Positions 1-44,444 of a DNA stretch of 44,444 nt are shown here, piece after piece. The first letter of the stretch is position 1. The number at the start of each line of letters is the position of its first letter. The stretch lies in IMG/VR virus record IMGVR_UViG_3300025679_000011, positions 1-44,444 of that record; one strand, written 5' to 3'. The stretch is from a virus. The notes beneath the pieces were generated by a model that saw nothing but the letters and a program-made list of their open reading frames with translations, was not told the DNA's origin and searched no databases. The position numbers and the translations under genes were made by a program.

Positions 1-127
1 AATACCAGAAACCCGCGCATTAAAAAGCTTTTGGAATTTTAAGCGTAACGCGTTAAGTATTCGCTTGCTCTGTGTGGTTACTGAATAATCCGGGGTAACG
101 TCGTCTGCATCCATTGCGGAAGTATTG
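1..127. repeat. Terminal direct repeat, left copy (assembly overlap)
   Basis: Bases 1-127 are identical to 44318-44444. A length of exactly 127 equals a common maximum assembler k-mer, so this is best read as the overlap left when a circular assembly graph is cut, not as a biological terminal repeat. It implies a circular or circularly permuted genome of 44,317 unique bases. Confidence 0.93.
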
Positions 128-309
128 CGGGCTAATCGTTCGAATTCCATTTTTGTGGCTTTCGTCATTGCAAAGACTAGAACCTCTAAATCGTGTTGAT
201 AGCGTAGTTTCAGGCTAACATTATATACGAGCGGAAGCCCACGGGCGTTAACTTTCCGTTTTCCTATCCATTCTTTTTTACTGCCCGAAAATGCGATCGT
301 CTGGGTCAT
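1..309 (-). CDS. MuF-like head morphogenesis protein, N-terminal part (continues at 44317)
   Basis: This is the 5' part of the gene whose 3' part lies at 43742-44317. Reading leftward from an ATG at 309-307, the frame is open to base 1 and continues in phase at 44317, giving a protein of 294 residues that begins [19 protein letters not shown]. The start lies inside the last codons of the portal gene, a 32-base overlap typical of this tightly packed operon. No strong Shine-Dalgarno sequence is visible, so internal methionines further down (near 141 or 114) are alternatives. The function is assigned from the C-terminal part. The gene is split only by the arbitrary cut of the circular contig. 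Confidence 0.8.
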   Translation of the reverse strand, partial: MTQTIAFSGSKKEWIGKRKVNARGLPLVYNVSLKLRYQHDLEVLVFAMTKATKMEFERLARNTSAMDADDVTPDYSVTTQSKRILNALRLKFQKLFNARVSGI

Positions 310-1834
310 TTTGCAATCCAGGTTCGAAAGGGGTTGTTATTTCTTCGCCGGGGTCGCCTTCCCCTGTAGCCTCTTCTTTCTCGACTTCGAGTCCGCTATA
401 GCCGGATTTTTTGTCTAATACGATTCGTTCGCGTTCATCTTGCGAGCTGATTGCACCCGAGGTGATGAGAGAAATCCCGGTTTCGGCTTTGAGCTTATTA
501 ATTTCGGCTTGTTCGATTGCATTCACGCTGGATAGCGGCTCCCATTTAATTTCGGTTTCAAAGGGGGCGACGCCAAATTTAGGGCAAATTTCGGAGCGAA
601 TCAAAAGCGCGTGATGACGTTCTAGGAATTCCGTTAGGTCGTTTTCCTGGATGCTTTCCAGCTCTTCATGATAGCTAGTCTCCTCATGTTCGCCCGTGGA
701 GTTGAAACCCTTCGGCGTTGTCCCTAGGAGCTTCGTAGCGGGCACGTTAGCAATCGCCGCGACGATTTGATATTGACTCATAATAACGTCGTCAAGGTCC
801 GCTAAGGACGTATCAAGCTGGGTTATCTTTTCGTCAGTATCCACAAACTGAGTTGCATAATTATCACGGTAGAGGGCGGCTTTTTGTATTTTTGTATCAA
901 AAAGCGCTTGATTGCCGATTGCTGCCTCTAAATCGACCTCATGAACCATTAATCGCTTGGTCATGGCTAATTGTGGCGCTTCGTTCGCGGTTCTTTCAGC
1001 GCAATAAACGCGTTCGTAAATTTTCTGAGGGACGGAAACGCCGCCATAGAGATACGTCGGTTTTAAGATGTCTGATAAAAATCCATTTCTAAAAATCATC
1101 AAATGGGTGTGGTGATAGCGCTTGCCGTTTACCCGCCACCAGGTCGGCGTGTAAAAAAACATACTTGTAGGGTCGGCCCCTGATTCCATGTCTAACTCGG
1201 GCGTAACCCAGTAAGGGTCAATTTGAGTTATACCCCGATAGGATTTTGGCGGCACGCCATCAAGATTGAATGGTTTCTCATAAAAATCGGGGTCATCGGA
1301 ATCGATTAGAAACAAGGCGATTCGAATACCGAAAACTCGGCCCATGGTGATGAATTCTTCCATGTTCTTTTTAATTTTGTATCTAACGTCGGCTTTGCGC
1401 ATTGCGTTTAGAATTTCTTTCGAAATCTCCACGCCTTCATTTGTGGTTATCTCGTAGCCGTTCCGAATGGCGTCGCGGGCGGGCAGATTGCATGCTTTGT
1501 ACACAAGCCAGTGTTGAGCAAGAATCGATGACGTTTGATTGCCGATAAAAGTTTGATTGCCAAACCACGAAAGAAGAGAGTTTGGGACTGTGTTTTGTGC
1601 TCCCCATAAGCTTTTAGGGCCGAAGATGCCTTGGTTGTCCATGGCGACGCCTTTAAGCGACGGGATATCCTCTGTCACTTCGCGTTGTATGCTGTGGGCT
1701 ATAAGCTCATCGAAGCTAGGCAGCCGGGGGGAGGCGGCTATGAATTCGCGCAAGCTTCGTCGTTTGGGCAAATTGGGCAAAATTGTTTCGGGCTGATTTT
1801 TGCCCATTAATTTTTTAAGTAAGTTAAACATCAT
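278..1834 (-). CDS. Phage portal protein (DUF1073 type)
   Basis: The 518-residue product is the expected size for a portal, the dodecameric ring at the capsid vertex through which DNA enters and leaves. A motif near residue 370, [17 protein letters not shown], followed by a YHEELESIQ segment, is characteristic of the DUF1073 portal family. The C-terminus is acidic. I choose ATG 1834 (MMFNLL) because AAAAGGG lies just upstream on the minus strand and the start overlaps the terminase stop by about ten bases; a longer reading frame to 1867 would run deeper into the terminase gene without its own ribosome site. It sits directly after the large terminase and before the MuF-like gene, the classical order. 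Confidence 0.9.
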
Positions 1835-3437
1835 AAAACCCTTTTGAACGGCGCGCAGTAGGGGCAAAGGCTATCATAACCGAGTCGGCCACATTCGGCG
1901 AGGGCGACCCGTTTGGGCTTTTGTCAATCAGTATTTTGCCCAAATTATTCTCAGAATATGTCGGTTGAGATAGCTCAATACAGAGCTTTGCCAAAAGCGG
2001 CAAATTCGGGTCGATAGAAATTATATTTTCGGGGCTTGTTTCAATTCCTTGAGTTACTGCTCTGTGAGTAAGCTCGAATAACCGTCGTAAATGCCACCAG
2101 CCTTGAGCTTTCGCATTCGCAAAGAAATCTAAATTTGTTCGCCCTTTTGTCTTTCTGTCTTTAAGCTCACCGGGACGCTTGAAAGGGTCTCCTTCGGGGT
2201 CCACGACTTCACCCGAGCCGCGAAACGGCGTAAACGATATTTTACTCGCCCCTCGTTTCTCATTGATAATTCTTGCATCTCCTCGAGCTGCTGCACCCAA
2301 TCCGTCTGAATCATAGTCGACCTCTTCATATCCTAAAATGTCCGCTGTATGAAAAGTTCTTTCTATTGTCTTAAAAATATCCGCGCCTTTCCCCGACCAC
2401 TCGTCAAGATATTCAATTAAAAAAGCATGGCGGCCGCATAACGCATTTTTATCACGCCCCTCGTCTGCAATGTCTAACCCTAATTTTCGCTTACCTTGAG
2501 GCGTGAAACCAAGTTTTAAATGCGCGCCCACGGCAGCTTGTACCCACGCAGAAGGAATCAAAACGCCTTCTTGGGACGCTGAGTAGTCTAAATCCAGCTC
2601 TTGCGCAATTACGACCGGGTCGTCAATTTCCGCGCATTTCTTATCATACCAAGCTTGGTCTTTGCGTGGGTCGCTTCGCCAATGGAATGAGAAAACATCT
2701 ATTTTTCCGCTGTGCCGTTTACGTCCGAATGGATTCGACATCCCGCAAGGTGTAGAAACATCAATTCTGCAGTTTGTGGTATTCGACAAAGACATTTCTG
2801 TTTTTTCTGGACGTGGTAAAAATGCCGCTTCATCCACAAAATAAATACCGGCTCGCGCACCGCGCCCGATACCGTCTCCAGCTTCCCCGGTAATTACGGA
2901 TTTTGATTCCGGGAATTCAACACGCATATAAGCGCTATGTTTTCTCGGGTCCCAGCTACCGCGAAATTCTTCGGGTAGATAAGTGATAAATTCTCGAACT
3001 TTATAGAGCAATGACTTCGGGTCCCCCTTAGTGTCCACATACTCTTCTTTACGGGAGCCAAAGCCAATCGTCATACCGTCGTTAAATAAACACAGTGTGG
3101 CGCTCACCGCGCACATGAGCCAAGAAACGCCCATTTCCCGAGACTTATCATTTAATCCGGGCCTTTGGCCTTTCCAGCAACTTATGAGCCAGTTTACCCA
3201 TTCTATTTGCCGGGGGAATAATAGAAAAGGCAATAAGGCAGGCTGTCCTATTTCAACATTCCGAGGGTCGATAGTAACGCCCCAATCAATAATAAATTGC
3301 GCGGGGTTTTCTCGATAGTATTTTTTTAGTAAAGGCAATTTGTCGGGATTAGCCCGAATATAGTTAAGCGATTCTAAACGATGCTCAAACACCCGCTTAT
3401 AGTCCGGGTGTTTGAAATCGAAATCAAACGGAAGCAT
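1824..3437 (-). CDS. terL: Terminase large subunit
   Basis: This is the ATPase-nuclease motor that cuts concatemers and pumps DNA through the portal. The 537 residues show an ATPase with a KSREMGVSW Walker A variant at 98-106 and Walker [10 protein letters not shown] ending near 206. A C-terminal RNase H-like nuclease follows, with an LGLDIAD motif near 319-325, a DYDSDG segment, and a final acidic [10 protein letters not shown] motif near the end. The length is normal for the family. The ATG at 3437 shares its A with the stop of the preceding gene (TAATG), indicating translational coupling, and the gene is followed immediately by the portal. It is unusual that TerS lies more than 4 kb away. 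Confidence 0.95.
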
Positions 3438-3829
3438 TAGAGCGGCGCGACTACTGCAGGATTCAACGCAGAAGCGGCAACCGGGGCCACTGGTTCAACG
3501 GGCGCAACAGGTGCAACGGGAGCGGCAACCGGGGCCACTGGTTCAACGGGCGCAACAGGTGCAACGGGAGCGGCAACAACTGGAGCTGCCACTAAACTTG
3601 CATCCATCGGCACTTGCACGTTATCCACAAAACCAGCCGGAGGCGTTAGGCCGTTCGCATGCAAATGTGCAAGTAAACTTTGTACTTGGCCCTTAAGTAA
3701 AACGGCTGCAGTATGCAGCGTTAAACTATTGTGTGCCGCACCCATAAAATGCGACATTAAACTTTGTTTTTCTGCTTGTGCAATTGTTAATAAATTGCCC
3801 AATTCTGCGGCTACGGCTTCGATCGTCAT
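3437..3829 (-). CDS. Pro/Ala/Val-repeat protein upstream of terminase
   Basis: This is a 130-residue protein of unknown function. The N-terminal 85 residues look like a small helical domain ([18 protein letters not shown] onwards). The C-terminal third consists of a 16-residue unit of the type [16 protein letters not shown] repeated twice plus a remnant. ATG 3829 is preferred because AAGGTG lies six to seven bases upstream; the longer frame to 3877 would add a hydrophobic stretch without a ribosome site. It is cotranslated with TerL through a TAATG overlap. The low-complexity tail suggests a flexible linker or surface-exposed segment. I do not recognise the family. Confidence 0.8.
3473..3568. 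repeat. 48-bp tandem repeat, two copies, inside a gene
   Basis: Bases 3473-3520 and 3521-3568 are the same 48-bp sequence, followed by a partial third copy. The unit is in frame and encodes 16 residues of the Pro/Ala/Val repeat. The perfect identity points to recent slippage or unequal recombination, so the repeat number may vary between isolates. Confidence 0.9.
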
Positions 3830-3873
3830 ATATGTCACCTTGGGATGGAAAAATAAAAATACGGCTAACGTTA

Positions 3874-4344
3874 TCATACTTTAATGAATGTTTGATAGTG
3901 CTGGATAAAGTCTTCGCCGTTCGCTGCACCCTTGCTAGAATTCCAATATTTTTTGTAATACGCATAAATAGCGTGAATATCATTCGCCTCTGGCAACGGT
4001 TCATCAAACCTAGAATACTCCATTCGCGCCATAATTGTTGCGTATTGTAAATCCCATATCATCCTAACCGGATTCGGTTTAAATGATGTACCCACAAAAG
4101 AAGAAATCATCGATTTTATTGCAGGCTGTCGTGATATTACATTAGCCCAACAATCATCGTATGTGGGTTCTTCCATTTCGTAAATCCCCATCGCTGGACC
4201 GCTTACTTGTGCAAGATATGTACCCCCTAACGATTCATGCGCCATCGTCGCTACCAATAATTCTTCAGCTTTAGGACAGTATTTCCCAATCATGCTTAAT
4301 CCCGGTCGAACTATTAAAGCCCTGAATTGCGTATTATTAATCAT
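3874..4344 (-). CDS. Putative endolysin (lysozyme/transglycosylase-like fold)
   Basis: The 156-residue product resembles phage muralytic proteins with a lysozyme-like fold: VATMAHESLGG near residues 31-41 would carry the catalytic glutamate. It is followed by QVSGPAMGIYEMEEPTYDD and a C-terminal AIYAYYKKYWNSSKGAANG segment, a layout I associate with small phage peptidoglycan hydrolases. If correct, it cleaves host cell wall glycan at lysis. No signal peptide is seen, so a holin would be needed. ATG 4344 overlaps the upstream stop (TGATG) and has AGGGG nine bases away; a TTG at 4347 is a weaker alternative. It could instead be a virion-associated muralytic enzyme. Confidence 0.62.
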   Translation of the reverse strand: MINNTQFRALIVRPGLSMIGKYCPKAEELLVATMAHESLGGTYLAQVSGPAMGIYEMEEPTYDDCWANVISRQPAIKSMISSFVGTSFKPNPVRMIWDLQYATIMARMEYSRFDEPLPEANDIHAIYAYYKKYWNSSKGAANGEDFIQHYQTFIKV

Positions 4345-4970
4345 CAATAAACCCCTACAGGCAACATCAAACCGTAAACATCAACAACTCCACCGGCTGC
4401 AAAGTTATATGTGGTTCCTACGCTGCCGTGCCCCGCATTGAAGACAAGGCGGCCACTCGTATATATCCCGGCTGTTGTGTTTTGTCCAAGCCCAAAAGTT
4501 TGGGTAAGACCCGTATTGCCGCCAGTGGGAATACCTTGATAAGTAACTCCAAAACGAATGCGCGGCTTTAAGTTGGCATTCATAAAAGACAATAAAATAT
4601 TCCCATCGAAAAGATCGGTTTGTATCGCATATGTTGAGCCTTGGTTCATAAGCTGGACCTGGTCTGTCGCCACAATTCCTGGGGTTGCCAAGGCGTAGGA
4701 CGCCGCCGTTCCGCCAACATAACTCTGGTTAACCACAAAGTTATTGGTGGTTGTTTGATAGGTGGGAGAGCCGCCACCTGTGGCCCATTGCCAACCTACT
4801 GCTGCGGTTGTTTGGTTAGCCCCAATGCCCAAATTACTCCAGCTTAAAAGATAGTAAGGGAACGCGGAATTAAAAAGCGTATTCGGAAAAACAATATAGG
4901 GACTCGCTGTAGCCGTTACAGAACCTAGCAAAGTTCTTCCGTCATTTATAGCATTTAAAAATTGTGCCAT
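4344..4970 (-). CDS. Probable virion surface or fibre-associated protein
   Basis: This 208-residue protein is rich in Gly, Ser, Thr, Asn and aromatic residues, with no charged helices. That composition is typical of beta-rich phage surface proteins. It lies in a block of fibre-like genes between the two terminase genes and is coupled by TGATG to the putative endolysin downstream. I do not recognise the family. The location suggests an accessory virion component such as a decoration or receptor-binding protein, but that is inference from composition and neighbours. Confidence 0.6.
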   Translation of the reverse strand: MAQFLNAINDGRTLLGSVTATASPYIVFPNTLFNSAFPYYLLSWSNLGIGANQTTAAVGWQWATGGGSPTYQTTTNNFVVNQSYVGGTAASYALATPGIVATDQVQLMNQGSTYAIQTDLFDGNILLSFMNANLKPRIRFGVTYQGIPTGGNTGLTQTFGLGQNTTAGIYTSGRLVFNAGHGSVGTTYNFAAGGVVDVYGLMLPVGVY

Positions 4971-4981
4971 AATTTTTTACC

Positions 4982-6025
4982 TTAAGTTACTAACCAGGAA
5001 CCTTGGCCGACTTGCGCCGCTAATTGTGTCGTAGAACATGCAATGAGTGTGATCGCATCGCCGATATTAGAACTTTGTAAACTGCCACCCGTTCCACTTG
5101 TGGTTGTATTAGGTCCAACAATGATGGATTGCCCCGAATTTTGCGCTATCTTAACGCCAAACGATGAAATATTTTGCACGAAGAATGTTTGCCCAACCAC
5201 AAAAGGAGTCGGCAAAGTAAGTGTTATTTGCGAAGAACCGTTTGTAAAGTATCCGGTGCTTGGCACCATGCTTTGATTTGAGGTGATTGTATTCCAACCC
5301 AAACCCGGAACTAAAGAAACCGCTTGTTGTGCGCAATATTCAATCACAATCACATAGCCGCTGCCCCCATTCCCGCCAGTCATAGAGCCTGTGGACCCGA
5401 AGTTGATCGCACCTGAACCACCACCGCCAGTATTAGCCACGCCGTTATTGCCGTTTACCGCCGAGCCAGTTACCGGGAATGCGCCGCCGCCAATCGTGCT
5501 TGCGCCGCCGCTACCTGAAACGCCATCGCCTGAAATATCAAGATAAGCATATTGTCCCACGCTGCCCGGCGCTACGTTGATAGCGGTTCCGCTTGAAACC
5601 GTGCCAGCGTTTGCGCCCGCGCCACCAAAAACCACGATACTAACCGCTGTTCCTGCTGTCGCATTACCGGGGCCACCGCCTAGCGCCGTTAACAATGAAC
5701 CGAAAGAAGTCGTGCCCCCTCCCGTTCCACTAGTTCCCGAAGCTCCAACGCCGCCCGCGCCGATTGTTACCGTTTGAGAGGCCCCTATCTGTGCGGCAGA
5801 CAGTAAAGCTTGTGTGGTGCCACCTGAACCACCCCCACCCCCTGCGGACGCAGTAGAGGGGCTGCTATTAGTGCTCCCGCCCCCGCTGCCACCGCCGCCG
5901 ATCGCATACACCATTGCTTCTACAAGTCCGCTCGACGGTGTGTAAGTGCCAGAAGTAGGAAAAACTTGCACATTAACGACGTTAATCGCCGGTGCAGGCG
6001 AATTTAAAGCATTATTCGTGGTCAT
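4982..6025 (-). CDS. Glycine-rich fibre/adhesin-like protein with shared C-terminal module
   Basis: The 347-residue product has a central region (about residues 38-230) with glycine runs such as GGGGSGGG and GGGGGSGG, like the polyglycine adhesins at phage tail-fibre tips. A C-terminal domain of about 100 residues follows (ITLTLPTPFVVGQTFFVQ to the end). The pattern LTLP, VGQTF, GQSIIVG, TTSGT, a serine-rich stretch and a closing QG also occurs, diverged, in the next two genes upstream (6063-6440 and 6469-7347). AAAAGGTG precedes the ATG. The likely role is host recognition. The Gly-rich part may form polyglycine-II helices. Confidence 0.7.
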   Translation of the reverse strand: MTTNNALNSPAPAINVVNVQVFPTSGTYTPSSGLVEAMVYAIGGGGSGGGSTNSSPSTASAGGGGGSGGTTQALLSAAQIGASQTVTIGAGGVGASGTSGTGGGTTSFGSLLTALGGGPGNATAGTAVSIVVFGGAGANAGTVSSGTAINVAPGSVGQYAYLDISGDGVSGSGGASTIGGGAFPVTGSAVNGNNGVANTGGGGSGAINFGSTGSMTGGNGGSGYVIVIEYCAQQAVSLVPGLGWNTITSNQSMVPSTGYFTNGSSQITLTLPTPFVVGQTFFVQNISSFGVKIAQNSGQSIIVGPNTTTSGTGGSLQSSNIGDAITLIACSTTQLAAQVGQGSWLVT

Positions 6026-6062
6026 AAAAATTCACCTTTTCAAAAACACCGACAATTTCAAC

Positions 6063-6440
6063 TTAGTTTAATGTGATGTTACCTTGTGAAACTGAAACGT
6101 CGAATTGCGTATTCGCTGTGGTGCAAGTGATAACCACACAATCGTAGACGTTTTGTGATTCGATGAAGCCCGTAGCCCCCGAAGTTGTGGCCTGATTACC
6201 AACGTTCATTTGCTGACCAGAACCTTGTGCAACTTTCCATCCGGTGTTACCAGCGCCAGCGCCGCGAATGACATATGTGTCACCAACTGCAGACGTTGCA
6301 GGCAAAGTAAAAACAGTCAAAGCCGCCGTTACATAGTTATTTGTATATTGCGTAAAAGCTGCAAGAGTTGCGGTTGCTGTGGTTTGATTAACTTGAGCCA
6401 CGCCCGAATTAGCGTTATTTACTGCATTTTGTGTAGCCAT
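6063..6440 (-). CDS. Small fibre-tip-like protein, shared C-terminal module
   Basis: This 125-residue protein consists largely of the module also found at the C-terminus of the neighbouring 292-residue protein: LTVFTLPATSAVGDTYVIRG, a GW turn, GQQMNVGNQ, SQNVYD, and TANTQFDVSVSQGN. It has a short helical N-terminus (MATQNAVNNANSGVAQVNQ). GGAGATTTTAAA precedes the ATG. It is probably a stand-alone paralogue of the receptor-binding module. Its exact virion position is unknown. Confidence 0.68.
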   Translation of the reverse strand: MATQNAVNNANSGVAQVNQTTATATLAAFTQYTNNYVTAALTVFTLPATSAVGDTYVIRGAGAGNTGWKVAQGSGQQMNVGNQATTSGATGFIESQNVYDCVVITCTTANTQFDVSVSQGNITLN

Positions 6441-6468
6441 TTTAAAATCTCCAAAGATTTAAAAAACA

Positions 6469-7347
6469 TTAAATTACCGTAACATTTCCTTGATTTACTG
6501 CAATTGAAAATTGAGTATTTGCAGTAATACAATTCACTTCGATTCTATCAAATTGATTTTGTGAGGCTACGCTTGTCGAGGCTGTTTGATTACCCACGGC
6601 TGCAGTTTGCCCAGCATTTACGTTTAAAATCCAACCACCCGAGCCTTTCCCAATGATTCGCGCCGTCCAACCGAATGCGACGGTAGAGGGTAAATGGAAA
6701 ACAGTTAAAGCCGTAGTATCTGCAACGTAATTATTGCCGTTTACAAGCGTCACAGGCGTTGTTGTTTGGTCTACCCACACACCAGAAGTATCAGGATTTG
6801 GAACCCACGTTAATTGGCCTGTCCCGTCATTTTGTGGAATCGTTCCGGGCGCGCCTTGTGAGGTAGGCATGAAGACATCGTAAGAAGTGATCGCACTAGG
6901 GGGCGCAGAAATACCCACATACCCGCCTAAAACGCCGGAGAGTACGTTATAGAGTCTTATCTTTGCAGCCGCACTTCCTGCAGTGCTGGGGGTGAAAATA
7001 AAAGGCGCGTTGCCTTTTGTTTGGAAACCTACGGAAACATTTGTATCCGAACCGAAACCCCCGATATATGGCGTTCCGCCCGCTGCAGCATTTGAAAATT
7101 GAAGGTAATTAACCGCACTAGCAACCGCTGCAAAATTTAAGATTGTATTTAAATTTACGTCAATTATGCCGCTAACGATTTTAATATATGACGGGAAACT
7201 AAGCGTTACAGCGCCAGTAGGAGCGCTTGCAATGATTTGATTCGGAGAACCTGCAATCGCTGTAACAGGGCCGCCACCGGGCGCGCCAATCTGCACATTG
7301 AAAACTTGCAGCCATTTATAAAAATCACTAGGACAAATAATACTCAT
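6469..7347 (-). CDS. Fibre-like structural protein with shared C-terminal module
   Basis: The 292-residue product has beta-rich, Gly/Ala/Ser/Thr-rich sequence throughout. Residues from about 205 onward repeat the module of the next gene: LTVFHLPSTVAFGWTARIIG, GW, GQTAAVGNQTAS, SQNQFD and TANTQFSIAVNQGN. The segment around residues 120-180 (STAGSAAAKIRLYN, YDVFMPTSQGAPGTIPQND) resembles segments common in phage fibre proteins. The start overlaps the preceding stop by ATGA. It probably acts in host attachment together with the two following genes. Confidence 0.7.
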   Translation of the reverse strand: MSIICPSDFYKWLQVFNVQIGAPGGGPVTAIAGSPNQIIASAPTGAVTLSFPSYIKIVSGIIDVNLNTILNFAAVASAVNYLQFSNAAAGGTPYIGGFGSDTNVSVGFQTKGNAPFIFTPSTAGSAAAKIRLYNVLSGVLGGYVGISAPPSAITSYDVFMPTSQGAPGTIPQNDGTGQLTWVPNPDTSGVWVDQTTTPVTLVNGNNYVADTTALTVFHLPSTVAFGWTARIIGKGSGGWILNVNAGQTAAVGNQTASTSVASQNQFDRIEVNCITANTQFSIAVNQGNVTVI

Positions 7348-7529
7348 GAGCTAACCCACCCAGAAATAGCGGTGATTACGGTTCCGTTATTCGTGTACGT
7401 TTGGGTATATGTTTTCGTTTGATATTCAACAACCATGGTTGCAACGAAAAAACCGTCCCATGTGATTGTGGTAGGGAGGGATGCAAGAGGCAGCATCGCC
7501 CCATCATCAGCTTGGACTGTATCGCTCAT
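7344..7529 (-). CDS. Small conserved-looking late protein, unknown function
   Basis: A 61-residue protein starting MSDTVQADDGA. The segment TWDGFFVATMVVEYQTKTYT followed by TNNGTVITAISGWV looks like a compact two-sheet domain, and I have the impression that short phage proteins with this pattern occur elsewhere. ATG 7529 is chosen over an upstream ATG (7544) because GAGG lies about eight bases before it. The gene is second in the late operon after TerS and overlaps the next gene by ATGA. Its function is unknown. Confidence 0.65.
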   Translation of the reverse strand: MSDTVQADDGAMLPLASLPTTITWDGFFVATMVVEYQTKTYTQTYTNNGTVITAISGWVSS

Positions 7530-7594
7530 TGGGGGGCCTCGCATTTGAGCGGTGAAGGTTTGTCGCGATTATATCCACAGACCAAGACCAGACG

Positions 7595-8065
7595 CTACGC
7601 CTTTCGCGTCATCATCTCCATGTACGCCTTAGCTGCTGCCTGCGCGTCTGTTGCATCCGAAGGGAGAGCCAGTAGGGTAGGGGTGGGTAGCTCCTTAAAA
7701 TCGTCTAGCGCCTCGCCTGGGGCGTCTGTCCACCCATCTTTGAACCTCAGTATCAAAGTGATCGCTTTTATGTCCCCGCCCTGTGCTACTTCGTGAAGTT
7801 TCATTTTCGTATTAAAAAGGGCGTCGGCTTGGCCTCGCCGGTATTCTCGCATGATGATCGGATTTTTCTTCGTCTCCATGCCCCAAGCGCCGATAGTGAT
7901 CCCGAAGTGATAGCACACGTCCCGAGGTCTCATGAAGTGATAGCCGAGCGCGTAAGCAATCTGGTCGATGTTTGGAGGGGGTGTCCACAAATGCGAAACG
8001 CAGGTCGTTAACTCCTTCCTCACTTTGTGTTGTTTAACTATCTTGTTTTTTCGAGGTCTTCCCAT
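7595..8065 (-). CDS. terS: Terminase small subunit (probable)
   Basis: This is the likely DNA-recognition subunit of the packaging motor, 156 residues. It begins MGRPRKNKIVKQ, the basic start typical of phage TerS proteins, and has a helical middle (CYHFGITIGAWGMETKKNP, RRGQADALFNTKMKLHEVA) and an acidic C-terminal third for oligomer or TerL contact. A segment reading LRFKDGW is also typical. ATG 8065 is taken as start; an in-frame GTG at 8077 is possible, and neither has a good ribosome site. It is the first gene of the long leftward late transcript. Confidence 0.75.
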   Translation of the reverse strand: MGRPRKNKIVKQHKVRKELTTCVSHLWTPPPNIDQIAYALGYHFMRPRDVCYHFGITIGAWGMETKKNPIIMREYRRGQADALFNTKMKLHEVAQGGDIKAITLILRFKDGWTDAPGEALDDFKELPTPTLLALPSDATDAQAAAKAYMEMMTRKA

Positions 8066-8111
8066 TTTGACACCCACAGAAAAAGGACTGAGCCAGCGGC
8101 CTAATTCAACA

Positions 8112-8121
8112 ATGATATCAT
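8112..8121. promoter_or_regulatory. Palindromic operator candidate ATGATATCAT, copy 1
   Basis: This is a perfect 10-bp palindrome, repeated exactly at 8192-8201 and nearly so at 13539-13548. On the minus strand it overlaps a TATGAT hexamer that could be the -10 element of the late promoter reading into TerS; no good -35 is visible there, so that promoter may need an activator. Confidence 0.5.
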
Positions 8122-8161
8122 ACTTTTTTCTACTGGTTGTTTGTACAGATTTTAAGGTGTT

Positions 8162-8190
8162 TTGACCTATGATTAAATCGGTTGTAAAAT
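8162..8190 (+). promoter_or_regulatory. Sigma70-type promoter reading into the gene-free region
   Basis: TTGACC at 8162-8167 and TAAAAT at 8185-8190 are separated by exactly 17 bases. The predicted start is near 8197, inside or next to the palindrome at 8192-8201, so a protein bound there would block it. The first gene downstream does not start until 8615, leaving a leader or RNA of about 400 bases. Confidence 0.65.
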
Positions 8191-8191
8191 A

Positions 8192-8201
8192 ATGATATCA
8201 T
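8192..8201. promoter_or_regulatory. Palindromic operator candidate ATGATATCAT, copy 2
   Basis: This is the second perfect copy, 80 bp from the first and placed at the expected transcription start of the 8162-8190 promoter. Position and identity suggest one regulator controls both the leftward late promoter region and this rightward promoter. Confidence 0.5.
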
Positions 8202-8204
8202 GTA

Positions 8205-8230
8205 AGTTAGCCAGTTGTGCTCGACTTAGA
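8205..8230. repeat. Long inverted repeat, left arm
   Basis: This 26-base arm pairs with 8533-8558 at 25 of 26 positions (one mismatch near the middle). The arms enclose 302 bases. It contains one CGACTTA element. In a transcript from the 8162 promoter it would begin just a few bases after the 5' end. Confidence 0.92.
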
Positions 8231-8485
8231 GAAAATTTACATCAGTCCAAAAAAAACGACCTTTCCGGCCATATTTTAAGCCATTGCAACCACTGTCTTT
8301 ATTTTTGACGACTTAGGACGGCTTAAAAATAGAAGCAAAGAAATATAGTAAGAATAGTAAGATTTAGAGTGTGTAAGATAAAAAATGGAAAATAGAGGCG
8401 TATGTATGGTGGATTTAGACTAAGATCTTTATAATAGGGGAGTATAAGATAGAATCTCTAAGTCGTAAAAAAAAATCCTGCGTAG

Positions 8486-8532
8486 ACCCTAGTGGCGCTA
8501 GGGTTTGCCCGCCGACTTATGGGGATAAGTCG
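8486..8532. other. Two adjacent perfect hairpins
   Basis: ACCCTAG at 8486-8492 pairs with CTAGGGT at 8498-8504 over a 5-base loop. CGACTTA at 8513-8519 pairs with TAAGTCG at 8526-8532 over a 6-base loop. Neither is followed by a T-run, so they look structural and not like terminators. The second hairpin directly adjoins the right arm of the long inverted repeat. Confidence 0.7.
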
Positions 8533-8558
8533 TCTAAGTCGAGAACAACTGGCTAACT
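8533..8558. repeat. Long inverted repeat, right arm
   Basis: This is the reverse complement of 8205-8230 with a single mismatch. It is followed by the tandem 10-mer and then the ribosome site of the 8615 gene. Confidence 0.92.
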
Positions 8559-8565
8559 AAGAAAA

Positions 8566-8595
8566 ACGGCCTAAAACGGCCTAAAACGGCCTAAA
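8566..8595. repeat. Tandem 10-mer ACGGCCTAAA x3
   Basis: Three perfect head-to-tail copies of ACGGCCTAAA lie immediately before the 8615 gene. A related pair, ACGACTTAGG and ACGGCTTAAA, lies at about 8308-8327. The 10-base period matches one helical turn, as in iterons bound by replication initiators. No initiator is identified; the primase-helicase encoded at 8909-11236 is the nearest candidate. Confidence 0.8.
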
Positions 8596-8614
8596 AACAG
8601 GAGAAAAGTAAGTA

Positions 8615-8854
8615 ATGTTTCCAACAACGTGGTCATCAGCTAAGAAGACTAACTCACACAAATACCTCACTGGCAAACCATGCAAAAATGGGCACGTGAC
8701 CTACCGATACACGGCAAGCGGAGCCTGCTACGCTTGTGTTCGTAAGGTTCCTAACTTTTCAGGGAAGCAACGCGTTTGTTTTACTGTGGATACTCGAGAC
8801 GTTTTGAGGGTGAAGCAGTTTGTAGATTCTTTGAATATGATAAGGACTTTGTAG
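8615..8854 (+). CDS. Small zinc-motif protein
   Basis: The 79-residue product has the pattern Y-TGKPCKNGH followed by RYTASGACYACVRK. This is a four-ligand Cys/His motif that I know from the N-terminal zinc-binding segment of phage HNH and endonuclease VII-like proteins; no HNH nuclease domain follows, so it is either a stand-alone nucleic-acid binder or a remnant. AGGAGA stands ahead of the ATG. It is the only plus-strand gene between the late and replication operons, and the mRNA leader is the structured region described above. Its partner and function are unknown. Confidence 0.7.
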   Translation: MFPTTWSSAKKTNSHKYLTGKPCKNGHVTYRYTASGACYACVRKVPNFSGKQRVCFTVDTRDVLRVKQFVDSLNMIRTL

Positions 8855-8856
8855 AA

Positions 8857-8897
8857 CATGGGGCTATTAGTATCAGTGCGAAACTAATAGCCCCATG
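8857..8897. terminator. Perfect 15-bp hairpin between convergent genes
   Basis: CATGGGGCTATTAGT at 8857-8871 pairs exactly with 8883-8897 over an 11-base loop. It lies between the stop of the plus-strand zinc protein and the stop of the minus-strand primase-helicase, so it probably ends transcription from both sides, although neither side has a clear T-run. Confidence 0.65.
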
Positions 8898-8908
8898 GAG
8901 TTGAGGGA

Positions 8909-11236
8909 CTAAGGGGCGTTATCTTCTTGAGCTTTGATATAAGCTTCGACCGCCTCTGAACGGTCTTGTATACGCGCTTGGGGGCTATTTCTGTGGATAT
9001 ATAGAAAAGGTCGAACCGAATCAGGAGATATAGCCCTCGGCGCTCTGCCATCATAAAGGGCCGGGTGTTTCATATACCCTAAGTTTTTAAAAGAGGCTCC
9101 CAAATCTTTAGTGTTTACGTTTTTAAACAATGTACTCAAATAGGCATTACATCTAGTTGAAGCAATCCAACCCCCTCTAAAGCCCAGCACGCCGCTTTCT
9201 ATGGCTTCGACGATGCTTTTCTCAACCCCGGTCTTAGATAGGGCGATCACTTCGTCATACGCGCTTGTACGCGGCGCACGGCTGAGAATGTGCGGGTCTG
9301 TGTCTGTGGGTATCTCGAAGTTATTCAGATAGTAGTTGAGGGCATCTTGACCCCCTTTTGCGTTCCAGTTCTGCAGGTCTTTGAAATAGGCATCGTCCAT
9401 GCCGTCCCGGTGTAAATCTTGTATCTCTTGTTGAGCACAAAACAGGATGCAATAACGACGGTCATTTTCTGTGATTTTGAAAGCATTTTTATAGTTAGTG
9501 TTAAAGAAAAAGTTAGCTACAATTTCTCGGGTAGTTTTGTCAACACCTTTGGCTTCAATTTCGAGGACTGGGTCGCTGATTATGGACTTAAGCATATCCA
9601 TAATTTCTTGATTTTTACCCGCTACCATGTGGAAATCTTCCACACAAATGAACGTTTTTCTATAGACCCAGCTATTAAAGCGTGAAGTAAGCTCTGCAGG
9701 CTTGGGGGAGTGACAATACACCATGCCTATGGCTTTCTTAATCCAGCTCAAAAGGATGGTTTTGCCGTTACCCTGCATCCCTTGTAGAACGATAGCCCAG
9801 TTAATTCTATGCCCTGGTTTTTGGACATTAGCAGCGAAATAAGACAGTAAAATAAGCGCGTCTCTTTCTGTGGGTAAAAGTAAGTTAACATGATTTAGAA
9901 AGGGCGTTACATCGCCCCGTTTACTCGGAAGAATGAGGGGCCGATAGGTATTAACCTCGATTCTATCGGGTTGATGAATAATTTTCCCAAAAGGTTGCGT
10001 GGGGTCGAAACAAGTAGAATCTACAAAAGGATGAATACCTTTTAAAACTTCGGATTGTGTAAAAGCTTCGAAAGCGTCCCTAATCACACGAGCGCCGTCG
10101 GCCGTCATAATAAAGCGTTTTCCGCCGTATTGTGCTTTGAATTTATCAGAGCTAAGTAAGCCATATTTTGGGGTGAGTATTTTATGTTCATCGCTTACAT
10201 AAACACAGCCTTTAAAATAGTCTAGTTGCTGTGAAGCATGTAAAAAAGGATTAGTGGGATTGTGTATTGTCTGTGTTTCTTGCGTCTGCTCTGGCTCTTC
10301 GGTCTTTGCCTGTGGGTATACATAGCGGGATTGCTGAGCGTTTATGGCGTTGTTTATGGTCATTTCTGCTAAATAGGTGGGGTGGAAATCCCATTTATTA
10401 CGCAGTAGCGCGGAGGCTCTCATGACTCTGTTTATCTGTGCTGCGTCTTGAGTAAAGTACGCAAGACGTTTAGCTAGGTCATAATCTGCGGCTGAGTTGT
10501 CCCAAACTTGGGCCGTATTTTGGGGCGGGTATGCTTTTGCCAGTATTTCGGGGTCTGCGGTCCATAGCTCTTGTGGTTTAGCCATATTTCCCCACAGCAT
10601 TTCGCCGCAAATGTTGCTACCTAGAAAAAGGTCTATGATTTTTTGGTCTTCTTGGGGAAGGTTTTCTGTGGGTAGTTTTGCTATTTCGGTGGGCTTTTTA
10701 GGGGGTTTTGTAAAATGGTCAGTAATTAGGGCATTTAATGGCCTTGAAAAATCGATTGAGGCGTCGCCCTGAGCGCTTATACCTGTTAAAGCTACGAATC
10801 TTCCTTTTGTATAAAGTTCGAGACCGTCTCTAGTTCTGTTTGCGTGGTTCTTATTCTCCACAATCCCGGAGCCGAAAAGGTGAAAGCCTTTGCGCGAAGT
10901 CGATATTTCGAAAGCTGCATTAGGGAAGCGATTAAAAATGGCTACGGCCTCGGGTTTCCAAGCATCGCCGACAACGGCGTCGTCTACATCCACAAACCAG
11001 AAGGGGTCGTTTTCTGTGAAGACGAAACCCACGCCATGATTGGGGCCAAGGGCATTTGCTGTGGTAACCGCGTGGTGGGCATCCATCCATATTTTTTGGT
11101 CATCTATACCCGCATAGGCCCCCGTTATTGGGTGCAAAGGCACCTTATCGGTTTTTCCCGATTTGCCGTCACGGGGTTTAAGTTGGTAGACTATAAATTG
11201 TGGATATGGCAGGAAAGCTTGCGGGATACGGTGCAT
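8909..11236 (-). CDS. Primase-helicase (prim-pol-like N-terminus, SF3/D5-type helicase)
   Basis: This is a 775-residue replication protein. The N-terminus resembles bifunctional primase-polymerase domains, with FWFVDVDDAV near residue 80 (acidic catalytic pair) and STSRKGFHLFGSG about 30 residues later. The C-terminal half is an SF3-type helicase: GMQGNGKTILLSW (Walker A, about 485-497), KTFICVEDFHM (Walker B, about 525-535) and FFFNTNYKNAFKITENDRRY (sensor and arginine finger). It would prime and unwind DNA at the phage origin, as P4 alpha and D5-like proteins do. I choose ATG 11236 because TGGAGAT precedes it; an upstream ATG at 11287 lies in low-complexity DNA. It is last in a leftward operon with helicase and VRR-NUC genes. 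Confidence 0.88.
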   Translation of the reverse strand: MHRIPQAFLPYPQFIVYQLKPRDGKSGKTDKVPLHPITGAYAGIDDQKIWMDAHHAVTTANALGPNHGVGFVFTENDPFWFVDVDDAVVGDAWKPEAVAIFNRFPNAAFEISTSRKGFHLFGSGIVENKNHANRTRDGLELYTKGRFVALTGISAQGDASIDFSRPLNALITDHFTKPPKKPTEIAKLPTENLPQEDQKIIDLFLGSNICGEMLWGNMAKPQELWTADPEILAKAYPPQNTAQVWDNSAADYDLAKRLAYFTQDAAQINRVMRASALLRNKWDFHPTYLAEMTINNAINAQQSRYVYPQAKTEEPEQTQETQTIHNPTNPFLHASQQLDYFKGCVYVSDEHKILTPKYGLLSSDKFKAQYGGKRFIMTADGARVIRDAFEAFTQSEVLKGIHPFVDSTCFDPTQPFGKIIHQPDRIEVNTYRPLILPSKRGDVTPFLNHVNLLLPTERDALILLSYFAANVQKPGHRINWAIVLQGMQGNGKTILLSWIKKAIGMVYCHSPKPAELTSRFNSWVYRKTFICVEDFHMVAGKNQEIMDMLKSIISDPVLEIEAKGVDKTTREIVANFFFNTNYKNAFKITENDRRYCILFCAQQEIQDLHRDGMDDAYFKDLQNWNAKGGQDALNYYLNNFEIPTDTDPHILSRAPRTSAYDEVIALSKTGVEKSIVEAIESGVLGFRGGWIASTRCNAYLSTLFKNVNTKDLGASFKNLGYMKHPALYDGRAPRAISPDSVRPFLYIHRNSPQARIQDRSEAVEAYIKAQEDNAP

Positions 11237-11394
11237 ATTTGTTAATCTCCATTTGTTGACTGTAAAAAGTTGGCTGTTGGCAATCATTGGTGGTTGTTAA
11301 AAAGTTGGCAATCGTTAAATGTTGACGTTAAGGATTGTTGATTTTTCATTGTTATCTCTTTGTTAATTTCTTTATGACGTGTGTGTGTGTGTGT
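11237..11394. other. Low-complexity leader with GTTG repeats and a (GT)8 tract
   Basis: Upstream of the primase-helicase, the plus strand repeats GTTG-type words many times, including AAAAGTTGGC twice, and ends in eight GT dinucleotides at 11379-11394. On the minus strand this is the leader of the primase gene. A short open frame (MKNQQSLTSTFNDCQLF...) crosses it but is made of the repeats and is probably not coding. The tract may be a protein-binding array or simply repeat-prone DNA. Confidence 0.5.
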
Positions 11395-11471
11395 TAGAGC
11401 TTGTGTCCGGATTTGTTCAGTAACTAGATGAAATCCGAAAAAAAGTGGGTGCTCTCCTTCACCCATTATAT

Positions 11472-11494
11472 ACCCCGCTTCGGCGGGGTTTTTT
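11472..11494 (+). terminator. Rho-independent terminator, plus strand
   Basis: ACCCCGC and GCGGGGT form a 7-bp stem capped by a TTCG tetraloop and followed by six T residues, a textbook intrinsic terminator for rightward transcription. All nearby genes run leftward, so it would stop antisense transcripts. Read leftward, the hairpin follows the VRR-NUC stop directly but has no T-run. Confidence 0.75.
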
Positions 11495-11897
11495 ATTTGT
11501 GGGTACATATTGTACCTTCGGAGTTAGCAAAGGCAGCATCACCCCCCATCTTATTGATCAGGTTTATAAAAGCGAGCTGAGCTTTTTCCCGGTCACTGCC
11601 TGAATATTTCCATGTACTAGTTTTTATTTCTCTTGCCAAAAAAACGCCTAAAGTTTTACCCACCATATCTTGTGTTATCAAAACGGGTTTGATACCGATC
11701 AAGTCGGAAGATTTTAGAACGGTGTTTAGGCGTTGTGATTCATTTGCTAAACCGTAGCGTAGAAAACGGCCTTCGCGGGTATACGTTGCGCCGACATTAT
11801 TTCGCCAAAGCATAGCACCCGCGCGGGTTGCTTCGAGGCGAACAAGGTCGGTGATGTGTAATTCTGAGGTCATGTAATGTGGGTACGTGTAACTCAC
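11493..11897 (-). CDS. VRR-NUC domain nuclease
   Basis: This 134-residue protein fits the VRR-NUC family of small PD-(D/E)XK nucleases that cut branched or flap DNA during replication and recombination. GVFLAREIKTSTW provides the E-x-K core, followed by DREKAQLAFINLINKMGG, which contains the characteristic Q and conserved glycines. An N-terminal ATRAGAMLWRNNVGATYT segment is also typical. The start is uncertain: GTG 11897 is possible, and ATG 11873 lies inside the frame; neither has a strong ribosome site. It follows the SF2 helicase by seven bases. Confidence 0.85.
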   Translation of the reverse strand: MSYTYPHYMTSELHITDLVRLEATRAGAMLWRNNVGATYTREGRFLRYGLANESQRLNTVLKSSDLIGIKPVLITQDMVGKTLGVFLAREIKTSTWKYSGSDREKAQLAFINLINKMGGDAAFANSEGTICTHK

Positions 11898-11904
11898 AGG
11901 ATTA

Positions 11905-13518
11905 CTACCCTAGCTTGTTTTTGTGAGAGTGATCAACTAACAACCGACTTTGTAATTCTGCTGCATCCTTGACATTTAAAGTTTGAGCAGTAGCGATATC
12001 CACACCAAAGGTTAGATAGAATTCGCGGTATATTTCTGAGTCGGTTGCCCCCTTTTGGTGTGGATATCCTGCCCATTGAGCGATAGCTTTACGCAACTCT
12101 GCTTGCGCTTGTTGGCGCTCATGGTGAGCGCGAGTGATAGCGATACGAGCGGGGCCACTAAGATGCGATGGGGGATGAGCTGGGCCGTCTATGCGCGCTA
12201 TTTCTCCTCGCATTCTAGCGAGTGTTTCGGCGTCTAGTTCCGTTAAGTCCCCATCAACGAATTCGGGGCCGCTACGAGAGATTGGGGGCAGATAGAAACC
12301 ACAATGCGGACACGTTCTGAATTTCCTTTCAAAGATTTGAAAGCATCGAAGACAGGTTGAGACTTCATCCCCTGTAGACAGTTTTGAATTTTTTGGTCTT
12401 CGATGAAGCGTCCACACCCGATGGGTATCTACTAGTCCGTGTCTGATTGTGTTGCTTACATGATCGATAATTAGCGCATGCGTTTTTCCTTGTAGGGGTC
12501 TAAGAGCGCGTCCAATTTGTTGCGCATAAAGAGCATAACTCATGGTGGGCCGAGCGAGACTAACGACTTCGAGCGCTGGCACGTCCACGCCTTCGCCGAG
12601 GATGTCTACGTTTACGATTTGCATTATTTTACGTTCGCGAAAATCGCGCATGATTTGAGCGCGTGCAAGGTCTGGTGTTTTGCTTGATATGACCTCAGCT
12701 TTTATACCTTCGGCGCGATAAGCGGAAGCAATTTCCGTAGCGTGTTCGATATCTACAGCGAAAGTGACGCCGAGTTTACCGGGCGCGATTCTAAGATAGT
12801 GTTTTACGACATCCCCAGTAATGCTTGATTTATGTACCTCTTCTCTAAGCCTACCCGGAGAAAATTCACCGGATGCACTTAAGGGAACTGAAGTTATATC
12901 TAATGTCGAAGAGGGGGCGAAAATACGATAGTCCGTGAGATAGCCTTCATTTATTAACTGGCGCATGGGTGGGCCTTCGATCATAACATCCATGATGCCA
13001 TCCGCGCTTTGTCCCAAGCCTTTTTTATCTGCCCTGCAGGGGGTAGCGGTGACACCGAGTACGCGCGCATTGGGGAACATTGCAGCGGCTTTGCCCCACT
13101 TATTGTTTTTAAGAACGTGGTGGGCTTCATCCAAGACAACTAACTTAATACTATCGAACCACTGAATATTTTTCCATCTTAGCAGGGTATCCACAGAAGC
13201 AACGCGGACGAGGTTTTGTGGGTCATAGAAAGAGCGCTCATGCTCGCGCACGTGTAGTGAGACGATATCACGGATGGAGCCACGTTGAGCGATGATGTTA
13301 TGTCGCACCCCGCGAGCTGCGAGCGCGAGTGATATTTGGCTTACGAGTTCGACGCGATGAGCGATAACGACGGTGGGCGTTGAGAGTTGCGCTATTATTT
13401 CTGTGAAGATCCGAGTCTTGCCACCGCCGGTTGCGAGTTGAACTAAAACGGCTTTTTTGTCTTCGTTCCATGCGGTGTAAACGCGTTTGATAATATCTTC
13501 TTGATAGTCTCGTAACAT
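11905..13518 (-). CDS. SF2 DNA helicase (DEAH type) with zinc ribbon
   Basis: The 537-residue product starts MLRDYQEDII, the Q-motif-like start of DEAD/DEAH phage helicases. It shows ATGGGKTRIF (Walker A, about 28-37), VLDEAHH (about 126-132), GVTATPCR, and QIGRALRPLQGKTHALIIDH (motif VI). A zinc ribbon (CLRC and CPHC, about 388-405) and a helical tail follow. It unwinds DNA by ATP hydrolysis, probably in replication or recombination. ATG 13518 is favoured because AAGGGG stands upstream; the longer frame to 13548 reaches into the divergent promoter. It is the first gene of the leftward replication operon. Confidence 0.92.
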   Translation of the reverse strand: MLRDYQEDIIKRVYTAWNEDKKAVLVQLATGGGKTRIFTEIIAQLSTPTVVIAHRVELVSQISLALAARGVRHNIIAQRGSIRDIVSLHVREHERSFYDPQNLVRVASVDTLLRWKNIQWFDSIKLVVLDEAHHVLKNNKWGKAAAMFPNARVLGVTATPCRADKKGLGQSADGIMDVMIEGPPMRQLINEGYLTDYRIFAPSSTLDITSVPLSASGEFSPGRLREEVHKSSITGDVVKHYLRIAPGKLGVTFAVDIEHATEIASAYRAEGIKAEVISSKTPDLARAQIMRDFRERKIMQIVNVDILGEGVDVPALEVVSLARPTMSYALYAQQIGRALRPLQGKTHALIIDHVSNTIRHGLVDTHRVWTLHRRPKNSKLSTGDEVSTCLRCFQIFERKFRTCPHCGFYLPPISRSGPEFVDGDLTELDAETLARMRGEIARIDGPAHPPSHLSGPARIAITRAHHERQQAQAELRKAIAQWAGYPHQKGATDSEIYREFYLTFGVDIATAQTLNVKDAAELQSRLLVDHSHKNKLG

Positions 13519-13527
13519 AAGATCCCC

Positions 13528-13556
13528 TTGTGTGCATAATGAAATCATACTATAAT
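13528..13556 (+). promoter_or_regulatory. Rightward early promoter
   Basis: TTGTGT (13528-13533) and a perfect TATAAT (13551-13556) are spaced by 17 bases. It would start the long rightward operon beginning at 13592. On the other strand the same DNA carries TATGAT, a possible -10 for the leftward helicase operon, so this is a divergent control region. Confidence 0.7.
13539..13548. promoter_or_regulatory. Operator candidate ATGAAATCAT in the divergent promoter
   Basis: It differs at one position from the palindrome ATGATATCAT found at 8112 and 8192. It lies within the spacer of the rightward promoter and overlaps the potential leftward -10, an ideal place to switch both directions. Confidence 0.45.
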
Positions 13557-13591
13557 GTTGCCTAATTTAAAAGAGGGGGCAATGGAAACGG

Positions 13592-13759
13592 ATGGAAGTT
13601 GAGCGTTTAGCAGAATATAAAAATAAAATAAAATTAGTGTTTGATATCATTAATCGGGAGATAAGCGACAAAGAGCAAAGAACCGTTGCGACGGCGGCAT
13701 TGGTGCGTTTGCATTCGATATTTAATACACTTGTAAAGGAGCTAAAAAAAGATGATTAA
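13592..13759 (+). CDS. Small early protein, unknown
   Basis: A 55-residue helical, charged protein (MEVERLAEYKNKIKLVF...). It is the first gene after the rightward promoter and overlaps the next start by eight bases. An upstream ATG at 13582 closes after six codons. GGAAACGG stands before the chosen start. I do not recognise it. A TGATATCAT sequence, close to the operator palindrome, lies within it at 13642-13650. Confidence 0.65.
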   Translation: MEVERLAEYKNKIKLVFDIINREISDKEQRTVATAALVRLHSIFNTLVKELKKDD

Positions 13760-14330
13760 GTTAGAAGTTAATATTTATGACATGCGAGAGTTGAAGTTAA
13801 TTAAGACTTTAATCGACACGGCGTTACAGTTAACGGAAGAAGATGAAAAACACATAGCCGAAATTATGGCTGAGTTACCGCCAGAAACAGAGATATTTAA
13901 CGGTAAGGAATTAAAAAATAGTAATCCTGTGACTTATGAAGACACGAAAATACCCGCCGATTCTTCTTTACTTGAGATAACAGAAGAAAACTTACCCACG
14001 GCTACGATTGACACGCCTAAAAAACGCGGTAGAAAAACTCGCACGGTTAGTGCAAACACCGAAGAGATAGAAGTTACTGTACCTTCTAAAACTGTAGAAA
14101 TCCCAGGGTTGCCCGTTCCGCCGCCCCCGTCATCTAGTCCTACGCCCGTGCATATTAGACAAATAAATTCCCATGAGCTTGTGGGTATAATGCTATCGAG
14201 TGGTTTGCCGCGCGTTGAAATATTATCTATTGTTAAATCGGTAGGCTTAAAAGAAATTCAAGACGTGATGAGTGCGCCGCAAGATATTTTAGCAACAATT
14301 AATACATTGATAGCGAGTAAACTAAAATGA
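13752..14330 (+). CDS. Early protein with central basic segment, unknown
   Basis: The 192-residue product has an acidic helical N-terminus, a central PKKRGRKTRT motif of AT-hook character (about residues 96-105), a proline-rich linker (PGLPVPPPPSSSPTPV), and a C-terminal helical domain of about 60 residues. A similar layout occurs in phage proteins near recombination genes, but I cannot name a family. DNA binding through the basic motif is plausible. It overlaps the next gene by ATGA and so is cotranslated with the DUF2800 protein. Confidence 0.75.
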   Translation: MIKLEVNIYDMRELKLIKTLIDTALQLTEEDEKHIAEIMAELPPETEIFNGKELKNSNPVTYEDTKIPADSSLLEITEENLPTATIDTPKKRGRKTRTVSANTEEIEVTVPSKTVEIPGLPVPPPPSSSPTPVHIRQINSHELVGIMLSSGLPRVEILSIVKSVGLKEIQDVMSAPQDILATINTLIASKLK

Positions 14331-15424
14331 CAGTACACAGTATTTTAGCGCCAAGCTCTGCAGCGAGACGTGTAGCTTGTCCGGGGTCGCGAGCGCTTGA
14401 AGCTTTATATCCACAGAAAGAAACGGATGCCGCCCAAGAAGGGACACTTGCTCATCAAGTGGCGGAAAATGCTTTACATTTTGCATATCAGCGAACGTTT
14501 CCAAATATTATAAATGATTTTGAAGTTACGGAAGAAATGAGGGACGGTGCGCTTTTATATGCTGAGACTTTGAAACCTTTAATCACACAAACGTGGGATA
14601 CTGAAACACGCCTAAATATATCTCGCATACACCCTGAATGTTTTGGAACTGTGGATTTTTACCATTATTCCCCCATGAATAATATTCTACATGTTGTTGA
14701 TTATAAATTTGGCCATGGTTTTGTAGAAGTTTTCGAAAATTGGCAGTTGATAGAATATGCAGCGGGGTTGATTGATAAGCTTAACATCGTTAAAGGCGAC
14801 ACTAAGATAGTTTTGATGATTATACAACCGCGTTCTTTTCATTCTGACGGGCCGGTAAGAACCTGGGAAACCACATACGTTGAGCTGTCCGATTATTTCG
14901 AGCGTTTAAAAGCGGTTGAGCTTAAAGCGATGATGCCCGATGCGCTATGCACACCAAGCCCTGAATGCAAATACTGCAGTGCGAAGCATGCTTGCACGTC
15001 GCTACAGGCATCGGCTCTGGTTTCTGTGGATATAGCATATCAAAACCGACCGCATGATTTGACCCCTAGAGAGCTTGGTAGCGAGCTTCGGATATTGAAA
15101 GCTGCAGCGAATTTGCTTGATGCACGAATAAACGGGCTTGAAGCACAAGCGATATATCAATTGCAAGCGGGGCAAACGGTGCCGTTTTTCACGTTAGAGC
15201 CCACACAAGGCCGCGAGAACTGGACGATCAAGGCGCACGAAGTGGCGGCGTTAGGGGCCTTGTTTGGTGTGGATTTGATGAAAGAACCGGCGGCGATCAC
15301 ACCTAAGCAGGCGATAAAAGCGGGGCTTCCTGCGGCGATTGTGTCTCAGAATTCGGCATCTAAAAGCGGGCCAATGAGATTAGTTTCACTTGATATGAAA
15401 AAAGCGCGAAGAATTTTCGGTTAG
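14327..15424 (+). CDS. DUF2800 protein (RecB/Cas4-like PD-(D/E)XK nuclease)
   Basis: The 365-residue product begins HSILAPSSAARRVACPGSRA and has EGTLAHQVAENAL (about residues 38-50), the signature opening of DUF2800. VVDYKFGHGFVEV (about 125-137) would supply the D and K of the nuclease core, and CKYCSAKHACTSL (about 213-225) resembles the cysteine cluster of Cas4-like and AddB-like nucleases. It probably processes DNA ends during phage recombination. DUF2800, a DUF2815-type SSB and a family A polymerase often occur together in phages, as they do here. Confidence 0.88.
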   Translation: MTVHSILAPSSAARRVACPGSRALEALYPQKETDAAQEGTLAHQVAENALHFAYQRTFPNIINDFEVTEEMRDGALLYAETLKPLITQTWDTETRLNISRIHPECFGTVDFYHYSPMNNILHVVDYKFGHGFVEVFENWQLIEYAAGLIDKLNIVKGDTKIVLMIIQPRSFHSDGPVRTWETTYVELSDYFERLKAVELKAMMPDALCTPSPECKYCSAKHACTSLQASALVSVDIAYQNRPHDLTPRELGSELRILKAAANLLDARINGLEAQAIYQLQAGQTVPFFTLEPTQGRENWTIKAHEVAALGALFGVDLMKEPAAITPKQAIKAGLPAAIVSQNSASKSGPMRLVSLDMKKARRIFG

Positions 15425-15427
15425 CCC

Positions 15428-15456
15428 TTGACGCTGTCCGTATCAATTGATACTAT
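15428..15456 (+). promoter_or_regulatory. Promoter-leader cassette 1 with 14-bp palindrome
   Basis: TTGACG and TACTAT are separated by 17 bases. The spacer and -10 contain a perfect palindrome, GTATCAATTGATAC (15440-15453). An outer inverted repeat, CTGTCCG (15434-15440) with CGGACAG (15480-15486), brackets the promoter. The same promoter and leader recur at 15881 and 21151. Confidence 0.8.
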
Positions 15457-15493
15457 GGCTTCAATGAGTCGGACAGCAACAACGGGAGACAAA

Positions 15494-15862
15494 ATGAAAT
15501 TTCAAGCACACGGTATCAAGGTTGATGGGAAGCTTCACAAGGTGCGATACAACTTAAGCACATATAGAGATGGGAGTAGGCATTTAAACGTAGACGCGAA
15601 AGGTTACGAGCGTTTACCGATTGAGATTCGCCAGGCATTCGTAATAAAGAATGAGACCGACAGCCATAGCGATTATTTCGACACAGATAGTTTTAAAGTA
15701 GCAAAAACGCATCCGTTGTTTTCTGAGGTTGTGGGCGCGTTTATTAAGAGCAATGAGTTTCAAGCAAAGATCCTTGATAAGCAAATAGCGAAACGGGGAT
15801 ACCCGAAAGAGAATTTCTACCGTATACGAATTGAAGAGATGAAAGAATTTGTGGCGATGTAA
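15494..15862 (+). CDS. Early protein, unknown
   Basis: A 122-residue protein starting MKFQAHGIKVDGKLHKV. It is basic and mixed alpha/beta in appearance, with no recognised domain. GGGAGAC precedes ATG 15494. The open frame extends upstream to 15428, but that part is the promoter itself, so the shorter start is correct. It is the first gene under cassette 1. A short GCCC/GGGC hairpin with a TTCG loop (15868-15879) follows the stop and precedes cassette 2. Confidence 0.7.
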   Translation: MKFQAHGIKVDGKLHKVRYNLSTYRDGSRHLNVDAKGYERLPIEIRQAFVIKNETDSHSDYFDTDSFKVAKTHPLFSEVVGAFIKSNEFQAKILDKQIAKRGYPKENFYRIRIEEMKEFVAM

Positions 15863-15880
15863 AAATCGCCCTTCGGGGCC

Positions 15881-15909
15881 TTGACACTGACAGTATCAAT
15901 TGGTACTAT
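15881..15909 (+). promoter_or_regulatory. Promoter-leader cassette 2
   Basis: TTGACA and TACTAT have a 17-base spacer containing GTATCAATTGGTAC, one step from the perfect palindrome of cassette 1. The following leader up to ATG 15956 is almost identical to that of cassette 3 at 21151. Confidence 0.85.
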
Positions 15910-15955
15910 GGCTTCAATGACTGAGACAACAACCACACACCCAGGAGATTTTAAA

Positions 15956-16153
15956 ATGAATATTCTACAAACAATGACCACAGCACATGCAATTGTAGAC
16001 GGCGCATGTGATGCAAGACACGCATTAGAAATGGCGGAGTTCGACGTTAATTTAATTAACATGGACCAAGATTGGGAAAAAGAAACAACAACGTTTATAT
16101 TCAACGATGGTAGTAAATTAATTGTGAGCGGGCCTTCTTACGAAGCAGTCTAA
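15956..16153 (+). CDS. Small early protein, unknown
   Basis: A 65-residue acidic protein (MNILQTMTTAHAIVDGACDA...). AGGAGATTTTAAA stands directly before ATG 15956; upstream in-frame ATGs lie in the promoter-leader and are rejected. The C-terminal part (TTFIFNDGSKLIVSGPSYEA) looks like a beta-hairpin, and a similar IFEDGS segment occurs in the protein at 16411-16710. No family is recognised. Confidence 0.7.
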   Translation: MNILQTMTTAHAIVDGACDARHALEMAEFDVNLINMDQDWEKETTTFIFNDGSKLIVSGPSYEAV

Positions 16154-16166
16154 TCACGATACACCG

Positions 16167-16180
16167 CGCCCTTCGGGGCG
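16167..16180. other. TTCG-capped hairpin in an intergenic gap
   Basis: CGCCC and GGGCG pair around a TTCG tetraloop between the stop at 16153 and the start at 16202. It has no T-run, so it may be a weak terminator, processing site or leader structure. A shorter version stands at 15868-15879. Confidence 0.5.
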
Positions 16181-16201
16181 TAAATCAACGTGAGGTTAGC
16201 T

Positions 16202-16414
16202 ATGAAAGGACTTGAGCAGCTTGGACTCGGTAGATATGCAAAAGCAGTGCTACATAAAGACGGAACGATAAAAGAAGTAATGCACGATAGTAACGATTTA
16301 GACCAAGTTTTAACGCTTGTGGGTTTAACCCGAGAGCTTAACGATTCTATGAATTTGGCAGTATGGGATAGACAAAAAGACGTATTGATATTTCCGAAGG
16401 CGTATAAAAAGTGA
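16202..16414 (+). CDS. Small early protein, unknown
   Basis: A 70-residue protein (MKGLEQLGLGRYAKAVLHKDG...). ATG 16202 has GAGG six bases upstream; an in-frame GTG at 16190 is less likely. The stop overlaps the GTG start of the next gene (GTGA). No domain is recognised. Confidence 0.68.
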   Translation: MKGLEQLGLGRYAKAVLHKDGTIKEVMHDSNDLDQVLTLVGLTRELNDSMNLAVWDRQKDVLIFPKAYKK

Positions 16415-16710
16415 ACGAAATAGAAGCCAGAAAAAAAGCCTCTCGCATATTATATCTTATGAGGGACGGTACATACATCGAATTCCCTATCCACACCCAG
16501 ATTTTACGAGACCCGACAATAGCTGAAATTATTTATAAAGAGGCATTAAAAGCAGAAGAGTGTCAGGCGTATGATTTTGCCCGGTTATTGTGTGACAAGC
16601 AAAGGTTAAAATCTTTGAAATGGGGAAAATATATTTTTGAAGATGGTAGCGCGATTCAATTTCACAGCGAAAATAAAACTTTTGAAATAGGGAGTGAGGA
16701 CGATGAGTAA
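16411..16710 (+). CDS. Early protein, unknown
   Basis: A 99-residue protein starting at GTG 16411 (MNEIEARKKASRILYLMRDG). It has a helical N-terminus and a C-terminal beta-hairpin-like KYIFEDGSAIQFHSENKTFE, similar in style to the protein ending at 16153. It overlaps the SSB gene start by eight bases, so it is cotranslated with it. The family is unknown. Confidence 0.68.
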   Translation: MNEIEARKKASRILYLMRDGTYIEFPIHTQILRDPTIAEIIYKEALKAEECQAYDFARLLCDKQRLKSLKWGKYIFEDGSAIQFHSENKTFEIGSEDDE

Positions 16711-17605
16711 GAGTGTAGATATTTTATTGCCCGTGGGTAGATTAGTAGGCGGCTCTTTGTATGTGGGTAAAACCAAGAGTATGGACGGGGAAGACTTAAA
16801 ATATAAAACTGGAAATAAAAAGGGCGAAGCACGCACAGATTTTTATTTCGGTTTTGCAATCCCCAAAAAGGGCGAACAACACTGGAACCAAACGACATGG
16901 GGTCAAGTTATCTGGGACGTAGGACAAAAAGCATTTCCAAACGGTCAGGCTAGAGCTTTGACTTTTGCTTGGAAAGTGATTGACGGCGACAGCGATATAC
17001 CCAACAAAATGGGCCGCAAGCCGAGAGACCATGAGGGCTATCCTGGACATTGGGTTTTGAATTTATCCACAACCATGAAGCCAAAAATTGTGGATTCTAA
17101 AGGTGTGCATGAGCTTATAGAAGAGAGCTACATCAAGCCTGGTTATTTTATTCAAGTTTATATCAGCGCGGCAAGTAATGAGTCCGACCAAAGCCCCGGT
17201 TTGTACTTGAACCACAAAATCGTGTCGTTGCAAGCTTTCGGGCCTGAAATTGTTTTGGGTATCGACCCAAAGGAAGTTGGTTTCGGTCAATGCGAACTGC
17301 CAGCGGGGGCCTCACAAGTGCCGGTTTCTGCTCTTCCTGTGGCTATGCAAGTAGCAAACGAATTGCCCGTTAATTTCGGAGCGCCACCGGCGCAGCCGAT
17401 GCCCTTACCCTATACGGGGATTTTAGTACCGGGTCCTGCAGTTCCAATTCCTGCGCCTGCTGGTGTCGTTGTTCCCCCTCCCGGGGCGGTGCCTGTGCAG
17501 CCTATTTTTAGAATGACCCCTTTAGCGACCCATTCAAGAGAGGCTTATCACGCTGCAGGCTGGGCAGACGCAGATTTGCTTGCACATGGATATATGGAAC
17601 GATAA
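16703..17605 (+). CDS. Single-stranded DNA-binding protein (DUF2815-like)
   Basis: The 300-residue product resembles the phage DUF2815 SSB family: an OB-fold-like N-terminal domain (LLPVGRLVGGSLYVGKTKS, ARTDFYFGFAIPKKG, WGQVIWDVGQKAF) followed by a long Pro/Ala/Val linker (about 215-265) and a conserved-looking C-terminal tail HAAGWADADLLAHGYM. It would coat ssDNA at the replication fork and in recombination. ATG 16703 is chosen with GGGAGTGAGG upstream; a GTG at 16694 is less likely. It stands between DUF2800 and Pol A, as is usual for the family. Confidence 0.8.
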   Translation: MSKSVDILLPVGRLVGGSLYVGKTKSMDGEDLKYKTGNKKGEARTDFYFGFAIPKKGEQHWNQTTWGQVIWDVGQKAFPNGQARALTFAWKVIDGDSDIPNKMGRKPRDHEGYPGHWVLNLSTTMKPKIVDSKGVHELIEESYIKPGYFIQVYISAASNESDQSPGLYLNHKIVSLQAFGPEIVLGIDPKEVGFGQCELPAGASQVPVSALPVAMQVANELPVNFGAPPAQPMPLPYTGILVPGPAVPIPAPAGVVVPPPGAVPVQPIFRMTPLATHSREAYHAAGWADADLLAHGYMER

Positions 17606-17650
17606 AACTATAGCGCCGGTGCAAGCGGCGCATTTAAGGCGGATAGAGTT

Positions 17651-17836
17651 GTGAATGAAAAAGACTTAGAAGATTCATTGATCGTGATAGTTGAGGACCT
17701 CGAAAACTTGGTTAACAATGTTAAACACCAATACGACGCGGGGGTGGTATCAGGAATTCTTATGGTATTAGAATATTTAAAAATAGAACACGAATTAAAT
17801 ATGAACTTGCCTGATTTTTTTATGGTGCGGCAATGA
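17651..17836 (+). CDS. Tandem small-protein family, member 1
   Basis: A 61-residue acidic helical protein starting with GTG 17651. It shares with the next three genes the pattern of an N-terminal acidic helix, a YDAG or similar motif, then a hydrophobic helix (here YDAGVVSGILMVLEYLKIEH). It overlaps member 2 by ATGA. The function is unknown; the pattern suggests a small two-helix protein. Confidence 0.7.
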   Translation: MNEKDLEDSLIVIVEDLENLVNNVKHQYDAGVVSGILMVLEYLKIEHELNMNLPDFFMVRQ

Positions 17837-18015
17837 ATAAACAAGAGTTAATAGAGGCCATAGACGAGCTAAAATATTATGCGTCATCAATAATATGCGA
17901 AGATGCTTATCAGCAAGGATATAGGCACGGGCATACCGCGGCACTTATTAGGGTTTCAAATATTATTAACGGCATAGAAAATCAAAGATTCCCAGAGATT
18001 AACCAAAATGAGTGA
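17833..18015 (+). CDS. Tandem small-protein family, member 2
   Basis: A 60-residue protein, MNKQELIEAIDELKYYASS, with the shared core YQQGYRHGHTAALIRVSNII. It overlaps its neighbour upstream by ATGA and the next gene by eight bases. It is probably a paralogue of members 1, 3 and 4; the family is unknown. Confidence 0.7.
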   Translation: MNKQELIEAIDELKYYASSIICEDAYQQGYRHGHTAALIRVSNIINGIENQRFPEINQNE

Positions 18016-18250
18016 TATGGAGAACTATATTCACATAGAAGATTTGCAACACGCACTTAATATGCTTCTTCCCAGTAGTGATTTATACGTTAAATCTAGG
18101 GACCCCCTTTTGCGTGGTAAGGCCGAAGGGATAACTACGTGTATACAATATTTAGAGCTAACCTTTAAACTTGATAGGCTTAAAATGAATGACAAAAGAA
18201 GAATTGATGGAAAAAATAACAAACACGATGAAACAAGTGATGGCGTATGA
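18008..18250 (+). CDS. Tandem small-protein family, member 3
   Basis: An 80-residue protein, MSDMENYIHIEDLQHALNML, with the core LRGKAEGITTCIQYLELTFK. The last 20 residues are basic and polar and lie in the 62-base overlap with member 4, so this tail is probably a by-product of the overlap. Confidence 0.62.
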   Translation: MSDMENYIHIEDLQHALNMLLPSSDLYVKSRDPLLRGKAEGITTCIQYLELTFKLDRLKMNDKRRIDGKNNKHDETSDGV

Positions 18251-18338
18251 TAAGTCAGAAGAGGCGGAGGAAGAATACGACGCGGGGTTTTTGTCTGCTT
18301 GTGGATTGATTTTTGAATGGGTTAAGGATTTAAAATAA
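18189..18338 (+). CDS. Tandem small-protein family, member 4
   Basis: A 49-residue protein, MTKEELMEKITNTMKQVMAY, ending with the core EYDAGFLSACGLIFEWVKDL, which matches member 1 (YDAGVVSGILMVLEYLK). It starts inside member 3 in another frame. The match to the family pattern is the main reason to call it a gene. Confidence 0.65.
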   Translation: MTKEELMEKITNTMKQVMAYDKSEEAEEEYDAGFLSACGLIFEWVKDLK

Positions 18339-18368
18339 TTTCACTGTAATTAGGGGGATGGTGACATT

Positions 18369-18872
18369 ATGTTAAAAACTATGGCGTGTACAGAATGCAC
18401 AAAAAGTTTTCAGGTACTGCCCAAAAATAATAAAACCAAACAATGCTGTTTAGAATGTAAAAATACTAGTTTTTTGAAAAAGCAAAGAATTTGCAAAAAG
18501 CATGGGGTGCTACAAAAAGACGATATTACAATAAAGATAAGTAGATCTGGGTTCATAAAAAAGGAGTGTAAACCTTGCGCCAGTGAGTACATGGTAATTT
18601 GGGGAGAACGAAAAGCTCTATCACGGCCTTGTAGGGGCTGCGGAAAACAGAGAGTTTTTAAGAAATATTATTGTTCTAAAGACTGCAATATACAACATGC
18701 TTTGACATTGCCTTATACTTGCAAAAATCATGGTCCATGCACAACAGAACAAACATATATCCGTATGCGAGCAAATGAAAGGGTGGTAAAATTTTGCAAA
18801 AGGTGTGAACAAATAAGGAATCAAAGACACTATGCTAAAAAACTTGCCACCGCCCCCACCGCCAGCACTTGA
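18369..18872 (+). CDS. Cysteine-rich zinc-binding protein
   Basis: The 167-residue basic protein contains paired cysteines throughout: CTEC and CCLEC (about 7-30), CKKHG, CKPC (about 74), CRGC (about 89), CSKDC (about 103), CKNHGPC (about 117-123) and CKRC (about 143). This suggests several zinc knuckles with one HNH-like tail (CKRCEQIRNQRHYAKK). It may bind DNA or RNA or be a degenerate endonuclease; the catalytic His-Asn of an HNH enzyme is not clear. It overlaps the DNA polymerase start by 41 bases. Confidence 0.72.
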   Translation: MLKTMACTECTKSFQVLPKNNKTKQCCLECKNTSFLKKQRICKKHGVLQKDDITIKISRSGFIKKECKPCASEYMVIWGERKALSRPCRGCGKQRVFKKYYCSKDCNIQHALTLPYTCKNHGPCTTEQTYIRMRANERVVKFCKRCEQIRNQRHYAKKLATAPTAST

Positions 18873-21147
18873 AGACCTTCGTGCCGGTACAAAACTATAT
18901 TTAGAAAGTGGCATATCCACAATAATAGCGGATTTAGACTTCGAGACATATTCAGATGCCGGATATGTTTTTGACGGTAAAAAATGGAGCGCGCTTCCCA
19001 ACGCAAAAAAAGCGGGTATTTCTGCTGTGGGTGCTGCCAGATATTCGGAACACGAGAGTACAGAGGTTATATGTTTAGCATACGATTTAAAAGACGGCAA
19101 AGGCCCGCGACAATGGCAACCCGGGCAAGAATTACCGCGCGACTTATTCGCGCATATCGAGCAAGGCGGATTATTAGAAGCGTGGAATGTAAGTTTCGAG
19201 AGGTGGATACTCAAAAATGTTTGCATTCCGAAATATAATTTTCCGCCTGTTTCACTTTCGCAATTGCGTTGCGCTGCGGCTAAATCCCGGGCGCACGGAT
19301 TGCCGAGTAGTTTAGATGATGCGGGTCAGGCATTAAATATAAAAAACAAAAAGCTAAAAGATGGAACTAGGTTAATTAAAAAGTTTTGCTGCCCTCATAA
19401 TATTACTAAAAAAAATTATGACGCTAGAATATATCCACACTACGAACCCGAAGACGGGGCGAAGCTTTTAGAATATAACCGTATTGATATTAAAGCCGAG
19501 GCGGAACTATCTAGCTATATCCCAGACCTGCAGCCCTTTGCGTTAAAAGTGTGGTTGTGTGATCAGGCGATTAACGAGCGGGGAGTCGCAGCGGATTTGC
19601 CGATGATTAATGCTTGCATATCAATCATTGAACAAGTTCAGAAAAAATATAATTCGCAACTGCCGGAACTAACCGGCGGTATGGTTACAAGCGCAACACA
19701 AGTGGCGAGGATTAAAAAATTCGCTGCGAGTCTGGGTGTGAGGATTACGTCACTAGATAAAGAAGCCACCGCCGATTTATTAGATTCTGATATCCCAGAA
19801 GAATTGCGCAAGGTTCTAAAAATACGAGAATTCATCGGCAAAGCTGCAGTTAAAAAGACGTATGCTATGCGAAATATGATTTGCAAAGATGGACGGGTAA
19901 AAGATTTATTTATATTCCACAGTGCAAGAACGGGTCGCGCTGCGGGGGCGGGCGTGCAACCACAAAACATGCCGAATGGCGGCCCTAAAGTGTATCGTTG
20001 CGCTCGTTGTGTAAAATATTATAAAGCGGAATCTTGCCCCTGGTGTGGATATGTTGAAGAGCTAGACGAAACGTGTGACAGCGTACAGCCAGACTTACAC
20101 GAATGGACCGCTGAGGCTGCAAATGATGCTTTTGAAATTATCCGGCATGGTTCCCTTGAGCTTTTAGAATTCTATTTTACAGACGCCATATCCACAATAT
20201 CGGGTTGCCTACGCGGCTTGTTTATCGCACCGCCGGGGCACGATCTCATTTGCTCAGACTATTCCGCGATTGAGGCCGTTTGTTTAGCGTTTCTTGCTGG
20301 CGAAAGATGGCGGATGGACGTTTTTAGGACGCATGGGAAGATTTACGAGGAAAGCGCTAGCCGCTTAACTGGGGTGACACGTGAAGAGATGGCAAGACAT
20401 CTAGGGGAGACAGGCTCCCATCATTCAGTTAGAAAGCTAGGTAAGGTTGCTGAGCTATCGAGTGGGTATGGAGGGGGCCTAGGAGCATGGCTCAGATTCG
20501 GCGCTGACGAGTTCATGAGCGAGGAAGAGATACAAGACGCTGTACGGGCATGGCGTAAAGCTAGCCCGGCGGTAGTGGAGCTGTGGGGAGGCCAGAGACG
20601 GTCTAAACGTGGCGCGTCCGAGTATTTTGGGCTAGAGGGGATGGCCATTCTTGCCGTTTTGAATGCCCCCCATGCCTACAGCTTTAGGGGCATATCTTAT
20701 CAAGTCCTCGGTGACGCTCTGTACTGCACGCTGTTGAGCGGTCGCAAGCTCACATATCATCAGCCCCGACTAGCGGTAAGTTCGCATGAGCACCGCGCGG
20801 GGCTGTACGAACTGTCCTATAGCGGGTGGAACTCGAATCCACAAAACGGGCCGCTGGGGTGGTGCCGGATTGATACATATGGCGGGGCGTTGGCTGAGAA
20901 TGTATGCCAAGCAACTGCTTTCGATATTTTAGCAAACGCCCTGGTTAACCTAGAATCAGGGTGTTTATATAGGGTCGTATTGCATGTACATGATGAAATT
21001 GTCGCGGAAGTGCGCGAAGGCAAAGGCTCGGTACAAGAGCTTGAAAGCATAATGTCGGATATGCCCTCATGGGCTGTGGATAAAGATGGCGGGCCGTGGC
21101 CCGTGAAAGCTAGGGGTGGTTGGAGAGCGAAAAGGTATAGCAAGTGA
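18832..21147 (+). CDS. Family A DNA polymerase with 3'-5' exonuclease
   Basis: The 771-residue replicative polymerase has an N-terminal DnaQ-like exonuclease: DLDFETYSDAGY (Exo I, about 34-45), EAWNVSFERWIL (Exo II) and LLEYNRIDIKAE (Exo III). The polymerase domain shows DYSAIEA (motif A, about 476), RKLGKVAELSSGYGGG (motif B, about 533) and LHVHDEIVAEV (motif C, about 718). A zinc knuckle, CARC and CPWC (about 390-405), is inserted in the thumb or palm region, as in several phage enzymes. ATG 18832 is the annotated start; a later one is possible because the first 30 residues are proline-rich and lie partly in the overlap. It works with the SSB and primase-helicase. Confidence 0.93.
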   Translation: MLKNLPPPPPPALEDLRAGTKLYLESGISTIIADLDFETYSDAGYVFDGKKWSALPNAKKAGISAVGAARYSEHESTEVICLAYDLKDGKGPRQWQPGQELPRDLFAHIEQGGLLEAWNVSFERWILKNVCIPKYNFPPVSLSQLRCAAAKSRAHGLPSSLDDAGQALNIKNKKLKDGTRLIKKFCCPHNITKKNYDARIYPHYEPEDGAKLLEYNRIDIKAEAELSSYIPDLQPFALKVWLCDQAINERGVAADLPMINACISIIEQVQKKYNSQLPELTGGMVTSATQVARIKKFAASLGVRITSLDKEATADLLDSDIPEELRKVLKIREFIGKAAVKKTYAMRNMICKDGRVKDLFIFHSARTGRAAGAGVQPQNMPNGGPKVYRCARCVKYYKAESCPWCGYVEELDETCDSVQPDLHEWTAEAANDAFEIIRHGSLELLEFYFTDAISTISGCLRGLFIAPPGHDLICSDYSAIEAVCLAFLAGERWRMDVFRTHGKIYEESASRLTGVTREEMARHLGETGSHHSVRKLGKVAELSSGYGGGLGAWLRFGADEFMSEEEIQDAVRAWRKASPAVVELWGGQRRSKRGASEYFGLEGMAILAVLNAPHAYSFRGISYQVLGDALYCTLLSGRKLTYHQPRLAVSSHEHRAGLYELSYSGWNSNPQNGPLGWCRIDTYGGALAENVCQATAFDILANALVNLESGCLYRVVLHVHDEIVAEVREGKGSVQELESIMSDMPSWAVDKDGGPWPVKARGGWRAKRYSK

Positions 21148-21150
21148 CCC

Positions 21151-21179
21151 TTGACACCGCACGTGTCAATTGGTACTAT
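21151..21179 (+). promoter_or_regulatory. Promoter-leader cassette 3
   Basis: TTGACA and TACTAT are spaced by 17 bases, with a TTGACAC/GTGTCAA inverted repeat over the -35 in place of the central palindrome. From the -10 to ATG 21226 the leader is nearly identical to cassette 2. It begins the distal operon of tiny genes. Confidence 0.85.
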
Positions 21180-21225
21180 GGCTTCAATGACTGAGACAAC
21201 AACCACACACCAAGGAGATTTTAAA

Positions 21226-21498
21226 ATGTTCAAGCCGAAAAACATGTTAGATGTAGATACAGTGCCCGGTCTTAGAGAGCTTGAAGACGCAGCAAAAAAA
21301 GCGTCTCTTGATAAAAAAGTACCATTAGAAGAAGCAAATAAAATAATAGATGCTTTCAATTTAGCTTACCTAGTATCTGGTGGGAATATAGGGGGCACCA
21401 AAATGAGCGCCGAATACTGCCGAGGTTTACATGTTGGAACCACACGACAAGAAGTCGACGCGCATTGCGAAAAAATGAAAAACTTTATTAAGGTATAA
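21226..21498 (+). CDS. Early protein, unknown
   Basis: A 90-residue protein starting MFKPKNMLDVDTVPGLRELE, helical and mixed-charge, preceded by AAGGAGATTTTAAA. The open frame extending to 21151 is promoter DNA and is excluded. It is the first gene after cassette 3. No family is recognised. Confidence 0.7.
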   Translation: MFKPKNMLDVDTVPGLRELEDAAKKASLDKKVPLEEANKIIDAFNLAYLVSGGNIGGTKMSAEYCRGLHVGTTRQEVDAHCEKMKNFIKV

Positions 21499-21502
21499 GT
21501 GA

Positions 21503-21634
21503 ATGATATACCTGTCGATTATTTTAGGCTTATATTTTTTCGGTGTATTAATCGCCTGTATGTTTACAAAAGATGATCCTTCCCCCGAAACAACATTAAA
21601 TGAACAAATATTCTTTTTTATGGAAAACAAATGA
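21503..21634 (+). CDS. Small single-span membrane protein
   Basis: A 43-residue protein with an N-terminal hydrophobic helix (MIYLSIILGLYFFGVLIACM) and an acidic tail. It overlaps the next gene by ATGA, which supports translation. It may be an inner-membrane peptide; holin-like or superinfection roles are possible but unproven. Confidence 0.6.
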   Translation: MIYLSIILGLYFFGVLIACMFTKDDPSPETTLNEQIFFFMENK

Positions 21635-21819
21635 TTAATAACGACGATCCAGAACTATTTCGAGAACACAAGAAATTTATTTTCCACTTTCCCAAAAGCC
21701 CAAATTCTCAGCGTAAGGAAATAAAAGCAAAAATATCGGATTTTAGAGACAGCTTGCAGGCGATTGATGAAAAACGCCCGGTAACAAATAAAGAAGCTAG
21801 GAAGACAAGGTGCAAGTAA
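21631..21819 (+). CDS. Small early protein, unknown
   Basis: A 62-residue, lysine-rich protein (MINNDDPELFREHKKFIFHF...). It is coupled to the preceding membrane protein by ATGA and directly abuts the next start. No family is recognised. Confidence 0.62.
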   Translation: MINNDDPELFREHKKFIFHFPKSPNSQRKEIKAKISDFRDSLQAIDEKRPVTNKEARKTRCK

Positions 21820-22023
21820 ATGTTACACGATAAACAATTAGACGAAAGAAACTATTTCAGCGAGCTACCACCCCTTAGCCAAATGAAAATACAAATAAAA
21901 TTTAATAACTTCGTGGGCGGCATGAAATATAAAATCGGTATAGAAAAGGCTAAACAATTGGCAGTAGATACTATACTGTTCAGTTTAGATAAAGCCTATA
22001 ACCACGGTCTTAAGGAATATTAG
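21820..22023 (+). CDS. Small early protein, unknown
   Basis: A 67-residue protein (MLHDKQLDERNYFSELPPLS...). The C-terminal half is helical, ending ILFSLDKAYNHGLKEY. It starts immediately after the previous stop. No family is recognised. Confidence 0.62.
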   Translation: MLHDKQLDERNYFSELPPLSQMKIQIKFNNFVGGMKYKIGIEKAKQLAVDTILFSLDKAYNHGLKEY

Positions 22024-22025
22024 AT

Positions 22026-22214
22026 ATGAAAATAGAATTAATCCAAAAAACAAAATACGGTCGCCCTTTTTATTATCCACAATCGGACTTTGCGAAACTG
22101 CTTTGTGAGCTTTGCGGGAAGGCTACAGTCACAGAAAAGCAATTAGCTGTCTTAGATAAGCACGGCGTAAAATACACTATCACGCCGGAGTGGGTGAAAA
22201 ATGTACCTAAGTGA
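22026..22214 (+). CDS. Small early protein, unknown
   Basis: A 62-residue protein (MKIELIQKTKYGRPFYYPQS...) with one CELC pair. AAGGA stands before the ATG. The last 14 bases overlap the next gene. No family is recognised. Confidence 0.65.
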   Translation: MKIELIQKTKYGRPFYYPQSDFAKLLCELCGKATVTEKQLAVLDKHGVKYTITPEWVKNVPK

Positions 22215-22407
22215 GCTTGTTGCTACCCACAGAAATAAATCCCCTTTGTGGGTACGTCGTGCCGCCTGGAGTCCGTATTTCCTGTGGAGACTAGACGCCC
22301 ATACAAGCGAGTTCTTAGCTAGCGCGAAAGGGTGGTTGCCCACGAAAAACGATAGCTACAGCCTAGGCAAAGAGGATTTATTATCCGATGATTGGGAGGT
22401 TATATGA
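22201..22407 (+). CDS. DW-motif small protein 1 (Tad2/DUF2829-like)
   Basis: A 68-residue protein, MYLSELVATHRNKSPLWVRR, with an R-x-x-W element (RRAAW) and the ending EDLLSDDWEVI. This start and end pattern is shared by six proteins in this region and resembles the C-terminus of DUF2829, the family of the anti-Thoeris protein Tad2, which sequesters the cyclic ADP-ribose signal. The middle is too diverged to decide. It overlaps member 2 by ATGA. Confidence 0.55.
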   Translation: MYLSELVATHRNKSPLWVRRAAWSPYFLWRLDAHTSEFLASAKGWLPTKNDSYSLGKEDLLSDDWEVI

Positions 22408-22637
22408 ATCTAATAGAATTACTAAAAACCCACAAAACCAAATTCGGACAGCAACCTAAGTTCTTTAGGGCTTCTTGGAGTGACGAAGAATCGCATGTGA
22501 AGTGCTTCACCTTCGGCTCCCCGCAAGAGCACTTCCTAGAACGTATAACGGCATGGTATATCGATGGGGGATGGGACTTTGTATATATGACTCATGAAGC
22601 ACTACTTGCCGACGATTGGGAGATATACCAAGAATGA
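22404..22637 (+). CDS. DW-motif small protein 2 (Tad2/DUF2829-like)
   Basis: A 77-residue protein beginning MNLIELLKTHKTK and ending HEALLADDWEIYQE, with FFRASW as the R-x-x-W element near residue 23. It is the member closest to the DUF2829 ending pattern (LLADDWE). ATG 22404 is chosen because it overlaps the previous stop; an ATG at 22392 lies inside that gene. If the family call holds, it would bind a nucleotide signal of the host Thoeris defence. Confidence 0.58.
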   Translation: MNLIELLKTHKTKFGQQPKFFRASWSDEESHVKCFTFGSPQEHFLERITAWYIDGGWDFVYMTHEALLADDWEIYQE

Positions 22638-22852
22638 TTCTATATAACGTTATCAAAAAATATGGGTCCGATCGCATCTATACTCGTAAGTGCTGGGGCG
22701 ATAGCCGATTTTTACATTTTACAGGTAATATAAAATCTTCAATCGTAAAAAACAAAAGCGGCATCCCTTTGAATATATGCTTACTGTACGACGATTTGAT
22801 AGGTAAAGATTGGCAATTAGCGACATTCTTTCAACTTCTAAAGAGTGAATGA
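22634..22852 (+). CDS. DW-motif small protein 3
   Basis: A 72-residue protein, MILYNVIKKYGSDRIYTRKC, with RKCW as the R-x-x-W element and DDLIGKDWQLA near the end, extended by ten residues. It starts in an ATGA overlap with member 2 and ends in one with the next gene. It is more diverged than members 1 and 2. Confidence 0.55.
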   Translation: MILYNVIKKYGSDRIYTRKCWGDSRFLHFTGNIKSSIVKNKSGIPLNICLLYDDLIGKDWQLATFFQLLKSE

Positions 22853-23031
22853 TCTATATGATAAACGAGATTATAGAATTAATTAGATGCTACGATAGAA
22901 ACCAAGTTACAACCATGCGTCATATTAAATTAAGTAAAAATGAATTACCGGCTCTAGCTGCAGAATTAGCGGAGCTGATTAAATCTAAAAGTGTAGATCG
23001 AAACGTTTTTCAATCGGAGGTCTCAAGATGA
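22849..23031 (+). CDS. Small helical protein, unknown
   Basis: A 60-residue protein, MIYMINEIIELIRCYDRNQV, with a C-terminal helix LPALAAELAELIKSKS. ATG 22849 overlaps the previous stop; ATG 22858 is a possible later start. It ends four bases into the following membrane gene. No family is recognised. Confidence 0.6.
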   Translation: MIYMINEIIELIRCYDRNQVTTMRHIKLSKNELPALAAELAELIKSKSVDRNVFQSEVSR

Positions 23032-23198
23032 ATCTAATATTAAGTATGTTTTCCGCATTTATGCTAGGGATGTCTGTACTATTTTTAAATGTGGGGATGA
23101 TGGAAACAACAGATTGGCTATTTCTATCTTTAAGTGGTGGTTTTTTCGTCGTTGGACTTTCACTTTTCAAACAATCTATAGTACGGTGCTTTGAATGA
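23028..23198 (+). CDS. Small two-span membrane protein
   Basis: A 56-residue protein with two predicted hydrophobic segments: MNLILSMFSAFMLGMSVLFL and LFLSLSGGFFVVGLSLF. A strong GGAGG precedes ATG 23028, and ATGA overlaps link it to both neighbours. Two spans and small size fit a holin, but no test is possible from sequence, and the endolysin candidate is far away. Confidence 0.62.
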   Translation: MNLILSMFSAFMLGMSVLFLNVGMMETTDWLFLSLSGGFFVVGLSLFKQSIVRCFE

Positions 23199-23440
23199 AC
23201 TTATACGAAGCTCTGAACGAGTGCGGTATCGACCGTGAATTCTATCGACCCACACATGAGGGGGTACTTATGTTTAACCCGCATACTATGTGTTGTGGAG
23301 TTAAAAAAGATGTCAATTTTTTAACTCGATTCTCATTTTTGCGACAATTAAATCTAGCTGATTTATTAGCAACTGACTGGCAGGAAGTACCCACACATGA
23401 ACCTGAGCGAGTTAATCAAAGCCCACGGCATCAAAGATAA
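23195..23440 (+). CDS. DW-motif small protein 4
   Basis: An 81-residue protein, MNLYEALNECGIDREFYRPT, with LADLLATDWQEV near residue 65. The remaining residues lie in the 44-base overlap with the next gene and are probably extension past the fold. It keeps the MNL start and DW end but lacks the tryptophan of the R-x-x-W element. Confidence 0.52.
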   Translation: MNLYEALNECGIDREFYRPTHEGVLMFNPHTMCCGVKKDVNFLTRFSFLRQLNLADLLATDWQEVPTHEPERVNQSPRHQR

Positions 23441-23603
23441 ATATTTCAGAAAAATACCTTCCGGCTTTGTGGTTTTACACACTAGCACCAGCACTTGTTT
23501 TGTCCATAAAGTAAGCCCCATGGGAGAGTTAATTTACCTCTCACGTAGAGAGCTTTTGATAGGCGATATTCTTTTCGAAAATTGGGAAATATTCAAAGAG
23601 TAA
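23397..23603 (+). CDS. DW-motif small protein 5
   Basis: A 68-residue protein, MNLSELIKAHGIKDKYFRKI, ending GDILFENWEIFKE, so the usual DW has become NW. It starts inside member 4 in another frame. It is the last gene before the promoter at 23614. Confidence 0.52.
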   Translation: MNLSELIKAHGIKDKYFRKIPSGFVVLHTSTSTCFVHKVSPMGELIYLSRRELLIGDILFENWEIFKE

Positions 23604-23613
23604 TAATGATATG

Positions 23614-23642
23614 TTGACATCATTTAATCATGAGAGTATCTT
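23614..23642 (+). promoter_or_regulatory. Promoter of the ribbon-helix-helix gene
   Basis: TTGACA (23614-23619) and TATCTT (23637-23642) are spaced by 17 bases. The -35 is flanked by ATGAT and ATCAT half-sites (about 23606-23623), which resemble the two halves of the ATGATATCAT operator pulled apart, so autoregulation by the downstream gene is plausible. Confidence 0.65.
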
Positions 23643-23675
23643 AAAAGCATACGATACTTACCCACAGGAAGAATG

Positions 23676-23837
23676 ATGAGAAAAAAAACCGCTTATGCAG
23701 AAGAAGCAGTACCCATGCAGGTTTTCATAGCCGAAGATTTAAAACGCAAGTTTAAAATAAGAGTTGCAGAGCAAGGTAAGACAATGGGCGGTACAATTTC
23801 AGAGCTTGTTGCTAGATATTTAAAGGAGAGTAAATAG
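23676..23837 (+). CDS. Ribbon-helix-helix DNA-binding protein
   Basis: A 53-residue protein of Arc/CopG type: a basic N-terminus (MRKKTAYAEE), a beta strand VPMQVFIAEDLKRKFKI, then two helices with the turn KTMGGTISELVARYLKES. Such proteins are dimeric repressors or plasmid-type partition regulators. AGGAAG precedes tandem ATGs at 23673 and 23676. It has its own promoter with split operator-like half-sites and is the only recognisable transcription regulator in the genome, so it is the best candidate to bind the ATGAWATCAT sites. Confidence 0.78.
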   Translation: MRKKTAYAEEAVPMQVFIAEDLKRKFKIRVAEQGKTMGGTISELVARYLKESK

Positions 23838-23838
23838 C

Positions 23839-23982
23839 GTGAAAAGTGTAGAATATGTTTTTTTCATAGTATTAATGGCAGCCTTAAGTTTCGGCTCTTT
23901 TAATTGGGGCGAAGCTCTCGGGGAAAATAAAATATTAAAAGGCAAATTTCATTATGTGGATATGCCGGAGGCTTTAAAATGA
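23839..23982 (+). CDS. Small single-span membrane protein
   Basis: A 47-residue protein from GTG 23839, with a strong AAGGAGAG upstream. The N-terminal YVFFIVLMAALSFGSF is hydrophobic, and the rest is short and polar. It overlaps the next gene by ATGA. The function is unknown. Confidence 0.6.
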   Translation: MKSVEYVFFIVLMAALSFGSFNWGEALGENKILKGKFHYVDMPEALK

Positions 23983-24260
23983 CATCAGAAGATAGAATTA
24001 CAATACGATTACGAGCATTTAAAAAACTACCTCTAAACCCCGATAAACTAACCGTTGAAGAGCTAAAGACATTCTTTTCAACCCCCGGCAACGTGGTCGA
24101 TCTCTCATTAGCTATACCATCCAGCAGTGACGGAACTATCCACATAAAATCATTGTTAGGCTCTTTCTCTCAATTAGAAGGCAGCGGGTACGATGGGGTT
24201 AATTTCAACTCGATCACTTTAGATAAAAAGAAAGAACCCACTATATTATTAAGGAACTAA
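23979..24260 (+). CDS. Early protein, unknown
   Basis: A 93-residue protein (MTSEDRITIRLRAFKKLPLN...), mixed alpha/beta, with no recognised motif. It is coupled to the preceding membrane protein by ATGA and is followed four bases later by another membrane protein gene. Confidence 0.65.
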   Translation: MTSEDRITIRLRAFKKLPLNPDKLTVEELKTFFSTPGNVVDLSLAIPSSSDGTIHIKSLLGSFSQLEGSGYDGVNFNSITLDKKKEPTILLRN

Positions 24261-24264
24261 GAGA

Positions 24265-24459
24265 ATGCTAAAAGTCAATATGGATTTAGATTTCGTGGAG
24301 TGCGTTATTTTATTGTCTGCCAGCATTCTTGCAGGCGCAATGCTGCTTTTTTTCTTTCATAACCACACAAAACTTATGGTCGACAATGCTTCATGCACCC
24401 TTAATTTCCCGCAAGAAGGCGGCGTTACTCAAGAGGAATCATCATGGATGCCACTTTAG
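24265..24459 (+). CDS. Small single-span membrane protein
   Basis: A 64-residue protein with one clear hydrophobic helix (FVECVILLSASILAGAMLLF) followed by HNHTK and a polar tail with one cysteine (NASCTLNF). The layout could suit an Rz-like or anchored peptide, but no lipobox is visible. It overlaps the next gene by 16 bases. Confidence 0.6.
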   Translation: MLKVNMDLDFVECVILLSASILAGAMLLFFFHNHTKLMVDNASCTLNFPQEGGVTQEESSWMPL

Positions 24460-24641
24460 AACAAAGACGAGATCTAATGGAAGTTTTCGATATCTTCACT
24501 AAAATATGTGGGGTAGAAACCGCAACCCAAATATTACGGGAACTAACATACGAGAAAATACACGAAGCAAAAGACCCGAGTCATATCGAAAGCATAGAAA
24601 ATAATTTGCTATTACAAGAATATACTTCGGAGTGTCTCTAA
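24444..24641 (+). CDS. Small helical protein, unknown
   Basis: A 65-residue acidic helical protein (MDATLEQRRDLMEVFDIFTK...). GAGGA precedes the ATG inside the upstream gene. No family is recognised. Confidence 0.6.
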   Translation: MDATLEQRRDLMEVFDIFTKICGVETATQILRELTYEKIHEAKDPSHIESIENNLLLQEYTSECL

Positions 24642-24642
24642 T

Positions 24643-24789
24643 ATGATCGCCGAAACCAGAGACGCCATTAGGCATACTTTAACAGAATTAGAAAGGCTAA
24701 AAGCCCATTTCGATATGTCTCTCTTACAACTTAGAGAAATGCTATTCATCATAGAATCCCTAGAGAAAGATTTAGGAGAGATAGGTTAA
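24643..24789 (+). CDS. Small coiled-coil protein
   Basis: A 48-residue protein with heptad-like leucines throughout (TLTELERLKAHFDMSLLQLR, MLFIIESLEKDL). It starts one base after the previous stop and its own stop shares an A with the next ATG. It is probably an oligomerising helix; the partner is unknown. Confidence 0.58.
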   Translation: MIAETRDAIRHTLTELERLKAHFDMSLLQLREMLFIIESLEKDLGEIG

Positions 24790-25127
24790 TGGCCGTGAGC
24801 TTGTGGATGACAGAGGAACCATGTGTAACTTGCGGTGTAATTAAACACGAAACCGAAAGTTTTAATTACACCTACAATTGCTCTACTCTGTGGTATCAAG
24901 TCTACCCACAGGCTAAGGCTATGGTAGACATAGACGGCCTAACCGGAGAGGATTCCATAAGAATACTAGACCATGCAATAGCAACGCTTGAATCTAATCC
25001 TGACTACTATCGACAATTTAATCCTAAAAATGCTTGGGGTAGTTACGAAGGGTTTGTAGTATTTTTGATGAAATTGTCAAGCCTTGCACAAAATAACCTT
25101 ACTCTAAAATGGGTGAGCTGCAGGTGA
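24789..25127 (+). CDS. Conserved phage protein with CxxC and NP-WG-Y motifs
   Basis: The 112-residue product has CVTC near residue 12, an ESFNYTYNCSTLWYQ segment, and a C-terminal YYRQFNPKNAWGSYEGF. This order matches a widespread phage family of unknown function seen in many unrelated phages. The cysteines may bind a metal. The gene overlaps the phosphoesterase start by GTGA, so the two may act together. Confidence 0.72.
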   Translation: MAVSLWMTEEPCVTCGVIKHETESFNYTYNCSTLWYQVYPQAKAMVDIDGLTGEDSIRILDHAIATLESNPDYYRQFNPKNAWGSYEGFVVFLMKLSSLAQNNLTLKWVSCR

Positions 25128-25627
25128 ACACAGTGTATTTTATAGCTGATACCCACTTCGGGCATAAAAACATTATCACTATGCACGATGTGAAACCACA
25201 CAGGCCCTTTGAGAGCATCCAGGAGCACGACGAAGCTTTAGTTGATGCCTGGAACTCTACGGTAAATAAAAAAGATACTGTGTGGCACCTGGGCGATTTT
25301 AGCCTAGGTGGTGTCGAGGGCTTAAAAACTGCAGGTAGGTTGAATGGCTTTAAAAAATTGGTTCTGGGTAATCACGATACGAGACCCACACAAGAATACC
25401 TAGAATATTTTACGAAGCTGTACGGGGCTGCAATTTATAAAAATTTTGTACTGACACATATTCCTGTACACCCTAATAATTTCCCTAGATTTGATGGGAA
25501 TATACACGGACATCTGCATAGTGAAAATGAATATAGTACGTCTTATTTCAGTGTTTCCGTGGAAAAATTAAATAATTTTAAACCGATATCTTTTGAAGAA
25601 TTATATTATAAGTGGAGGTCAAGATGA
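25124..25627 (+). CDS. Calcineurin-like metallophosphoesterase
   Basis: The 167-residue product has all motifs of the family: FIADTHFGH (D9, H11), WHLGDFSLGG, VLGNHDTR, LTHIPVH and NIHGHLH, which bind two metal ions. It hydrolyses a phosphoester; small phage members of this group act on cyclic or modified nucleotides or RNA ends, but the substrate is not predictable here. GTG 25124 fits the overlap with the previous stop and has GGTGAG upstream; ATG 25109 is the alternative. It lies amid possible anti-defence genes, so removal of a nucleotide signal is worth considering. Confidence 0.88.
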   Translation: MNTVYFIADTHFGHKNIITMHDVKPHRPFESIQEHDEALVDAWNSTVNKKDTVWHLGDFSLGGVEGLKTAGRLNGFKKLVLGNHDTRPTQEYLEYFTKLYGAAIYKNFVLTHIPVHPNNFPRFDGNIHGHLHSENEYSTSYFSVSVEKLNNFKPISFEELYYKWRSR

Positions 25628-25752
25628 CTAAATACGCAGCTTTAGTGATTCTAGCTTGTTTTATTATAGCGTTAGCAAGTGTCCGATATTTAGGACGAGA
25701 TAATATCGTAGAAGAAACGGCCTTAAATGTGATCAAACTCGGTGTTGAATGA
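25624..25752 (+). CDS. Small single-span membrane protein
   Basis: A 42-residue protein with an N-terminal helix (YAALVILACFIIALASV) and a tail RYLGRDNIVEETALNVIKLG. The D-N-x-x-E-E-x-A pattern after one membrane span recurs in small phage proteins of unknown role. GGAGG precedes ATG 25624, and ATGA overlaps join it to both neighbours. Confidence 0.65.
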   Translation: MTKYAALVILACFIIALASVRYLGRDNIVEETALNVIKLGVE

Positions 25753-25937
25753 ATCTTATAGAGCTTATGCGAACAAAGAGCGTATATGATAAATTTCGCC
25801 GCAAAGATTGGAATAACGGTGAATACTGTTATTTCGCTTACGGTACTTTCTATCATGTAACCTTTTTTGCAGAAGACCACAAAAGAATTAAAATACCCGA
25901 TATGTTGGCAAATGATTGGAGCCTAGCTAAACCATGA
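25749..25937 (+). CDS. DW-motif small protein 6
   Basis: A 62-residue protein, MNLIELMRTKSVYDKFRRKD, with RRKDW as the R-x-x-W element and PDMLANDWSLAKP at the end. It clearly belongs with the group at 22201-23603 despite lying about 2 kb further on. It overlaps both neighbours by ATGA. Confidence 0.55.
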   Translation: MNLIELMRTKSVYDKFRRKDWNNGEYCYFAYGTFYHVTFFAEDHKRIKIPDMLANDWSLAKP

Positions 25938-26269
25938 ACTTAGACAAACTCGTTTCGTTTTATAGTAGATTTTTAACTAATAAATATCACGCAGAACCGT
26001 TGTCGGAAGTAGCGGAACACATACTTTTGGATTTTACGGAGTGGTTGCAAAATCATTACAACATACAAGTAAAACCACACTCTTATCTAAATAACCCCTT
26101 GGACCTAGATTTTTGGGGGCCTTTGGATATAGCAGACAGGCGTAGACTTTTAAAAGAGAAATACGGAATTTACATAGGGGCCGATTTAGGCTGTGTGGAT
26201 TGTGCAAATATTGCATCACTAGGAGAACAAGTTTCAAAATTAAAATCGGAATTGGACGATTTGTTATGA
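25934..26269 (+). CDS. Early protein, unknown
   Basis: A 111-residue protein (MNLDKLVSFYSRFLTNKYHA...) with one CVDC pair and a C-terminal helix of coiled-coil type (LGEQVSKLKSELDDLL). It starts in an ATGA overlap and ends in one. No family is recognised. Confidence 0.65.
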   Translation: MNLDKLVSFYSRFLTNKYHAEPLSEVAEHILLDFTEWLQNHYNIQVKPHSYLNNPLDLDFWGPLDIADRRRLLKEKYGIYIGADLGCVDCANIASLGEQVSKLKSELDDLL

Positions 26270-26481
26270 GAATAAAACAAATAATTTCCCAAATCAGACG
26301 GGATTTTACAGCTATTTATGAGTGTGAATGGTGCGGGCACGAAGGGCAGGCAGAGGGCTATGACGATGATAATTTCCATCTTAAAGCAATCCCTAGTTTT
26401 GTCTGTCCCGATTGTGGAAAAGGTGTTCACGAATCGTATAGGCCACTTCGCACAAAATATCCTGCAGGCTATCAAGTTTAG
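26266..26481 (+). CDS. Zinc-ribbon protein
   Basis: The 71-residue product has two CxxC knuckles, CEWCGHE and CPDCGKG, separated by an acidic EGYDDDNFH segment and followed by RPLRTKYPAGYQV. This layout is known from small phage proteins of unknown function. It probably binds one zinc ion. ATG 26266 is chosen over the in-frame ATG at 26200, which lies inside the previous gene. It is the last gene of the rightward operon. Confidence 0.75.
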   Translation: MRIKQIISQIRRDFTAIYECEWCGHEGQAEGYDDDNFHLKAIPSFVCPDCGKGVHESYRPLRTKYPAGYQV

Positions 26482-26526
26482 TGCGTGAAAATATACATAA
26501 AATAAATTATGAAAATAAAACCAAGT

Positions 26527-26560
26527 GAAAAAAAAGCGAGTAAGCCTAAGCCTACTCGCC
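26527..26560 (-). terminator. Rho-independent terminator of the late transcript
   Basis: Read leftward, GCGAGTA and TACTCGC form a stem (26553-26559 and 26536-26542) followed by a run of eight T residues. It lies just after the stop of the last late gene and would end the long leftward transcript. Rightward, it lacks a T-run. Confidence 0.82.
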
Positions 26561-26566
26561 AGTCAA

Positions 26567-27676
26567 TTACAATGCAGTAGCGGCCACAGGAGCGGGAAGC
26601 AAAGAAGCGCGAAGTCTTAAAGCCACAAGCTCTTCATGTTCGCGTTGTAGATGGTCACGGACGCGGTTTTCATCAATCTGTCGAATCAAGCTATCTGTCT
26701 TGTTGCCGGTTTCGATAACAAGTAGACGCTGTTCACAACAACACTCAGCGATAGCAGCCTGAATCGCAGCTGTATTAACTGCAGCAGTCAAGGCGGCATC
26801 TTTCGCATTAACCACGGCAGCAAGAGCGGCAGCAGCGGCATTGGCTGTTGCAAGCACTGTAGCAGCGGCGGCGTTCATGTTTGCGTTGATCACTGCATCT
26901 TTCGCATTGATCATAGCTGTCATTTGAATCGCGCCGGTATTTCTATCAGCTTGTGATTCTAAACGACCAAAACCACTGCATAGTGAGGCTTGAATAGCGG
27001 CGGTGTTGTTTGCAGCTTGAAGCAATGAATCGCGGAAATTACCGTTTGTATTTTCAACGATGCGAGCTGTTTCAAGAGCACCTTGCAGAAGGATATCTTT
27101 TGAACTTAAGCTTACATTGTGATTGATACTTCCGGTATTTTTGCAGCTATCTAGCAAAATATCAGATTTACTTGAAGCTACAGCCAAACCTGTTGCAGCG
27201 GCAGAAGTAGCCACACCAAGATTAATGGTAGCCGTGTCTTGTGCGCCTTGCAAAAGAATAGCGGCGGCGCTGTCTTTCGTAGCTGCATAATTGCCAAAAC
27301 CATAACTATCAGTTTTTCCAGCATTATATAAACCAAACTTTTCAGTTGTGTTTACATTCTTGTCGCCTTGTCCGTCCACGTTAGCGCGTGTTTCTACGCC
27401 TTCGCTGCGTGTTGCGTTAAGGTTTTGGAAACCGAATCTTTCGATTTCTGCTCGGCCTTCAACGCCTTCACTGCGTGTCGCATTCAAATTTTGAAAACCG
27501 AAACGTTCGATTTCTCCATTCGTTTGGACGCCGTTGGAATAAATATCGCCTTGGACTTTTTTAGAATCTCTGTCAGCTTGAGCGGCTGCAGCGTTTGCTT
27601 GAGCGGTTGCAGTTGCATTAAGAAAATTTTGTGTGGCTTGAAGCTCTTCGGACGAGGAGCAATGTTCAGTTGTCAT
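26567..27676 (-). CDS. Repeat-rich Ala/Asn protein, unknown, end of late operon
   Basis: The 369-residue product has 22-residue repeats near residues 55-100 (IERFGFQNLNATRSEGVE appears twice). A long Ala/Asn/Thr-rich region with regular small residues follows, and then a C-terminal segment AECCCEQRLLVIETGNKTDS and a helix DENRVRDHLQREHEELVALR. The periodicity suggests an elongated coiled or fibrous virion protein. AGGAAA precedes the ATG. I have seen the cysteine-rich C-terminal pattern in other phage proteins but know no function. Confidence 0.72.
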   Translation of the reverse strand: MTTEHCSSSEELQATQNFLNATATAQANAAAAQADRDSKKVQGDIYSNGVQTNGEIERFGFQNLNATRSEGVEGRAEIERFGFQNLNATRSEGVETRANVDGQGDKNVNTTEKFGLYNAGKTDSYGFGNYAATKDSAAAILLQGAQDTATINLGVATSAAATGLAVASSKSDILLDSCKNTGSINHNVSLSSKDILLQGALETARIVENTNGNFRDSLLQAANNTAAIQASLCSGFGRLESQADRNTGAIQMTAMINAKDAVINANMNAAAATVLATANAAAAALAAVVNAKDAALTAAVNTAAIQAAIAECCCEQRLLVIETGNKTDSLIRQIDENRVRDHLQREHEELVALRLRASLLPAPVAATAL

Positions 27677-27700
27677 GATGTTTTTCCTATTCTAGAAGGG

Positions 27701-27733
27701 AAGGAGTAGATTTGCGTTTCCAATCTACTCCTT
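27701..27733. other. Perfect 12-bp hairpin between two late genes
   Basis: AAGGAGTAGATT at 27701-27712 pairs exactly with 27722-27733 over a 9-base loop. It lies between the fibre gene stop and the ribosome site of the last late gene. It lacks a T-run in either direction, so it may be an attenuator, RNA processing site or stability element that sets a different level for the last gene. Confidence 0.7.
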
Positions 27734-27757
27734 ATCCTGCACTTAACAATAGGCCCA

Positions 27758-28876
27758 TCAATTAGCGATAAGCTCAGCCGAGAAAAATATTTGTGAGGGG
27801 TCTGTAGGTGTGGATATAAAAGTCGACCCGCTATTTTGTACCGCAAAATCTATATAGTCAGTAGACCCGTTTAAAAACACATTATCAGAAACACAAACTT
27901 GTTGCGGCATGTTTGCAGTAACCGAAGCCCACGCCGCGCCATTTAACCGCATTCTTAAACCTAAATTGCCACTTGCGCCTTGCCCAAAAAATCCGCAAGA
28001 AATACGGTAGTACCCAGCAACTTGCGGGACGAAACGCGAAGTTCCGGTATTAAATGCGCTTGTTAAGTCATAAGATTTAACCGGGAAATTTACTAGTGTA
28101 ACGGTTGAAGTCGGGAATGTTTGACCTGTTCCAGCACTTACATAGTATCTTGCAATTACTGAGGTGTGGCCCGTGACATTTTGAGCGATATTCATAGCGA
28201 GTAGAGTAGAGGTGTATGCTGTACCCACAGAAACACCGGAGAATACGGTCGAAATTGCGCCTGGGGTCCCTGCTGATAAGTAATACTGCGAACCTGGGGT
28301 TAGTCCAGTTACTACGCTGCACAAGCTTCCTGTAGCATAAACGCGCGTATTTGTAACATCTGCGAAGCCAATGACGTTTTGAGCCGCAGTTCCATTTGCC
28401 AACGCTGGAAAATATGCAGTCCCATTGAAATATACCGCCATCCCTTGTGTGACTGAACTATCAAAAGTCACATCGTCGTAGATGATTTTAAGTGCATCTA
28501 AATCACGGATACGCCATGACCCCGCAGTCGGAGGCGTTGTGGTATTAGAATTAATTAGCGATTGATAAACCACACCAGAATCTATGCAATAGGACCACAT
28601 AGCGTAAGGAAAAGGCGAACCCTGGTTATTAGGGGAAGTGATAAAGTTAGGAATGCCGATTTGCTGATATTGTTGCAAAGCACTCGTGACGTCAAACATG
28701 GCTTGGTTAAACGTCACACGAGGAACCGCTAAACCGCCAGAGCCAAGCGCTGTCGAATAACCTACCGGGAACCCGCTCTGATAACTCACAGTGCCGCTTA
28801 TCTGTGTGGGTAAAGGGATGGGCGACACGTTGCCGGAAATTGCCCAAGGGTAATAGAAATACGGTAAGGCTGCCAT
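27758..28876 (-). CDS. Tail fibre / receptor-binding protein
   Basis: The 372-residue product follows the baseplate genes, the usual place of the fibre. The N-terminus (ALPYFYYPWAISGNVSPIPL) probably docks on the baseplate. The C-terminal 130 residues (SYDLTSAFNTGTSRFVPQVA, GYYRISCGFFGQGASGNLGL, IFFSAELIAN) resemble C1q/TNF-like jelly-roll domains that tip phage fibres. It would bind the host surface. Confidence 0.75.
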   Translation of the reverse strand: MAALPYFYYPWAISGNVSPIPLPTQISGTVSYQSGFPVGYSTALGSGGLAVPRVTFNQAMFDVTSALQQYQQIGIPNFITSPNNQGSPFPYAMWSYCIDSGVVYQSLINSNTTTPPTAGSWRIRDLDALKIIYDDVTFDSSVTQGMAVYFNGTAYFPALANGTAAQNVIGFADVTNTRVYATGSLCSVVTGLTPGSQYYLSAGTPGAISTVFSGVSVGTAYTSTLLAMNIAQNVTGHTSVIARYYVSAGTGQTFPTSTVTLVNFPVKSYDLTSAFNTGTSRFVPQVAGYYRISCGFFGQGASGNLGLRMRLNGAAWASVTANMPQQVCVSDNVFLNGSTDYIDFAVQNSGSTFISTPTDPSQIFFSAELIAN

Positions 28877-28878
28877 GG

Positions 28879-29556
28879 TTAAGACCCTCTTATAAATATG
28901 CCATTATCAAAGTTTTGTGGATTATCGAAGCTAAACACACTTGCGGGGTCGATTACTATATTTAATCCGACAGCGGCAGGGCGTGGTAATAAATCGAAAG
29001 TCGTTAGGGCGCTAATCATGCCCGCTGATAATTCAGCCGTAAAAACATATGTCATGGTCATATTAAGATTATCGAGAACGTACGCCGTCCCCTGATAATT
29101 TTCAAAACCATTAAATACTGTAGCCAAAAAAGCATTTATGCTTGTTACGTCACCGCGCGTTGTTAATTGAAAATAACGCAATTTCAAAATTAAAATTTGT
29201 TCTGGCAAAGTCAAAGTGATTGAGGTATCGCCGTTCGTGAAATTCCCGTTGTCGAAATTAAAGAAACTTGAATCGTCGAATCCCCAAATGGGCTTACCCG
29301 CTGGATCAGGGGATGCGTCAATTTGTAAAGGTAAGCCCAATATAATGGACCAAACAGACGCACCGAAAGCGTTAAAATCTGGGCTGTATAGATTAAAGAC
29401 ATTATCGAACCAATTAAACCAAAAGTCTTTACTATTCACATCGAAAAATGTTTGTTCGTTATTTACTAAAGCTTGTAAATTTGTGGCTTGATTATACTGC
29501 CACAGTAAAACCGCGCGTAAATCCGCTGCGTAATCGAATTCTTGGATTGTGGCCAT
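28879..29556 (-). CDS. Baseplate protein, DUF2612 type
   Basis: This 225-residue protein follows the J-like wedge gene. It shows the DUF2612 features: YAADLRAVLLWQYNQA at the start, a central LTLPEQILILKLRYFQLTTR, and INAFLATVF. Such proteins link wedge to fibre, like gpI of P2. Its ATG shares an A with the upstream stop (TAATG). FDNGNFTNGDT and FDNGIFIRGS are short repeated turns near the middle and the end. Confidence 0.78.
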   Translation of the reverse strand: MATIQEFDYAADLRAVLLWQYNQATNLQALVNNEQTFFDVNSKDFWFNWFDNVFNLYSPDFNAFGASVWSIILGLPLQIDASPDPAGKPIWGFDDSSFFNFDNGNFTNGDTSITLTLPEQILILKLRYFQLTTRGDVTSINAFLATVFNGFENYQGTAYVLDNLNMTMTYVFTAELSAGMISALTTFDLLPRPAAVGLNIVIDPASVFSFDNPQNFDNGIFIRGS

Positions 29557-31049
29557 TATGTCACGACCGTAATCACACCGCCGGTCAGTGTGGGTTGCTG
29601 ATAGATGAAATTCGTTATCGGCGTACTAACCGTCGGAGTGGTGGGGGACAAAGCTATAAAACAATTGGTCACGACCAAACCAGGGACTTGAGCGTTTACC
29701 GCCCCCGCTATCTCAAAAGCTGAAACAGTAGCGCCGATGGTGAAACCCACATACCCCGGAACCTGACCCGCTGCATACGCTGCAATGGCGGCCTGTACAA
29801 GCGCCACAGGGTCGCCAACGAACGTACTTGGAACCGTGACATCCACAAGGATATTGATAGGGATTGGTGTGGGTACGTCGAAACTCACCGGGTATATCTG
29901 CCCGCTGTATGGGTCGGTTACGTTGATTGTTTGAGGCCCATATGGAGCAGACCCGGGGCCGGTACTCCAATTTGCGCCAGCGCTTTTGTTTGCAAGTAAA
30001 ACCTGAGCTACTTGTAAAAGAAACGCTTCACTATACGCCGTATTCGGCAAAGGGTTATTAACTGTAGACCAGCCGCTCACAGACGTCACAATCGTGGTGA
30101 GCGTGTTTGCGGCCTGTGCTGGGGCTGTGCTTAGTAATGCTTGAAAAATGCCCGAGCCGTTGCCTGTCTGGTCTATCTCAATCGGAGCTAAAGACTTATA
30201 TACATTCGTACCGTCGGACACTTCGGAGCCTGCAGGAATGACCGTACCCGGTGCCCCAGTAACCACACAAACAACTTGAAGCAAGACCAGAGGCGCGGAG
30301 TTTGTCACGCATACATAAATCGAATGTGGGAGCATAGACACGCCGTTTATGGTTACGGTAGATGCTGTGACATTCTCTTGAAACGTTAAACTTGTGACGC
30401 CGATATTAAGACCGTATAACGCGGATTGAATTGCAAGCGGTAGGGCTGTTCCTTGCAAAGCGAGCGTATTTTGGCGCAATGCGCGCACGGCGGCATCACT
30501 TTGGGCTGCAGTACCCACAGTACCGGGCACCGTGTTTGTCACTGTCTCCCAACCGAAAACGCCCGTTTGTATTTGTGTCAGCGTGGCTACCGGGACGGCA
30601 ATAGGGCCTAGCGTGGTCGCTTGAAAAATCCCTGTTGCCGTTCCGCCTGAGCCTATAGTGATAATACTTACAGGGCTAAAGCTATCACCAGAGGTGGTCA
30701 AAGCTACAACACTGGTGGGAATGATAGTACCGGCTATCCCGGTGACAGTCGCGAGGACCTGAGAATATGTGGACGGCGCGCGCTGGCCGCCGAGCAAAGC
30801 CCAAATAGCATCTAGGAAGACGCCGCCCGCAATATTCGGGTTTATTTGATTTGCTAGCTCTGCGTTGTTTGTGATGAGCGCAATGCGTTCCGCTGCAAAA
30901 AGAGCTATCAACGCGCCTTGCGGGGTGCCGGGGTCAATCACTAAATCAGACCCAAACGCAGTTAAAAACTCGGTTTGTACATCTGCGAGAACTTGCGAAG
31001 TGTCAGGAACAATCGTACCCGAGTCGTCTATATACTCATACAGTGCCAC
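29556..31049 (-). CDS. Baseplate J-like wedge protein
   Basis: The 497-residue product matches the J-like family of contractile tails. The N-terminal segment FLTAFGSDLVIDPGTPQGAL and GVFLDAIWALLGGQRAPSTY are typical, with AAQSDAAVRALRQNTLALQG in the middle and a beta-rich rest. It forms the wedge that clamps the sheath to the baseplate. Its ATG lies 14 bases inside the end of the gp25-like gene. Confidence 0.88.
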   Translation of the reverse strand: MALYEYIDDSGTIVPDTSQVLADVQTEFLTAFGSDLVIDPGTPQGALIALFAAERIALITNNAELANQINPNIAGGVFLDAIWALLGGQRAPSTYSQVLATVTGIAGTIIPTSVVALTTSGDSFSPVSIITIGSGGTATGIFQATTLGPIAVPVATLTQIQTGVFGWETVTNTVPGTVGTAAQSDAAVRALRQNTLALQGTALPLAIQSALYGLNIGVTSLTFQENVTASTVTINGVSMLPHSIYVCVTNSAPLVLLQVVCVVTGAPGTVIPAGSEVSDGTNVYKSLAPIEIDQTGNGSGIFQALLSTAPAQAANTLTTIVTSVSGWSTVNNPLPNTAYSEAFLLQVAQVLLANKSAGANWSTGPGSAPYGPQTINVTDPYSGQIYPVSFDVPTPIPINILVDVTVPSTFVGDPVALVQAAIAAYAAGQVPGYVGFTIGATVSAFEIAGAVNAQVPGLVVTNCFIALSPTTPTVSTPITNFIYQQPTLTGGVITVVT

Positions 31050-31410
31050 GAATAACCCCCTCGCCGTAAATTGTGAGAATTCTTGCGGTGTAGATTAACA
31101 CAGACCCTTGTTGTGTAGTGTCTATACTTAGCACGTCTGCCACGCCGGGCACCTGCTCTAGCGTGAGCTGCAGGGCCGCCCGCCACTGAGGGATATTGGG
31201 GACGCCTATCCACAGCAATTGGAAGTTGGGCAGACCCAACCCGGTTTGGAAAATGCACTCGCCTAGTTGGGTACGGGCTGCATTCTGACAAGCATAAAGC
31301 ACCGCTTGAACCCCCGAGCCTATAGCTAGATTACCATCCGAGCCTATGAAAATATCATTAACCCCCGCGTAAGCGGTCTGGGTTGTGGTAGTAGCGAAAC
31401 TTTGTGTCAT
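31036..31410 (-). CDS. Baseplate wedge protein, gp25-like (probable)
   Basis: The 124-residue product has the size, position and central segment (ARTQLGECIFQTGLGLPNFQ) of simplified gp25-like wedge subunits that initiate sheath assembly. GSGVQAVLYACQNAA and VPGVADVLSID are also in keeping with the family. It lies between the spike and J-like genes, as in Pam3-type baseplates. Confidence 0.72.
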   Translation of the reverse strand: MTQSFATTTTQTAYAGVNDIFIGSDGNLAIGSGVQAVLYACQNAARTQLGECIFQTGLGLPNFQLLWIGVPNIPQWRAALQLTLEQVPGVADVLSIDTTQQGSVLIYTARILTIYGEGVIRGTV

Positions 31411-32114
31411 GGTGTGATAGTCCCTGTGGCTACGATGCTCGCTGCGTTTCCAGTAATGGCAAGCGATGGAGACGCGCTTGAGTTAATCTCGACAGTGCTT
31501 GTAGAGTTAATCGTCAAGTCCCCTGTGATGTCAAACGTTCCAGTGACCGCGCCTGTGACTGATAAGCCGCCTTGCACAGTCAACGCACCCACAACAGTAA
31601 TGGGGCCGGTTAAAATAATGCCCGTTTCAGAAATCGCGATACTTACTGTTCCGTCTTTTGTCTGTAAAACGGCTGAGCCGTCATTAATCGGATTTATCGT
31701 ATATCCTGATAAAATAGCCGGGATAAAAATAGAATCAGAGAAATTTTTCTTCCTCAAGCCACTGGGCGGAGTCTCTTTGAAATTCTGTATGTATGTGGAT
31801 ATATCCCGGTCATTCGCGAGTATCCAACCTAGATCGCCTTCTGCTACCGGGAAGCTCAAAAGTATATTTCCACCGCCCATTTGTTGCACTGGGATACTTG
31901 CAAGGGGGGCACGTGAGATAGCCGTTTCATCACTCGATAGCATCATAATCAAGGGCTGAACGTCGACGGTCATCGGCGGCCCTGCATTCACTGCCACTAC
32001 TTGAGCGGGGAGCATTCCGTCCATATTTTGCACAAGCTTATTTAGGGCCACGCGGAACGCGCCTACGAGCGTTTCTAAATTTGCAGGGTCTAAAGATGGA
32101 TTATAATTTGTCAT
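31407..32114 (-). CDS. Baseplate spike, Gp138-type
   Basis: The 235-residue product has an OB-fold N-terminal domain (GMLPAQVVAVNAGPPMTVDV, VAEGDLGWILANDRDI) typical of the Gp138 family. The C-terminal half is a regular beta repeat (TGPITVVGALTVQGGLSVTG and so on) that would form a trimeric needle. It pierces the outer membrane on contraction. It overlaps both neighbours by ATGA-type junctions. Confidence 0.85.
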   Translation of the reverse strand: MTNYNPSLDPANLETLVGAFRVALNKLVQNMDGMLPAQVVAVNAGPPMTVDVQPLIMMLSSDETAISRAPLASIPVQQMGGGNILLSFPVAEGDLGWILANDRDISTYIQNFKETPPSGLRKKNFSDSIFIPAILSGYTINPINDGSAVLQTKDGTVSIAISETGIILTGPITVVGALTVQGGLSVTGAVTGTFDITGDLTINSTSTVEINSSASPSLAITGNAASIVATGTITP

Positions 32115-32938
32115 ACTATTCGCTTACATTCCGCAATATAATAAAAAGGCGTATCTCGACTATTTATTTCAAAATTTAATTTATAAATTAAATAACTGCC
32201 ACTTAATGCCGGATATATGGTGCTTGTTAGGATTAATCGTCCGCCTAATTTGGTCTCATTATCCACAAGATACCGAACCCTGACCCCGAATTCTGTTATT
32301 TCAGGTATGCCAATCAATCCGCTATCGATGTTTAAGACCCTAACCGAGCCTTGTAACGGCACATTCTCATCACGAATGACCAAGGTATCGTCATCAATAT
32401 AAGCGTTTACTATGCCCATTTCCGCTAGTAAATCCACTTGACTTAATGCCGAGCCGGAAAAATTATAGTTTTTTAATAGTCTATTTTGTGCTTGAAATTG
32501 AAAACCCAGCCCCAATTGCCGCGCTACATAGCTCGATAAATCCTCAAGAGAAATTGGAAAATTTTTAAAAATAGAAACTATATTTCCCTTTAAAAAATTC
32601 CCAGTCAAACATTTTAAGGTCATTTTTACATCAGGAGGCTGAGACAAGCTAGCGCTAACAATATTGCCAACATATATTCGAGATGTTCCATAAGATACTC
32701 TCCCAGCTTCTAATATCAAACGTTTTGGCGTTCGATTTAAATTAAAAGGGCTTGTCTCTGTCAATAGAAAATCTTGTGTGGGTTTGTCTAAGTTCGATAT
32801 TGTCACCACGCATTCATTTTGGTTTGCATTTGCGAATTTGATACCCACTGCAGAAATTTGTAAATCCGTAAAAGTAGTGAGTCGACCATTAATATCGATA
32901 CTTACTGAAACGACTCTTAAATCTAATTCTGCCATCAC
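32111..32938 (-). CDS. Baseplate hub protein
   Basis: The 275-residue product lies between plug and spike genes and resembles the gp27/gpD-like hub of simple contractile phages: FANANQNECVVTISNLDKPT, then RIYVGNIVSAS and a C-terminal GSYLIYKLNFEINSRDTPFY. It forms the trimer that joins tail tube to spike. The start overlaps the plug gene by ATGA. Confidence 0.78.
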   Translation of the reverse strand: MMAELDLRVVSVSIDINGRLTTFTDLQISAVGIKFANANQNECVVTISNLDKPTQDFLLTETSPFNLNRTPKRLILEAGRVSYGTSRIYVGNIVSASLSQPPDVKMTLKCLTGNFLKGNIVSIFKNFPISLEDLSSYVARQLGLGFQFQAQNRLLKNYNFSGSALSQVDLLAEMGIVNAYIDDDTLVIRDENVPLQGSVRVLNIDSGLIGIPEITEFGVRVRYLVDNETKLGGRLILTSTIYPALSGSYLIYKLNFEINSRDTPFYYIAECKRIV

Positions 32939-33237
32939 AAACTCGCAATTTCAGTGGCCGACGCATAAATCAAAAATTGAGAAATATTAAATTGTGGATA
33001 ATAGGGAAGCTCATTATTCATTGTTGTTAATATGAAATTTCCGTTTTGCAAGTATCGATATGGAATCATAGGATAACCGGCAACTAATCTCTGCCCCGAA
33101 ATTACCAATACATTATTGATGTAGACTGTGGCAACCGTAACGTCGCCCGTAGTATTCAATATGATGTCGAAGAAATTACCATCGACGCTAATCGAAAAGG
33201 ATTGATTCGGTATCGGCCTTAAGTTTATTTGTCGCAT
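32935..33237 (-). CDS. Baseplate plug protein
   Basis: The 100-residue product has the length and sequence style of the small plug protein described in Pam3-type baseplates (MRQINLRPIPNQSFSISVDG, YRYLQNGNFILTTMNNELPY). It sits between the Dit-like and hub genes. It would close the hub channel before ejection. Confidence 0.72.
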   Translation of the reverse strand: MRQINLRPIPNQSFSISVDGNFFDIILNTTGDVTVATVYINNVLVISGQRLVAGYPMIPYRYLQNGNFILTTMNNELPYYPQFNISQFLIYASATEIASL

Positions 33238-33821
33238 TATTTTGGCCCCGCTTCAAAGTCTGCAAAAGCCTGTGCCGCTGATACCTTGGGGGTTACGTTG
33301 CTACCTGGCAAAGGCGGCAATTGTGGCAACGGCGTGCTTACGCCCGCTGTGGTTTGCCCTCTGCGTACCGTGCTAGCCTGCGTAGGATTGGCAGGAGATA
33401 CCGGCCCGGGCACTGCTGGATTTGTGGTAGGGGTTTGCACAACCGGAGTGATGAACAACGCTTGGCGCAATTTTAAGGCGATGGTAATTGTATCGAAAAT
33501 CGCCGTAGTTTCTTCATGTGGTAATGATGTTATCAACTGATTGTAATAGGTCGATGCTTTCGTTTGCACCGTCAATAACGTGGCATTCAAATACAATTGT
33601 TTGATTAAATTATAGGTGTTTTCAAAATCGGATGAATCGAGAACAAGAGATAAGTCTATTTCGACAGGCAACGTGATTTTATGATCAATAATAGTTGCGC
33701 CGGTTTCAAGCGGATGCTCCATCACTTTTGAAACTTCACGTACTGAAACTTGTATCACGTGCGCGAGTGGAAATACTTGCACAAAGTCTTGTGTGTAAAC
33801 GGCTACAGGAGTTTGGCTCAT
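33237..33821 (-). CDS. Dit-like baseplate protein
   Basis: The 194-residue product has a Dit-like N-terminal domain (residues 1-125: VFPLAHVIQVSVREVSKVME, IIDHKITLPVEIDLSLVLDS, YNQLITSLPHEET) and a proline-rich tail ending in a short helix (AAQAFADFEAG). Dit proteins form the ring at the tube end. It lies directly after the tape measure gene, as expected. Confidence 0.75.
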   Translation of the reverse strand: MSQTPVAVYTQDFVQVFPLAHVIQVSVREVSKVMEHPLETGATIIDHKITLPVEIDLSLVLDSSDFENTYNLIKQLYLNATLLTVQTKASTYYNQLITSLPHEETTAIFDTITIALKLRQALFITPVVQTPTTNPAVPGPVSPANPTQASTVRRGQTTAGVSTPLPQLPPLPGSNVTPKVSAAQAFADFEAGPK

Positions 33822-35056
33822 GCTAACCTCGAGTCGTCAAAATTGTTTATCACCTGAGATATCATCGTTTTTAAAGGTGATTCAATAGCGGCAGCAATGC
33901 CCTCGGCGTCTGTCGCTTGCGTTTGTACGTTAATTTCGCCTATATCCACAGCCACAGAAGAGGATTTTTGATTCAATATGCTTGAGCTTCCCGCTGCGGA
34001 CAATACGCTTTTAGGGTACAAGGCGTCGGTAAAAGCCGCTGGGTTTTTTCTCGACTTCAATACAAAGTCGGATTGTTCATCTAGCGGCTGTAAGAGGCCA
34101 TTATTATTGGCAAAGTTATAAAAAGATTCACTGAGCTTGCTCGCCGCTTCTTTTACGTCGCCCAATGCGCCTACTAAATCCCTTGAGAAATTAGAATAGA
34201 ATACCGAGTTTTCTTTTAAACTATCGGAGAGTTTAGCTATCTTATCGGGGATATCTTTAGTTTCTATGCCAGGTATAGGATTTGCGACGATGCTTCCTAG
34301 ACTGCGGACAATGCCCGCGAAGAATTCTTTGTTTTCGTGAAGAAAACTCCCCACATTATTAACCTTATTAAGGCCCGTTGTTGCTGCAGGTAGCACGACA
34401 TCGCCAACGTCACGAAAAAGCGTTCCGGCTATTTGTTGGGTATCTTTTAAGGCATTGTTAAAAGCGACCGCTTTTTCCTTGTTTTCATCCGTAACCACAC
34501 CAAAACGCTTTGAGCGCTCTACGGCTTCATCTAATGCCGCTTTACCCCGAGCTAGGGCTAGCGTGTTTTCTTCGCTGAGCCCGAAGGCTTTACCCACAGC
34601 AAGAGCCTCTACCTTGGGTAAAGCCTTTAATTGGTCCGCAAAATTAGGGATGAAATTTAAAACTTCTTGGCCGGTAATGCCGAGCTGTCTAGCAATGCCT
34701 TTTATACTCGCTTGAAAATCGGAAGCCTTGCCGCCGCCTTGCTCTATCGCTCGGCCCCATGCGTCAAAATCGCCTACGTTCACATCTAACGCGTCCGCAA
34801 CTGAACCTAATTGCTCGGCATAATCTGCAGCCAACTTTATGCCAGTGACGAGAGCGGCGGCAGAAAATACGCTTAGTAATGCAGAACGGCCCGAAGTGAT
34901 GATTTTATTAAACGAAGAACCAAGAGTCTCTGTGGATTTATCGGCAGCTTTTAAAGACTTAGTCAACCCGTCTACATCAGCTTGAGCGGTTTTTGTATTC
35001 TTTTTTAAATCTTTTGTGTCGCCCTTAAAAAGGATGTAAAGCGTACTTAATATCAT
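33818..35056 (-). CDS. Tape measure protein
   Basis: The 412-residue product is helical with a hydrophobic segment (SALLSVFSAAALVTGIKLAA, about residues 58-77) and repetitive coiled parts (LKKNTKTAQADVDGLTKSLK). The segment GSVADALDVNVGDFDAWGRA is common in tape measure proteins. At about 1.5 angstrom per residue it predicts a short tail near 60 nm. It follows the frameshifted chaperone genes and overlaps them by ATGA. Confidence 0.88.
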   Translation of the reverse strand: MILSTLYILFKGDTKDLKKNTKTAQADVDGLTKSLKAADKSTETLGSSFNKIITSGRSALLSVFSAAALVTGIKLAADYAEQLGSVADALDVNVGDFDAWGRAIEQGGGKASDFQASIKGIARQLGITGQEVLNFIPNFADQLKALPKVEALAVGKAFGLSEENTLALARGKAALDEAVERSKRFGVVTDENKEKAVAFNNALKDTQQIAGTLFRDVGDVVLPAATTGLNKVNNVGSFLHENKEFFAGIVRSLGSIVANPIPGIETKDIPDKIAKLSDSLKENSVFYSNFSRDLVGALGDVKEAASKLSESFYNFANNNGLLQPLDEQSDFVLKSRKNPAAFTDALYPKSVLSAAGSSSILNQKSSSVAVDIGEINVQTQATDAEGIAAAIESPLKTMISQVINNFDDSRLA

Positions 35057-35585
35057 CGCTTGTTGTCCCTCTTCTTTTGGGCGTGTTTAATAGCAACGTA
35101 CTCATTGTAACGGGTTATCATTATCGATTCCCAAATAACCCACGCGTCTTCCAAACTATAAACAGTTTTTAGTTCGTAGAGGGTTGCTTGTCCAGAGGAG
35201 ATAATCGCCCCAAAGAATCCATCAACATTTTGGAAATCCACAATGGGACTTTCTGGGCGATATCTTCCAAGAAACTCGAGATTCGCCCGCGAGCTAAAAA
35301 ACTACAATTGTACTCTAGGACTGCATATTCTAATTTTAACAATGATTCGAAACCGTATTTCACGTGGTTATTTACAAGCTCTTCGGTCTCTAAGAATATT
35401 CCATTCTCGGCTGTTTTCACAAACTTCATGAGCTTTAAACTCATGGCTTTGTTTAAAACATAGCTACCCGTTTTAGGGATAGCGGACGAGAAATATTGAG
35501 AAAATATCTCTCGTCCATCATAAGCCGGTATCTTGTGAATGACGTATTCTATGTCGTCAATAACTATGTTTTTCGGTTCAATCAT
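35053..35585 (-). CDS. Tail assembly chaperone, -1 frameshift fusion product
   Basis: This is the long product made by reading 35585-35208, slipping back one base at TTTGGGG, and continuing from 35208 to the stop at 35053. The result is about 177 residues. The second part (GAIISSGQATLYELKTVYSL, AWVIWESIMITRYNEYVAIK) has no likely start of its own: its ATG-like frame begins inside the first gene at a GTG without a ribosome site. Like lambda gpGT, the fusion would bind tape measure and tube protein in early tail assembly. Confidence 0.78.
35169..35585 (-). CDS. Tail assembly chaperone, short form
   Basis: The 138-residue unshifted product (MIEPKNIVIDDIEYVIHKIP...) lies between the tube and tape measure genes, the standard chaperone position. 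Most ribosomes would end at 35169, and a minority shift into the longer form. The sequence is diverged, so the call rests on position, length and the frameshift arrangement. Confidence 0.78.
   Translation of the reverse strand: MIEPKNIVIDDIEYVIHKIPAYDGREIFSQYFSSAIPKTGSYVLNKAMSLKLMKFVKTAENGIFLETEELVNNHVKYGFESLLKLEYAVLEYNCSFLARGRISSFLEDIAQKVPLWISKMLMDSLGRLSPLDKQPSTN
35208..35214 (-). promoter_or_regulatory. Programmed -1 ribosomal slippery heptamer TTTGGGG
   Basis: On the minus strand, T TTG GGG lies exactly in the zero frame of the short form (X XXY YYZ pattern). A one-base slip gives TTT GGG and opens the second frame, which continues for 51 codons. It lies 39 bases before the zero-frame stop, matching other phage tail chaperone genes. 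Confidence 0.8.
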
Positions 35586-36049
35586 TACGCTGGGGATACC
35601 TGTTCAAATATAAAATTGTAAGTCTTGGATTTAAGCATGCCCGTTGATGTCAACGCATTACCTAAAGTTCCGCTTATGATTTTCCCATTCGTATATGTAA
35701 ACGTGCGGGGGCGCGAGAACAACGAAGTGATTGGATAAATTAAAATCAAAGTCATTAAATCAGGAATAACCAGTTTACCCACACCAGGCCGCGCGGCGTT
35801 AAGCAAGATGGACAAATTAACGTCGTCTTGGCTTGTGGGCACTACGCTAAGATTGACTTCAACGCGAGTCGCTTTCGACCACGTTACAAGCGTGCCGTTC
35901 ACGTTCATTTCACCATCACCGACGGGCAACTCGTTAATCTCAATAGGGTCCACATCGTGCGCCCATTGAGAAATTGTGAACCCTGTCGGGAAGGAAATAG
36001 AAGCGCGCAAAATCGCTTTAGTTCCAAAACCAGAAATATTTATAGTCAT
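35585..36049 (-). CDS. Tail tube protein (probable)
   Basis: This 154-residue beta-rich protein (MTINISGFGTKAILRASISF...) lies directly downstream of the sheath gene and upstream of the chaperones, the fixed place of the tube gene in contractile phages. The size is normal for a tube subunit. DVDPIEINELPVGDGEMNVN and the closing LKSKTYNFIFEQV suit the fold. The call rests mainly on position. Confidence 0.75.
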   Translation of the reverse strand: MTINISGFGTKAILRASISFPTGFTISQWAHDVDPIEINELPVGDGEMNVNGTLVTWSKATRVEVNLSVVPTSQDDVNLSILLNAARPGVGKLVIPDLMTLILIYPITSLFSRPRTFTYTNGKIISGTLGNALTSTGMLKSKTYNFIFEQVSPA

Positions 36050-36060
36050 TTTTCAGCCCC

Positions 36061-37599
36061 TTAAACTAAAGCGTGGCGACCGACAACTTGTCGAATCACA
36101 TCGTCTTTCTTGTAAATAAGCGTATATGTAGCAATTACGGTAATAGGGTCAATCGTACACGTGAGCCAATATCCGGCGTTTTGTACTTGATACCATGCGT
36201 TAATGTCGCCGCCTGCTAGTGTGGTTATCGCTTGAACTTGAGTGTTGGTCAGAAAACCTTGCACGCTGATAGTCCCGTTGCTTAAACCCACATTTACCGC
36301 TTGTTGTACTGCTGATTGAATTTGCGCAACGCCCTCGCTGTTTGCAGAAACTTGAGTTTGTGCAATAAGCAAATTCATTATTTCAACACCGGCATAATTT
36401 CTTAGCCAAATTTCATTTGCGTACGCTGTCATATCAGTGATGTTTGTATTCACACCAGTACCCGATAAAACACCTGTTTGATAGAAACTTAAATTTCTAC
36501 CCGCTTCTTGTGTGAAGCCGTAGAAATTCACCCTTGCCGTAGTATAGGACTGATAATCGGCTGCATCTGACACACTGGGTGTTAGCGGGAACTGGTTAAA
36601 CATGTAGTTCTGTACGCTATTCGGCGTGAAATAATTTGTCGCGGCAAGAATCATGCCGGGGACCATTTCAGGGTATTGATTAGAGAGCGGAGCCAAGGTC
36701 ATTGCCGTGCCTTGAATGTTCAGCAATGAGTCAGAGATAGCTTGAAAATTCGCTGCGGTGACTTGCACAAGGTACATGAAGGTCACATTTAGGCCATTGT
36801 TCCAAGTTGCTGCAGCTAGAACCTCTGTGGGGGTCAATGCGGCTGCATCTGTGAATACAAACGATGCAAAATTATTCGATTGATTATAGGAATTTTGTAA
36901 AGCTGTTGTGACTGTCTCGGCAACACCACCGAACGAGAAAACGGGGCCATTCGGATACATACTACTTAAAGATGGAGACCAGCCGATAATGCTCGAGATA
37001 TCTTCACCTGAAGCCGGTGACGCTACGATTACGTTTGCAATGCCCGCGACGCCGCCCGCTAAATCAAAGCCGCCCGAGGTCACATCATACGTCACAGTCG
37101 CGGAGGTCCACATCGTGCCTGTAAAAGTTTGAATTGCGGTTTCTATAATGGTCGCAACTGCAGCCAAAGAACCGGCAGCGCTAAAGTTAAGGCCGGTAAC
37201 TTGATTAGTTACCCCGCCTAGAGTCAACGCAAAACCGCCCGATGTCACAGCATTAAGCGTAGCGAGGGTGGTATTCACAGAAGAAGACGCTAGATTAGCG
37301 CCGAAAATCAACGGTGCGGTAGCGGTGTCGCCGTTCCACCCCGAAAATTGCAAAAGCTTTGGAGACGTTTGAGCTTTACTTGTCCAGCCAAAATAGAAGC
37401 CCGCGCGTGCGTACTCTTCGGACTCTACGCCAAAATAGCTCCCTACTTGGGCAGCACTCATAAACGAGACCACAGCGCCGCCGGTGGGCACCAATGGGCT
37501 AGTGGTAAAAATTCTGGTCACTAAGTCAGTAGGGGCTAGAGCCGACGCCCCAACTTGAGACGAGGTGATATCTACATATGTACTAAACGGAATAGGCAT
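36061..37599 (-). CDS. Tail sheath protein, DUF3383 type
   Basis: The 512-residue product is the contractile sheath subunit. It begins MPIPFSTYVDITSSQVGASA and shows DLVTRIFTTSPLVPTGG, a FGVESEEYARAGFYFGW segment and TARVNFYGFTQEAGRNLSFY, as in the DUF3383 family. A C-terminal YTLIYKKDDVIRQVVGRHAL would contribute a strand to neighbouring subunits. It defines the phage as a myovirus. Confidence 0.9.
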   Translation of the reverse strand: MPIPFSTYVDITSSQVGASALAPTDLVTRIFTTSPLVPTGGAVVSFMSAAQVGSYFGVESEEYARAGFYFGWTSKAQTSPKLLQFSGWNGDTATAPLIFGANLASSSVNTTLATLNAVTSGGFALTLGGVTNQVTGLNFSAAGSLAAVATIIETAIQTFTGTMWTSATVTYDVTSGGFDLAGGVAGIANVIVASPASGEDISSIIGWSPSLSSMYPNGPVFSFGGVAETVTTALQNSYNQSNNFASFVFTDAAALTPTEVLAAATWNNGLNVTFMYLVQVTAANFQAISDSLLNIQGTAMTLAPLSNQYPEMVPGMILAATNYFTPNSVQNYMFNQFPLTPSVSDAADYQSYTTARVNFYGFTQEAGRNLSFYQTGVLSGTGVNTNITDMTAYANEIWLRNYAGVEIMNLLIAQTQVSANSEGVAQIQSAVQQAVNVGLSNGTISVQGFLTNTQVQAITTLAGGDINAWYQVQNAGYWLTCTIDPITVIATYTLIYKKDDVIRQVVGRHALV

Positions 37600-37600
37600 T

Positions 37601-38155
37601 TTATACCCCTACTATTGTGTTTGTGATTGATGATACCACCGGGTCTATCGTTTTGATAACTTGTTGGTACGTCAAAGTAAAGTCGAAACTGGGCGACGCC
37701 TCGTACCTGTCCTGGTCGTCTATGAAATAAGGGTTCGTAATATCTTGAACCCTTAAAATACTGATTCCTGCTAAATTCAAAGCATTTAAAGTATTTTCTG
37801 CTTGCAAAATCATACACACATCATTTACTAAATCGGACGCCGTGTACGTGGCTGTATTTGTGGGTACAGAGATAACAAGCGCGCTCACTTGAAAAGTGGT
37901 TTTAAAACACTGCACCATCAAATGAGTTTCTTGATTCGCTACCGAATCCCAATAAGAAATATTTTGCGGGAATCCGTATCGGACATCGCCTAACTTATAA
38001 AAATAAACTGTAGGCCCTACATTCGTTCCCTGCATCGTGGGTTGATACTTTTGTTTCACGATAACTAACGGGTCTAAATATCCGAGTGTAATTAGCCCTT
38101 GTTGTACTAAGGGTAAAAACACTCGGATTAAATCATTCGTTGTTATCGGCAACAT
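37601..38155 (-). CDS. Neck/tail terminator protein (probable)
   Basis: The 184-residue product lies just upstream of the sheath, where the tail terminator is expected. PTVYFYKLGDVRYGF, NQETHLMVQCFKTTFQVSAL and SPSFDFTLTYQQVIKTIDPV match the LIC_12616-like neck terminator family in style. It would cap the tail tube and sheath and bind the neck. Confidence 0.75.
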   Translation of the reverse strand: MLPITTNDLIRVFLPLVQQGLITLGYLDPLVIVKQKYQPTMQGTNVGPTVYFYKLGDVRYGFPQNISYWDSVANQETHLMVQCFKTTFQVSALVISVPTNTATYTASDLVNDVCMILQAENTLNALNLAGISILRVQDITNPYFIDDQDRYEASPSFDFTLTYQQVIKTIDPVVSSITNTIVGV

Positions 38156-38350
38156 TTACATAGAAACCACAGTGAAATTCGAAAGCGTAAATAGTAATGA
38201 GCTACCATCAGTAAAATAAAACTGAAAAATTCTTGATATCGTTCTAACAGGCTGTGAGCATGAAAGCGCTAACGCGTAGTTAAAAAATGGCTGTTGGCCA
38301 CTAACTCCACGTGAGGCGGCTTGTGTTAAAACGGTGCTTGCTATAGTCAT
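38156..38350 (-). CDS. Small neck-region protein, paralogue of the next gene upstream
   Basis: A 64-residue protein, MTIASTVLTQAASRGVSGQQ. It shares the start MT-AS--L, a GQ-x-x-(Y/F)-x-N element and a D-(G/L)-SSLLF element with the 90-residue protein at 38363, so one probably arose from the other. The function is unknown; a minor virion component is likely given its place between neck genes. Confidence 0.65.
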   Translation of the reverse strand: MTIASTVLTQAASRGVSGQQPFFNYALALSCSQPVRTISRIFQFYFTDGSSLLFTLSNFTVVSM

Positions 38351-38362
38351 GATTTATCGTCC

Positions 38363-38635
38363 TTATCGCGGAATCAAAAGGTAGTCGTCACCACTGCCAG
38401 GGAAAGCACTGCCGCCGCCTAGACTTACTCGATTCGTAAGCGTATTAAAAAGCAAACTACTTAAATCTGCAAAAACATAAATATAACCAGGCCCTAAAAG
38501 GTCATTAATAAAAACACCTGTCGGGGTTGCATTCTGTGCTTGCTGAGTACAGAAATTAAGGTACGAAGTTTGACCATTAAACCCTATGCCGTTTGTGCGG
38601 TTAGCAGTATCCAGAATATCACTTGCTGTTGTCAT
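38363..38635 (-). CDS. Small neck-region protein, paralogue of its neighbour
   Basis: A 90-residue protein, MTTASDILDTANRTNGIGFN, sharing its pattern with the following 64-residue protein but with a longer Gly-rich tail (RVSLGGGSAFPGSGDDYLLI). No family is recognised. Confidence 0.65.
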   Translation of the reverse strand: MTTASDILDTANRTNGIGFNGQTSYLNFCTQQAQNATPTGVFINDLLGPGYIYVFADLSSLLFNTLTNRVSLGGGSAFPGSGDDYLLIPR

Positions 38636-38637
38636 TT

Positions 38638-39108
38638 TTAGCCATCCTGTCCCGGGCTAAAGCGCCCTTGATCGAAACCAACATACCCGCTACCGGGGCC
38701 ATCAAAGCCGAATATCGGCGGCTCATTAATCCACACAGGGGGATTAAGAATAAACACGCAACGCATTTCTAACCACCCATCAATACCAAACCATGCGTCA
38801 GCGGATTCACATTGATACCAACGCCCATGGAAAACTAGCAAGTCGGATGAGAAATCCCGCTTAACATCCTCTAATGGATAGTACGCGAAAAAATCGAAAT
38901 ATTCTTTTTGTAAATCCAAACCGAGCGTTTGGTACAGATTACGAGGGACCGGCTGGAAACTGCCGAGAATGCTCTGCGCACCCTCATAATAAGGCACATC
39001 TTGGCCAATGTTATTTAGCGTCCGACCTGCAGCTTTGTACCATGTCACAGGCTGTGGTTTTATCACAGTAAGCGCTTGCCTTAATAAATTGCTGCCTGGT
39101 GTGGTCAT
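38638..39108 (-). CDS. Neck-region structural protein, unknown
   Basis: A 156-residue protein (MTTPGSNLLRQALTVIKPQP...) with conserved-looking aromatic clusters (EYFDFFAYYPLEDVKRDFSS, FHGRWYQCESADAWFGIDGW). Proteins of this type stand between connector and sheath genes in DUF2184-capsid phages and may form the collar or head-tail joint. The C-terminus is Gly/Phe-rich (IFGFDGPGSGYVGFDQG). Confidence 0.68.
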   Translation of the reverse strand: MTTPGSNLLRQALTVIKPQPVTWYKAAGRTLNNIGQDVPYYEGAQSILGSFQPVPRNLYQTLGLDLQKEYFDFFAYYPLEDVKRDFSSDLLVFHGRWYQCESADAWFGIDGWLEMRCVFILNPPVWINEPPIFGFDGPGSGYVGFDQGRFSPGQDG

Positions 39109-39605
39109 TCGGTTACGCCCTCAAAAACGGCAGAGCTTAAAGTCGAAAGCATGTAGCCAGTATCCACAAGAGGCTTTCTAAGCGTTGCGGTAATCGTCTT
39201 GTTTTTCCGTCTAGCCAAACGCGCGCGCACCGTGCTTTCTGCTAACGCGGGGCTATGGATGTTTTTGATTGTGATTTTAACTTGCGCTGCAGCCTTTAGG
39301 CTTATCACTGTGAACATGCCGTTTACAGTTTGTGCGCCTGCCATAACTTTTCTCGATTCATTAGCCGCCAAAGTTTCCCACTCTGTTTCTCTCTGTGTGA
39401 TTGTAGGGCGCATGAAAGGGCGCGGCGGTATATTCCTGGCCGGTGCCCCATATTCGTTGATTGTAGCGACTTGAGCGACGGGTGTTCCATCGGGATAAAC
39501 TGCAGACTTAAACCAACCGACTTTAGCCGAAGTTTTCTCTATATCCACAATAGCTTTCTGAAGCCGCTTTGCCGCCTCTGTGGTTACTACTTTAACGGTG
39601 GTCAT
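39105..39605 (-). CDS. Head-tail joining protein, HK97 gp10-like (probable)
   Basis: The 166-residue product has the layout of gp10-like tail-completion proteins: a helical start (TTEAAKRLQKAIVDIEKTSA), AKVGWFKSAVYPDG, VAQVATINEYGAPARNIPPR and PFMRPTITQRETEW, then a basic helix. ATG 39605 overlaps the upstream stop by ATGA; the longer open frame to 39749 is shadow sequence of the DUF4054 gene. Confidence 0.75.
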   Translation of the reverse strand: MTTVKVVTTEAAKRLQKAIVDIEKTSAKVGWFKSAVYPDGTPVAQVATINEYGAPARNIPPRPFMRPTITQRETEWETLAANESRKVMAGAQTVNGMFTVISLKAAAQVKITIKNIHSPALAESTVRARLARRKNKTITATLRKPLVDTGYMLSTLSSAVFEGVTE

Positions 39606-40081
39606 GCTGGCCACTGCCCTGGGAATATGCCGTAAACTTGGCGTATTGCGCTTCGTTCCGGCTGGCCGCCTACCATCCAACCGCCTACAGCGTAAACTTT
39701 CAAAAGGGCGAGAATTAGTTGGCCGTAGCCTGTTTGATTTAGGTACCATTGAAATTGGTCTGGCAATGGTGGGGGAGTTAAACCCACAGACACCCGACCG
39801 ATTGTTGAATTTTGGATGAGCCCGGGTTGTGAATCCCCCGGCATTCCGTTGGCGTTATTCATTTGCAAAGCAAGTTGAGTTAAATGCGCCGTGTACAAGT
39901 TAAGCACTTGCAATCTTGCTGGCGGAAGTAACCAACCGTATTGGACTGGCGAAACGAAACAAGTGGCAACGTCCCAGGTTAGTTGAAGCGTTGCCACCGG
40001 AAAGGCTGTTTCGTTTGCAAAATTAGGAAACTGAGCAATAAAAGCCGCGTAGTTAAAAGTAAGAACCGGCGGCGTTGTCAT
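39602..40081 (-). CDS. Head-tail connector, DUF4054 type
   Basis: The 159-residue product matches DUF4054 connectors: FNYAAFIAQFPNFANETAFP near the start, LQVLNLYTAHLTQLALQMNN, and a C-terminal YGQLILALLKVYAVGGWMVG. It would form a ring beneath the portal. Confidence 0.85.
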   Translation of the reverse strand: MTTPPVLTFNYAAFIAQFPNFANETAFPVATLQLTWDVATCFVSPVQYGWLLPPARLQVLNLYTAHLTQLALQMNNANGMPGDSQPGLIQNSTIGRVSVGLTPPPLPDQFQWYLNQTGYGQLILALLKVYAVGGWMVGGQPERSAIRQVYGIFPGQWPA

Positions 40082-40082
40082 G

Positions 40083-40472
40083 CTACATCCTCGCTAAGTT
40101 TACATTCTTTTCAACTTTGTACGAACCTGTCGCCGTTCCTGCTAAATAATCAGCGGGAGTTCTCGGCGCGCTTTTGTCTTTTGGTTTCATGTCAGCTACA
40201 GCTTTAGAAATAGAAACATTTTTACGTTCTACTTTAATGTGGCCATTTTTAACATGAATTTGAAAACATTCGTTACTTTCTAAAAACGCTAATTCGTCGT
40301 CATTAACGCGAGTGACTGCGCCGAGGGGTGTAACGAGTTGTTTAGTGTTTAGATTGGCCCCGCCATTAATCTTAACGCTTTTAACTTTAATCATTACGCC
40401 ATCGCCGCCCGCTTTTTCCCACTGGGCATATTCTTGCCCAGCGGTCAAAGTTGAGAAAACAAAATGTTGCAT
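40083..40472 (-). CDS. Head-region protein, unknown
   Basis: A 129-residue basic protein (MQHFVFSTLTAGQEYAQWEK...) between capsid and connector genes. The N-terminal 80 residues look like a beta-barrel and the tail is lysine-rich. A similar small gene occurs at this place in related phages, but its role is not known to me. Confidence 0.68.
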   Translation of the reverse strand: MQHFVFSTLTAGQEYAQWEKAGGDGVMIKVKSVKINGGANLNTKQLVTPLGAVTRVNDDELAFLESNECFQIHVKNGHIKVERKNVSISKAVADMKPKDKSAPRTPADYLAGTATGSYKVEKNVNLARM

Positions 40473-40490
40473 TGTGAAGCCCTTACTTAG

Positions 40491-41615
40491 TTAAAGCCCG
40501 GCTACACGGGTAACTGCCCAAGGACGCTTCAACATAGCGCCCGCTGTTGCGTTGCTATAATCTTCGATGAAGCCCTTAGCCAATTTCTCCACACCCAGAA
40601 CCATGAATTTAGCAGGCACAGGTTGAATCCAAACGCGTCCGCCGTCTGTGGATAAATCATTTACGCGCTCGGCGTATAGATATCCGACATTCAGGCCACC
40701 GTCGGCAGCATTCAACTCAGGAGCCGAAATCACTTGAATTTTAGGATATGTTGCGGACAACCAACCACGCACAGAAATGCCAAAATCAGACGTTACAGAA
40801 AGATAGTCAACAACATTTGTGGCTAATGCCAAAGTCATCTCTAATTTCTCGGGGTCGATTTGGTCTTGTGATTGTGAACGCAAGGTCGAAATCATTGTAC
40901 GGATATCGGCGCAAATTTCTAAAAATGTCTTGGTGGACCAGAATGTGTGTCCGCTTACGCCATTAGGCACGGTCACATATGAAGGCAAACCAGGGTCATT
41001 TAAGAAACCATACGTCAAATTGTCGCCAGCATTAAAGCCGTAAAACGCCACAAAGTTACGTTGAATTTCGAGCGCATCGGCTGCGGCTTCACGTTTGCTG
41101 CCTGCAGTGTCGATATTGATACGAGCGGCGCGAGCTTCTTCAAGGTCAGAAACTTGCAAACCTTCTTCAAAGCGAACAACTGTACGGTACACAAAGTTTA
41201 CGTTCCAGCTTGATTGCGGGACGTTTGTGTAATCGCCGTATGGTTGTGAACTGCCGGTCATTTCGAGCACGCCTTGTACGACCTGTTCGTCTTCCCATGC
41301 GCCGATGGTTTGAATTCCCATAAGGTCATCAGACTTTCGAGCGGCGGTGATTACTTTGACCCAACCTGGCAGCCAAGACTGTAAGAACTGAACGGGGACG
41401 GCAATTGACCCGGTTGTCACTGTGGGTTGAATAGCATCCATACCAAAGCCACGTCGAGCGCCTTGTCTAGCGTCCATAATTTCGCGCAATTTTTCATCAC
41501 GCAGGTGGATACCGATTTTTGATAACGCGCGATAGTTTTTAGAATCGAAACTTTCGATAGCTTTAATCTTTCGCGGGTCAATATACGAATGTACTTTACT
41601 TGGAGTTAATTGCAT
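40491..41615 (-). CDS. Major capsid protein, DUF2184 type
   Basis: The 374-residue product fits the DUF2184 capsid family, an HK97-fold group: residues 60-100 (GMDAIQPTVTTGSIAVPVQF, FLQSWLPGWVKVITAARKSD), GQTIGAWEDEQVV-like segment, DLEEARAARINIDTAGSKRE, and a C-terminal LGVEKLAKGFIEDYSNATAG. It forms the icosahedral shell. It follows the protease/scaffold and cement genes in the usual order. Confidence 0.9.
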   Translation of the reverse strand: MQLTPSKVHSYIDPRKIKAIESFDSKNYRALSKIGIHLRDEKLREIMDARQGARRGFGMDAIQPTVTTGSIAVPVQFLQSWLPGWVKVITAARKSDDLMGIQTIGAWEDEQVVQGVLEMTGSSQPYGDYTNVPQSSWNVNFVYRTVVRFEEGLQVSDLEEARAARINIDTAGSKREAAADALEIQRNFVAFYGFNAGDNLTYGFLNDPGLPSYVTVPNGVSGHTFWSTKTFLEICADIRTMISTLRSQSQDQIDPEKLEMTLALATNVVDYLSVTSDFGISVRGWLSATYPKIQVISAPELNAADGGLNVGYLYAERVNDLSTDGGRVWIQPVPAKFMVLGVEKLAKGFIEDYSNATAGAMLKRPWAVTRVAGL

Positions 41616-41627
41616 TTTTCATATTCC

Positions 41628-42143
41628 TTATTGGACGACCGCTGGGATAACTTCTTGCATTTTGATCACTGCCAAGCCTGCGGCGGCGACGGTGTAGTAC
41701 CAAACATAGGCATTTGCATACAACTTACCGCTTGGTAGAGAAACACCGGGGGCGATTGTGGATAGTGCGCCGGTGGTTTCATCGTAAATAACGACGTCGC
41801 CAATTGCAGCGGCAGCGGGAAGAGTAACCACAAAAGAACCTTCGGTCGCAAGTTCACCCTGTGAGAAATTCGCTAGGGTAAGCGTTGGACTTAGTGGAGC
41901 ACCGCCGGGAGCGCCGTAACTTGCGGAGCCTTTTGGATTAACCAAAATACCTGCAAATACTGCTGTTCCGCCGGGGTTTCCTACTTGTGCAAAACCTTGT
42001 GAGAGAACGGAAAAAGCGTAACCGAAAATATTAGGGCTAGCACTATTTAAAGTCCACGAAGAAGAGACGCGCGGAGCGTTTGCGTAAATTTCGCCCGGGA
42101 CGCCAAAGCCCATTTGAAGGGCTACTGTGTTTTGGAAAGGCAT
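41628..42143 (-). CDS. Capsid cement/decoration protein, Gp24-like
   Basis: The 171-residue product begins with VALQMGFGVPGEIYANAPRV, the signature opening of the structural cement family that stabilises DUF2184 capsids. It is rich in Gly, Ala and Ser and beta-structured. It lies directly upstream of the capsid gene. Confidence 0.82.
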   Translation of the reverse strand: MPFQNTVALQMGFGVPGEIYANAPRVSSSWTLNSASPNIFGYAFSVLSQGFAQVGNPGGTAVFAGILVNPKGSASYGAPGGAPLSPTLTLANFSQGELATEGSFVVTLPAAAAIGDVVIYDETTGALSTIAPGVSLPSGKLYANAYVWYYTVAAAGLAVIKMQEVIPAVVQ

Positions 42144-42146
42144 GTT

Positions 42147-43523
42147 TTAGTTGCTCCCTTTGATGTAAGCATCGATTTGGTCTGAGGAATGAGCGGCCAT
42201 TGAATCTTGAGCGAACGCGGAAACGTGTGATTGTTCACGGCCTTTCAAGAAACCTTCCAACATAGCTTCTTCTTGGCCTTTAGCGGCTTTAAGATTTAGC
42301 TTATCTAATGCGTATTTGATAACTTCGGCATGAGATTTTGTAGCGTGGTCGAAAGTACCCACAAGCCAAGAGACGCGTTCAGCGAGTTTGTCACGCTTTG
42401 AAACTTCATACATGACGCCTTTTGCATCAAGCGCGGTGCGTGAAAGTTGTTCGATTCTGCGTTCTAGTTGTGCAATTCTTCGGTCTTGTGAATCCATTGC
42501 TTTTTCCCCAGGCTTTTTGGTTTCGCCGCCGTTTTCTTCTTTAGATTCGTCGCTATCGTCATCTTCGGCTTTCTTTTCCATTTCTGGACTTTCTTCTTTT
42601 GCGTCTAAAAATGGCTTATCGGATTCTTTTTCCTCTGGCCCTTTCTCTTCCATTTCGTCGCCTTCATTTTTCTTTGTGATGTCTTCGGGGCCTTTAGTTT
42701 CCCGGTCATCATCTTCGGCGCGATTGCCTGCTTTCATTCCAGTTTTAACCATTTCGGTTAGGTCTAAGACCATTTTGTGAATATCTTGTAAAGTCGGCGC
42801 TTTGTCGTCTTTCATTTTTTCAGTCATTTTAAATTCCCTTACGTCAAAAGCGCAGCGGAAGAAATCCACACGCGCATGGTCTAGAACTGCCACATCGTGC
42901 CCGGCTCTGCCTTCGTCAACGAGGGCTAAGTGATTGCCACGGATTTGGCGTTGTATTGCATCGTATCTTACACCGTTATACACACCGCTTACTAGGTCGT
43001 AAACACATCGGTAGCCGATAGACAACTCTTTTTTGCCGTCTTTAATGAATTTGCTTAATTTCTCACTAAAAACCTTAAGATTGCCTTTTAAATAACCGTC
43101 TTCATAAAAAACATCTTCGCCGATTACGCCGTGAACGCCTTTCTTTGAGGCTTCGGTCAATCCTTCGTCTTCAGAACCTAACATAACGTGGTCGTCAATC
43201 CAGGGCACTAACTTAAACGATTCTAGCGTATCGGGGTTGTTTAGCTCTTCTTCGGGGCGGTACACATTATAAATCTTATTCGGGTCTAACGACGGGTCGA
43301 TTTGCGCGCCGGAGTATTCGAAAACGCCCACTTTAGAAATCGGGTTTCCTTTAATCTCGAACCATCCGTTTTCGTCGGGTTCGCTACGCTGGGATTCGGA
43401 ATCTTTCGATTCAGAATATGCGATCGCCACGCTCTGAGCCTCGGGCTTTCCTGCGGCTCTTTCACGGGCTACGTTCTCTTTAAAACCTGGTGTTCCGGGT
43501 TTTGCGCCTTTAATTAGTGGCAT
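42147..43523 (-). CDS. Capsid maturation protease (DUF2213) fused to scaffold domain
   Basis: The 458-residue product has an N-terminal segment [20 protein letters not shown], then a DUF2213 protease domain (about 60-225: [55 protein letters not shown], with H and S as probable catalytic residues). A strongly acidic Glu/Lys-rich linker and a coiled-coil scaffold part ([20 protein letters not shown]) follow. It shapes and then matures the procapsid. AAGGGG precedes the ATG. Confidence 0.87.
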
Positions 43524-43741
43524 TTGTTAAAATCCCCTTGAAATTCGACACGTTTCTGCATTATGTCGATTTATTTTGGTTATTTCGACAAGTGGGAGTC
43601 TCTCCTCCCTGTCACCGACGATATGTAGTTGCTCGACCGAGGGTCGGCCGCTGTTCAAGGTCCTACTTCCTTCATGTGGTTCTCTAGTACCCACACAACT
43701 GCCTGCTCGCTTGCGCGACTCTAGCGACATCGAATCGATGC
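43524..43741. other. Intergenic gap between MuF-like and protease genes
   Basis: This 218-bp stretch has open frames on both strands (87 and 69 codons) but no good ribosome site for either, and both look like chance. A small inverted repeat CGACC/GGTCG lies at 43634-43646, and one copy of the dispersed octamer lies near 43688. It is the largest gap in the otherwise gap-free head operon, so a promoter or RNA element is possible. Confidence 0.5.
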
Positions 43742-44444
43742 TTAAACTTCTCGCCCATCGTCCATTTCGACAATCGGTTCCATGAAGCATAAGCAGTTAA
43801 TTGCCTGGCCTGGAATACCTCTTACGGGAGGCTGCCCTTTATTATCGGCATTAATTATAGGCAAATTGTCAAAGCTAAAAATAACATTGTCCATGGCTAC
43901 ATGTGAGGGGCGCGGAGTTTGTGAACCGCCGCTATGATGCCAGCGGAACTTCTTCACCCCTGCAGACGTGAGCCTTTCGCGATTAATAGCGCTGTAAGCT
44001 TTCCGAGTTTGGTCGCTCGCAATTAAGGTAGCACGTTTTCTGGTGATTCCGTTGTATTTCTCGATTTGTGGGATTAAGTCAAAAAGACCATTTCCCGACG
44101 AAATTGAGCGCATGACCGACCCGGTGATATCGTTAAAATATTCTTGTGGAATGGATTTAATTAGCGATACGTTTTCAGCGACAATTGCTTGTGTAATAAA
44201 TTCCAAGCCTTTTGGGATAGACGAAGTATTTAAAATCAACCCGCCAGTTAATTGCTTTAAACTTTGGCTTAAAGTTACGGCGCTTGTTTTTAGCGTATTT
44301 TTAAGCATTTTATCCACAATACCAGAAACCCGCGCATTAAAAAGCTTTTGGAATTTTAAGCGTAACGCGTTAAGTATTCGCTTGCTCTGTGTGGTTACTG
44401 AATAATCCGGGGTAACGTCGTCTGCATCCATTGCGGAAGTATTG
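43742..44444 (-). CDS. MuF-like head morphogenesis protein, C-terminal part (5' end at 309)
   Basis: This is the 3' part of the 294-residue gene that starts at base 309 across the assembly join; the last 127 bases shown here repeat 1-127. The C-terminal 100 residues fit the SPP1 gp7/MuF family: KRATLIASDQTRKAYSAINR, GVKKFRWHHSGGSQTPRPSH, then VRGIPGQAINCLCFMEPIVE with the paired cysteines. Proteins of this type are minor head components packaged with the DNA. The gene follows the portal directly. Confidence 0.87.
   Translation of the reverse strand, partial: NTSAMDADDVTPDYSVTTQSKRILNALRLKFQKLFNARVSGIVDKMLKNTLKTSAVTLSQSLKQLTGGLILNTSSIPKGLEFITQAIVAENVSLIKSIPQEYFNDITGSVMRSISSGNGLFDLIPQIEKYNGITRKRATLIASDQTRKAYSAINRERLTSAGVKKFRWHHSGGSQTPRPSHVAMDNVIFSFDNLPIINADNKGQPPVRGIPGQAINCLCFMEPIVEMDDGREV
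44318..44444. repeat. Terminal direct repeat, right copy (assembly overlap)
   Basis: Identical to bases 1-127. See the left copy for interpretation. It lies inside the MuF-like gene, which would be unusual for a true packaged terminal repeat and supports an assembly origin. Confidence 0.93.

Follow-up and report, generated by a model that had tools for sequence, protein, structure and literature searches.

The DnaG-type gp4 primase of phage T7 uses the sites 5'-(G/T)GGTC-3'. Even for this phage, the questions of where primases start in vivo and why they use only some of the candidate sites are open. Stoperators of the mycobacteriophage L5 type are asymmetric short sites scattered across the phage genome, where the repressor acts in lysogenic silencing. 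In the NrS-1 and pRN1 enzymes the helix-bundle domain binds the template site. Experiments on the primase-polymerase (PrimPol) of NrS-1 showed that it primes at template 5'-GTGG/GTGA-3', and also at TTTGGTTA (PMC8718748). Synthesis begins opposite the base immediately 5' of the site, although up to three bases can be skipped (PMC8718748). A different kind of signal is E. coli Chi, which accumulates in phages without RecBCD inhibitors to an observed/expected ratio of 2.4-3.1 (PMC3784561).

The window analyzed here, the whole stretch of 44,444 nt, comes from a contractile-tailed phage. The 127-bp repeat at its two ends indicates that the genome is complete, and either circular or permuted. The octamer TGTGGRTA occurs in 57 exact copies, 25 on the plus strand and 32 on the minus strand (Table 1), whereas the reversed pattern, used as a control, occurs twice. 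The copies are divided between TGTGGATA (32) and TGTGGGTA (25). By a third-order Markov model, no other 8-mer of the window exceeds expectation by as much as these two, for which it predicts 3.5 and 2.5 copies, respectively, with 6.0 for TGTGGRTA in all. When codons were shuffled synonymously in the 69 called genes (300 shuffles), 8.45 +/- 2.5 copies were expected (maximum 15) against 55 observed within genes, which rules out codon usage as the cause of the excess, in line with the earlier note. The same note had put the excess at about 56 copies and about 20 times chance; the over-representation is real, but relative to the Markov and codon-shuffle nulls it amounts to about 6.5-9.5 fold.

Table 1. 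Coordinates of the TGTGGRTA copies and of the other features of the window
Feature	Position	Strand	Remark
Direct terminal repeat	1..127		127 bp, identical to 44318-44444
TGTGGATA	838..845	-
TGTGGATA	3622..3629	-
TGTGGGTA	4089..4096	-
TGTGGGTA	6772..6779	-
TGTGGGTA	6912..6919	-
TGTGGATA	7572..7579	-	last minus copy left of origin
Probable replication origin	8080..8610		noncoding; 3 tandem AAAACGGCCT, 26-bp and 18-bp inverted repeats
TGTGGATA	8785..8792	+	first plus copy right of origin
NrS-1-like primase-polymerase/helicase	8909..11287	-	792 aa; proposed motif reader; phrog_1829, E 1e-98
TGTGGATA	8992..8999	+
TGTGGGTA	9305..9312	+
TGTGGGTA	9869..9876	+
TGTGGGTA	10311..10318	+
Helix-bundle domain	10322..10495	-	residues 265-322; PF22763 match
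TGTGGGTA	10667..10674	+
TGTGGATA	11199..11206	+
TGTGGGTA	11498..11505	+
TGTGGGTA	11878..11885	+
DEAD/ResIII-type helicase	11905..13548	-	replication module; phrog_16, E 6e-92
TGTGGATA	11997..12004	-
TGTGGATA	12059..12066	+
TGTGGATA	13188..13195	-
TGTGGGTA	14180..14187	+
PD-(D/E)XK exonuclease	14327..15424	+	DUF2800
TGTGGATA	14408..14415	-
TGTGGATA	15025..15032	+
TGTGGATA	16488..16495	-
Gp2.5-like ssDNA-binding/annealing protein	16694..17605	+	phrog_7011, E 1e-61
TGTGGGTA	16762..16769	+
TGTGGATA	17064..17071	-
Family A DNA polymerase	18832..21147	+	phrog_17, E 7e-91
TGTGGATA	18914..18921	-
TGTGGATA	19432..19439	-
TGTGGATA	20044..20051	+
TGTGGATA	20189..20196	-
TGTGGATA	21075..21082	+
TGTGGATA	22074..22081	-
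TGTGGGTA	22224..22231	-
TGTGGGTA	22247..22254	+
TGTGGGTA	23388..23395	-
TGTGGGTA	23659..23666	-
TGTGGATA	23955..23962	+
TGTGGATA	24137..24144	-
TGTGGGTA	24903..24910	-
TGTGGATA	27809..27816	+
TGTGGGTA	28222..28229	-
TGTGGGTA	28805..28812	+
TGTGGGTA	29868..29875	+
TGTGGGTA	30512..30519	-
TGTGGATA	31207..31214	-
TGTGGATA	31794..31801	+
TGTGGATA	32260..32267	-
TGTGGATA	32993..33000	+
TGTGGATA	33943..33950	-
TGTGGGTA	34591..34598	-
TGTGGGTA	35776..35783	-
TGTGGGTA	37859..37866	+
TGTGGATA	39161..39168	-
TGTGGATA	39542..39549	-
TGTGGATA	40647..40654	+
TGTGGATA	41757..41764	+
TGTGGGTA	42356..42363	-
TGTGGGTA	43688..43695	-
TGTGGATA	44311..44318	-
Direct terminal repeat, second copy	44318..44444

Variants of the octamer were counted in the same way. 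The enrichment claimed earlier for TGTGGTTA was reproduced (11 copies versus 2.7 expected), and TGTGGRTT is mildly enriched (20 versus 7.2); both are weaker candidate versions of the site. No enrichment was seen for TGTGGCTA in the window (4 versus 2.1). With CGTGGRTA at 4 copies versus 3.2 expected, the first position tolerates T only and not, as had been proposed, any base. All three codon phases do occur, but unevenly, with 22 copies in sense phase 2, 14 in antisense phase 1 and 10 in antisense phase 0. The region from 9 to 25 kb, described before as a density peak, holds 29 copies where about 20.5 would be found if they were uniform, but the overall spacing is indistinguishable from random (CV 0.83, p=0.09).

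The sequence next to the motif is asymmetric. Pyrimidines make up 64% of positions -1 to -8 on the 5' side (p=2e-9), 47% of positions -9 to -12, and 48% of the 3' side, so that the 8-nt tract is one-sided. A 5' tract is likewise present at the TGTGGYTA sites of the window (65% pyrimidine) and absent at its TGTGGNR, TGTGGNC, CGTGG and RGTGG sites (49-53%). By these internal GTGG-site controls, the primer-template (5') side of TGTGGRTA carries strand-specific information.

The orientation of the copies changes at a noncoding, repeat-rich region that adjoins the GC-skew minimum at 6-8 kb. The copies on either side of it are nine on the minus strand followed by nine on the plus strand (label shuffling, p=0.0003). 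The copies near this probable origin thus face outward, which fits lagging-strand template sites. Farther away the strands are mixed, and there is no polarity across the whole genome: 37 of the 57 copies are concordant, with a one-sided p=0.017 at the fixed origin and p=0.29 over all origins.

The product of the gene at 8909-11287 is a homologue of the NrS-1 primase-polymerase, with a function predicted from its sequence. Its domains match PF22763, the NrS-1 helix-bundle domain (HBD) (E 2e-12), and PF19263, and a sequence comparison with the Protein Data Bank finds NrS-1 (E 2e-15). For the AlphaFold model, the best matches in that collection are both halves of NrS-1 PrimPol. The C-terminal part is an NrS-1/D5-type ring helicase, by sequence match to 6k9c/6k9e and by Foldseek (E 8e-17). 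Identity to NrS-1 is 23% over the whole protein. The AEP motifs D-x-D and S-x-S...H are conserved, with invariant Asp-100, Asp-102, Ser-129, Ser-131 and His-136, as is the helicase Walker A motif. The two systems thus have homologous enzymes, built alike from a PrimPol, a helix-bundle and a ring helicase domain. They also share the GTGG core, because TGTGGRTA can be read as T + GTGG + RTA, which matches the specificity of the NrS-1 enzyme family. The base 5' of that core corresponds to the primer-start base of NrS-1. In contrast to NrS-1, the site in the window is longer, 8 nt plus the 5' tract, and 6.5-9.5 fold enriched, and the phage has a family A polymerase, none being annotated in NrS-1.

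Based on these observations, TGTGGRTA probably represents candidate phage-specific primase template sites that are under selection and are read by the phage's own NrS-1-like primase-polymerase. The replicative helicase would expose the template strand, the helix-bundle domain would dock on GTGG(RTA), and the first nucleotide, an A, would pair with the invariant T that adjoins GTGG on its 5' side. The primer would then extend along the pyrimidine-rich stretch as a purine-rich oligomer and be handed to the family A polymerase. At a density of one per 1.4-1.8 kb, or about 28 on each strand, the sites could set the starts of Okazaki fragments on either template strand. A common YGTG(G/A)NYR site may have been adapted separately in each lineage with an NrS-1-like enzyme, and selection on synonymous positions would keep the resulting variant in place.

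Other genomes were ranked with a codon-shuffle null, using 87 other records with the primase and 26 controls. Random viral contigs served as primase-free controls because 43 of 50 relatives by DNA polymerase carry the primase. Copies had to lie 150 bp or more from one another to be counted, because high-z words in relatives were tandem repeats inside genes; those of L017, L020, L034, L038, L047, L053 and L066 were rejected as analogues on this ground. A dispersed YGTGG-containing 8-mer ranked first in 13 of the 87 records (2.1 expected, p<1e-5) and in none of the controls, a tally that varies with the null and shuffle run (9/87 in another). There was no signal for RGTG[GA] among the first-ranked words of the primase records (1 versus 1.5 expected). 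YGTGGNYR is commoner in these records than in controls (median 1.25 versus 0.93, p=9e-4). In the NrS-1 genome the first-ranked word is TGTGGACA (7 copies versus 0.8 expected), and TTTGGTTA is not enriched (1 versus 1.1). In an independent set, the head-protein relatives, YGTG[GA] is among the top three words in 4 of 9 genomes with the primase (0.3 expected, p=1.5e-4) and in none of 10 without it. Examples are TGTGACTG in G120 (12 versus 1.1) and TGTGGACA in G140 (11 versus 1.2). Words of the YGTGG form therefore track the primase, and not the lineage of the head protein.

The pattern is not uniform. The majority of records with the primase show no strong word, and in an unbiased 5-mer comparison of primase records with controls TGTGG and CGTGG rank only 114th-115th of 512. 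Fifteen loci from bacterial contigs gave weak replication, with GTGG in the top ten for two of them. The dispersed word of record G001, CGTATNACG, is unrelated, and CGCGGCA words occur in two relatives that lack the primase. TGTGGRTA itself is at chance in fifty head-protein relatives (38 copies versus 41.8 expected), and the idea that all relatives share it was rejected. The 5' tract is missing in most relatives, being clear only in the window and weak in SppYZU01, and whole-genome strand polarity in the relatives shows no clear pattern. No close relative was found by primase in a single-protein search of viral and bacterial collections, and relatives by DNA polymerase reach at most 57% identity.

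An unlikely alternative is that the copies are double-stranded binding sites for a phage DNA-binding protein, with a stoperator-like role in compaction, silencing or partition. Dispersal over both strands and over early and late genes would suit such a protein, as would the many small ORFs without assignment. The RTAY end is also partly symmetric (TGTGGATAT 16 and TGTGGGTAC 11, with each of the mixed forms at 4; p=0.002). The site as a whole is nevertheless asymmetric, its tract being confined to a single side and a single strand, 54 of the 57 copies lie wholly inside genes, and the related words follow the primase. L5-type stoperators are likewise scattered, short and asymmetric, but integrase, repressor and ParB were not found among the genes scanned, with small ORFs scanned in part. 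The same scan found no methyltransferase. Although a phage or host methyltransferase could act on a non-palindromic 8-mer, modification alone explains neither the enrichment, the 5' tract nor the link to the primase, and we consider it very improbable. Double-stranded binding and modification explain less than priming by the NrS-1-like enzyme, leaving aside the tract, the outward orientation and the association with the primase gene.

Reading by host RecBCD/AddAB or a phage exonuclease, as a Chi-like signal for recombination or DNA-end protection, is improbable. Like Chi in phages (PMC3784561), TGTGGRTA is an over-represented, G-rich octamer that could be shaped by an enzyme reading one strand; it shows strand preference near the origin, and genes for an exonuclease and an annealing protein are present in the phage. 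However, GCTGGTGG, the E. coli consensus, which may not be that of the host, is at chance (1 versus 1.1), the enrichment is far above the roughly 2-3 fold published for Chi (PMC3784561), and the octamer is not enriched in the head-protein relatives. It is very improbable that the copies are DnaA boxes at which the host initiator is titrated or put to use. The overlap noted earlier exists, since TGTGGATA is 8/9 of TGTGGATAA, and TTATCCACA occurs 8 times versus 1.0 expected. It appears incidental, because the ninth base of the TTATNCACA 9-mer shows no preference, the completing A being present at 14 of 57 copies. Moreover, 25 of the 57 copies are TGTGGGTA, which is no DnaA box, and the other boxes TTATACACA, TTATGCACA and TTATTCACA total 2. 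From the list of roles in the earlier note, primase start sites thus gain support, whereas DnaA titration, E. coli-type Chi and lysogenic silencing are disfavored.

Related phages have their own versions of the word, and therefore the start signal of the enzyme might be readable from genome sequence. Whether phages with NrS-1-like primases share a priming code is, in our judgment, evenly balanced. Such a code would consist of an extended YGTG(G/A)NYR word under genome-wide selection at synonymous sites, with lineage variants that fit the helix-bundle domain, and would make primase specificity and Okazaki starts predictable from sequence. If true, it would be evidence that priming of the lagging strand can mould an entire coding genome, and primase sites would stand out visibly in the sequence of some phage genomes, where the primer template is marked by a pyrimidine tract on one side. 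It would also give a testable prediction for hundreds of uncharacterized PrimPols, whose specificity could be inferred without purification. A limited literature search on genome-wide primase-site enrichment gave nothing relevant.

T7, a phage of similar size, resembles the window in that short template sites are dispersed over its genome, but gp4 is unrelated to the NrS-1-like enzyme and the enrichment of its sites is far weaker. As a positive control T7 gave modest support only: its known primase pentamers are enriched 1.3-1.45 fold, the strong ones 1.36-1.45 fold against the codon null, and TGGTC and GGGTC rank 9th and 49th of 512 and are not the top words.

The 44,444-bp window holds 57 copies of TGTGGRTA, counting both strands, in agreement with the approximately 56 copies claimed by an earlier note. 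Under a third-order Markov model, the two forms of this motif, TGTGGATA (32 copies, 3.5 expected) and TGTGGGTA (25 copies, 2.5 expected), are the top two 8-mers of the window by enrichment. When synonymous codons were shuffled within the 69 called genes, 8.45 ± 2.5 copies were expected inside genes versus 55 observed. This indicates that neither protein sequence nor codon usage explains the copies, as the note had argued for codon usage. The excess is 6.5–9.5-fold rather than the 20-fold or so first estimated, and the T at position 1 is required, as is the GTGG core. Position 6 takes A or G, with T weaker; the next base is T, and the last is A (T is weaker). All p values in this analysis are nominal and single-test, and many statistics were examined. 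The base that follows the motif is coupled to its form: TGTGGATA is followed by T (16 versus 4 with C) and TGTGGGTA by C (11 versus 4 with T; Fisher p = 0.002), resulting in the 3' ends ATAT or GTAC. No such coupling is seen at non-motif GGRTA sites of the window.

The eight bases 5' of TGTGGRTA are 64% pyrimidine (p = 2 × 10^-9), with no pyrimidine bias beyond -8 or on the 3' side. The TGTGGYTA sites of the window share this tract, and its other TGTGG, CGTGG, and RGTGG sites are without it. Such a one-sided tract would be the look expected of a template for purine-rich primers; a double-stranded DNA binding site has no obvious need for it. PF22763, the helix-bundle domain of NrS-1, is present in the primase of the window, whose sequence matches the NrS-1 PrimPol in the Protein Data Bank, and the best structural matches of its AlphaFold model (mean pLDDT 80) are both halves of that enzyme. 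By analogy with the GTGG and GTGA template sites of NrS-1 PrimPol, TGTGGRTA can be read as GTGG preceded by the start base T. The most economical account, which we consider probable, takes TGTGGRTA to be the template start site of this primase, under selection genome-wide, with lineage-specific variants of YGTG(G/A)NYR (Y, pyrimidine; R, purine) in relatives. The primase would start at the T on the template strand, and selection would keep the word throughout the genome, each lineage having its own variant. The candidate belongs to a known kind, the primase recognition site, and is unusual in its strength, its length, and its one-sided tract. A limit of this account is that the T7 primase pentamers are only 1.3–1.45-fold enriched in the T7 genome.

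TGTGGRTA as such is absent as an enriched word from primase relatives (35–41% identity), and their top dispersed words are often of the same form: TGTGGCTA in G016, TGTGGCCG in G002, CGTGGCCG in G023, CGTGGCCA in L190, AATGTGGT in Acinetobacter phage Scuro, and TGTGGACA in NrS-1 itself. Against a codon-shuffle null, the rank-1 word holds YGTGG in 13 of 87 records with the primase (2.1 expected, p < 10^-5; 9 of 87 in another shuffle run) and in none of 26 without it. RGTG[GA] shows no excess in rank-1 words (1 versus 1.5 expected). The class YGTGGNYR reaches 1.25 of expectation in primase-containing records versus 0.93 in controls (p = 9 × 10^-4), and RGTGGNYR is under expectation (0.8). Most primase-containing phages lack a strong dispersed word, and none of the relatives found is close enough for site-by-site conservation. 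An unbiased 5-mer scan of the two sets did not single out YGTGG; CGGTA/TACCG (p = 5 × 10^-6) and GATAC/GTATC (4 × 10^-5) separated them better, possibly for a compositional cause. In-gene tandem repeats with units of 6–21 bp, such as the 15-bp AAGGTTCGCGCCGTA, occur in the relatives L017, L020, L034, L038, L047, L053, and L066, in what look like repeat-protein genes.

A second set was seeded from the major head protein (46–66% identity; 50 loci, each at least 9 kb). Here TGTGGRTA is at chance (38 versus 41.8 expected), so the structural lineage does not carry the word. Among the longer records, YGTG[GA] is in the top three words of four of the nine with the primase (0.3 expected, p = 1.5 × 10^-4) and of none of the 10 without it. 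One of the former, G120, has TGTGACTG, which is of the GTGA type that NrS-1 biochemistry predicts. On the proposed reading, the primase homologues of Scuro, G120, and G140 would prefer AATGTGGT, TGTGACTG, and TGTGGACA, respectively. Weak support also comes from 15 further loci on bacterial contigs, most of which hold partial homologues flanked by host DNA. Words of other forms are also dispersed. The GC-rich (0.66) phage G001 (L069, IMGVR_UViG_3300037419_000912; pieces L099–L101) has a homologous primase and 44 copies of CGTATNACG, on both strands over the whole contig, with N being T (18), G (14), or A (12) and never C; this word is not of GTGG form. Two 67–71-kb head-protein relatives without the primase, G137 and G139 (L414–L417), carry the CGCGGCA words GCGCGGCA (20 versus 2.2) and TCGCGGCA (28 versus 3.9), which may serve another primase or be some other kind of genome-wide signal. 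More than one cause thus lies behind strongly dispersed words.

An exact 127-bp direct repeat at both ends shows that the genome is complete, circular or circularly permuted, and about 44,317 bp long. Its genes include those for the head, a contractile tail, and a replication module of a DEAD-type helicase, an exonuclease, a Gp2.5-like SSB, a family A polymerase, and the 792-aa primase. No integrase, repressor, or methyltransferase was recognized in the genes scanned, which included part of the small ORFs. The probable origin, placed from sequence features, is flanked by nine minus-strand motif copies on the left and nine plus-strand copies on the right (strand-label shuffle p = 0.0003, the statistic having been chosen after the pattern was seen), as would be expected if the copies were lagging-strand template sites. 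Farther away the strands are mixed, and when every possible origin is considered, polarity falls short of significance (p = 0.29). Motif spacing per strand is 1.4–1.8 kb, inside the 1–6-kb range of T7 Okazaki fragments (PMC12839067).

Positions of features in the window
Feature	Position	Strand	Remark
Cumulative GC skew minimum	6–8 kb		
AGTGATC-like copies	near 7.76–7.94 kb		
Noncoding region	8.08–8.61 kb		tandem and inverted repeats; adjoins primase gene; probable replication origin
AAAACGGCCT, three in tandem	8563–8596		10-bp unit; iteron-like; inside probable origin, directly upstream of the small ORF
Small ORF	8615–8854	+	
Primase gene	8909–11287	-	
81-aa ORF	22392–22637	+	Tad2-like (Thoeris anti-defence) hit, weak and under the cutoff (E 0.006)
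Cumulative GC skew maximum	near 28–31 kb		opposite point of circle

Enrichment is also seen for a few 9-mers of the window around GATCGC and AGTGATCG, for example ATGCGATCG / AAGTGATCG, with four copies versus about 0.1 expected for each.
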